NCBI GenBank assembly: GCA_025965195.1
Contig: JAOPXK010000081.1
Coordinates: 1-37,410 of the forward strand
Direction of reading: 5' to 3'
DNA length: 37,410 nucleotides
Source of the DNA: Marmoricola sp.
GTDB taxonomy: Bacteria; Actinomycetota; Actinomycetes; Propionibacteriales; Nocardioidaceae
Shown: positions 1 through 37,410 of the stretch, one piece after another
Layout: the number at the start of each line of letters is the position of its first letter
Position numbering within the stretch: the stretch's first letter is position 1
Notes under the pieces: model-generated
The model's database searches: none
The model's input: the letters and a program-made list of their open reading frames with translations, nothing else
Told to the model about the DNA's origin: nothing
Position numbers and translations under genes: made by a program

Positions 1-2260
1 CGGGCTTGGCCAGGTGGATGCCGCGCAGGATCCCTTCGGCGTCGACGCCCTCGGGCTCCCGCAGTTGCACGGTCGGCTCGTTGTACACCGACAGGTAGAA
101 GAAGACGTCCTCGCCGTTCGGGTGCTCGTCGCTCGAGCCGTACATCCGGGCGAGGCCGTTCTGCACGATGTGGGCGATCTCGTAGGCGAACGCCGGGTCG
201 TAGTGCACGACCGCCGGGTTGGTCAGCGCCAGCAGGGGGGAGTGTCCGTCGGCGTGCTGCAGCCCCTCACCGGTCAGCGTCGTCCGGCCGGCAGTGGCGC
301 CGATCAGGAAGCCGCGCGCGAGCTGGTCGGCCATCGCCCAGATCGAGTCGCCGGTCCGCTGGAAGCCGAACATCGAGTAGAAGATGTAGAACGGGATCAT
401 CGGCTCGCCGTGGGTCGAGTACGCCGACCCGGCGGCGGTGGCCGACGCGACGGCGCCGGCCTCCGAGATCCCCTCGTGGAGCATCTGGCCCTGCGCCGAC
501 TCCTTGTAGGACAGCAGCAGCTTGCGGTCGACCGCTTCGTACTGCTGGCCGCCGGGGTTGTAGACCTTGGCGCTCGGGAACATCGAGTCCATGCCGAACG
601 TGCGGTACTCGTCGGGCGCGATCGGCACGATCCGCTGGCCGATGTTGGGGTCCTTCATCCAGTCCTTGAGCAGCCGGACGGCGGCCATCGTCGTGGCGAC
701 CTTGTTCTTGCCGCCGCCCTTCTTGAGCTCGGCGTACATCTGGTCGCCGGGCAGGGTCAGCGTCGTGCCCCGGACGACGCGCTGGGGGAGCGAGCCGCCC
801 AGCTGACGACGGCGCTCGAGCATGTACTCGATCTCGGGGGAGTCCATACCGGGGTGGAAGAACGGCGCGGCCCCGGTGGTGTCGTAGGCCTCCTCGATGT
901 CGCGGTCGCTCATCGGCAGGTAGAGCCGGTCGCGGAACTTCTTGAGGTCGTCCTTGCTCAGCTTCTTCATCTGGTGGGTCGCGTTGCGGCCCTCCAGAGC
1001 CTCGATCGTCCAGCCCTTGATGGTGTGGGCCAGGATCACGGTCGGCTGGCCGACGTGCTTGGTGGCGGCGTCGAAGGCGGCGTAGACCTTGCGGTAGTCG
1101 TGACCACCGCGCGGCAGCTTCTCGATCTGCCGGTCGCTCATGTGCTCGACCATCTTGCGCAGCCGCGGGTCGGGCCCGAAGAAGTGCTCGCGGTTGTAGG
1201 CGCCGTCCTCGACCGAGTAGGTCTGGAAGGCGCCGTCGGGGGTGCTGTTCATCTGGTTGACCAGGACGCCGTCGACGTCGCGGGCGAGCAGGGCGTCCCA
1301 CTCGCGGCCACAGATCACCTTGATCACGTTCCAGCCGGCGCCGCGGAACAGCGACTCCAGCTCCTGGATGATCTTGCCGTTGCCGCGGACCGGACCGTCG
1401 AGCTGCTGCAGGTTGCAGTTGACGACGAAGGTCAGGTTGTCGAGCTCCTCGCGCGCCGGCAGGCTGATCGCGCCGAGCGACTCCGGCTCGCCCATCTCGC
1501 CGTCGCCGAGGAACGCCCAGACGTGCTGCTGGCTGGTGTCCTTGATCCCGCGGTTGTGCAGGTAGCGGTTGAACCGGGCCTGGTAGATCGCGTTGAGCGC
1601 GGTGAGCCCCATCGAGACGGTCGGGAACTCCCAGAACTGCGGCATCAGCCGGGGGTGCGGGTACGACGGGAGCCCGGCGCCCGGGCCGTGCTGCACCTCC
1701 TGGCGGAAGTACATGAGCTGCCGCTCGGTGAGCCGGCCCTCGAGGAAGGCACGGGCGTAGATGCCGGGGGAGGCGTGGCCCTGGATGTAGATCTGGTCGC
1801 CGCCGCCGGGGTGGTCCTTGCCGCGGAAGAAGTGGTTGAAGCCGACCTCGTAGAGCGAGGCGCTGGACTGGTACGTCGCAATGTGGCCGCCGACCTCGAG
1901 GCCCTTGCGGTTCGCGTCGCTGACCATGACGGCCGCGTTCCACCGGATGAACGCGCGGATCCGGCGCTCGATGTCCTCGTCGCCGGGGAACCACGGCTCA
2001 CGCTCGGGCGGGATCGTGTTGATGTAGTCGGTGCTACGCAGGGCGGGTACGCCGACCTGCTTCTCTCGGGCCCGCTCCAGCAGCCGCAGCATCACATAGC
2101 GCGCTCGCGCACGTCCGCGCTCGTCGATCAGTGAGTCGAACGAGTCGATCCACTCGTGAGTCTCGTCTGGGTCGATGTCAGGCAGCTGCGTTGGCAGGCC
2201 TTCATGGATAACCGCAGCGGTGGGGGTCTTGCGTCCGCTTGAGGTGTCGTTCTCAGCCAC
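1..2260 (-). CDS. aceE: Pyruvate dehydrogenase E1 component, homodimeric type (3' end cut off by window edge)
   Basis: This gene encodes the thiamine-diphosphate-dependent E1 subunit that decarboxylates pyruvate and passes the acetyl group to the lipoyl E2 of the cytoplasmic pyruvate dehydrogenase complex. I translated the minus strand from a GTG at 2260-2258, which gives a product beginning [11 protein letters not shown]. The frame stays open for about 753 codons to the window edge; full AceE proteins are near 900 residues, so the C-terminal part is missing. Family landmarks are clear: WNAAVMV near residue 110, [11 protein letters not shown], the [11 protein letters not shown] segment and the [10 protein letters not shown] motif of the ThDP site. 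The frame was inferred by reading the reverse complement directly. It is divergent from the DUF3052 gene, an arrangement seen in mycobacteria. The GTG is preceded only by a weak purine-rich stretch, so the exact start is less certain than the identity. Confidence 0.96.
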
Positions 2261-2521
2261 GTTGTCTTCGCTCTCGGCTCGATCGTTTCAGTTGACCCGG
2301 ATCACGGATCCCTTGCATCGTTGCACGTCGAGAAGCCTTACCAAATCTACCGATGAGTACGTGGCCAGCGCATCGAACGGTCCTGGTCGGGTACTCGAAG
2401 TGGGCAGATCGCAGCCACCGGTGCGGTGACCAGTGCGTGGCACGAATGCATCTGGGGTTGCGCCTGCAGGGCTCCGTCCGGTGGACTGGGCTGCAATGTT
2501 CGTTATGAGTGGAGGAGATAC

Positions 2522-2941
2522 GTGAGCTCGACCGCAGGTGGCGCGGACGTCCAGGTAGGCGACCGGCTGGGTTTCAAGCCCGGCATGGTGGTGCAGGAAC
2601 TCGGCTGGGACGAGGATGTCGACGACGCGCTACGGGTGGCGATCGAGGACGCAATCGACAGCGACATGGTCGATGGCGATCACGGAGACGTGGTTGACGC
2701 CGTCGTGCTCTGGTGGCGTGACGAGGACGGCGACCTGGTCGACGCACTCGTGGACTCGCTGACCGACCTCGTCGGAGGCGGCTCGATCTGGCTGATGTGC
2801 CCGAAGGTCGGACGGCCCCAGGCCGTGGACCCCTCGGACATCGCCGAGGCTGCTCCGGTCGCTGGTCTGTCCACGACGACAACGGTCGCGATCAGCAAGG
2901 ACTGGTCGGCCACCAAGCTCGTCGCTCCCAAGACCCGCTGA
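2522..2941 (+). CDS. DUF3052 family protein
   Basis: A protein of 139 residues of unknown function, conserved in actinobacteria next to aceE. The body matches what I recall of the mycobacterial family (Rv2239c-like): an N-terminal VQELGWDEDVDD segment, a central VDAVVLWWRDEDGDLVD core and a C-terminal segment ending DWSATKLVAPKTR. I chose GTG 2522 because a strong ribosome binding site, GGAGGAG at 2511-2517, lies five bases upstream. A longer frame opens at 2426, but the extra 32 residues are cysteine- and tryptophan-rich and unlike the family. The strongly acidic composition suggests a soluble cytoplasmic protein. Function cannot be given. Confidence 0.9.
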   Translation: MSSTAGGADVQVGDRLGFKPGMVVQELGWDEDVDDALRVAIEDAIDSDMVDGDHGDVVDAVVLWWRDEDGDLVDALVDSLTDLVGGGSIWLMCPKVGRPQAVDPSDIAEAAPVAGLSTTTTVAISKDWSATKLVAPKTR

Positions 2942-3004
2942 CGTCCACCTTTCGCAGTTCAGTTCCCACGGGCGGTTGCCCGATACGTTCAGGAGACAAC
3001 CTCC

Positions 3005-4621
3005 ATGTTTGATGTGCTCGTGGGTCAGGCCGTCGACAAGGTGTACGCCGGCAAGGTGCTCACCCAGTGCGGGGTGATCCGTCCCTACGGTCCCGTCACG
3101 CTCGCGACCATGGGCATCACCATGAAGAACTTCGGTCTTGGCTTCGCCGGCGGCTTCGGGACGCTTGCCGTGCGGTCGCCCAAGAAGATCGGCCTGATCG
3201 ACGAGCTCGGCGAGCTGACCTGGGGTGATCTCGATGAGCGATCGACCCGGCTGGCCAACGCGCTCGCCGCTCTCGGTGTCAGCGAGGGCGACAGTGTCGC
3301 CGTACTCTGCCGCAACCACCGGTACTTCGTGGAGACGTCGACGGCTCTGTCCAAGCTCGGCGCCGACATCCTCTACCTCAACACCGCCTTCGCGGCCCCG
3401 CAGCTCGGCGAGGTCTGTGCCCGCGAGCGACCGGTCGCGGTCGTCTACGACGCGGAGTTCGGCGACCTGATCGACCGCTCAGGTATTCAGGTCCGCCGGA
3501 TCGTGGCGTGGGACGTCGGCGTCCGAGACACCGCCGGTGAGCACCCGGTCATCGAGGATCTGATCGTGGGCGGCTCGACGCAGAAGCGTCCGGCACCGTC
3601 GCGGATGAGTCGTCCGGTGATCCTCACGTCCGGGACGACCGGCACGCCCAAGGGCGCACCTCGCGGCGAGGCGGGTATCGACGCCGCCGTAGCGCTGCTG
3701 TCGAAGATCCCGCTGCGGGCCAACTGGACCTGTCACATCGCCGCACCGCTGTTCCACACCTGGGGCTGGGCACACCTCAACCTGTCGATGTTGCTGGGCA
3801 CCACGATGGTGCTGCGCCGCAAGTTCGACCCGGCCGACTGTGTCGAGACCCTCCAGAAGCACCACTGCGACTCGCTCGTGGTGATCCCGGTGATGCTGCA
3901 GCGGATCCTTGCCCTTCCCGAGGAGAAGCGACGTGGTGACTTCTCCCGGCTCAAGGTGGTCGCGGCATCCGGGTCCGCGCTGCCCGGTGATCTCGCCACG
4001 AACTGGATGAATGCGTTCGGCGAGAACCTCTACAACATCTACGGCTCGACCGAGGTGGCCTGGGCGACGATCGCGCAGCCGGCCGACCTTCGGGCCGCCC
4101 CCGGCACGGCCGGCAAGCCGCCGCGCAACACCATCGTGAAGTTGTACGACGAGCTGGGCAATCCGGCCAGGAACGGTGACGCCGGCCGGATCTTCGTGGG
4201 CAACTCGATGCTCTTCGAGGGCTACACCGGTGACGGCGGCAACAAGGCGATGCTCGACGGTCTGATGTCGAGCGGTGATGTCGGCCGCTTCGACGCCGCG
4301 GGTTACCTGTTCGTCGAGGGTCGCGACGACGAGATGATCGTCTCCGGTGGCGAGAACGTCTTCCCCAAGGAGATCGAGGACTGCCTGTCCCGGCACGAGC
4401 TCGTCGCCGAGGCGGCCGCGATCGGTGTCGACGACGAGGAGTTCGGCAAGAGGCTGCGGGCCTTCGTCGTCGTGACGGGCGACGTCAGTGAGGACGAGCT
4501 GAAGGCGTTCGTGCGGGAGAACCTCGCCCGTTTCAAGGTGCCCCGCGAGATCGTCTTCCTCGATGAGCTGCCCCGCAACGCAACCGGCAAGATCCTCAAG
4601 CGTGACCTGATGAAGCTCTGA
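3005..4621 (+). CDS. AMP-dependent acyl-CoA synthetase/ligase (FadD-like)
   Basis: A 538-residue member of the ANL superfamily, expected to activate a carboxylic acid with ATP and join it to coenzyme A. The P-loop motif TSGTTGTPKGA lies near residue 210, the A5-type motif YNIYGSTEVAW near 345, the hinge and A8 region GRDDEMIVSGGENVFPKEIED near 445, and the conserved catalytic lysine in NATGKILKRDLMKL at the extreme C-terminus. ATG 3005 follows an AGGAG at about 2991. The N-terminal segment IRPYGPVTLA is typical of actinobacterial FadD paralogues. The stop overlaps the ahpE start by one base (TGATG), implying translational coupling. The acyl substrate cannot be predicted. Confidence 0.93.
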   Translation: MFDVLVGQAVDKVYAGKVLTQCGVIRPYGPVTLATMGITMKNFGLGFAGGFGTLAVRSPKKIGLIDELGELTWGDLDERSTRLANALAALGVSEGDSVAVLCRNHRYFVETSTALSKLGADILYLNTAFAAPQLGEVCARERPVAVVYDAEFGDLIDRSGIQVRRIVAWDVGVRDTAGEHPVIEDLIVGGSTQKRPAPSRMSRPVILTSGTTGTPKGAPRGEAGIDAAVALLSKIPLRANWTCHIAAPLFHTWGWAHLNLSMLLGTTMVLRRKFDPADCVETLQKHHCDSLVVIPVMLQRILALPEEKRRGDFSRLKVVAASGSALPGDLATNWMNAFGENLYNIYGSTEVAWATIAQPADLRAAPGTAGKPPRNTIVKLYDELGNPARNGDAGRIFVGNSMLFEGYTGDGGNKAMLDGLMSSGDVGRFDAAGYLFVEGRDDEMIVSGGENVFPKEIEDCLSRHELVAEAAAIGVDDEEFGKRLRAFVVVTGDVSEDELKAFVRENLARFKVPREIVFLDELPRNATGKILKRDLMKL

Positions 4622-5082
4622 TGGCCCTCGCGATCGGCGATGCCGCCCCGGACTTCACTCTGCGCGACCAGCACGGCTCGAAGGTCACCCTGTCGGCGTA
4701 CCGGGGCAAGAAGGCGGTACTCATCGTCTTCTATCCCTACGCCTTCAGCGGGGTGTGCACCGGCGAGCTGACCGGCTTCCGTGACGAGCTCGGACTGTTC
4801 GAGACCGACGACACCACGTTGTTGGCGATCTCGTGCGATCCGATCTACTCCCAGCGGGCCTTCGCGGACCGAGATGCGATCTTCTTCCCGCTGCTTGGGG
4901 ACTTCTGGCCGCACGGCGCGATCGCTTCGGCGTACGGCGTCTTCGACGAGCGGGCCGGCTGCGCGCGGCGGTCGTCGTTCGTCGTAGACAAAGAGGGGAA
5001 GGTCGCCTGGTTCGTGCACAACGACATGGGTGAACCGAGGGATTTGGTCACGCAGTCAACTAGATTGGCCGAGGCGGTCTAG
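4621..5082 (+). CDS. ahpE: AhpE-type peroxiredoxin
   Basis: A 153-residue thiol peroxidase that reduces hydrogen peroxide and organic or fatty-acid hydroperoxides in the cytoplasm. The peroxidatic cysteine is Cys46 in YAFSGVCTGEL, which aligns with the mycobacterial AhpE active site. The segments LLGDFWPHGAIASAYGVF and RRSSFVVDKEG are also family hallmarks. Two further cysteines, Cys72 (AISCDP) and Cys114 (RAGCARR), are present; M. tuberculosis AhpE as I remember it works as a 1-Cys enzyme. The start codon overlaps the stop of the upstream acyl-CoA ligase, so the two are co-translated. A role in protecting lipid metabolism would fit but is inference. Confidence 0.93.
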   Translation: MALAIGDAAPDFTLRDQHGSKVTLSAYRGKKAVLIVFYPYAFSGVCTGELTGFRDELGLFETDDTTLLAISCDPIYSQRAFADRDAIFFPLLGDFWPHGAIASAYGVFDERAGCARRSSFVVDKEGKVAWFVHNDMGEPRDLVTQSTRLAEAV

Positions 5083-5116
5083 TCCAATCGGGCAATTTCG
5101 GTCAGACAACGCGATT

Positions 5117-5143
5117 GACGATGACAATTGCGCGTTCATCGTC
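5117..5143 (+). terminator. Weak hairpin after ahpE
   Basis: Inverted repeat GACGATGA (5117-5124) and TCATCGTC (5136-5143) with an 11-base loop, 34 bases after the ahpE stop. There is no T-run, so termination activity is only possible. Confidence 0.35.
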
Positions 5144-5228
5144 CATGATTTCGGTGTTGCGACCGCTGGTGACCCGAGACGCCGGCGGTCGCAGCTTCAA
5201 TTCCCGGACAGTTTCGATCCCGGTCATT

Positions 5229-5258
5229 TTGATCGGCCCGCCCGTGCTCCCTTAGTCT
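5229..5258 (+). promoter_or_regulatory. Likely promoter of tRNA-Val
   Basis: A -35-like TTGATC at 5229-5234 and a -10-like TAGTCT at 5253-5258 are separated by 18 bases. Transcription would start near 5265, about 36 bases before the mature tRNA. This is pattern-based only. Confidence 0.45.
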
Positions 5259-5300
5259 GTGCCGAGCCCGCGCCCCACTGCGTGGGTCGTTTGCCCACCG

Positions 5301-5372
5301 GGGTGCATAGCTCAGCGGTAGAGCGCTTCCCTTACAAGGAAGATGTCGGGGGTTCGATCCCCTCTGCACCCA
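5301..5372 (+). tRNA. tRNA-Val (anticodon UAC)
   Basis: A complete cloverleaf can be drawn. The acceptor stem is GGGTGCA with TGCACCC (5365-5371), and the discriminator base is A at 5372. The D-arm is GCTC/GAGC. The anticodon stem is CTTCC/GGAAG with loop CTTACAA, placing TAC at the anticodon. The T-arm loop is TTCGATC on a five-pair stem with one G.U pair. No CCA is encoded, as is common in actinobacteria. It reads valine GUA and GUG codons. Confidence 0.97.
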
Positions 5373-5407
5373 CTTGCTTCGTTGCTGGGAGCAAGCCGGA
5401 CGCATCT

Positions 5408-5435
5408 GGGCCGGCCGGCTACGGGTCGCCGGCCC
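5408..5435 (+). terminator. GC-rich hairpin after tRNA-Val
   Basis: Perfect 8-bp inverted repeat GGGCCGGC (5408-5415) and GCCGGCCC (5428-5435) with a 12-base loop, 35 bases after the tRNA. It suits a stem-only actinobacterial terminator; there is no T-tract. Confidence 0.45.
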
Positions 5436-5542
5436 CTCGCGACGGACGCACCAGTCGGCAACACCGGTCGCGCGCACCGCTCTTCGGCGCCGTTGGCTGA
5501 TGGCTAAAGTTGCCCCCATCCCGTCGTGATGGAGGCCACACC

Positions 5543-7072
5543 GTGATCGTTCCGTTCAGTGCCGCTGACTTTCTCGACCGCGCTCTGGCGGTGTACGGCG
5601 AGCGCACCGGCATCGTCGACGAACCGGAGCAGCCGGCGCCGTCACTCGGCTCGCTGACCTACGCCGAGGTGGGCGTCAAGGCGCGGGCCATGGCGGCGAA
5701 GCTCGATGAGCTGGGCATCGGAGTGGGGGAGCGGGTCGCGTTCGTCTCGCACAACAGCGCCCGGCTCTTCACCTCGTTCTTCGGGGTGACCGGTTTCGGA
5801 CGGGTGCTGGTGCCGATCAACTTCCGGCTCGCACCCGACGAGGTCGCCTACATCGTCGAGCACTCCGGCGCGCGGGTCCTCTACATCGACCCGGAGCTGA
5901 AGGACACCCTCGCGAATGTCAAGTGCGAGCGCGTCTTCATCCTGGGCCAGGACGACGACCTCTATCTGCCCGATGTCGAGCCGAAGGCATGGGAGCACGA
6001 CGAGAACGCGACGGCCACGATCAACTACACCTCCGGCACGACCGCACGTCCGAAGGGCGTGCAGATCACCCACCGCAACATCTGGATCAACGCCGTGACG
6101 TTCGCACTGCATGCCGGGGTGACCGATCGGGATGTCTACCTCCACACGCTGCCGATGTTCCACGCGAACGGCTGGGGGATGCCGTTCGCGATGACCGGCA
6201 TGGGCGTTCCGCAGATCGCACTCCGCAAGGTCGACGGTGCCGAGATCCTGCGTCGGATCGAGAAGTACGGCGTCACCGTGATGTGCGCCGCGCCCGCTGT
6301 GGTTGCCGCCGTACTCGAGGCAGCCGGATCGTGGGAGGGCGAGATCCCCGGGCGTGACAAGGTCCGCATCATCGTCGCCGGGGCGCCTCCGCCGACCAAG
6401 ACGGTTGCGCGCGTCGAGGCGGAGCTCGGCTGGGAGTTCATCCAGATCTACGGGCTGACCGAGACCTCGCCGCTGCTGACGATCAACCGGACGCGTTCCG
6501 AGTGGGACTCCCTCGACGGTGAGGAGCGCGCGACCAGGCTGGTCCGGGCCGGCCAGCCGGCCATCGGGGTGACGCTCAGCATCGATCCCGAGGGTGAGGT
6601 GCTGGCGCGCTCCAACGTGATCCTCGAGGGCTATTGGGAGCAGCCCGAGGAGTCCGAGAGATCGCTGGCAGGCGGCTGGTTCCACACCGGCGACGGCGGG
6701 GTGATCGGCGACGACGGCTACCTGACGATCCAGGACCGGAAGAAGGACGTGATCATCACCGGCGGCGAGAACGTCTCCTCCATCGAGGTGGAGGACGTGA
6801 TCTTCTCCCACCCCGATGTCGAGGAGGTCGCGGTGATCGGCATTCCCGACGAGAAGTGGGGCGAGACGATCAAGGCGCTCGTGGTGCTCTCCAAGGACTC
6901 CACGCTGACCGAGGCCGAGCTGATCAAGTACTGCAAGTCGAAGGTCGCCGGCTACAAGGCGCCCACGTCGGTCGAGTTCCGTTCCGAGCTCGCTCGTACG
7001 GCGACCGGGAAGCTGCAGAAGTTCAAGCTGCGGGCGCCCTATTGGGAAGGCCGGGACCGCCAGGTCAACTGA
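5543..7072 (+). CDS. AMP-dependent acyl-CoA synthetase/ligase (FadD-like)
   Basis: A second ANL-superfamily ligase of 509 residues, expected to make an acyl-CoA thioester through an acyl-adenylate. Motifs in order: the P-loop NYTSGTTARPKGV near residue 158, HTLPMFHANGWG near 200, the IQIYGLTETSPLL adenine-binding motif near 310, the GWFHTGDGGVIGDDGYLTI aspartate motif near 385, the hinge DRKKDVIITGGENVSSIEVED and the C-terminal lysine in RTATGKLQKFKLR. I chose GTG 5543 because GGAGG at 5531-5535 sits seven bases upstream; the frame extends upstream only from a TTG at 5510. A possible -10 element TAAAGT lies at 5505-5510. It is monocistronic and followed by a hairpin. It resembles medium/long-chain fatty acyl ligases, but the substrate is not determinable. 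Confidence 0.93.
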   Translation: MIVPFSAADFLDRALAVYGERTGIVDEPEQPAPSLGSLTYAEVGVKARAMAAKLDELGIGVGERVAFVSHNSARLFTSFFGVTGFGRVLVPINFRLAPDEVAYIVEHSGARVLYIDPELKDTLANVKCERVFILGQDDDLYLPDVEPKAWEHDENATATINYTSGTTARPKGVQITHRNIWINAVTFALHAGVTDRDVYLHTLPMFHANGWGMPFAMTGMGVPQIALRKVDGAEILRRIEKYGVTVMCAAPAVVAAVLEAAGSWEGEIPGRDKVRIIVAGAPPPTKTVARVEAELGWEFIQIYGLTETSPLLTINRTRSEWDSLDGEERATRLVRAGQPAIGVTLSIDPEGEVLARSNVILEGYWEQPEESERSLAGGWFHTGDGGVIGDDGYLTIQDRKKDVIITGGENVSSIEVEDVIFSHPDVEEVAVIGIPDEKWGETIKALVVLSKDSTLTEAELIKYCKSKVAGYKAPTSVEFRSELARTATGKLQKFKLRAPYWEGRDRQVN

Positions 7073-7091
7073 TCGCCCAGACCTGGCGGGA

Positions 7092-7133
7092 CGTCATACC
7101 GCCTGGTCGCTCGAGGAGCCAGTCGGTATGACG
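7092..7133 (+). terminator. Hairpin terminator after the acyl-CoA ligase gene
   Basis: A perfect 10-bp inverted repeat, CGTCATACCG (7092-7101) with CGGTATGACG (7124-7133), encloses a 22-base loop that can pair further (CTGG/CCAG). It lies 20 bases after the stop and just upstream of the next promoter. Confidence 0.6.
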
Positions 7134-7150
7134 CCAACCCAGGGTCCGGC

Positions 7151-7156
7151 TAGCCT
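7151..7156 (+). promoter_or_regulatory. -10 element of a probable leaderless transcript
   Basis: TAGCCT fits the actinobacterial TAnnnT -10 consensus and lies exactly six bases before ATG 7163, with no ribosome binding site between. This is the usual geometry of leaderless mRNAs in actinobacteria. Confidence 0.5.
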
Positions 7157-7162
7157 CTCGTC

Positions 7163-8296
7163 ATGCCTACGCTGTCGGACGTGATCGGCCTGCTCGAGGG
7201 GTGGTACCCGCCTCACACGGCCGAGGATTGGGACGCGGTCGGGCTGACCTGCGGTGATCCCGCCTCCGACGTACGCCGGATCCTGCTGGCCGTGGATCCG
7301 GTCTTGGCCGTTGCGGACGAAGCGCGGGCGTTCGACGCCGACCTGGTCGTCACCCACCACCCGCTGTTCCTCAGGGCCACGCACGGCGTTGCTGCGACGA
7401 CCCCCAAGGGCCGACTGGTGCATCAGCTGATCACCAACGGCTGCGCGCTCTACACCGCACACACCAATGCCGATGCCCCGGCCGATGGCGTCTCGGAGTC
7501 GCTGGCGCTGGCACTCGGGCTCGTCGACCCGGAGCCGCTCGAGCCGAACGCCCGTGGGCCCCTCGACAAGATCGTGGTCTTCGCCCCGCGTGACAGTGCC
7601 CCCGCGATCCGCGCTGCGCTGACCGACGTTGGTGCCGGGGCGATCGGTGACTACGACAGCTGTTCGTTCAGCACACCGGGCGAGGGCCGGTTCCGCCCGC
7701 TCGACGGAGCGCAGCCGACGATCGGCGCGGTCGGTGAGCTCGAGACCGTCGAAGAGGTCCGGATCGAGGCGGTCCTCGCGCGGGAGCTCCGGTCGGCGGT
7801 TGTCACGGCGATGCTGGCTGCACATCCCTACGAGGAGCCGGCGTACGACGTCATCGAGCTCGCCACTCTGGACGACCTGACAAGCGGATCCGGTCGCATC
7901 GGAAGACTCGAGAAGCCCTTGTCCCTCAAGGAGTTCGCCGATCGAGTTGCCGGCGTACTTCCCACCACAGCGCAGGGCGTGCGCGTCGCTGGCGACCCGG
8001 CGCGGCGCGTGGAGACCGTGGCACTGTGTGGGGGAGCGGGTGACTTCCTGCTCGACCGGGCACGCGCGGCCGGTGCCGACGTCTACCTGACGAGCGATCT
8101 GAGGCACCATCCGGCGTCCGAGTCCCGGGAGTACGGCGGACCTGCGCTGGTCGACGTTGCGCACTGGGCGGCCGAGTGGACCTGGCTGCCGGTGCTCCAG
8201 CGGAAACTGGCGACCGCATTGGGCGATACGGTGGAGACTCGCGTGAGCGCAACAAATACCGACCCATGGACGTTCCATGTCGCTGGTCGGGACTGA
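7163..8296 (+). CDS. Nif3-like dinuclear metal centre protein (DUF34/YbgI family)
   Basis: A 377-residue Nif3/YbgI-family protein that binds two metal ions and forms toroidal hexamers. The family is sometimes annotated as GTP cyclohydrolase 1 type 2, but its role is unsettled. The metal ligands are visible: His-His in VVTHHPLFLRA near residue 70, TAHTNADA near 100, and the C-terminal DVAHWAAEW near 340. A central PII/CutA-like insertion (about 130-240, containing HPYEEPAYDVIEL) explains the longer Gram-positive form. There is no Shine-Dalgarno, and a TAnnnT box six bases upstream points to leaderless translation. It is followed after 15 bases by the zinc-ribbon gene, and the same gene pair is adjacent in mycobacteria (Rv2230c, Rv2229c). 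Confidence 0.93.
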   Translation: MPTLSDVIGLLEGWYPPHTAEDWDAVGLTCGDPASDVRRILLAVDPVLAVADEARAFDADLVVTHHPLFLRATHGVAATTPKGRLVHQLITNGCALYTAHTNADAPADGVSESLALALGLVDPEPLEPNARGPLDKIVVFAPRDSAPAIRAALTDVGAGAIGDYDSCSFSTPGEGRFRPLDGAQPTIGAVGELETVEEVRIEAVLARELRSAVVTAMLAAHPYEEPAYDVIELATLDDLTSGSGRIGRLEKPLSLKEFADRVAGVLPTTAQGVRVAGDPARRVETVALCGGAGDFLLDRARAAGADVYLTSDLRHHPASESREYGGPALVDVAHWAAEWTWLPVLQRKLATALGDTVETRVSATNTDPWTFHVAGRD

Positions 8297-8311
8297 CTGA
8301 GGAGAGCACCG

Positions 8312-9055
8312 CTGAAAGCCGACCCGTTTGTCCAGTTGAAGCTGCTCGACGTCCAGGAGCTCGACGCCCAGCTCGACACGCTCAACCACCAGCTCGCGAC
8401 GATGCCCGAGACGCTGAAGCTCAAGGAGCTCGCGGAACGGCACCGTGAGGTCGACAACGCGGCTCGCGACCACCGCATCGAGGTCGACGACCTCACCCGT
8501 GAGCAGAAGCGCGCCGACGCCGACGTCGAACAGGTCAAGACCCGGCAGACCCGCGACCAGAACCTGATGGACTCCGGTCAGGTGCACAACCCGAAGGACC
8601 TCGAGCGGATGCTCGGTGAGGTCGAGTCGCTCAAGCGCCGGATCAGCAGCCTCGAGGACACCGAGCTCGAGGTGATGGAGCGGCTCGAGACCGCTCAGGC
8701 CTCGCTCGACGAGCGGACTGCGGAGCTCGCCGAGGTCGACGAGCAGATCGCCGCCGTGACGGCCGCGCGTGACAAGAAGGCCGGTGGGCTCAACGACGCG
8801 CTCATCACTGCGGCGAACGATCGGAAGGTCGCCGCGACCGGGATGCCCGAGGACCTGATGGCGCTCTACGAGAAGCTCCGCGCCCAGAAGGGTGGCGTCG
8901 GTGCTGCCGCGCTCCTTCAGCGTCGCTGCACCGGCTGCCAGATCAACCTCAACGCATCCGACCTCGGCATCATCGCGAAGCGTCCCAGCGACGACGTGGT
9001 GCGCTGTGAGGAGTGCGACCGGATCCTGGTGCGCACCGGGGAGTCAGGTCTGTGA
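8312..9055 (+). CDS. Coiled-coil C4-type zinc-ribbon protein (Rv2229c-like), probable CTG start
   Basis: A 247-residue protein with a long acidic and basic heptad-rich coiled coil (about residues 10-185) followed by a four-cysteine zinc ribbon: CTGC, then about 21 residues later CEEC, near the C-terminus. It belongs to the zf-RING_7 group, proposed to bind nucleic acid or act as a scaffold. The in-frame start with real support is CTG 8312, giving LKADPFVQLKLLDVQELDAQL; a GAGGAG at 8299-8304 sits seven bases upstream, and homologues begin with a similar xKADP segment. The next start codon, TTG 8336, would remove eight conserved-looking residues and has no ribosome binding site. The stop overlaps the next gene's GTG by four bases. 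Confidence 0.88.
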   Translation: MKADPFVQLKLLDVQELDAQLDTLNHQLATMPETLKLKELAERHREVDNAARDHRIEVDDLTREQKRADADVEQVKTRQTRDQNLMDSGQVHNPKDLERMLGEVESLKRRISSLEDTELEVMERLETAQASLDERTAELAEVDEQIAAVTAARDKKAGGLNDALITAANDRKVAATGMPEDLMALYEKLRAQKGGVGAAALLQRRCTGCQINLNASDLGIIAKRPSDDVVRCEECDRILVRTGESGL

Positions 9056-10209
9056 GCTTCGCATCGGTCGTGATCGAGGCCGATGGTGGATCGCGTGGCA
9101 ATCCGGGCCTGTCGGCGTACGGCGCCGTGCTCAAGGACGCCGCCACCGGCGAGGTCATCGCCGAGCGCGCTGAGGCGATCGGCGTCACCACCAACAACGT
9201 TGCGGAGTACCGAGGCCTGATCGCCGGCCTCGAACTGGCAGCCGAGCACGCGCCCGATGCCGGGGTCGAGGTCCGGATGGACTCCAAGCTCGTCGTCGAG
9301 CAGATGTCGGGCAACTGGAAGGTCAAGCATCCGTCGATGCGGCCGCTCGCTGCCCAGGCCCAGAGCCTGGCTCCGATCGGTACGACGTACACCTGGGTGC
9401 CGCGCGAACAGAACAAGCACGCCGACCGGTTGGCCAACGAGGCGCTCGACGGGTTCCCGGTGGACTCGACAAACCCGACCACCGGAGCTCGCTCGACCGC
9501 CGGGAACGACGAGGAGAAGGCCGGCTACCGCGGCTGGTCGGCTCCGGGTGCCCCGCCGACCACGCTGATCCTGGTCAGGCACGGCGTCACCGACCACACC
9601 CTGCGCAAGCTCTTCTCGGGTGGCCTGGCGAGCTCCAACCCGCCCCTGAACGACGAGGGAAAAGCCCAGGCCCGGGCGACGGCGGAGTGGCTCGCGCCGA
9701 TGCGCGACCAGATCGACGCGTTGGTCAGCTCCCCGGTGCGCCGTACTCAGGAGTCGGCGGAGATCATCGGCGAGGTGCTCGGGAAGCCCATCGAGATCGA
9801 GCCCGGCATCGCGGAGATGGAGTTCGGGTCGTGGGACGGGCTGACCTTCGTGGAGGTGCAGGAGAAGTACCCCGACGACCTCTCGGCGTGGCTGGGCAAC
9901 ATCGAGTACGCGCCCGGCGGCGGTGAGTCGTTCGTGGTGGTCCAGGAGCGGGTGCTGGCCGGTCGCGACCGCCTCGTGAAGAAGTACGCCGGGAAGACGA
10001 TCGTCGTGGTCAGCCATGTCACGCCGATCAAGGCGATGGTGGTGGACGCACTGAAGGCGCCGTTGCTCTCGGTCTACCGGATGGAGCTCGCGCCGGCGTC
10101 GGTCACGGTGATCTCGTACTTCGACGGAGGCCCCGACGGTGACGAGCCGATGGCCAACATGCGGCTCTTCAACGCCCGCCCCACCGAGACCGCCTTTCTG
10201 GACGGATAG
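9052..10209 (+). CDS. Bifunctional RNase HI / histidine-phosphatase-family protein (Rv2228c-like)
   Basis: A 385-residue fusion. Residues 1-145 form an RNase HI domain that cleaves RNA in RNA:DNA hybrids, with the acidic catalytic set visible in EADGGSRGNPG, NNVAEYRGL, RMDSKLVVEQM and KHADRLANEA. Residues about 175-380 form a histidine phosphatase (CobC/phosphoglycerate-mutase-like) domain with the nucleophile in LVRHGVTDH, an Arg in SSPVRRTQ and the second His in VVSHVTPIK. In mycobacteria this phosphatase half has alpha-ribazole phosphatase activity in cobalamin synthesis, from what I recall. GTG 9052 overlaps the preceding stop (GTGA), so the nif3, zinc-ribbon and this gene form one transcription unit. 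The TAG stop lies inside the inverted repeat at 10204-10268. Confidence 0.94.
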   Translation: MSFASVVIEADGGSRGNPGLSAYGAVLKDAATGEVIAERAEAIGVTTNNVAEYRGLIAGLELAAEHAPDAGVEVRMDSKLVVEQMSGNWKVKHPSMRPLAAQAQSLAPIGTTYTWVPREQNKHADRLANEALDGFPVDSTNPTTGARSTAGNDEEKAGYRGWSAPGAPPTTLILVRHGVTDHTLRKLFSGGLASSNPPLNDEGKAQARATAEWLAPMRDQIDALVSSPVRRTQESAEIIGEVLGKPIEIEPGIAEMEFGSWDGLTFVEVQEKYPDDLSAWLGNIEYAPGGGESFVVVQERVLAGRDRLVKKYAGKTIVVVSHVTPIKAMVVDALKAPLLSVYRMELAPASVTVISYFDGGPDGDEPMANMRLFNARPTETAFLDG

Positions 10210-10268
10210 TCCGCCACGAAACGGCTGTAATTCCGCCCGGTTCTCAGCCGTTTCGTGGCGGACTATCC
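10204..10268. terminator. Bidirectional terminator: 24-bp perfect inverted repeat between convergent genes
   Basis: The arms 10204-10227 and 10245-10268 are exact reverse complements over 24 bp with a 17-base loop. The element starts within the last codons of the RNase H/phosphatase gene and ends two bases before the yaaA stop. The placement suits a bidirectional terminator, though the arm length is unusual for one. Confidence 0.7.
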
Positions 10269-10269
10269 A

Positions 10270-11085
10270 TCAAATGGCGTCGATGATGACGTCGAGCTGC
10301 TGGCCGGTGGGCTTGGCGGGGCCGACCTCGACCTTCCAGCCGAGCTGGGCGAGGTGGTCGGCCAGCTGCGGTGGCGTGTTGGGGGTGCCGCCGTCGAGCA
10401 GCAGATCGCGGACGATCCGGCCCTTGGTGGCCTTGTTGAAGTGGCTGACGACCTTGCGCTCGGAGCCGACCTGGTGCAGCACCCGGACGGTCGCAACGCG
10501 TGCACCGGTGTCGGCGGACGGGCGCCAGAAGCCGGCGTACATCGTGGACCGGAGATCGATGATGAGGCCGTTGCCGGCAGCGTCGCGCACGACCGGGTCC
10601 AGGTGCTTGCGCCAGTGCGCGGACACGACGCCGACGTCGGGGAGCGTCACGTCACCGGAAAGTCGGTACGCCGGGATCGGATCGTTCGGCCGGACCAGCC
10701 CGAAGAGCGACGAGGTGATCGCCAGCCAGCGGGTGGCACGCCGCTTGGCTGGCCCCTCGAGGGAGGCGATGTCGAGCGCGTCGTACAGCACGCCGGAGTA
10801 GACCTTGTCCGCCCGAGCCGTCGGTGCCGTCAGCAGACCGCCGTTGCGACGGACCTCCTCGGCCTGCGTCGGGCCGAGACCGAGGGTGGCGACGGCGCCT
10901 TCGACCAGCCGCTGGGTCTGCAGCGGTGTCAGTGGGTCGGGGCCCTCCGCGCAGAGGCTCACCAGCGCGGTGAGGACGGTGTCGCGGGCTTCGGTGAGGT
11001 CGATGAAATCGAGGTCCTGCAAGGACATTCGCTTCCCGCGTCGAGGTGGGGTCTTGCCCTCGGAAGGCGGTAGCAGGATCAGCAC
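10270..11085 (-). CDS. yaaA: Peroxide stress protein YaaA (DUF328/UPF0246)
   Basis: A 271-residue YaaA-family protein. In E. coli the family lowers free iron and limits Fenton damage under peroxide stress. The N-terminal motif VLILLPPSEGKTPPRRG is diagnostic, followed by YSGVLYDALD near residue 115 and SSLFGLVRPNDPIPAYRLS near 150. I chose GTG 11085 because the family begins exactly at the VLILLPPSEGK segment; an upstream in-frame start would add 16 unrelated residues. There is no Shine-Dalgarno; instead TACGCT on the minus strand (11097-11092) ends six bases before the GTG, suggesting a leaderless message. It converges on the RNase H/phosphatase gene and is divergent from the RNB ribonuclease gene. 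Confidence 0.92.
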   Translation of the reverse strand: MLILLPPSEGKTPPRRGKRMSLQDLDFIDLTEARDTVLTALVSLCAEGPDPLTPLQTQRLVEGAVATLGLGPTQAEEVRRNGGLLTAPTARADKVYSGVLYDALDIASLEGPAKRRATRWLAITSSLFGLVRPNDPIPAYRLSGDVTLPDVGVVSAHWRKHLDPVVRDAAGNGLIIDLRSTMYAGFWRPSADTGARVATVRVLHQVGSERKVVSHFNKATKGRIVRDLLLDGGTPNTPPQLADHLAQLGWKVEVGPAKPTGQQLDVIIDAI

Positions 11086-11091
11086 CGGCCC

Positions 11092-11097
11092 AGCGTA
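11092..11097 (-). promoter_or_regulatory. -10 element for yaaA, probably leaderless
   Basis: On the minus strand TACGCT (TAnnnT) is followed by six bases and then the GTG start. The geometry is the same as for the nif3-like gene. Confidence 0.45.
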
Positions 11098-11162
11098 GGG
11101 ACCTTGCCGGCAAACCGCCGTGTCGCACGTCACCGAGCGGGGTCGTGTCCGTCACGGCTGAC

Positions 11163-11168
11163 TAGGCT
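11163..11168 (+). promoter_or_regulatory. -10 element for the RNB ribonuclease gene, probably leaderless
   Basis: TAGGCT (TAnnnT) lies seven bases before ATG 11176, with no ribosome binding site in between. Confidence 0.45.
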
Positions 11169-11175
11169 GACGGAC

Positions 11176-12618
11176 ATGGCGAACAGAGTTGTCACCGTCT
11201 GCTCCGACGACGGCGTTGCCGCTCAGGGCCTCCGCAACGGGATCACCACCATCCAGCGGGAACAGCACCTCGACGTGGAGTTCCCGGCCGCTGTCGAGAA
11301 GGCCGCCGAAGCTGCCGCGAAGAGCCCCCGGCTGCCATCGCTGGATCACACGGACATCCCGTTCGTGACGATCGATCCCGAGTCCTCGATGGATCTCGAC
11401 CAGGCGATGCATCTCGAGCGCTCGGGAGACGGGTACGTCGTCCGCTACGCGATCGCTGACCTCGCCGCCTTCATCACCGCCGGCGACGCCATCGACGTCG
11501 AGGCCAACAGGCGCGGCGAGACGCTGTACGGCGCCGACAGCAAGATTCCGCTGCACCCGAAGGCACTGTCCGAGGGCGCGGCCTCGCTGCTCCCGGACCA
11601 GGTCCGTCCCGCGCTGGTGTGGACGATCACCCTCGACAAGACCGGCGAGGGCACCGACGTCAAGCTCGAGCGTGCGTTGGTGAGATCGAGGGCCAAGCTC
11701 AACTACGAAGGCGTCCAGCAGCAGATCGACGCCGGCAGCGCGGACGAGGTCTTCACCCTCCTCCAGGAGGTGGGCGAGCTCCGGCTGGCCAAGGAGGCCG
11801 AGCGCGGAGGCGTCTCGCTGCCGATGCCCGAGCAGGAGATCGAGATCGAGGGCGACACCTGGCGGCTTGAGTTCCGGACGATGCTCCCGGTCGAGAACTG
11901 GAATGCCCAGATCTCGCTGCTCACCGGCTTCGCGGCGGCCTCGATGATGGTCCGCGCCCGGGTCGGCATCCTGCGGACGCTGCCGCCGCCGGAGGCCTGG
12001 GCCGTGAAGCGGCTGCACCGGACGGCCCAGGCACTCAGGGTCGACTGGCCCGACGACCAGCGCTACCCCGACTTCATCCGGTCACTGGATCCGAACAAGC
12101 CGAACGAGGCGGCCATGGTGGTGGCCTGCACGACGCTGCTCCGCGGGGCCGGGTACGCCGGCTTCAACGGCGACCTGCCCGCGCAGCCAGAGCATGCCGC
12201 GCTCGCGTCGGAGTACGCCCACGTCACTGCGCCGTTGCGCAGACTCGTCGACCGCTACGCCCTCGAGGTGTGTGTCGCCCTGTCCGCCGGATCGGAGGTG
12301 CCTGCCTGGGTGCTGGAGAAGCTGCCCGACCTGCCCAAGACGATGGAGGAGTCGGGCCGTCGATCGCATGGCTACGAGGGCGCCGTACTCAGCCTGGTCG
12401 AGGCCGCGACGCTGCAGGACCGGGTGGGACAGAAGTTCGACGGCGTCGTTCTCGAGGCCAGGCGCGACGACCCGCACAAGGGCGACGTACAGCTGCACAC
12501 GCCGGCCGTCGAGGGGAGTGTCACCGCCGCGTCAGGCGACCTTCCCGTGGGCGAAGCCGTCACCGTCACCCTCGCCGAGGCCGACGTTTCGACCCGAGTC
12601 GTCCGTTTCACCCTCTGA
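11176..12618 (+). CDS. RNB-domain ribonuclease (RNase II/R superfamily, short form)
   Basis: A 480-residue 3'-to-5' exoribonuclease-type protein. The catalytic RNB domain starts near residue 55, with the metal-binding aspartates in TIDPESSMDLDQAMH. It continues through YAIADLAAFITAGDAIDVEA, typical of the family, to the HVTAPLRRLVDRYALEV segment near residue 355. Compared with RNase R it lacks obvious N-terminal cold-shock domains and has only a short C-terminal beta-rich tail, as in other actinobacterial short RNB proteins. ATG 11176 is preferred over an upstream frame extension because of the TAnnnT box seven bases upstream. rnpB follows immediately in the same direction, so two RNA-processing genes are neighbours. 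Confidence 0.92.
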   Translation: MANRVVTVCSDDGVAAQGLRNGITTIQREQHLDVEFPAAVEKAAEAAAKSPRLPSLDHTDIPFVTIDPESSMDLDQAMHLERSGDGYVVRYAIADLAAFITAGDAIDVEANRRGETLYGADSKIPLHPKALSEGAASLLPDQVRPALVWTITLDKTGEGTDVKLERALVRSRAKLNYEGVQQQIDAGSADEVFTLLQEVGELRLAKEAERGGVSLPMPEQEIEIEGDTWRLEFRTMLPVENWNAQISLLTGFAAASMMVRARVGILRTLPPPEAWAVKRLHRTAQALRVDWPDDQRYPDFIRSLDPNKPNEAAMVVACTTLLRGAGYAGFNGDLPAQPEHAALASEYAHVTAPLRRLVDRYALEVCVALSAGSEVPAWVLEKLPDLPKTMEESGRRSHGYEGAVLSLVEAATLQDRVGQKFDGVVLEARRDDPHKGDVQLHTPAVEGSVTAASGDLPVGEAVTVTLAEADVSTRVVRFTL

Positions 12619-12625
12619 CCTGCCC

Positions 12626-12631
12626 TATCCT
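12626..12631 (+). promoter_or_regulatory. -10 element of the rnpB promoter
   Basis: TATCCT lies six bases before the predicted 5' end of RNase P RNA (12637). No good -35 is visible at the right distance; the region overlaps the end of the RNB gene. Confidence 0.5.
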
Positions 12632-12636
12632 CAGTC

Positions 12637-13031
12637 GTGCGGATGGGCTGGCCGGGCGACCGCGTCGAAGGAAACTTCGCCGAGGAAGGTCCGGGCTCCA
12701 CAGGGCAAGGTGGTGGGTAACACCCACCCGAGGTGACTCGCGGGAAAGTGCCACAGAAAACAGACCGCCGCTCGCTGTTGAATGCGACAGCGAGCGGTAA
12801 GGGTGAAACGGTGGTGCAAGAGACCACCAGCGCGGCAGGTGACTGTCGCGGCTAGGCAAACCCCACCTGGAGCAAGATCAAACGCAAGCGTTCGAGGGCT
12901 GCTCGCCCGAGCTTGCGGGTAGATCGCCCGAGGGTGTCGGCAACGGCACCCCTAGATGGATGGTCGCCAACCGTGTCGTCGCGAGGCGGTACGGCGAACA
13001 GAACCCGGCCTATGAGCCAGCTCATCCGCAC
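12637..13031 (+). ncRNA. rnpB: RNase P RNA, bacterial type A
   Basis: This is the catalytic RNA of RNase P, which trims the 5' leader of tRNA precursors. The sequence follows the actinobacterial type A RNA closely: GAGGAAGGTCCGGGCTCCAC near 12680, the GGTGACTCGCGGGAAAGTGC block near 12730, CCACAGAAAACAGACCGCC, then GGTAAGGGTGAAACGGTG, GGCAAACCCCACC, and the 3' CAACGGC...AGATGGATGG block near 12950. Helix P1 pairs 12637-12652 with 13016-13031, with one G.U pair. There is no protein gene here; open frames crossing it are chance. Its last 28 bases are the attachment sequence of the island that follows, so its native downstream flank is now about 24 kb away. Confidence 0.95.
13004..13031 (+). other. 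attL: rnpB 3' end, left attachment repeat of the island
   Basis: A 28-bp sequence beginning CCCGGCCTATGAGCCAGC is repeated at 37235-37262 with a single mismatch (T at 13022, C at 37253). A shared CTCTGAC follows both copies after 5-6 bases. The copy here completes rnpB and lies 20 bases from the integrase remnant. Confidence 0.85.
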
Positions 13032-13051
13032 TGGGCCTCTGACCTGGGCGT

Positions 13052-13546
13052 TTACGAATTCGGAGGGGTCTCAGTCCGCAGAGAGTCCGCAAGATTCAGC
13101 AGAACGAGATCGACCGCTTGCCGGGTTCGGTCTGCGGAGTCCGGCCACAGGTGCGAGTACGTGTCGAGGGTCTCTGACGCGGAGCCGCGGCCAAGTCGGG
13201 CCTGAACGGTCTTTACCGATTCGCCGTGCCGGATCAGGAGACTTGCGTAGTAGTGCCGTAGCGCGTGGAAGCCAGTCCCGGCCGGTAGACCCGCTGCCTT
13301 GGCGACCGGTCGCCAGATGTGGCCGAACCTCCGCCGGGTCCAGTGCTCCTCGTCGTGAGTGAACACCAGACCGGCGAAATCGCTAGCCTTCGACGCGGGG
13401 AACGTCTTCAGGCGTGCCTCCAGAGCATCGACGACGACCTGGGGGAGCGGGATGGTCCGGACGCTCGCCTTCGTCTTCGGAGGCCCGTACGACGCGCCGT
13501 GACCCGGAACGGTCAGGAGCTGTCGGTCGACCGACAATGTGCGACG
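13052..13546 (-). pseudogene. Tyrosine integrase, C-terminal catalytic remnant
   Basis: About 165 residues of an actinobacterial phage-type tyrosine recombinase remain. Visible are the beta-hairpin lysine region PPKTKASVRTIPLP, the HALRHYYASLL box (His-x-x-Arg) and the nucleophile tyrosine in ETLDTYSHLWPDS. Family resemblance begins at RRTLSVDRQLL near 13546. Upstream in this frame the sequence no longer looks like an integrase, and a stop occurs near 13617, so the arm-binding and core-binding domains and the box I arginine are absent. The usual LGHxS histidine is arginine here (ARLGRGSAS). A full enzyme has around 370-400 residues. It ends 20 bases from attL, as expected for the element's own integrase. 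I expect it to be inactive. Confidence 0.85.
13073..13094 (+). repeat. Tandem integrase arm-site-like repeats, left end
   Basis: Two adjacent 11-base units, AGTCCGCAGAG (13073-13083) and AGTCCGCAAGA (13084-13094), match two perfect AGTCCGCAAGA units at 37109-37130 in the same orientation. They lie within the 3' end of the integrase remnant, encoding part of its LADSLRT tail. Tandem short repeats near both attachment sites are typical of arm-type binding sites for tyrosine integrases; that role is inferred. Confidence 0.55.
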
Positions 13547-13861
13547 GAGAGCAGTTGGGGCCGGTTCGATGTAGGCAACCGCCGCCGGCCGGCAGCTTCT
13601 TATCCCTGATCACACCCGGTCTACGCGACTCGCGGCCGGGCTAGCGAACAGCCCGCAACGGGCTGACCTCGACCCGCCCGATCGCGTAGTGCATGAGGTG
13701 TGTGGCAGTTCGTTGTTGGAGCGCAGTGAGGCGACTTCTTCGCGGTCGCTGTCCAGTCGTTGGTCTGCCGGGTGCTTGGCAGGGATGACTGAACTTCGGA
13801 TCGGAGGAACCAATGGGCTGCGAACGTCGAAGGCACCCAAGAGCCCGGCGACAGGCGGCTG
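13547..13861. other. Non-coding or decayed stretch
   Basis: No gene can be supported between the integrase remnant and the monooxygenase remnant. Several frames are open, but none has recognisable motifs or a start with a ribosome binding site. A perfect 7-bp hairpin CAGCCCG-CAA-CGGGCTG lies at 13649-13665. The stretch reads as scrambled former coding DNA. Confidence 0.5.
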
Positions 13862-14003
13862 CGGCGAGGATCGGTGACGTCTTGTCGTCGAGAGTTCATT
13901 CGAGATCGGGCGCCTCGAACCGACCTGCACCCCGTCCGAGCTGGAGATTGCGAACGGGCGGCATCCGCGCTGGCGAAGCTGGCCGAACCGGTTTGGCCTG
14001 ACT
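13862..14003 (+). pseudogene. Degenerate 3'-end fragment of a FAD monooxygenase gene
   Basis: The sequence aligns by eye with the last ~135 bases of the intact monooxygenase gene at the other end of the island (36866-36996). The first ~50 bases, including TTGTCGTCGAGAG and the CGAGATCGG-CGCCTCGA block, are near-identical. The middle differs and carries a net two-base length change, and GCGCTGGCGAAGCTGGCCGAACC is exact apart from its flanks. The reading frame is broken, no upstream part of the gene is present, and no product is expected. Confidence 0.7.
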
Positions 14004-14045
14004 TCGGTCTCGCCACCATCCGGAGCCGCGTGCGCCGACGCCCAG

Positions 14046-14588
14046 TCAGCCGACTGCGTTGCCGTCGATCAAAACGAAGGCGATGACGCACGGCTCATCC
14101 GAGCGGTTGGACCAGATGTGCCTGGTCCCGCGCTGGACAAGAGCATCTCCGGCTGAGAGCAGTGTCTCCTGCGCGTCGAGTACAGCCCAGATCTCGCCGC
14201 TCAGGACGATGCAGTAGTCGATGGAGGGGGTGGCGTGTATCTGCCTGCGGGCGATCTCCTCGCCCTCCGCGCCCGGAGCTCGCCAGACTGAATCCGGCGG
14301 GAACTCGACGGTACGGAAGATCGAGCCGTTCGCTGGCGGGGCAACGGGCAAGGGATCCACGGGTAGATCAATGGCTGGGCCGTCGTTGACGGCCGGTGTC
14401 TCCATCGTGCGCCACAGCTGAGTGACGACGAACTGATCGGTGTTCGCCTGACAGGTCACGTGGGGACTCACGTCGTCGATGGCAATGACGGACTGTCCGT
14501 GCTCGTCGAGACCGGTGACGACCCGCCTGATCTTGCGGGTCGTCGGCGCAGGTGTGAGGTCCAGCGACGTCACGAGATTCTCGGCCAT
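14046..14588 (-). CDS. Cupin-domain protein
   Basis: A 180-residue single-domain cupin with the beta-barrel in its C-terminal half: SIDYCIVLSGEIWAVLD followed by LLSAGDALVQRGTRHIWSNRS and CVIAFVLID, the two conserved cupin motifs. The first motif has no HxH pair where metal-binding cupins usually carry it, so metal-dependent catalysis is doubtful; a binding or isomerase role is possible. ATG 14588 has a GGAGA about six bases upstream. An upstream frame extension into the CocE gene is rejected. It follows the CocE-type hydrolase gene by 67 bases on the same strand, so the two are likely co-transcribed. Function in the pathway is unknown. Confidence 0.85.
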   Translation of the reverse strand: MAENLVTSLDLTPAPTTRKIRRVVTGLDEHGQSVIAIDDVSPHVTCQANTDQFVVTQLWRTMETPAVNDGPAIDLPVDPLPVAPPANGSIFRTVEFPPDSVWRAPGAEGEEIARRQIHATPSIDYCIVLSGEIWAVLDAQETLLSAGDALVQRGTRHIWSNRSDEPCVIAFVLIDGNAVG

Positions 14589-14655
14589 GGCTTCTCCGTT
14601 TCGGTGTTTCGTAGGTTCGTGTTGGGACACGTATCGAGCAGGACCGTGGTCCAGC

Positions 14656-16464
14656 TCAGGCGTCGCTCGAGCTCGGCGCCGGCACCTGCGGAATGACCGG
14701 CAGTAGCACGTGCGACGGGTACGCCGGGTTGTGAAAGATGTTGTGGAGCGTCGTACGGGAGCTGCAGAGGTGGTACGGGACGTACTCGACATCGGTAGCA
14801 CCGGCAACCCCGGTGGGCCGGTCCATGCTGGCTATCTCGACACAGATGCGGTGTCCAGCACGGAATAGGTTCGCCGTGGCCAGGATCTCGATGTTGTACT
14901 CGGTGACCTCGCCCGGAACAACGGGCGCCGCGGCCTCTCTAGTCAGTTGGTGGAACGGCTTCCACGCGGTGCTTCGCTCGGTGTCGAGCGCACGGTTGGA
15001 AGCCTTCAGCCACCCTCGGGTCAGCTCTCGCTCATGCAGATCGGTCGGTACTTCGAACTCGCCTTCGCGGGCGCTGCGGACCGACGGATCCGGCCCCACG
15101 TCCTTGAGGATGACCATCCAGTTGGTGTCCTCCTGGTCGATCGAGGCCCAGAGCTTCAGGCTCGAGGGCCCCGCGATCAGCACGTCGTGGGGGAGCGGGT
15201 CTGTCATGAACCGCAGCTTGGCAACCGAGCGGGTGTGCGTGAGCGGCATCTGGACGAAGGAGTCCGGGGGGATCAGATCATCGGAGGACCCTGGGGTGAA
15301 CTCCTGGCTCCGCAGTCGTTCCCAGCTCGTCAGATAGAGCTTGGTCCACTCGGTCTCCGGTAGCGGCCAGTCAGTGCCGGTGCGCCACTCGTTGGCGCCG
15401 CTGACCCAGTACTTCACCGGAGGCTCGTCGAGGATGCCGGTGTCGATCCCCTTCAACCAGTGGTCGTACCAGCGAACGATCTCGTGGTGCAGGCCGTGGA
15501 ACGGTCGCTCCAGGTGGGCGTGGCTCAGGAAGAGCAGCTTCTTGGGGATGTCCTCGAGGTGCCGCCAGTAGGTCTGGGCTCCCTGCAGGTGCGTCTTGTA
15601 GGTGTAGCCGTACCAGCCCGCTCCTGTGTAGACAGGGATCTTGATGTTCTTGAACTCAGCCTCGCTGCGTTCGACCGTTCCTGCCTCCTCGAACGGATTG
15701 ATCAAGGTCTCGAAGACGCCTGGCATGTGCTGGCCCTTCATGCTGAGCACGTTGAGGATATGTCCGTACATCGCGTAGTCGGGGTTGGCCATCGCAGCGC
15801 GCCACAGCTCCTGACGGGCCTCTGACAGCTCTGGAGGCAAGCCTTTGTCCTGGTGCATGACGTTGAAGTGCCCGACCAGGTAGCGGAAGAGACTCAGCAC
15901 GCCCCCGGGGTGCTCCTCGCGGAACCCGCCGAGCGTGCCGTAGGCGCCACGCGGGTCGTAGGGAAAGATCGCCTTCAGGGCCGGCGGGCCCTGGCGCGCG
16001 ACGTGCATCTGCTCGGCTCCGAAGCCCGAGATGCCGATCATGCCGACGTCGCCGTTGCACCACGGTTGCTGGGCGATCCACTCGATCAGGTCGTAGGAGT
16101 CGAACTCGCGCGAGCCACCTCCCTCGGACTTGCCGATGCCGCGCGGCATGCTCACGACGTGTACGTAGCCGCGCGAGGTGATGAATCGCGTGTCGCCGGC
16201 CTCGGTGGCCCCAATCCATAGCGGTGACCACGCCGGTTGCGGAGGCAGGCTAGTTGCGTCAGGTGTCGCCAGCTCCTTGTTGTAGATCGCGAAGGCCAAC
16301 AGGACGGGAAGAGGCTCGTCGGTATCCGGGCGGTAGACGTCCGCACACAGTCGTGTGCCGTCGCGCATCGTCACGTAGACATCGGTCTCGGCAATCAGGC
16401 CCGAGTGGGTGGCCTTGCTGCGGTACTGGCTGGGAAGTTCCGGGTTCGGTGCGAGCTCGCCCAT
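14656..16464 (-). CDS. CocE/NonD family hydrolase (X-Pro dipeptidyl-peptidase S15-like)
   Basis: A 602-residue alpha/beta hydrolase of the CocE/NonD type, enzymes that hydrolyse esters or amides of small molecules. The N-terminal domain begins DVYVTMRDGTRLCADVYRP (residues 28-46), the nucleophile is Ser146 in GMIGISGFGAE, and the RGIGKSEG strand-turn is at 108-115. The C-terminal jelly-roll domain (about 380-590) includes YNIEILATANLFRAGHRICVEIAS. At the position where CocE enzymes usually read GGWYD, this protein reads GAGWYGY, so the expected acid residue is not obvious. There is no signal peptide, so it acts in the cytoplasm on an imported substrate. GAGGAG about six bases upstream supports ATG 16464. 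It is divergent from the ABC importer operon. Confidence 0.92.
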   Translation of the reverse strand: MGELAPNPELPSQYRSKATHSGLIAETDVYVTMRDGTRLCADVYRPDTDEPLPVLLAFAIYNKELATPDATSLPPQPAWSPLWIGATEAGDTRFITSRGYVHVVSMPRGIGKSEGGGSREFDSYDLIEWIAQQPWCNGDVGMIGISGFGAEQMHVARQGPPALKAIFPYDPRGAYGTLGGFREEHPGGVLSLFRYLVGHFNVMHQDKGLPPELSEARQELWRAAMANPDYAMYGHILNVLSMKGQHMPGVFETLINPFEEAGTVERSEAEFKNIKIPVYTGAGWYGYTYKTHLQGAQTYWRHLEDIPKKLLFLSHAHLERPFHGLHHEIVRWYDHWLKGIDTGILDEPPVKYWVSGANEWRTGTDWPLPETEWTKLYLTSWERLRSQEFTPGSSDDLIPPDSFVQMPLTHTRSVAKLRFMTDPLPHDVLIAGPSSLKLWASIDQEDTNWMVILKDVGPDPSVRSAREGEFEVPTDLHERELTRGWLKASNRALDTERSTAWKPFHQLTREAAAPVVPGEVTEYNIEILATANLFRAGHRICVEIASMDRPTGVAGATDVEYVPYHLCSSRTTLHNIFHNPAYPSHVLLPVIPQVPAPSSSDA

Positions 16465-16534
16465 GGGCTGTCTCCTCGGGTTGATCAGTGCGCAACCGGT
16501 CTGTCAGGTGCGCGATCTGCGAAGCGTTGAAGGC

Positions 16535-16563
16535 AGCGAAACATGCAAAGAGTTACATGTCAA
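16535..16563 (-). promoter_or_regulatory. Candidate promoter for the CocE-cupin operon
   Basis: On the minus strand TTGACA (16563-16558), a 17-base spacer and TTCGCT (16540-16535) would start transcription about 65 bases before the CocE ATG. The -35 is perfect and the -10 is poor. The flanking DNA is distinctly AT-rich compared with the island average. Confidence 0.4.
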
Positions 16564-16635
16564 GCATAGAGAAACTGACCGATGGATGTTGAAAATCACG
16601 CTCACACGAGCCGCCGAAGTCGAAAAAGATGTAGA

Positions 16636-16681
16636 TATTGACATTCCACTATTGACGTGACTGCGATCACATGGATAACGT
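16636..16681 (+). promoter_or_regulatory. Candidate promoter region for the importer operon, with a TATTGAC direct repeat
   Basis: TATTGACA (16636-16643) and TATTGACG (16650-16657) form a direct repeat with a 14-base period. The second overlaps a -35-like TTGACG (16652-16657), which is 18 bases from TAACGT (16676-16681), a TAnnnT -10. Transcription from here would begin after ATG 16671, which supports the downstream start at 16731. Confidence 0.35.
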
Positions 16682-16730
16682 CCGGGAAGCCGCAGCCCAG
16701 TCCAGGGCGGCCCACGAACGGAGTCGCTTC

Positions 16731-18272
16731 ATGGGTGATCCAGCGCTCCGATCTGGAACGGCCGGCGCTCCGCGCCTCGCCGTAGCTGGCGTGACCAAGA
16801 CCTTCGGTCGGAGCACCGTGCTGCGCGATCTCGATCTCGACATTGCTGCCGGTGAAGTCCATGCGCTCGTTGGGCACAACGGGTCGGGCAAATCCACGTT
16901 CGTGAAGGTCCTTGCGGGCTACCACCGCCCGGATCCGGGTGCCACCGGTAGGACCGACGGCGAAGTGTTCGACCTGGGTGACGCTCAATCCGCTGCGTCG
17001 GCCGGCCTCCGTTTCGTCCACCAGGACCTGGGACTGGTCGAGAGCCTCGACTCGGTCGACAACCTGTTCCTGGACACCCCGTTCCCCCAGGGGTTCGCCC
17101 ACAGGATCGACTGGCGGCAAGCTCGTCAGGTCACTGGCGAGCTGCTCGGCTCGCTCGGCTTCGACTTCGACACGTCCCTGCCTGTCAGGGAGCTCAGTCC
17201 GACTCAGCGCACCGCGCTTGCCGTTGCCCGAGCTGTACGGCCCGGCCGAGCCCCGACTCGGGTCGTCGTCCTCGACGAGCCAACAGCCGCTCTTCCGGCA
17301 CGTGATGTTGAGCGCATCTTCGGCGTCATCCGAGCGCTACAGAGCCAGGGCCTCGGGGTCCTGTACATCTCGCACCACCTTGAGGAGATCTTCGGTCTCG
17401 GTGGACGGGTGAGCGTTCTGCGCGATGGTCGCAGGATCGTGACGGCGCCAGCCGCGGAGCTCGACGAGCCAACCCTGATCGACCTCATGGTCGGTGATGT
17501 GGCACAGCCGCTCCGGATTGCCGGCGCCGGTGACGACCTCAGTTCGCTCGAGCCGGTGCTGGAGGTCCAGTCACTCGCGGCCCGTTCGATCATCGAGCTC
17601 GACTTCGAGGTCCGTCCGGGTGAAGTGGTGGGCATCGCCGGGGTCGACGGATCGGGTCGCGAATCCGTTGCGATGGCGCTGTACGGGGGAATCAACCGAT
17701 CCGGGGACGTGACGGTCGCAGGCGAACGACTCCCCGCGGGCCGACCGGACCTCGCGGTGGAGCATGGCCTCGGTCTGGTGCCAGCAGACCGGTCCGGGGA
17801 TGCGGTGATGGACACGATGTCGGTCACAGCCAACCTCGGCGTGGCCAGGATTCGTACGCGATGGCATGGACTCCTCCTCGACCACCAGGGCGAGGACGCG
17901 GAGGCCAGGCACTGGACTGCCAAGATCGCCATCCGCCCCCCGGATCCTGACGTTCCGATCGGTCTCCTCAGCGGCGGCAACCAGCAGAAAGTCGTCCTTG
18001 CTCGCTGGCTTCGTACGGAGCTGAAGGTCCTCGTTCTTGACGAGCCCACGAAGGGTGTCGACGTCTCCGCGGTGGCCGCCATCTGGGGGCTCGTCCTTGA
18101 GGCGGCCGCGGCCGGGACTGCAGTTGTGGTCTGTTCATCGGATACCGATGAACTAGTCGCGTGCTGCCACCGCGTCATCGTTATGCGCCGGGGCCGCGTC
18201 GCGGCAGTCGCCCAGGGCGACACCTTGCAGTCCTCCTTCGTCGATGCCGTGGCACTCGCCAGCACAAACTGA
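16731..18272 (+). CDS. Carbohydrate-type ABC importer, tandem ATPase (RbsA/MglA-like)
   Basis: A 513-residue cytoplasmic ATPase with two nucleotide-binding domains, energising the adjacent permease. Domain 1 has Walker A GHNGSGKST (48-56), a degenerate signature LSPTQRTALAVARA and Walker B VVVLDEPTAAL. Domain 2 has the altered Walker A GVDGSGRES, the strong signature LLSGGNQQKVVLARWL and Walker B VLVLDEPTKGVDV. This asymmetry is normal for RbsA-like proteins. I chose ATG 16731 because GGAG at 16720-16723 lies seven bases upstream; an in-frame ATG at 16671 adds 20 residues but has no ribosome binding site. It is the first gene of a nine-gene plus-strand run ending at 26266. Confidence 0.92.
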   Translation: MGDPALRSGTAGAPRLAVAGVTKTFGRSTVLRDLDLDIAAGEVHALVGHNGSGKSTFVKVLAGYHRPDPGATGRTDGEVFDLGDAQSAASAGLRFVHQDLGLVESLDSVDNLFLDTPFPQGFAHRIDWRQARQVTGELLGSLGFDFDTSLPVRELSPTQRTALAVARAVRPGRAPTRVVVLDEPTAALPARDVERIFGVIRALQSQGLGVLYISHHLEEIFGLGGRVSVLRDGRRIVTAPAAELDEPTLIDLMVGDVAQPLRIAGAGDDLSSLEPVLEVQSLAARSIIELDFEVRPGEVVGIAGVDGSGRESVAMALYGGINRSGDVTVAGERLPAGRPDLAVEHGLGLVPADRSGDAVMDTMSVTANLGVARIRTRWHGLLLDHQGEDAEARHWTAKIAIRPPDPDVPIGLLSGGNQQKVVLARWLRTELKVLVLDEPTKGVDVSAVAAIWGLVLEAAAAGTAVVVCSSDTDELVACCHRVIVMRRGRVAAVAQGDTLQSSFVDAVALASTN

Positions 18273-18282
18273 AAGCAAATCC

Positions 18283-19314
18283 ATGAACCTCACCTCAGCT
18301 CTTACCGTCGCGCGGCGTCCACGGGCGATCTCGTCGTCCACCTCCTCGCGATCCTCGGTTCGGGACCGGCTGCGACTTCAGCAGTTCTCCGGCGTGTACG
18401 TGTGGATCGCCATCACGGCGTTGTTCTGGCTCAAGGAGCCCGACATCTTCCCGACCACGCTGACGGTGAAGACGATCCTCGGTGACAACGCAATCGCCGG
18501 GTTGCTGGCACTGGGCGCGCTCCTTGCCTTCGCATCGGGCCTGATCGACCTGTCCTTCGCGAGCATCGCCGGCCTGGGACTGACGTGCGCGACGTGGATG
18601 TCCATCCACACCGCGATGCCGGGCTTGCTCATCGCGGTGCTGATGGTGATCGGCGGTGGCTCGATCGGTGTGATGTCCGGACTTCTGATCACCCGCCTCG
18701 GGTTGAGCAGCCTCGTCACGACGCTTGCCGTCTCGACCATCTGTCTCGGCTTGGCCGAGTACGTGACCGGCGGCAACACCCTGACTGCGCAGTGGTCGAC
18801 CGGTTTCCAGAACCTGGGACAGGGCTACCTGTGGGTCATCCCGTACCCGTTCATCTACCTCCTGGTCTTCGCCGTTGTCCTGTACTTCGTTCTCGAGCAC
18901 ACGACAGCTGGCCGGCGCATCCTGGCAACCGGAAGCAACCGAACCGCCGCACGGCTCGCCGGCATCAGGGTCGCCCGGGTGCAGGTGCTCACACTGTGCC
19001 TCTCCGGTGCGGTCGCCGGGTTCGCCGGCACCGTTCTCGCCGCAAAGATCGGTAGCGCCACTAGCTCCACGGGACCCGGCTACTTGCTGGCCGGCGTGGC
19101 GGCCCTCTTCCTGGGCGAGACCCAGGTCCGTGGACGAGTCAACGTGTGGGGAACGGTCCTGGCTGTGCTCCTCATCGGCACCGGCATCAAGGGTCTTCAG
19201 CTCATGGGCGCTCAGCCGTGGGTGAACGACTTCTTCAACGGAACGCTCCTGCTCGTCGCCGTCGGGCTCGCAGCTCGGACGCGGTCGGCAGACGGCTCTC
19301 GGAACCAATCCTGA
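18283..19314 (+). CDS. ABC importer permease (RbsC-like, BPD_transp_2)
   Basis: A 343-residue integral membrane permease of the ribose/sugar importer class, translocating the substrate handed over by the lipoprotein. A short polar N-terminal tail (1-38) is followed by eight to ten hydrophobic segments, beginning with VWIAITALFWL. It includes the family motif ASGLIDLSFASIAGLG near residue 90, and the cytoplasmic coupling loop TAGRRILATGSNRTAARLAGIRVARVQ near 210-235. ATG 18283 starts 10 bases after the ATPase gene. The canonical GExDLS motif of this family reads GLIDLS here. Confidence 0.9.
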   Translation: MNLTSALTVARRPRAISSSTSSRSSVRDRLRLQQFSGVYVWIAITALFWLKEPDIFPTTLTVKTILGDNAIAGLLALGALLAFASGLIDLSFASIAGLGLTCATWMSIHTAMPGLLIAVLMVIGGGSIGVMSGLLITRLGLSSLVTTLAVSTICLGLAEYVTGGNTLTAQWSTGFQNLGQGYLWVIPYPFIYLLVFAVVLYFVLEHTTAGRRILATGSNRTAARLAGIRVARVQVLTLCLSGAVAGFAGTVLAAKIGSATSSTGPGYLLAGVAALFLGETQVRGRVNVWGTVLAVLLIGTGIKGLQLMGAQPWVNDFFNGTLLLVAVGLAARTRSADGSRNQS

Positions 19315-19352
19315 TCTGCACCACGCATCACCGACACATGAGGAGTTCCACC

Positions 19353-20483
19353 ATGAACACACGCAGAGCAATGACGATCCTCGGGGGTGCGGTCGCTATG
19401 GCGCTGGTCCTCGCAGGCTGCGGGGGAGGCGGATCGGACACATCGAGCGGCGGAAAGCCCTCCAATATTTCTTCCGACGTCAAGAGCATGCTCGCGTCGT
19501 ACCTGACTCCGCCGACGGCGCTGGTGGTGAACACGCCGCTGAGCAAGACGCCACCAACTGGCAAGAAGGTGGTGCTGCTCAGCAACGGCATCGAAATCGT
19601 GCGAGAGACGGGCGATGGGATCAAGGCCGCGGCCGACGCACTGGGCTGGTCGTTCAGCACGATGACCTACGACCAGAACAACCCCGCGACCATCAACTCC
19701 TCGATGCTCGCGGCCATTGCCCAGGGCGCCGATGTCGTCATGCTGACGGCCACCGACGCGTCGATCTACTCCAACGCGCTCGCTGAGGCCCGCAAGCGGG
19801 GCACGGTCATCATCGACATCTCCTCCGGAAACAAGCCGACCGACGGCGTGACTGCACTGGTCAACAATGCGTCCCAGAACGGTCCGGTCTGGGGCAAGAT
19901 CGCCGCGCTCGGGATCCTGGCCGACGCAGCGAAGGCAGGCAGCAACCCGAGCATCGGCATCGTGACCACGCCCGTCTTCGAGACGATCCTGGGATCCACG
20001 AACACCGCTGCCGAGCAGACGGTCAAGGCCGAGTGCTCGAGCTGCTCTGTCGACTCGATCCAGATCGCGCCCAACGATGTCTTCGCAGGCAAGACGTCCG
20101 CGGATGTCGTGTCTTACCTGCAGCGAAACCCCAAGGTGAACTACCTCCTCCTCGGGGCGTCGCTGTTCGACGAGGGCCTGGAGCCCGCGCTGAAAGCTGC
20201 AGGACTCGACAAGGTCAAGATCTTCGGGGTCGCGCCGTTGGCTGCGCAGCTCAAGGCAGTGACTGCAGGTCAGGAGGGCGGATGGGTCGCCGACCCGCTC
20301 AACGTGCTGGGCTGGATGGCGGTCGATGCCGCTGCGAGGTCCTTCACCGGTGACGACCCGATGGTCTACAACAGCGTGGGTGTTCCGACCTACCTGATCA
20401 CGAAGGACACTGCCGGATCGGGCCTCGAGGTGCCGACGGACTACCAGGACCAGTTTAAGAAGATGTGGGGTCTCGGCGGCTGA
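19353..20483 (+). CDS. Substrate-binding lipoprotein of the first Rbs-type ABC importer
   Basis: A 376-residue periplasmic-binding-protein-like lipoprotein (type 1 fold, Peripla_BP_4). The signal peptide ends in the lipobox LVLAGC with the lipidated Cys23, followed by a glycine-serine linker. The mature protein begins its first Rossmann-like lobe at GKKVVLLSNGIEIVRETGDGIKAAA, and the hinge-containing second lobe includes NPSIGIVTTPVFETILG and KVKIFGVAPLAAQLKAV. A Shine-Dalgarno AGGAG lies eight bases before ATG 19353. It differs clearly from the second island-encoded binding protein (30021-31205), so the two importers probably take different ligands or arose separately. Confidence 0.92.
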   Translation: MNTRRAMTILGGAVAMALVLAGCGGGGSDTSSGGKPSNISSDVKSMLASYLTPPTALVVNTPLSKTPPTGKKVVLLSNGIEIVRETGDGIKAAADALGWSFSTMTYDQNNPATINSSMLAAIAQGADVVMLTATDASIYSNALAEARKRGTVIIDISSGNKPTDGVTALVNNASQNGPVWGKIAALGILADAAKAGSNPSIGIVTTPVFETILGSTNTAAEQTVKAECSSCSVDSIQIAPNDVFAGKTSADVVSYLQRNPKVNYLLLGASLFDEGLEPALKAAGLDKVKIFGVAPLAAQLKAVTAGQEGGWVADPLNVLGWMAVDAAARSFTGDDPMVYNSVGVPTYLITKDTAGSGLEVPTDYQDQFKKMWGLGG

Positions 20484-20585
20484 GGGGTCAGACCGTCTCG
20501 GGTGGCGGGCGCGGTTCACGCGCCCGCCACCCCGTGCCGGCGAACGATGCACACCACTCGCGATTCAACTGAGAACGAGAGACAG

Positions 20586-21500
20586 ATGAGTTCGACGTAC
20601 CCAGAAGGTGATCCCCGGCGCGCGCTGGCAGGGTCAGTCCCCGGCTTGGCTGCGCACGGGGGAGCGCGGGCTGCGAGCGTCTTCGACCTCAACCGCGAGC
20701 GCCCCGATGACGTGCTCCTGCGTGGCAGTAGGTGCTGGGCCGTCCGGGCGCAGAACTTCGCCGTTTGCCTGATCGATCTCGTCGCCGGCGAGACGTTGGG
20801 CCCCCAGGGGCAGGACAACGAGCACTTGGTTCTGGTGTCGGCCGGGACCGTCCGGATCACTGACGTCAACAACGCAACCGTCGAGGTGACGGCGCCGTCG
20901 GTGGTGATCGTGCCGCCCGGAGGGTGCGCGCTTGCAGCGGGCTCCGACGGGCGGGTCATCTTGATCTCGGAGACCGAGGACGAGACTCGCCCCCCGATGG
21001 CGCGCAATGCTCGCGATTACATAACAGTCGACCCGCTCATCGCCTCGCGCGGACCGCGAGCGGCGTCCCGCGTTCCCGGTCTCCGGGTACACAGCATGGA
21101 TGAGGTGGCCGATGACCCGGATCGCCTTGGACGGATCGTGCGGTCGTCGAGCCTGATGGTCAACTGGTTCCCTGACCAGATCAAGCCGCGCGACGGCGAG
21201 ATGCTCTCGCCGCACGCGCACGACGACTTCGAGCAGTGCACGATCACGCTCGCCGGCACCTTCGCGCATCACCTGCGTACCCCGTGGACGTCGCGGATGT
21301 CGCAGTGGCGGGCCGACGATCATCCTCGGGTCGACAGCCCGTCGATCACCATCATCCCGCCGCCGCTGGTTCACACGACGCAAGGCGTCGAGGGCGACCT
21401 GTTTCAGCTCGTCGACGTCTTCTCGCCGCCACGTCAGGATTTCCTCGACCAGGGCTGGGTCCTGAACGCCGACGACTACGTCACAGACCTGAGCCAGTGA
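20586..21500 (+). CDS. Double-cupin protein
   Basis: A 304-residue protein with two cupin barrels. The N-terminal barrel (about 50-130) has DNEHLVLVSAGTVRITD and APSVVIVPPGGCALAAG. The C-terminal barrel (about 200-290) has the histidine-rich first motif LSPHAHDDFEQCTITLAGTFAHH and the second motif SITIIPPPLVHTTQGV, which would supply metal ligands. Two-barrel cupins include ring-cleavage dioxygenases (gentisate type) and sugar-acid isomerases; I cannot choose between them. ATG 20586 follows a GAGAGACAG stretch. The stop overlaps the next gene's GTG (GTGA), so the cupin and aldolase-SnoaL proteins are translationally coupled. Confidence 0.85.
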   Translation: MSSTYPEGDPRRALAGSVPGLAAHGGARAASVFDLNRERPDDVLLRGSRCWAVRAQNFAVCLIDLVAGETLGPQGQDNEHLVLVSAGTVRITDVNNATVEVTAPSVVIVPPGGCALAAGSDGRVILISETEDETRPPMARNARDYITVDPLIASRGPRAASRVPGLRVHSMDEVADDPDRLGRIVRSSSLMVNWFPDQIKPRDGEMLSPHAHDDFEQCTITLAGTFAHHLRTPWTSRMSQWRADDHPRVDSPSITIIPPPLVHTTQGVEGDLFQLVDVFSPPRQDFLDQGWVLNADDYVTDLSQ

Positions 21501-22699
21501 GCAGCGCGGCTGGAATGGTTGGCACTTGGGTCAAGCTCCCAACCGTGGAGGTCGTCGAGATCCTTGCCGTTGCAGGACTGGACTTCGTGATCATCGACCT
21601 CGAGCACGGTGCCTTCAGCATGGAGACGGCGTCCCAGATGATCGGCGCTGCCCACGCAGCGGGGATACGACCACTGGTGCGGGTCCCCGCAGCCACAGCC
21701 GCATTCGTCCAACCTGTGCTCGATGCCGGTGCAGCAGGCATCGTCGTGCCGCATGTGGAAGATCGTGAGTCAGCCCGCGAGGCAGTCCGTGCGGTGCGGT
21801 TTCCGCCTGTGGGCGAACGAGGTGCCAGCCCATCTGGACGTGCTGGGCTATGGGGGACCGTGGGACTCGACGACTACCTGGCTGCCGGCGAGGCGGTCAT
21901 CCTCATCGCCCAGGTCGAGAGCATGAAGGCACTCGCGGCGATCGAGCAGATTGGGACGGTGCCTGGCATCGACATGGTCTTCATCGGCGAGGTGGACCTC
22001 GCGGCGTCCAGTGGTCTGGCAGTCAACGACCCCGCACTGCGTCGACAGGTCGACGCAGCTGAGGCGATCTGCGGGCGAGCCGGCCTGAGGCTGGGTGGTG
22101 GGGCGAAGGACGGCGCCGAGGCGGCGAGCAAGCTCGCGAGCGGCTACGGGCTTGTGACCGTAAGCACGGATCTGGGCCTTCTCCGCACCGCAGCGGCAGA
22201 GGTCGCGGCAGCAGTGGGTCAGACACCGTCCGAAGAGATCGCGCCCGCTTTGCCCGCACCGTCGGAATCACGGTTGCGCGACGAGCTTCTCGCGCTGGTC
22301 ACTGCTGTCTGGTTCGAGATCGACCGCACCGACGGGAAGGCAGTGTCGGGCTACTTCACCGATGACGCGACGCTAGCGATCGCCCGCTCCACGGCCAGTG
22401 GGAAAGACGAGATCGATGCGCTCTACGCGAACCGGCACGACCGCGGGCCCAGGGTCTCCCGACACTGTGTGACCAACCTGCACATCGTCGAGGTCGGCGC
22501 ATCCGCGGTCCGCGCTTCGTCGACCCTCCTGCTGTTCGCCGAGGACGGCGAAGCTCCGCTGACGCGGATGGCGCCTGCGCTGGTGGCAGACGTCGAGGAC
22601 ACCTTCGTCCACCGCCAAGGCCGATGGCTGATCCAGAGCCGTCACATCAAGCCCCAGTTCATCCCCGAAGAGGGCGGCCTAGCGGTTCCCACCGAGTAG
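21497..22699 (+). CDS. HpcH/HpaI-family aldolase fused to a C-terminal SnoaL-like domain
   Basis: A 400-residue protein. Residues 7-240 are an HpcH/HpaI aldolase, class II enzymes that split 4-hydroxy-2-oxo acids to pyruvate plus an aldehyde. The family catalytic pattern is present: DLEHG (Asp34, His37), LVRVP, the metal ligand Glu141 in AQVES and the metal ligand Asp167 in GEVDLAAS, where most members read GPxDLS. A short acidic/proline linker (245-256) leads to residues about 257-388, which look like a SnoaL-like/NTF2-fold domain: RLRDELLALVTAVWFEIDRTDG, YFTDDATLAI, VEDTFVHRQGRWLIQSRHI. Aldolases of this family are normally about 250-270 residues and single-domain. The start is GTG 21497, overlapping the previous stop; ATG 21515 is an alternative. 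Confidence 0.88.
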   Translation: MSSAAGMVGTWVKLPTVEVVEILAVAGLDFVIIDLEHGAFSMETASQMIGAAHAAGIRPLVRVPAATAAFVQPVLDAGAAGIVVPHVEDRESAREAVRAVRFPPVGERGASPSGRAGLWGTVGLDDYLAAGEAVILIAQVESMKALAAIEQIGTVPGIDMVFIGEVDLAASSGLAVNDPALRRQVDAAEAICGRAGLRLGGGAKDGAEAASKLASGYGLVTVSTDLGLLRTAAAEVAAAVGQTPSEEIAPALPAPSESRLRDELLALVTAVWFEIDRTDGKAVSGYFTDDATLAIARSTASGKDEIDALYANRHDRGPRVSRHCVTNLHIVEVGASAVRASSTLLLFAEDGEAPLTRMAPALVADVEDTFVHRQGRWLIQSRHIKPQFIPEEGGLAVPTE

Positions 22700-22742
22700 C
22701 AGCCCACGCGAGAGCGCTATCACCCACAGCGAAAGGACGACC

Positions 22743-24020
22743 ATGAGCCGACCCAACGTAGATCAGGAAGTCACCGGCGCGGCCGCTCAAGCGCCGACAT
22801 CATTTCCGATGCCGGCCGCGAAAGGGGCCCTTCCCATCCTCGACTCCATTCTCTTTACCGACCTCCTCCCGGAAGTGCCGGCATGGGAGCTGTCCGCGGG
22901 GCAGCGGCACTACCGCGATCCCTTCGTCGGGATCACCGAGGCAGGTGAACCACAACGGGGGCTCTACCCACTGACCGACACCGGTGAGCGGCCCCGGGAG
23001 GCGGTTGCCGCAGCGGTGGCGTACCTCGATGCACTGGCGCCGTACCAGCGCACACTCGCCCAGCTGCCGATGGATTCCCCCGACTGGCGGCTCTGGACGA
23101 ACGCGATCCCGACATGGAGTCCCAAGGGTCTGCGTCTCGAGCGGCTGGACGCATCCTTGCGAAGTCTGGCGCTTCAGATCATCGAGGCGAGCCTCAGCCC
23201 CGATGGCTATGCGTTGGTCAGGTCGGCGATGCAGCTCAACGGCGCGCTCGGCGAGCTCGTCGACGACTATCGCGACACCCTCACCGAGTTCAGCTACTGG
23301 TTCACGATCTACGGCGAACCAGCTTCAGGGGACCCGTGGGGCTGGCAGCTGATGGGGCACCACCTCGACCTCCACCATGTCTTCGTGGGTAGCCAGGTGA
23401 CCTTCGCGCCGGTGTTCATCGGAGCCGAGCCGACAGTCGCGGTCTCGGGAACCTACGAGGGCGTGCGTGCGCTGGACGAGGAGACCGAACGCGGCCTCGA
23501 TCTCCGACGGGCGCTCTCGGAGGATCAGGAGCAGGAATTCCTGCTGAGCGCGACCCTGTCACCAGAAGACCTCCCCGAAGAGCTCGCCGGCCCGTGGAAC
23601 GGGCGCCACGTCGGTGCTGCCGGACGTGACAACCTCGTGTTGCCACCGGAAGGCATCGAGGTTCGCAGGCTGACTGGTGACCAGACGGACCTCCTGGTCG
23701 AGCTGCTCCGGGTCTACCTCGACCGGATGCCACGGGTGCACGCCGACGCCAAGCTCGAGCAGGTCCTGCGCCATCTCGACGAGACCCGGTTCATCTGGCG
23801 TGGCGGCCACGACGACGTGGCGCCGTTCTACTACCGGGTGCACTCTCCTGTCCTGCTCGTGGAGTACGACAACCATCCGGGCGTGTTCCTGGGCAACCAG
23901 GAACCCGCTCGGTTCCACGTGCACACGATCGTCCGCGAGCCGAACGGCAACGACTACGCGAAGGACCTGCTCGCCCAGCACTACGCGCTGCACCACGGCG
24001 GCCGGATGGAGCACCAGTGA
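22743..24020 (+). CDS. DUF3500 family protein
   Basis: A 425-residue protein of the DUF3500 family, function unknown. The recognisable features are the histidine-rich GWQLMGHHLDLHHVF near residue 200, TFAPVFIGAEPTV just after, and the C-terminal HSPVLLVEYDNHPGVF with FHVHTIVREPNGNDYAKDLL near 375-415. The conserved histidines and acidic residues could form a metal site, which is inference. There is no signal peptide. AAGGA eight or so bases upstream supports ATG 22743. The stop overlaps the enoyl-CoA hydratase gene start (GTGA). Its fixed position between the aldolase and the hydratase suggests a catalytic role in this pathway. Confidence 0.85.
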   Translation: MSRPNVDQEVTGAAAQAPTSFPMPAAKGALPILDSILFTDLLPEVPAWELSAGQRHYRDPFVGITEAGEPQRGLYPLTDTGERPREAVAAAVAYLDALAPYQRTLAQLPMDSPDWRLWTNAIPTWSPKGLRLERLDASLRSLALQIIEASLSPDGYALVRSAMQLNGALGELVDDYRDTLTEFSYWFTIYGEPASGDPWGWQLMGHHLDLHHVFVGSQVTFAPVFIGAEPTVAVSGTYEGVRALDEETERGLDLRRALSEDQEQEFLLSATLSPEDLPEELAGPWNGRHVGAAGRDNLVLPPEGIEVRRLTGDQTDLLVELLRVYLDRMPRVHADAKLEQVLRHLDETRFIWRGGHDDVAPFYYRVHSPVLLVEYDNHPGVFLGNQEPARFHVHTIVREPNGNDYAKDLLAQHYALHHGGRMEHQ

Positions 24021-24790
24021 CGAGTGGTTCTGCCGGTGTCGCGCGCTCGACCCACGGGGTGGCCGCACTCCTCCAGCTCGGCGACGGGTCCCGGCTCAAC
24101 ACGCTCGGTCGAGCGGGCTGGCGCGCTCTCGACACGATGGTCGCGACGGCTGCGGCGGATCCTGACGTCGCCGCAGTCGTCATCGCCGGTGCCAGCGAGA
24201 CCTTCAGCGCCGGGTCGGACCTGAACGAGTGGTCCGGCTCCAGCATGGAGGAGGTCGAGCGGACCTTCGACGTCATGGAAGCGTGCTTCCAGACGATCGA
24301 GGGAGCACCGGTTCCGGTGCTTGCTGCTGTCGAGGGGTTTGCCGCCGGTGCGGGCTGTCAGCTCGCTCTGGCCTGCGACCTCGTCGTGATGTCCCGAGAA
24401 GCGCGCCTGGGCATGCCTGTTGCCCGGCTCGGCATCCTGGCCTCCCGGGCCTTCGCGGTCAGGGTCTCCCGGCGATGCGGTACCGCCATGGCTTCGGACC
24501 TCTACCTGACGGGTCGTCTCCTGACGGCTGACGAGTCGCTCCGAGCCGGCCTCGTCACGCGGCTGGTGCCGCCCGGACTCGCACGCGCCGAGGCGCTCGC
24601 CCTGGCCGAGGTCATCTCGTCCACGCCGTCGAGCGCGTTGCGCGCGGCCAAGGACGCCTTGAGGCGTGCGAACCCGACGAGTGAGGTCGCGCGACTGGAG
24701 GCCACCGGCCCGGTGGCCGGTCCGCGGGTCTCGTACGGCGAGTTCAGCGGGGCGGTCGACGCCTTCTTCGCCGACAGGCTGCCGTCGTGA
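24017..24790 (+). CDS. Enoyl-CoA hydratase/isomerase family protein
   Basis: A 257-residue crotonase-fold protein acting on a CoA thioester. The oxyanion-hole segments are visible: ASETFSAGSDLNEW near residue 60 (the usual CAGxDL is SAGSDL) and AAVEGFAAGAGCQLALACDLVVMS near 100. Where hydratases usually carry a catalytic glutamate, the region reads ARLGMPVARLGIL, so the exact reaction (hydration, isomerisation or hydrolysis) is uncertain. The GTG start overlaps the DUF3500 stop by four bases. The C-terminus ends 54 bases before the first CoA-transferase gene. Confidence 0.9.
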   Translation: MTSGSAGVARSTHGVAALLQLGDGSRLNTLGRAGWRALDTMVATAAADPDVAAVVIAGASETFSAGSDLNEWSGSSMEEVERTFDVMEACFQTIEGAPVPVLAAVEGFAAGAGCQLALACDLVVMSREARLGMPVARLGILASRAFAVRVSRRCGTAMASDLYLTGRLLTADESLRAGLVTRLVPPGLARAEALALAEVISSTPSSALRAAKDALRRANPTSEVARLEATGPVAGPRVSYGEFSGAVDAFFADRLPS

Positions 24791-24843
24791 ACAGCTGGAC
24801 GGCTGCCCCGCAGCCGGTCCGATCAACCAAGGGAGACAAGACG

Positions 24844-25626
24844 ATGGACAAGGTGGTGTCGTCGGCAGCGCAGGCCGTTGCGGACATCCCGAACGGTGCG
24901 CGGATCTCGGTCGGGGGCTTCGGGCTGTGCGGGGTGCCGTCCGTGCTCATCGCCGCGCTGCTGGAGGCAGGGACCCATGACCTCGAGGCTGTGTCGAACA
25001 ACGGCGGCGTCGACGACTGGGGGCTGGGGTTGTTGCTGTCCGCGAAGCGCATCCGCCGGATGATCTCGTCCTACGTCGGTGAGAACAAGGAGTTCGCCCG
25101 GCAGTACCTCGGCGGTGAGCTCGAGGTCGAGCTGACACCACAAGGCACGCTGGCCGAGCGGATGCGCGCCGGCGGGTCCGGGATCGCCGGCTTCTTCACG
25201 GCGACGGGGGTCGGCACGCAGGTGGCCGAGGGCGGGCTGCCCTGGCTGTACGACTCGTCGGGAGACGTCATCAAGTCATCGCCGGAGAAGCTGGTCATGG
25301 TGTTCGAGACCGCGTCAGGGGAGCGCGAGTTCGTGCTGGAGGAGGCGATCACTGCGGACTTCGGGCTGGTGCGAGCCTGGAAGGGCGACCGGCACGGCAA
25401 CCTCGTCTACCGGGACTCGGCACGGAACTTCAACCCGTTGGCGGCGATGTGTGGCCAGATCACGATCGCCGAGGTGGAGGAGCTGGTCGAGCCCGGAGAG
25501 CTGCAACCCAACGACGTCCACACTCCCGGGGTGTTCGTGCACCGGGTGGTGGCGCTCACCCCCGAGCAAGCGGTCGACAAGCGCATCGAGCGTCGTACCG
25601 TCCGGGCTCGTGCGGAAGCGTCCTGA
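24844..25626 (+). CDS. scoA: 3-oxoacid CoA-transferase, subunit A (first copy)
   Basis: A 260-residue alpha subunit of a family I CoA-transferase, which moves CoA from a donor such as succinyl-CoA to a 3-oxo acid. The N-terminal motif is [18 protein letters not shown], and [33 protein letters not shown] and [19 protein letters not shown] follow as in ScoA/PcaI proteins. I chose ATG 24844, after GGGAG, because homologues begin MDKxxxSAAxAVADI; an in-frame GTG at 24787 overlapping the hydratase stop would add 19 unrelated residues. It is followed by subunit B after one base. A close paralogue lies at 33076-33918. Confidence 0.93.
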
Positions 25627-25627
25627 G

Positions 25628-26266
25628 ATGGGCTGGACGCACGAAGAAATGGCTGCTCGTGCCGCGCGTGAGCTGCCCAGCGGGTCGTACGTGAACCTCG
25701 GCGTGGGCCTACCGACCCTGGTGTCCAACCATGTCCCGGATGGTGTCGACCTGGTGATGCAGTCCGAGAACGGCATCCTCGGGTTCGGTCCTTACCCCAT
25801 CGAGGGCGAGGAGGACGCCGACCTGATCAATGCCGGCAAGGAGACGGTCACGCTCCAGCAGGGAGCGTCCTTCTTCGACTCCGCGACGTCGTTCGCGATG
25901 ATCCGTGGCGGCAAGGTCGACGCCGCGATCCTGGGGGCGATGCAGGTCTCGGCTGCCGGCGATCTCGCCAACTGGATGATCCCCGGCAAGATGGTCAAGG
26001 GGATGGGTGGCGCGATGGACCTGGTCAGCGGTGCAAAACGCGTGATCGTGCTCATGGAGCATCTCACCAAAGCCGGCGAGTACAAGATCGTCAACGAGTG
26101 CTCATTGCCGTACACGGGTCGTCGGGTCGTCGAACGCATCATCACGGACCTGGCGGTGATCGATGTGGTTCCCGCGTCCGCCGGCGGCGGGCTCAGGCTC
26201 GTCGAGCTCGCACCGGGCATCACCGAGGACGAGGTGAGACGGGCAACCGAGCCGGTTCTGTCCTGA
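25628..26266 (+). CDS. scoB: 3-oxoacid CoA-transferase, subunit B (first copy)
   Basis: A 212-residue beta subunit. It carries the catalytic glutamate that forms the glutamyl-CoA intermediate in [14 protein letters not shown] (near residue 50), the GLPTLV nucleotide-like turn before it, and [26 protein letters not shown], a hallmark of ScoB/PcaJ. ATG 25628 begins one base after the subunit A stop. It is the last gene of the importer operon and ends just before a strong bidirectional terminator. It is very similar to the second copy at 33915-34571. Confidence 0.93.
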
Positions 26267-26280
26267 CACCGTGCACGCAC

Positions 26281-26317
26281 AAACGACCCCGACCTGGAGA
26301 CAGGGTCGGGGTCGTTT
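26281..26317. terminator. Bidirectional terminator between convergent operons
   Basis: A perfect 14-bp stem, AAACGACCCCGACC (26281-26294) and its complement (26304-26317), with a 9-base loop. The arms begin with AAA and end in TTT, giving short T-runs on both strands. It lies between the stop of scoB and the stop of the convergent FAH-family gene. Confidence 0.85.
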
Positions 26318-26341
26318 CCGGTTGAGCGGGCTCTTTCGTCG

Positions 26342-27307
26342 CTAGGCGGAGGCCATGGCGGTGAAGTCGACAACCTTCTTGCCGGGCCACACGTCTTGGG
26401 CGGACGTCGCGACCGAGGCACGGATCTCACCCATGGTCTCGACGCTCAGCGTCACCTGATCGCCGGGAACGAGCCACGGGTACTCGTTCTGGGAGTTCCG
26501 GATGGAGAGCTCGAGGATGCATCCGCCCTGGCAGGTTCCGCTGCCAACGATCGAGCCGGCTTCGACTCTCGAGCTCCACGACGAGTAGGAGATCAGCTCC
26601 TCCATGGACCAGTACGCCGACGTCCACCGGTCACCCCCGTAGCGGCGCCCGTTGACCGTTGACGTCATCTGCAGGTCGTACCCGTTTCCCTGGCGCCGGC
26701 TCTCGATCTCGTCAGGGGTGACGAAGACCGGGCCGAGGGAGGACCCGAAGTCCTTGCCCTTGAACGGGCCCAGGCGACCGTCCATCTCACGGAACTGCAG
26801 GTCGCGCGCCGACCAGTCGCTGAGGATCACGAACCCTGCGACGTACCCGGCCGCCTGTTCGGGGGTGACCGAGACGGCGTCCCGGCCCATGACAGCGGCA
26901 ACCTCGAGCTCGAAGTCCATGTTGACGCAGCCGCCGGGGATCTCGATCGCATCGCGGGGGCCGCGGATGGTTGCTGCGTTGCTGAAGTAGCCGATCGGCT
27001 GCTCGTACCAGACGTCCGGGCCGCGCTCCATGCCCTGCATCCGCCACGCCGGCAGCACGTGCTCCTCGAAGATCATGAAGTCCCGCATGGCCACCGGCTC
27101 CACCGGCTTGAGGAGCTGAAGGCTCTCGAAGTCGTGCTCGCTCGCCGGATTCGCGAGGATCTCCTCGCCAAGGCCGTGCAGCGCCTCTCCGTCGTCGCCG
27201 AAGTACGGCTCGAGTGCGGTGGCGGTGGCGGCGAGGTCGACGACGTCGTCATCTCGAACCACTCCGATCCGTGGCCCGTTCGGTGTCTGTGCCTTGACGA
27301 AACGCAT
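26342..27307 (-). CDS. Fumarylacetoacetate hydrolase family protein
   Basis: A 321-residue FAH-fold enzyme; the family hydrolyses or decarboxylates acylpyruvates and related 2,4-dioxo acids in a metal-dependent way. The metal ligands are in DFELEVAAVMG (Asp131, Glu133, Glu135) and SDWSARDLQ (Asp164); KGKDFGSSLGPVFV (near 183-196) is the family signature. A GGAGG just upstream supports ATG 27307. It is the last gene of a minus-strand operon with the second ABC importer, 51 bases after the permease. The nature of the acyl group is unknown. With the aldolase in the other operon it suggests cleavage of an oxo-acid intermediate to pyruvate-type products. Confidence 0.93.
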   Translation of the reverse strand: MRFVKAQTPNGPRIGVVRDDDVVDLAATATALEPYFGDDGEALHGLGEEILANPASEHDFESLQLLKPVEPVAMRDFMIFEEHVLPAWRMQGMERGPDVWYEQPIGYFSNAATIRGPRDAIEIPGGCVNMDFELEVAAVMGRDAVSVTPEQAAGYVAGFVILSDWSARDLQFREMDGRLGPFKGKDFGSSLGPVFVTPDEIESRRQGNGYDLQMTSTVNGRRYGGDRWTSAYWSMEELISYSSWSSRVEAGSIVGSGTCQGGCILELSIRNSQNEYPWLVPGDQVTLSVETMGEIRASVATSAQDVWPGKKVVDFTAMASA

Positions 27308-27358
27308 GCTTCCTCCAGTGGAATTGTTGGAACGACAGGTGGGGTGATCCGGGACCGG

Positions 27359-28477
27359 CTACGCGCGTTGCGTCCGGTTGCGTACGACGGAGGCGACTGT
27401 CACGGCGACGACCAGGCCGGCTCCGTAGAAGGCGTCCTGGACCCAACCGGTGTAGCCGAGGAGCTGGAGGCCGAGGATCCCGGTCTCCAGGAAGTAGATG
27501 CCGAGCAGCGTGCCCATCGGGTTGAACTGGCCGGGCAGGACGATCGCGGTTCCGAGGAAGACCGCGGCGAGAGCAGGCAGCAGGTAGCTCGACGACGCGG
27601 TGGGGTCGAAACCGCCGACGGTGGCCACCAGGAGGAGGCCGGCCATGCCGGCGACGAGACTGGCGGCGACGTAGCTCCCGGCACGGATCCGGTCGACGCT
27701 GATACCCGCGAGCCGGGCGACCTCGCGGTTCGCCCCGACGAACACGATGTGCCGCCCCAGCGGCGTCCACGTCAGCACGTAGGCGAACCCGATGCACAGT
27801 GCCAACCCGAAGTAGAACGAGAGCGGCAGCCCGAGGACGTTGTGCAGCGCCAGGTTCGAGAACGTCTGGTCGGAGACCGACACGATCGTCGAGGAGGAGA
27901 TCAGCTCGGCCAGACCGAGGTAGAGGCTCGCCGTACCGAGCGTGACCACGAGCGATGGCACCCCGAGCTTCACGATGAAGAACGCGTTGACCAGACCGCA
28001 GCCGAGCGAGGCCAGCAGGGCGATCGCACACGCTGCGGCGATGTTCATGTGATGCAACGTGGTCAGCACCGGGACGATGGTCGCCGAGAGCCCCATGACG
28101 CTGGCGAAGGACAGATCGAACTCGCCGACCACGAACGTGCACAGTGCTGCGACGGCCAGGAACAACAGCGCAGACTGTGAGCCGAAGATCGCCTGCACGG
28201 TCGAGACGCTGAGGAACTTGTCCGGCATGATCGCCCCGTAGATGCCGGCCATCACGAGCCAGACGCCGATCAGCGCGTAGCGCGAACCGATCGAGGTGAC
28301 CCGGTCCCGCAGTGTCGGCGCAGGCGAGCGCCCGCCGGTCGGGTCGTCCGCCACCGGCGCTTGCTCCGCAGTCGTACCGTCGATGCCGGGAAGGTCCGGC
28401 TCCTGGACGGGTGAGTCGAAACCGTTCACGGTGAACTCCCATTCCTGGGCGTGGTTGCTCTGCTCGGACAACGTCAT
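27359..28477 (-). CDS. ABC importer permease of the second Rbs-type system
   Basis: A 372-residue membrane permease of the RbsC class. A long polar N-terminal tail (1-68, rich in proline and acidic residues) precedes the first membrane span at YALIGVWLVMAGIYG. The family motif FVVGEFDLSFASVMGLSA is intact near residue 120, and the coupling loop LGRHIVFVGANREVARLAGISVDRIRAG lies near 250-280. The ATG overlaps the ATPase stop by four bases (ATGA). It belongs to the operon reading SBP, ATPase, permease, FAH-family enzyme. Relative to the first permease the N-terminal tail is longer and the GEFDLS motif is canonical. Confidence 0.9.
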   Translation of the reverse strand: MTLSEQSNHAQEWEFTVNGFDSPVQEPDLPGIDGTTAEQAPVADDPTGGRSPAPTLRDRVTSIGSRYALIGVWLVMAGIYGAIMPDKFLSVSTVQAIFGSQSALLFLAVAALCTFVVGEFDLSFASVMGLSATIVPVLTTLHHMNIAAACAIALLASLGCGLVNAFFIVKLGVPSLVVTLGTASLYLGLAELISSSTIVSVSDQTFSNLALHNVLGLPLSFYFGLALCIGFAYVLTWTPLGRHIVFVGANREVARLAGISVDRIRAGSYVAASLVAGMAGLLLVATVGGFDPTASSSYLLPALAAVFLGTAIVLPGQFNPMGTLLGIYFLETGILGLQLLGYTGWVQDAFYGAGLVVAVTVASVVRNRTQRA

Positions 28478-30018
28478 GAGGGGCTCCCTGAGGGTTGGAG
28501 TTCGACCGCGTAGATCTGGTCGATGAGGCCGTCCGGCGTGGTGTCGGAGGTCTCGACTGCGCCCGCAGCGGCGCTGTAGATCAGGACCCGGTCGCAGGCT
28601 GCGGAAAGGTCCTCGGTCTCGCTGCTGACCAAGATCACGGCCATGCCGTTGTCGGCTGCTCGACGCAGCGCGCGGAGGATGTCCTGACGGGCGCCGACGT
28701 CGACCGCTTGCGTGGGTTCGTGGAGAACTAGCACGGTCGGGCCAACGGCCAACCACTTGGCGAGGAGCACCTTCTGCTGGTTCCCCCCGCTGAGCTGCTT
28801 TACCAAGGTCGAGGGTGTCCTGGGTCGGATGCCGAGGTCGCCGACGGCTGCTTCGGCATCCTGGCGTTGCCAGGTGCGCCCGACGAACCAGCGATGCCCG
28901 CGTTTTCGCAGACCCGGCAGGCTGATGTTGTCGCGCATGCTGAGATCGAACGCGAGCCCGTCCCGATCGCGACGCTCCGGCACCAGGACGATGCCTGCTC
29001 GTAGGCAGCCGACGACCCCGGCTTTGGTGAGATCCATGGATCCTGCGGGCGTCCGTATCGTTCCGCCGGCTGCACGCTGAGCACCAGTGAGCAGGTAGGG
29101 CAGTTCTTCGTACCCGTTGCCGGGCAGGCCTGTGATGCCAAGGATCTCGCCGCCGGCGAGCGAGAACGCGACGTCCTTCACCTGCTTGCCGGTGAGGCCG
29201 TTCACCGTGACGGTCGGAGCCTTCGGAACGGGTGGCTTCGACGCGCGGGTGACGGTTTGCATCACGGCGCCGCCGAGCATGCGCCGCGCGATCTCCTCCT
29301 CGCTGAGGTCGGCCGTCCTCATTCCTGAGGCTGCCAGCTGCCCGTCGCGCAGGATCGAGATTCGGTTCGTGACGGACATCAGCTCGGTGAGGTTGTGGCT
29401 GATCATGACTGCGGCGCTGCCGTCGTCGGTGATGCGGCGAAGCATCGCGTGGACCCGTGAGAGGTCATCGCCGCTGAGCGCGCGAGTCGACTCATCAAGG
29501 ATGACTAGGCCGGCTCCCTCGGTGTGGTCCCGCATGGCGCGTGCGATCGCCACCTCAGCCCGTTCAGGAGCACTCAAGCTTGCGACCAGGCGATTCGGCT
29601 CGAGCGCGACCCCCAGGCGGTCGAGCGTGCGGGCGGTGAGCCGGTCCCTCTCAGCGCGATCGATGCGTCCCATCACCCGTGTGGTGGGGAAGCCGCCGAC
29701 GCAGATGTTCTCGGCTACGGTGAGCTGATCGAGTAGTCCGAGATCCTGATGAACCACTGCGACACCCGCGGCCCTGACTTCGGGCCAGCGCACCGGCAGC
29801 CTGACGCGTTCGCCGTTGACCCGGTACTCGGCACCGGAGTCCGGGGTGTAGAGCCCGGTCAGGATCTTGATGAGCGTGGACTTTCCCGAGCCGTTCTGGC
29901 CGGCGAGGCCGTGGATCTCGCCGGCCAGAACGGAGAGCTCGACGTTGGCGAGCACGCGGACCGACCCGAAGGTCTTGTCCAGCGAGCGCACCTCCAGACG
30001 AGCATCGGTCGATGCCAT
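28474..30018 (-). CDS. Tandem ABC ATPase of the second Rbs-type importer
   Basis: A 514-residue double ATPase. Domain 1 has a normal Walker A GQNGSGKST (40-48), a weak signature SLSAPERAEVAIARA and Walker B LVILDESTRALSG, with Ser where Pro is usual. Domain 2 has the usual degenerate Walker A GLPGNGYEE, a canonical signature KQLSGGNQQKVLLAKWL, and a Walker B that reads VLVLHEPTQAVDV, with His in place of the magnesium-coordinating Asp. ATG 30018 has GGGGAG about ten bases upstream; an alternative ATG at 30036 would overlap the binding-protein gene. It is positioned two bases after the substrate-binding protein gene. Confidence 0.9.
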   Translation of the reverse strand: MASTDARLEVRSLDKTFGSVRVLANVELSVLAGEIHGLAGQNGSGKSTLIKILTGLYTPDSGAEYRVNGERVRLPVRWPEVRAAGVAVVHQDLGLLDQLTVAENICVGGFPTTRVMGRIDRAERDRLTARTLDRLGVALEPNRLVASLSAPERAEVAIARAMRDHTEGAGLVILDESTRALSGDDLSRVHAMLRRITDDGSAAVMISHNLTELMSVTNRISILRDGQLAASGMRTADLSEEEIARRMLGGAVMQTVTRASKPPVPKAPTVTVNGLTGKQVKDVAFSLAGGEILGITGLPGNGYEELPYLLTGAQRAAGGTIRTPAGSMDLTKAGVVGCLRAGIVLVPERRDRDGLAFDLSMRDNISLPGLRKRGHRWFVGRTWQRQDAEAAVGDLGIRPRTPSTLVKQLSGGNQQKVLLAKWLAVGPTVLVLHEPTQAVDVGARQDILRALRRAADNGMAVILVSSETEDLSAACDRVLIYSAAAGAVETSDTTPDGLIDQIYAVELQPSGSPS

Positions 30019-30020
30019 GG

Positions 30021-31205
30021 TCAGGACACTCCCCATGCGGTCATGAAGGCCTGCTCGTAGGCGTCGGAGCCGTACCAGTCGTTGCTGGCGTAGGCCTCTG
30101 GCGTCAGGCTCAGGTCGCCGACGTTGGATTTGTCGAAGACGCGCATCACGCCGACCCCTGTGACGGGCAACTGGCCCACCATCATCCGCACGACGCCGTC
30201 GACGAACTGCCACCCGAGGTAGGTAGCGCTGAGCCCCACGTCGACGAACTGGACCTGGCTCGCCTTGATCCGCTGCATGGAGTCGAGGCCGCCGTTGGTC
30301 GAAGCGAGCTTGACCTTGTTGGTGAAGCCGGCGGACTGGATTCCCGAGACCGCACTGGCGGCTGCGGCATCGAGCTCGACCAGGACGTACTTGGTATCCG
30401 GGTGCGAGATCAGCGCCGCGCTCACCTGAGAGGGGACCTTGGCCAAGCTGGCGGTGTTGTAGTCAATCTCGGTGAAGCTGCACCCGGGGCAGTTGTCGGC
30501 GAAGAACTTCTTCGAGTAAGCCGCGCCGGCGAGCGTCTGTGGTGAGTCCGTGACACCGACGAAGAGGACCTTCGCCTTGCCCTTGCTGTCGACGATCAAT
30601 GACTCGGCAGCGAGGCGCTGGAGATCCTCGATCGACGGAGTTGTGTCATCGAATGCCAGCCCGGGCGAGTCCGCCTTTCCGCTGTCGGAAGCCTCGCCCG
30701 CGACCAGGACCGGGATGTGGTGGCTCACCAGGTTCTCGAACGCCGTGGGCACCAGCTTGTAGTCGACATAGCCGGTCACGACTCCGTCGGCACCCTGGGT
30801 CTGAGCCTGGTTGAGGCACGACGCGACAGTGGTCGGCAGGAACTTGCCGTCGCACACGTGGAGGGTGATACCAAGCTTGTCCAGGGCGCCCTTCATGCCC
30901 ACGCCGAACGAGTTCAGAATCGGTACGGCCGAGCCGAGGGGGACGTACCAGACCGTCTTGCCTTTCAGGGCACTCAACCCGGCGACCGGCTTGATGGCCG
31001 AGTAGCTCGAGACCTCGGCCGTGAACTTGGCGAGATCGGCTTGAGCCGAGCTGATCGCACTGCTGCTCGTCGTACCGCCGCCTCCAGAGGTGCCGGCGTT
31101 CGTCGAGCTGCTGCCACAGGCAGAGAGCGCGAGGATCGCCAGAGCTATGACGCCGACAACCAGCGGGCGGGTGGGAGTTCGTGAAGCTCGAATCTGGTGC
31201 GTCAT
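30021..31205 (-). CDS. Substrate-binding lipoprotein of the second Rbs-type ABC importer
   Basis: A 394-residue lipoprotein with signal peptide PLVVGVIALAILALSAC and lipidated Cys30, then a low-complexity Gly/Ser/Thr linker. The first lobe begins at GKTVWYVPLGSAVPILNSFG, and TQGADGVVTGYVDYKLVP, LLVDSKGKAKVLFVGV-type strands and NKVKLASTNGGLDSMQRI follow, all typical of type 1 sugar-binding-protein-like folds. GGAGG nine bases upstream fixes ATG 31205; a longer frame to 31316 would run through the promoter. It heads the operon SBP, ATPase, permease, FAH-family enzyme, divergent from the GntR regulator gene. Confidence 0.92.
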   Translation of the reverse strand: MTHQIRASRTPTRPLVVGVIALAILALSACGSSSTNAGTSGGGGTTSSSAISSAQADLAKFTAEVSSYSAIKPVAGLSALKGKTVWYVPLGSAVPILNSFGVGMKGALDKLGITLHVCDGKFLPTTVASCLNQAQTQGADGVVTGYVDYKLVPTAFENLVSHHIPVLVAGEASDSGKADSPGLAFDDTTPSIEDLQRLAAESLIVDSKGKAKVLFVGVTDSPQTLAGAAYSKKFFADNCPGCSFTEIDYNTASLAKVPSQVSAALISHPDTKYVLVELDAAAASAVSGIQSAGFTNKVKLASTNGGLDSMQRIKASQVQFVDVGLSATYLGWQFVDGVVRMMVGQLPVTGVGVMRVFDKSNVGDLSLTPEAYASNDWYGSDAYEQAFMTAWGVS

Positions 31206-31262
31206 CGCAGAGCGCCTCCGTGTGAGTGGTGAGCACCCGCGATTTCGGATCGTCATCCCGGG

Positions 31263-31275
31263 TCGTTTGAAACGA
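31263..31275. promoter_or_regulatory. Short palindrome at the -10/start region of the importer promoter
   Basis: TCGTTT-G-AAACGA is a perfect 6-bp inverted repeat with a one-base centre. It touches the proposed -10 at 31275-31280 and covers the expected transcription start, a classic repressor position. Binding is inferred. Confidence 0.35.
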
Positions 31276-31303
31276 GTGTGAGAACCAGCACATTCGATGT
31301 CAA
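31275..31303 (-). promoter_or_regulatory. Promoter of the second importer / FAH operon
   Basis: On the minus strand a perfect -35 TTGACA (31303-31298) is followed by a 17-base spacer and CACACT (31280-31275). Transcription would begin about 65 bases before the binding-protein ATG. Confidence 0.6.
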
Positions 31304-31304
31304 G

Positions 31305-31323
31305 GATTTTCGACAAGAAAATC
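31305..31323. promoter_or_regulatory. Candidate operator of the GntR regulator
   Basis: GATTTTC-N5-GAAAATC is a perfect 7-bp inverted repeat directly upstream of the -35 at 31303. It lies between the divergent importer operon and the GntR gene, where an autoregulatory site would be expected. The size and AT-rich arms suit a GntR dimer. Confidence 0.5.
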
Positions 31324-31414
31324 GATTCTGATTAAAAAAGACGCTATGCAGCACCACAATCGTTTAGCGCGTGATACGTTCACGGTCCTGGAATCCCGGT
31401 CTCGAGGAGCGTTG

Positions 31415-32134
31415 ATGCGAGAGCAAGCAGCTGGTGCCCGCAGCCTGTCGCGGGCAGTGTTCGCCGACGTAAGGGCAGACATCTTGGCGGGCGTCTACGC
31501 GCCGGGTTCCAAGCTGAGTCCGCGTGCCATTGCGACCAAGGCGGATGTCAGCCTTTCCGTGGTGCGTGAGGCACTTACCCGGCTTGCGGAGCAGGGCCTC
31601 GTCAACGCCGCGCCCCAGCTGGGGTTCTCTGTGGTGACTCTCGATCTCGACGACGTCCGGGACATCTCCACGGTCCGGATCGTGATCGAGGGCGCGGCTT
31701 TCAAGGACGCGATCGAGCACGCCGACATTGAGTACGAGACTCGCGTCCTGGCTGCCCACCACAGGCTGGTGCGGACCCAGATGTGGGAGGACGAAACAAG
31801 TCGGACGGTCCGAGAAGAGTGGTCGATTGCGCACGCCCAGTTCCACAGTGCGCTACTGAGCGCCTCGACAAGCCCGAGGTTGCGGGAACTTGCCGAAGGA
31901 CTTCGCGAAACCGCCGAGCTCTACCGACGTTGGTCCGGAACCCTGGCTGTCGACCAGCCCGAGCGCGACATCCCCGCGGAACACGAGGCCCTGATGCGCG
32001 CCGCGCTCGACCGACGGTCCGACCTCGCCCACGAGCTGATCGGCGACCACATCAACAAGACCACCGAGCTACTCGCCGGCTACGTCGAGACCCATCCGCT
32101 CGAAGTGGCAGCCTTGAACGGAGAGCAACCATGA
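31415..32134 (+). CDS. GntR family transcriptional regulator, FadR-type with FCD domain
   Basis: A 239-residue DNA-binding regulator. The winged helix (residues 12-75) reads LSRAVFADVRADILAGVYAPGSKLSPRAIATKADVSLSVVREALTRLAEQGLV (given here in parts: it starts at residue 11 and ends at 63), with the usual VSLSVVREAL recognition helix. The all-helical FCD ligand domain (about 80-225) has DVRDISTVRIVIEG, FHSALLSAS and HEALMRAALDR, including likely metal-binding histidines. GAGGAG five bases upstream supports ATG 31415. It is divergent from the second importer operon and overlaps the metallo-hydrolase gene by four bases (ATGA). It is probably the local repressor sensing the substrate or an intermediate. 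Confidence 0.92.
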   Translation: MREQAAGARSLSRAVFADVRADILAGVYAPGSKLSPRAIATKADVSLSVVREALTRLAEQGLVNAAPQLGFSVVTLDLDDVRDISTVRIVIEGAAFKDAIEHADIEYETRVLAAHHRLVRTQMWEDETSRTVREEWSIAHAQFHSALLSASTSPRLRELAEGLRETAELYRRWSGTLAVDQPERDIPAEHEALMRAALDRRSDLAHELIGDHINKTTELLAGYVETHPLEVAALNGEQP

Positions 32135-33066
32135 GAGTGAGTCCGCACGACCATCCCGACCTAGGTCCAGGAGCTCTCGTCGAAGTTGCCGAGCGCGTTT
32201 TCGCCTATGTCCAGCCCGACGGCTCGTGGTGGATCAACAACGCCGGGTTCGTCGTTGGTGAGTCTTCGATCGTGTGCATCGACGCGTGCTCGACAGAGCG
32301 GAGAACCCGCGCGTTCCGCGAGCAGATGAGGGCGACCAGGGACGTTCCAGTCTCCAGCCTGTTGAATACGCATCACCACGGCGACCACACCTTCGGCAAC
32401 TCGTTCATCGATGCGGCGACGATCATCGGTCACGAGAACTGCCGCACTGAGGTCACCAATGCTGGTCTGCCATCCAACGTGGGGATCTGGGACCCCGTCG
32501 ATTGGGGAGACCTCGAGCTTGCCCCGCCGAACATCACGTTCGCCGATCGCCTCTCCTTGTGGTCGGACGAGTCCGTCATCGAGATGAGCTACGTCGGTCA
32601 GCCGGCACATACGACCAACGACAGCCTGGTCTGGCTGCCCGAGGAGAAGGTGCTCTTCTGCGGGGACCTTCTCTTCAACGGAGGCACACCGTTCCTCCTC
32701 ATGGGCTCTGTCGTCGGCGCTATCGACGTGCTAACCAACGTGGTGGCCCCAATCCCAGCCGAGACGATCGTCTCCGGGCACGGGGCGCCCTGTGGCGCTG
32801 AGCTGATCTCGACGACGATCAGGTACCTCGAGTTCGTACTCGCGACCGCGAGAGCCGGACACGCTGCCGGCCTGACCCCGTTGGAAGTGGCTCGTGACGC
32901 CGATCTCGGCGAGTACGCCGGGTGGCTCGACCACGAACGGATCGTCGGAAATCTTCATCGTGCCTACCACGACCTGGACGACGAAGCCGCCGACGTCGAC
33001 CTCTTCGGCGCCCTCGGCGACATGATCTCGTACAACGGCGGCAAGCCGTTGTCGTGCTACGCGTGA
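32131..33066 (+). CDS. Metallo-beta-lactamase-fold hydrolase
   Basis: A 311-residue MBL-fold enzyme binding two metal ions. The ligand motif HHHGDH is at residues 81-86, a third His in GQPAHTTND, the bridging Asp in VLFCGDLLF and a C-terminal His in IVSGHGAPCG. The fold suggests hydrolysis of an ester, lactone or thioester; no glyoxalase II or lactamase signature beyond the core is visible. It starts within the GntR stop (ATGA) and is followed after nine bases by the second CoA-transferase pair, so the four genes form one operon. A lactone or CoA-thioester substrate would fit the neighbourhood, but this is inference. Confidence 0.9.
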   Translation: MRVSPHDHPDLGPGALVEVAERVFAYVQPDGSWWINNAGFVVGESSIVCIDACSTERRTRAFREQMRATRDVPVSSLLNTHHHGDHTFGNSFIDAATIIGHENCRTEVTNAGLPSNVGIWDPVDWGDLELAPPNITFADRLSLWSDESVIEMSYVGQPAHTTNDSLVWLPEEKVLFCGDLLFNGGTPFLLMGSVVGAIDVLTNVVAPIPAETIVSGHGAPCGAELISTTIRYLEFVLATARAGHAAGLTPLEVARDADLGEYAGWLDHERIVGNLHRAYHDLDDEAADVDLFGALGDMISYNGGKPLSCYA

Positions 33067-33075
33067 GGCTCGCAC

Positions 33076-33918
33076 ATGGACAAAGTGATGAGCACGGCTG
33101 CGCAAGCAGTCGCAGACATCGGGAACGGGTCCAGGCTGGCTGTCGGCGGCTTCGGACTCTGCGGAATCCCATCGGTCCTGATCGAGGCCGTCCTGGCATC
33201 TGGTGCGTCCGGGCTGCAGGCGGTGTCCAACAACTGCGGCGTCGATGACTGGGGACTCGGAATGCTGTTGCGCGAACACCGCCTGAGCAGGGTGATTGCG
33301 TCATACGTCGGGGAGAACAGAGAGTTCGCACGTCAGTTCCTCTCCGGGGAGCTCGAGGTCGAGCTGAACCCGCAGGGAACCCTGGCCGAACGGATGCGGG
33401 CCGGGGGATCCGGAATCGCCGCGTTCTACACCAGGACCGGAGTCGGCACGCAGGTTGCCGACGGCGGCCTTCCCTGGAGGTATGACGCGTCGGGCAACGT
33501 GATCAAGGCTTCGCCCGAGAAGCCCGTCATGGTCTTCGAGACGGATGCCGGCGAGTTGGAGTTTGTCCTGGAGGAGGCAATCACCGCCGACTTCGGACTG
33601 GTCCGGGCCTGGATGGGGGACCGGCACGGCAACCTCGTCTACCGCGACTCGGCGCGCAACTTCAACCCGCTGGCGGCGATGTGCGCACGCGTCACGATTG
33701 CCGAGGTCGAGCACCTCGTCGAGCCCGGTGAGATCGACCCGGCTGATGTGCACAGCCCTGGTGTCTTCGTGCAACGGGTGGTCGCGCTGACTCCCGAGCA
33801 GGCCGGGGACAAGAGGATCGAGAAGCGAACGGTGCGGACCCGCGAACGCGATGACCTGACAATGGTTCCTGAGGATTGGCGCGAGGCAATCCTGAGCGCG
33901 GTCGAGGTGCCAGCATGA
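33076..33918 (+). CDS. scoA: 3-oxoacid CoA-transferase, subunit A (second copy)
   Basis: A 280-residue alpha subunit, paralogous to the one at 24844-25626; about three quarters of positions look identical by eye. The motifs are [53 protein letters not shown] and [18 protein letters not shown]. It carries a C-terminal extension of about 20 residues ([18 protein letters not shown]) absent from the first copy. ATG 33076 matches the homologous start MDKV. Its stop overlaps the start of subunit B (ATGA). Two complete CoA-transferases within one island suggest two different acid substrates or a merger of two related clusters. Confidence 0.93.
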
Positions 33919-34571
33919 GCTGGACCCGTGAACAGATGGCCGCCCGTGCTGCCTCCGAGCTGACTGACGGCAGCTACGTGAACCTCGGCATCGGGCTGCC
34001 CACCCTCGTCCCGAACTATGTCGCCGACGACGTCGAGATGGTGCTGCAGTCCGAGAACGGCATCCTCGGTGTCGGTGCCTACCCGTTGGACGGCGAGGAG
34101 GACGCTGACCTGATCAACGCCGGCAAGGAGACCGTGACCTTGCGCCGCGGTGCGTCCTTCTTCGACTCCGCCACGTCCTTCGGGATGATCCGCGCCGGCA
34201 AGATCGACGCCGCCATCCTCGGTGCGATGCAGGTCTCAGCGGGAGGCGACATCGCCAACTGGATGATCCCCGGGAAGATGGTCAAGGGGATGGGCGGCGC
34301 GATGGACCTGGTTCACGGCGCCAAGCGGGTGATCGTGCTGATGGAGCACGTGTCCAAGGATGGCGAGTTCAAGGTCGTCAACGAGTGCTCGCTGCCCTAC
34401 ACCGGGCGCGGCGTCGTCCAGCGCATCATCACCGATCTGTGTGTCCTCGACGTCACCACGGACGGACTCGTCCTGGTCGAGCTCGCGCCGGGCGTGACCG
34501 AGGACGACGTACGCCGCCAGACCGAGCCCGCAATCCTGGTCGCACAGGCTGCGGTCGCCCAGACCCGTTAG
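33915..34571 (+). CDS. scoB: 3-oxoacid CoA-transferase, subunit B (second copy)
   Basis: A 218-residue beta subunit with the catalytic glutamate in [14 protein letters not shown], followed by [17 protein letters not shown] and [26 protein letters not shown]. It is closely similar to the subunit at 25628-26266 along the whole length. GAGGTG upstream and the four-base overlap with subunit A support ATG 33915. It ends the GntR operon. The DNA after its stop has no strong hairpin within 50 bases, so where the transcript ends is not clear. Confidence 0.93.
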
Positions 34572-34621
34572 CAGGATCGGACTGTTCTGGATTCCAGCGC
34601 GAACCGAGTATTTGTGTCTGA

Positions 34622-34935
34622 GTCAAACCAGAATTGAGGCCAGTGCCTCGAGTTTCTGTGCCGTACAAAGCCGCTTGTCCTCGGGCGCACGTTCGCGGTC
34701 AACGAAGCCACGGCGCTCGAGCTCGTTGATCACCGAGACCATGGTGGCCTTGTCGATCCGGAGTTTCTCCGCGACTGCGTGCTGTGCCCAAGGTCCCTTC
34801 TCACGGGACCGAAAGTGTCGAGTTGTGCCGCTGCTTCATACCCTCTGGTGCAAGCGCCGCGTCAATGTTGGCCTGAACCCATGAGGCGAGTTTGAAAAGC
34901 ACCAGGCCATCGTGGTGCGCTACCTGGGAGGGCAT
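34622..34935 (-). pseudogene. MarR family regulator, frameshifted
   Basis: Reading the minus strand from ATG 34935 gives MPSQVAHHDGLVLFKLASWV and then LAPEGMKQRHNSTLSVP before a stop near 34800. Shifting the frame at that point gives REKGPWAQHAVAEKLRIDK and then MVSVINELERRGFVDRERAPEDKRL, an unmistakable MarR winged helix. One frameshift near 34805 therefore splits the gene. It also ends early at 34622, with about 104 codons in total against the usual 140-160. Its target genes are unknown. Confidence 0.75.
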
Positions 34936-35117
34936 CGCCTCGGGAGGTTCAATGCCGAGCAGTCCTTTCATTGCCGCGTGTCCTCCAGGCGTTCGAGGTC
35001 ACTTGGCACCCCAAGCACGAGGCCACGCCAACCATCGACCTACAAACACCAACTAGTTCAGTTGTGCCACATTGTGGAGGTCAGACCGACGACCGGAACG
35101 AGGCAGAGCCGACTGTG
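34936..35117. other. Intergenic, nothing recognised
   Basis: No gene or RNA motif can be supported. A plus-strand open frame crosses it but has no start with a ribosome binding site and no family resemblance. Confidence 0.4.
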
Positions 35118-35717
35118 TCAATCGTTGCCGGCGTAGCGGCGCTCGTACTCGTCGAGTGCCCTGAGGGCGCGCTGGGCCCAGGCAATCTCCAGTTCGGCCC
35201 GCTCGATGTCACCGCCGTAAGCGAACTCTCGTAGGAGCAAGGTCATTGCCTGCTCCCGCGGCGACTTGCCGTTCAAGCGCTTCTGCACGCGATCGTGCTC
35301 GCCGTTCGCGATGGCGTCGCGGATCGGCCGCACCAGATCACGCCGATCCACGTAATGCCGCTGGTGTGCTTCCAGGTGTCGACGGATGTCGTCGACCGAG
35401 GCCAGGTCCGAGAAGATCAGCTGGAGCCGCTCCGGGTCACGGTTTGGTCGGTACTGAGGGTGGTCGGTCACCCAGGTGATCAAGGCTTCGACACCGGCCG
35501 GAGTGATCGAGTAGACCCGCTTCTCGAGCTTTTCGCCCACCGTTGTGAACGACCCGTCGATGAGCTTTGAGTCCTCGAGACGCTTGAGCTCGGGGTAGAT
35601 CTGGCTATGGGACGCGGACCAGAACCACCCGAGCCCGAGACCGAATTGACGCGTCAGGTCGTATCCAGACGATGGGCATGAAGATAGCGAGCCCAGAATC
35701 GCGAAGCGAAGTGACAC
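35118..35717 (-). CDS. PadR family transcriptional regulator
   Basis: A 199-residue regulator with the N-terminal PadR winged helix (1-85): VSLRFAILGSLSSCPSSGYDL, WSASHSQIYPELKRLEDSKLIDG and KRVYSITPAGVEALITWV. A helical dimerisation domain of the Vir_act_alpha_C type follows (about 90-185). PadR proteins commonly repress genes for phenolic or xenobiotic metabolism. GTG 35717 is chosen because the family begins MSLRFAILG; a longer frame adds 17 unrelated residues. No clear ribosome binding site is visible. It is divergent from the FAD monooxygenase gene and is its most likely regulator. Confidence 0.88.
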   Translation of the reverse strand: MSLRFAILGSLSSCPSSGYDLTRQFGLGLGWFWSASHSQIYPELKRLEDSKLIDGSFTTVGEKLEKRVYSITPAGVEALITWVTDHPQYRPNRDPERLQLIFSDLASVDDIRRHLEAHQRHYVDRRDLVRPIRDAIANGEHDRVQKRLNGKSPREQAMTLLLREFAYGGDIERAELEIAWAQRALRALDEYERRYAGND

Positions 35718-35773
35718 ATGTATGAACTTACACGAAATCAGGAGTCTGGTCGACAAACAATCAGGCAACTTCT

Positions 35774-35804
35774 AACATGTTCATATCGACATGATGTTCG
35801 TCGA
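35774..35804. promoter_or_regulatory. Candidate PadR operator region
   Basis: Two overlapping inverted repeats lie between the divergent PadR and monooxygenase genes: AACAT-N15-ATGTT (35774-35798) and TCGAC-N9-GTCGA (35786-35804). The stretch is AT-rich relative to its surroundings. The ATGT/ACAT-type arms resemble known PadR sites. Confidence 0.35.
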
Positions 35805-35886
35805 TCAATTGTCAAACACCTTCGGACAAACTCAGCGAGGCGTACATGTCCACAATGGTCGATGTGTGCTGGCGGGCGGAATGCGC

Positions 35887-36996
35887 ATGAGGGCTCTCGT
35901 CATCGGTGCCGGCATTGGAGGCATGTCCGCTGGGATTGCGTTGGATCGTCAGGACGTGGAGGTCGAGCTCGTCGAAATTGACCCTCTTTGGCGTGTCTAT
36001 GGGGCCGGGATCACCATCGCCGGCGCCACCCTTCGCGCGCTCGACGCCCTCGGCGTCTACGAGGCTGTCCAACGCGAGGGGTACGTGGGGAACGGAATCC
36101 GAGTTTGCTCGGTCGGAGGCGATCGTCTTTGGGACGTCCCGACACCGATGCCGGAAGACTCAGGCGTCGAAGGTTGTGGCGGAATTCTTAGGCCGGTCCT
36201 GCACCGGATTTTGTCGCGCAAGGTGCTTAGTGCAGGCATCCCGGTTCGGCTCGGTGTCTCGGTTGATAGCTTTCAACAAGACAGCGAAGGCGTCGACGTC
36301 ATCTTCAGCGACGGTAGCCAGGGCCGCTTCGACCTCGTCGTCGGCGCTGACGGGATCTACTCACGCACGCGACAGCAAATTTTTCCCGATGCACCGCTCC
36401 CGGAGTACACAGGACAAAGCGTCTGGCGAATCCTCACGGACCGGCCCACGGACGTGAATTGTCGGCACTACTTCCTGGGCGGCCCAGCCAAAGTTGGATT
36501 CACGCCGGTCTCGGCGACGCAGATGTACCTGTTCGTTGCCGAGAGAACGCAGCGGGAGGTCCGCAATGCCGATGAGTTGCACGACGACCTCGGCCGGCTC
36601 CTTGCGGACTACGGCGGCATCGTCGCCGAGATCCGGGACGCGGTAACGCCGGACACCGAGATCGTTTTCAGGCCACTCGAAATCTTCCGTCTGCCCGCAC
36701 CGTGGCATGTGGGACGGATCGTGCTCATCGGCGATGCGGCACACCCCACCACGCCACAGCTCGCGTCGGGCGCCGGCATCGCCGTGGAAGATGCCCTGGT
36801 CCTTTCCGAGGAAGTAGCCAGGTATGACTCCGTCCCCGAAGCGCTCACGGCGTTCCTCCTGCGACGTGAGGAACGGTGCCGCTTTGTCGTCGAGAGCTCG
36901 ATCGAGATCGGACGCCTCGAGCAGGCGGGTGCGTCGCCAGAGGAGCAGACTGCGATTGCAGCAGCCGCGCTGGCGAAGCTGGCCGAACCGATCTGA
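35887..36996 (+). CDS. FAD-dependent monooxygenase (salicylate hydroxylase/UbiH-like)
   Basis: A 369-residue class A flavoprotein hydroxylase, expected to use NAD(P)H and O2 to hydroxylate a small, often aromatic, compound. The FAD-binding GxGxxG is VIGAGIGGMSAGIAL (5-19), the DG motif lies in VVGADGIYSRTRQQ (151-164), and the GD motif is RIVLIGDAAHPTTPQLASGAGIAVEDA (starts near 279). ATG 35887 has GCGGA six to seven bases upstream; ATG 35881 is an alternative two codons longer. It is divergent from the PadR gene. A frameshifted copy of its last ~135 bases lies at the left end of the island (13862-14003). Confidence 0.9.
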   Translation: MRALVIGAGIGGMSAGIALDRQDVEVELVEIDPLWRVYGAGITIAGATLRALDALGVYEAVQREGYVGNGIRVCSVGGDRLWDVPTPMPEDSGVEGCGGILRPVLHRILSRKVLSAGIPVRLGVSVDSFQQDSEGVDVIFSDGSQGRFDLVVGADGIYSRTRQQIFPDAPLPEYTGQSVWRILTDRPTDVNCRHYFLGGPAKVGFTPVSATQMYLFVAERTQREVRNADELHDDLGRLLADYGGIVAEIRDAVTPDTEIVFRPLEIFRLPAPWHVGRIVLIGDAAHPTTPQLASGAGIAVEDALVLSEEVARYDSVPEALTAFLLRREERCRFVVESSIEIGRLEQAGASPEEQTAIAAAALAKLAEPI

Positions 36997-37234
36997 CCCG
37001 TGTCGAAGTGCCGATCCGTCCGGCCCTAGCTGACGTTCCGGACCGGGTTCTGGATCGGTCGTCTCTGTACGGAACTCGAGTGGACCTCAGGGAATTCGGG
37101 TCGTGGCCAGTCCGCAAGAAGTCCGCAAGACCTTCATAAATGACCATCGACCGCCGACGGCCAAATTGGCGTTTGTGCAGGTCAGAAGGCTATTGCCAAC
37201 TATGACCAGTGCCAGCATCTACGCGGGGTTGCTT
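36997..37234. other. Right-end intergenic region of the island
   Basis: No gene is supported. The region contains a stretch (37092-37130) that resembles the 3' end of the integrase gene: GAATTCGG, then 17 bases on from its start the AGTCCGCA unit, with the same spacing as at 13056-13094. Confidence 0.5.
37109..37130 (+). repeat. Tandem integrase arm-site-like repeats, right end
   Basis: Two perfect, adjacent AGTCCGCAAGA units (37109-37119 and 37120-37130), in the same orientation as the pair at 13073-13094. They lie 105 bases inside attR. Confidence 0.6.
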
Positions 37235-37262
37235 CCCGGCCTATGAGCCAGCCCATCCGCAC
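37235..37262 (+). other. attR: right attachment repeat, copy of the rnpB 3' end
   Basis: It is identical to 13004-13031 except for C at 37253. Its last 16 bases (37247-37262) are the exact reverse complement of the 5' strand of rnpB helix P1 (12637-12652), so it is a fully paired, presumably original, rnpB 3' end. Confidence 0.85.
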
Positions 37263-37337
37263 CTGAGGCTCTGACGTCCGCAACACGGGCACGCCGTCGC
37301 TCCGCGAATGATCGCGCTCCAGGAGTCCCTCCCGCTG

Positions 37338-37410
37338 CTAAGGCGTGAGCACGTAGAACCGGAACAGGTCGTGCTCGATCGCAGCCACCTCGACGCCGGT
37401 GTAGCAGGCG
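37338..37410 (-). CDS. C-terminal fragment of an unrecognised protein (5' part beyond the window)
   Basis: On the minus strand a frame open from the window edge gives ACYTGVEVAAIEHDLFRFYV followed by LTP and a TAG stop at 37340-37338. Only about 23 residues are visible. The codon usage is GC-rich at third positions as in real genes here. I do not recognise the family. If real, it is the first backbone gene beyond the island. Confidence 0.4.
   Translation of the reverse strand, partial: ACYTGVEVAAIEHDLFRFYVLTP

Follow-up and report, generated by a model that had tools for sequence, protein, structure and literature searches.

We analysed a 37,410-nucleotide stretch of Marmoricola sp. DNA (the window) and found that the 3' end of rnpB, the RNase P RNA gene, recurs at the far side of a 24-kb region, with a truncated integrase gene abutting the first copy. 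With a probability of roughly 93%, this region represents a genomic island, inserted at the rnpB 3' end through site-specific recombination by a tyrosine integrase, and it belongs to an actinobacterial mobile-element family that repeatedly lands in rnpB. Integration at this site had been proposed in a preliminary description of the window and is now supported by the recurrence of the arrangement, by second copies that track each host's own rnpB end, by a conserved layout of attachment sites and by an empty site in the congener pair G004 and G016. We infer the mobility of the island by comparison with relatives.

Attachment sites at the 3' end of rnpB

The Rfam model RNaseP_bact_a matches positions 12644-13028 of the forward strand over its full length (313 bits). 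The 28-base 3' end of rnpB is repeated with 27 of 28 positions identical, where about 1e-9 such matches are expected by chance; the duplication with one mismatch described earlier thus holds, with the start of the second copy corrected to 37235. Every other position of the window has at least 8 mismatches to this core. When the whole assembly was searched with a 417-base query including the rnpB end, only the two cores were matched, and the copy is therefore not a dispersed repeat. The sole tRNA found in the window lies at 5301-5373, the core being located in rnpB and not in a tRNA or tmRNA gene.

Both cores fit the RNA. The 5' strand of helix P1 forms 15 Watson-Crick pairs and one G-U pair with 13016-13031, and all 16 of its positions pair with 37247-37262. 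The gene beside the island still scores as whole, in line with the earlier proposal that the insert can rebuild the 3' end of a structured RNA.

Tandem arm repeats lie on the island side of each core, in agreement with the preliminary description, which had arm-like repeats at both ends. Allowing up to three mismatches, the AGTCCGCANNAAGTCCGCAAG pattern has two sites in the window (0.02 expected), one at each end of the island and nowhere else, and the arm spacing at the right end equals that at the right ends of other elements. The CTCTGACCTG motif has six matches with at most one mismatch (3.9 expected), including an exact one at 12613; since on its own it is no rarer here than expected by chance, only its position counts.

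Table 1. Features of the rnpB locus and of the island, with positions in the window
Feature	Position	Strand	Basis
rnpB, RNase P RNA gene, target, still whole	12637-13031	+	Rfam match; ends set by P1 pairing
Helix P1, 5' strand	12637-12652	+	Pairing with both core copies
Left core (attL), rnpB 3' end	13004-13031	+	Repeat and P1 pairing
CTCTGACCTG motif after rnpB, conserved in occupied relatives	13037-13046	+	Comparison of loci
Tyrosine integrase remnant, C-terminal catalytic part	13052-13537	-	Pfam PF00589; alignment to relative
Left tandem arm repeats	13073-13093	+	AGTCCGCANNAAGTCCGCAAG pattern search
Monooxygenase 3' end, degenerate copy	13866-13990	+	77% to 36868-36990
Cargo: cupin, CocE-type hydrolase, two ABC-transporter sets, aldolase, enoyl-CoA hydratase, two CoA-transferase pairs, FAA hydrolase, GntR and PadR regulators, FAD monooxygenase	14046-36996		Profile searches
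Right tandem arm repeats, in left-arm orientation	37109-37129	+	AGTCCGCANNAAGTCCGCAAG pattern search; layout comparison
CTCTGACCTG motif, inverted copy, one mismatch	37178-37187	-	Motif search; layout comparison
Right core (attR), displaced rnpB 3' end	37235-37262	+	Repeat; assembly search; P1 pairing
Presumed chromosomal flank, end of a gene on the - strand	37263-37410		Contig ends here

Duplication can yield short rnpB-like pieces, and the distant copy might accordingly be a broken rnpB duplicate or a dispersed repeat unrelated to integration. We consider this highly improbable: the copy comprises the last 28 bases only, occurs at just two places in the assembly and has arms in front of it, findings that also contradict the dispersed 28-bp element named earlier as a possible refutation. 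Moreover, the arrangement recurs in other genomes with each host's own rnpB end.

The integrase remnant reported next to the first core was verified as the catalytic part only. Its ORF covers positions 62-168 of the 172-position Phage_integrase profile (3.8e-12) and aligns with residues 215-373 of a 380-amino-acid relative (73.6%), whose first half has no convincing counterpart upstream of the remnant. With its integrase truncated, the island would be unable to leave on its own.

In the integration event that we propose, the rnpB 3' end (attB) would recombine with a matching stretch on the element (attP), a reaction presumably catalyzed by the tyrosine integrase that is now reduced to its C-terminal half. 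The crossover would fall inside the shared core, so that the element's copy would rebuild the 3' strand of P1 and keep rnpB whole, while the original 3' end would be displaced 24.2 kb downstream. The left core is thus probably the element's own copy.

The contig stops 148 bp past the right repeat. This flank has no DNA match in 24 congener stretches, and the peptide matches of a 23-residue tail in it are all short and weak. The gene usually found next door, map, lies 4.5 kb inside contig C116 of the same assembly, without a join. We count both the unmatched flank and the missing join against the island reading. An empty site is visible in the congener pair, where the sequence past the right core of G004 matches G016 at 92.6% over 2,483 nt and the match in G016 starts 6 nt after rnpB. 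The right flank of G005 matches itself alone among the congener stretches.

Recurrence of the arrangement after rnpB

The core followed by the CTCTGACCTG motif was found after rnpB in 9 of 24 genomes of the genus, and a reversed-pattern control in none of the 24. Across 391 genomes of the order, a looser pattern matched 43, of which 29 were rnpB-like by eye and 14 were not, with the reversed control matching in 6 genomes. Scanning named genomes gave 69 stretches, 62 of which were positive with the RNase P model and 57 of which were actinobacterial with the match at rnpB; an integrase ORF lay within 2.5 kb downstream in 22 (including three seeds of the model used), and with that model none was detected nearby in the other 47. 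Among 396 genomes sampled from the phylum there were five matches: the window and four others, all at rnpB. Relatives show the arrangement of the window with complete integrases, and no tRNA or tmRNA was found at 28 loci of the integrase family. Related, predicted mobile elements thus use the rnpB 3' end in many other soil actinobacteria.

The preliminary description had also suggested searching actinobacterial genomes for second rnpB 3' ends. In the genus, this was done with each host's own core as query. Second ends were present on the same contig in the window, G005 and G012, and on another contig in G004; at up to three mismatches, there were none in the other five of the nine motif-positive genomes (G011, G013, G017, G020 and G021) or in the 15 motif-negative congeners. 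G015, which lacks the motif, carries a copy with four mismatches 605 bp further on. Outside the genus, 7 of the 19 loci read had a second end within three mismatches and 12 did not, and the elements so delimited measured 2.4-13.9 kb.

In every one of 10 hosts, the 5' strand of P1 pairs with each of the two copies over 13 or more consecutive positions. Across these ten, we rejected as a rule that the displaced copy is always the better fit to P1, the copy beside rnpB pairing better in G004, G251 and G199. A role of the motif as mainly a terminator likewise fails as a rule: it holds for G004, G012, G285 and G204, which form strong hairpins there, and not for G005, G298, G247, G371 and G194, and the motif region of the window gives a fold of -22.4 kcal/mol other than a simple hairpin.

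The island could also derive from two elements of one arm type that sat side by side until a deletion fused the left end of one to the right end of the other. At several occupied rnpB loci, L195 among them, the integrase lies several kilobases from rnpB or core copies lie away from it, which suggests tandem arrays, and AGTCCGCA arms are common to several elements. The window, however, contains a single arm pair on either side and just the two cores, and we regard such a fusion as unlikely.

In a tree of 42 integrases, the rnpB users do not form a single clade, with eight label changes against a shuffled mean of 14.4. The label undercounts rnpB users, because entries such as L073 (G214), L074 (G194) and L076 (G271) sit 5-10 kb from a motif-bearing rnpB. 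We think it likely that the RNase P RNA gene is an established landing gene for an integrase lineage of Actinomycetota. Each integration would swap the 3' strand of P1 for the element's copy, so that the element must fit the P1 of its host; the near-palindromic core and symmetric arms would allow the opposite orientation in some lineages (G251 and viral contig L238), and in sister lineages the target would have shifted to a different gene, for example the one for nickel superoxide dismutase, with the arm motif retained.

Cargo of the island

The designation of the island as catabolic is fair by the family names of its genes (ABC transporters, CoA transferases, FAA hydrolase, HpcH/HpaI aldolase, enoyl-CoA hydratase, FAD monooxygenase). 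A Pfam scan of 22 island ORFs revealed no relaxase, translocase, excisionase or replication genes and no phage structural genes.

The whole cargo would have entered as one unit. Nonetheless, 7.5 kb of it is collinear with, and 79% identical to, a stretch of contig C11 of G016 that lies away from rnpB, so that chromosomal genes may have entered between the attachment sites later. The ends would then be genuine, but a small element would have come first and the catabolic genes would have been added by recombination or IS movement, without traveling as a unit. In keeping with this, relatives of the cargo CoA-transferase genes occur throughout the genus, the other elements are shorter, a piece of the monooxygenase is found at both island ends, and the GC content of 65.2% is close to the 67.4% of the left flank. 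Yet the right end shows arms and a core arranged as in a single element. Genomic islands often carry cargo akin to genes of the genus, so the similarity does not decide the matter. We view later acquisition as possible but doubtful.

Relation to known elements

The 3' ends of tRNA and tmRNA genes are textbook landing sites. Repeated use of rnpB across several actinobacterial orders would widen this rule to another universal structured RNA, an essential ribozyme, and would raise the question of whether the host range of an element is set by the fit of its P1 strand to the host RNase P. Tools restricted to tRNA and tmRNA ends would miss such islands, and the integrases could become tools for placing DNA in a gene that all these hosts possess.

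Islands of the Islander/TIGER type resemble that of the window in having a tyrosine integrase adjoining an RNA gene and a structured-RNA 3' end that is duplicated and rebuilt, but their target is a tRNA or tmRNA gene instead of rnpB. The TIGER/Islander announcement groups sites as tRNA/tmRNA, protein-coding and intergenic, and the terms "rnpB" and "RNase P" are absent from its accessible portion (PMC12424338). Actinobacterial integrative conjugative elements (AICEs) and integrative mobilizable elements share with the island's family their actinobacterial hosts and the presence, in relatives, of an integrase, an HTH_17 protein (in G004 and G011), which we read as excisionase-like, and a TrwC relaxase (in G005); unlike AICEs, the island of the window shows no relaxase among its scanned ORFs. 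In the accessible main text of an AICE survey, elements with tyrosine integrases are mostly placed in tRNA 3' ends and neither "rnpB" nor "RNase P" occurs (PMC3218068).

The target had been called seldom reported. Consistent with this, we found no account of rnpB as an integration site in an open full-text library, a scope that leaves outside the main 2020 mapping paper (10.1093/nar/gkaa156) and supplements. It is not named as such in the accessible portions of PMC2516327, PMC8776855, PMC6582537, PMC12424338, PMC12884075, PMC2705793, PMC10383233, PMC10763512, PMC3218068, PMC5704250 and PMC10654092.

Among the nearest integrases in a phage collection are those of the temperate Arthrobacter phages Kukla and TripleJ and corynephage 304L, at no more than 36% identity. 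Two viral contigs contain an attP-like junction without rnpB, and tail genes are present on one viral contig that has an rnpB-type attP.

Duplicated rnpB 3' end at the borders of a catabolic island

The window is the complete contig C17 (37410 bp) of a 3.97 Mb assembly in 200 contigs, and carries an RNase P RNA gene (rnpB) that matches the full Rfam model. The last 28 bases of rnpB, hereafter the core, recur far downstream with a single mismatch (a C in place of the T at position 19), where ~1e-9 such matches are expected by chance. All other places in the window have at least 8 mismatches, and a search of the whole assembly with the rnpB end returned these two places only. The preliminary description had proposed this duplication from the sequence, together with an integrase remnant abutting the first copy and arm-like repeats flanking both ends, and all three were borne out. 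The ORF next to rnpB encodes a tyrosine integrase reduced to its catalytic part, corresponding to residues 215-373 of the 380 aa integrase of a congener (G005) with 73.6% identity; nothing upstream of the remnant credibly matched the first half of that protein. The tandem repeat occurs at only two places in the window, one per end, against 0.02 matches expected; the motif following rnpB is by itself no rarer in the window than expected by chance.

Features of the window at the ends of the island and within it
Feature	Position	Strand	Remarks
rnpB	12644-13028 by Rfam; 12637-13031 with P1 helix		313 bits, full model
Core, adjacent copy	13004-13031		3' end of rnpB
Motif CTCTGACCTG	13037		after rnpB
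Tyrosine integrase, catalytic part	13052-13537	-	ORF
Left tandem repeat	13073-13093		after rnpB
FAD monooxygenase 3' end, first copy	13866-13990		
Segment collinear with G016:C11	26359-33834		
FAD monooxygenase 3' end, second copy	36868-36990		
Right tandem repeat, same as left	37109-37129		before distant core copy
Motif, inverted, one mismatch	37178-37187		before distant core copy
Core, distant copy	37235-37262		27/28 identical

With the distant copy, the 5' strand of helix P1 forms 16 Watson-Crick pairs; with the adjacent copy, it forms 15 and one G-U. In congeners, the C form of position 19 stands at rnpB, as it does in the distant copy of the window. Because of this fuller pairing and the shared C form, the distant copy appears to be the original rnpB end and the adjacent copy to have been brought by the element; the crossover would therefore fall before position 19.

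Occupied and empty sites in the genus

Among 24 genomes of the genus, the rnpB core is followed by CTCTGACCT in nine and by the reversed pattern in none. Integrase homologues convergent with rnpB start 25-35 nt past it in G004, G005, G013, G017 and G020, and one starts 239 nt past rnpB in G011; the G013 and G020 homologues are fragments. A transposase-like gene adjoins the G013 fragment beside rnpB (L035, on a contig shared with L173), and an ALIL pseudoknot was detected on that contig.

A second core with at most three mismatches to the host's own lies downstream of rnpB in G005, G012 and the window, and on another contig in G004. None was found in the 15 motif-negative congeners; this search read up to 18.8 kb downstream, and just 1.4-1.6 kb in G001 and G022. 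The complemented core, used as a control, gave no match at up to four mismatches over 342,458 positions. The motif-negative G015 carries a four-mismatch copy of the rnpB end ~605 bp after rnpB (L044), perhaps what is left of another element.

In G005, the two cores are 9.3 kb apart on one contig, with a TrwC relaxase between them. In G004, the right core is on a separate contig from rnpB, and the sequence past it shares 92.6% identity across 2483 nt with a G016 stretch beginning 6 nt after rnpB. This makes G016 the empty site for the G004 element. An opposite-strand gene ends 22-29 nt past rnpB in G022 and G023, a Peptidase_M24 by Pfam in G022, and is read as map, the usual gene after rnpB.

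Recurrence, layout and orientation of rnpB-associated elements

Relatives of the G005 integrase (E <= 1e-40) were present in 117 of 391 genomes of the order. RNase P RNA was found in 8 of the best 20 such loci (L069-L088), and a tRNA or tmRNA in none of 28 integrase-family loci. A looser motif pattern matched 43 of the 391 genomes, 29 at rnpB and 14 elsewhere as judged by eye, and its reversed control matched six. In 20 regions inspected, rnpB was identified by a simple pattern in 19 and by the covariance model in G049, where an integrase lies ~135 bp away. A second core at up to three mismatches was found at 7 of 19 out-of-genus rnpB loci (10.5 kb on in G251, 2.4 kb and identical in G285, 13.9 kb in G298, 11.2 kb in G247, 13.4 kb in G194, 9.6 kb in G199 and 11.5 kb in G085) and was absent at this threshold from 12.

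The window, G005, G298, G247 and G194 share right arms at ~-127 and ~-116 from the core and an inverted motif at ~-55; in G199 and G085, the arms are slightly farther out and the exact motif is absent. Arm sequence varies among elements (AGTCCGCA, ACTGYGGTC, ACTGTGCCCA, TGTGCACA) and agrees between both ends of any one element. In 10/10 hosts, each of the two core copies pairs with the host's own P1 5' strand over a run of 13 or more consecutive pairs (G-U counted). The strand itself varies from host to host, and so does the copy that pairs better (adjacent or displaced). In four loci (L039, L037, L132 and L137, from G004, G012, G285 and G204), the first bases of the element just after rnpB fold as a strong hairpin, which could replace the rnpB terminator.

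Scanning named genomes for core and motif yielded 69 stretches, mostly from Nocardioides, Marmoricola, Aeromicrobium and Streptosporangiales, and one each from Nakamurella, Jatrophihabitans, Actinospica and Pseudonocardia. Of these stretches, 62 matched the RNase P model (14/18, 16/18, 19/19 and 13/14 by batch). Removing L195, whose match is 3.3 kb away from rnpB, and L217, L221, L223 and L231, which are outside Actinomycetota and probably match by chance, leaves 57 actinobacterial rnpB loci with the motif. In 22 of the 69, three of them seeds of the search model, an integrase ORF is present no more than 2.5 kb downstream; 18 stretches end less than 1.5 kb past rnpB, so that a missing integrase is often uninformative, and in stretches with no integrase nearby the motif by itself does not prove an element. 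Core and motif also stand at places without rnpB according to the RNase P model (L195, L169, L172, L181 and L182), possibly as right ends that were displaced or as junctions of tandem elements. In two IMG/VR contigs, element arms or motifs flank the core and rnpB is absent, forming an attP-like junction around the rnpB 3' end (L238, ~11576-11620; L239, ~7673-7715); this is the layout that attP or a tandem junction would have. Phage tail genes are present on L238.

In L129 (from G251), the integrase is at the right end and in the opposite direction, as in L238, and both carry a doubled CTCTGACCTG motif, pointing to apparent integration in reverse orientation. The core contains a near-palindrome, GGCCTACAGGCC in many hosts, that could make this possible. 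A nickel superoxide dismutase gene also has relatives of the rnpB integrases at its 3' end, with a similar arm motif, at ~1450-1500 in four loci (L086 and L089, where the gene is Sod_Ni, and L087 and L094, where the sequence shows it to be the same gene), suggesting that this integrase family has changed target. In the integrase tree, rnpB users are clustered, yet do not form one clade. Integrases from phage and plasmid records come no closer than ~36% identity.

The mechanism is already known for tyrosine integrases; the new part is rnpB as a target and its repeated use. Searches of an open full-text library, which lacks most subscription papers, did not turn up rnpB as an attachment site, so that priority is not established.

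Cargo and composition of the island

The cargo had been described as catabolic, and its family names indeed indicate carbon-source uptake and breakdown. No relaxase, excisionase or phage structural gene was found among the 22 island ORFs scanned. The collinear segment is 79% identical to a G016 contig (G016:C11), remote from rnpB there, and partially matches G021 and G004 contigs. The left flank has a GC content of 67.4%, against 65.2% in the island, which may be composite. The ~125 bp 3' end of an FAD monooxygenase gene stands at both island ends, 77% identical and in the same orientation, perhaps as the scar of an earlier rearrangement.
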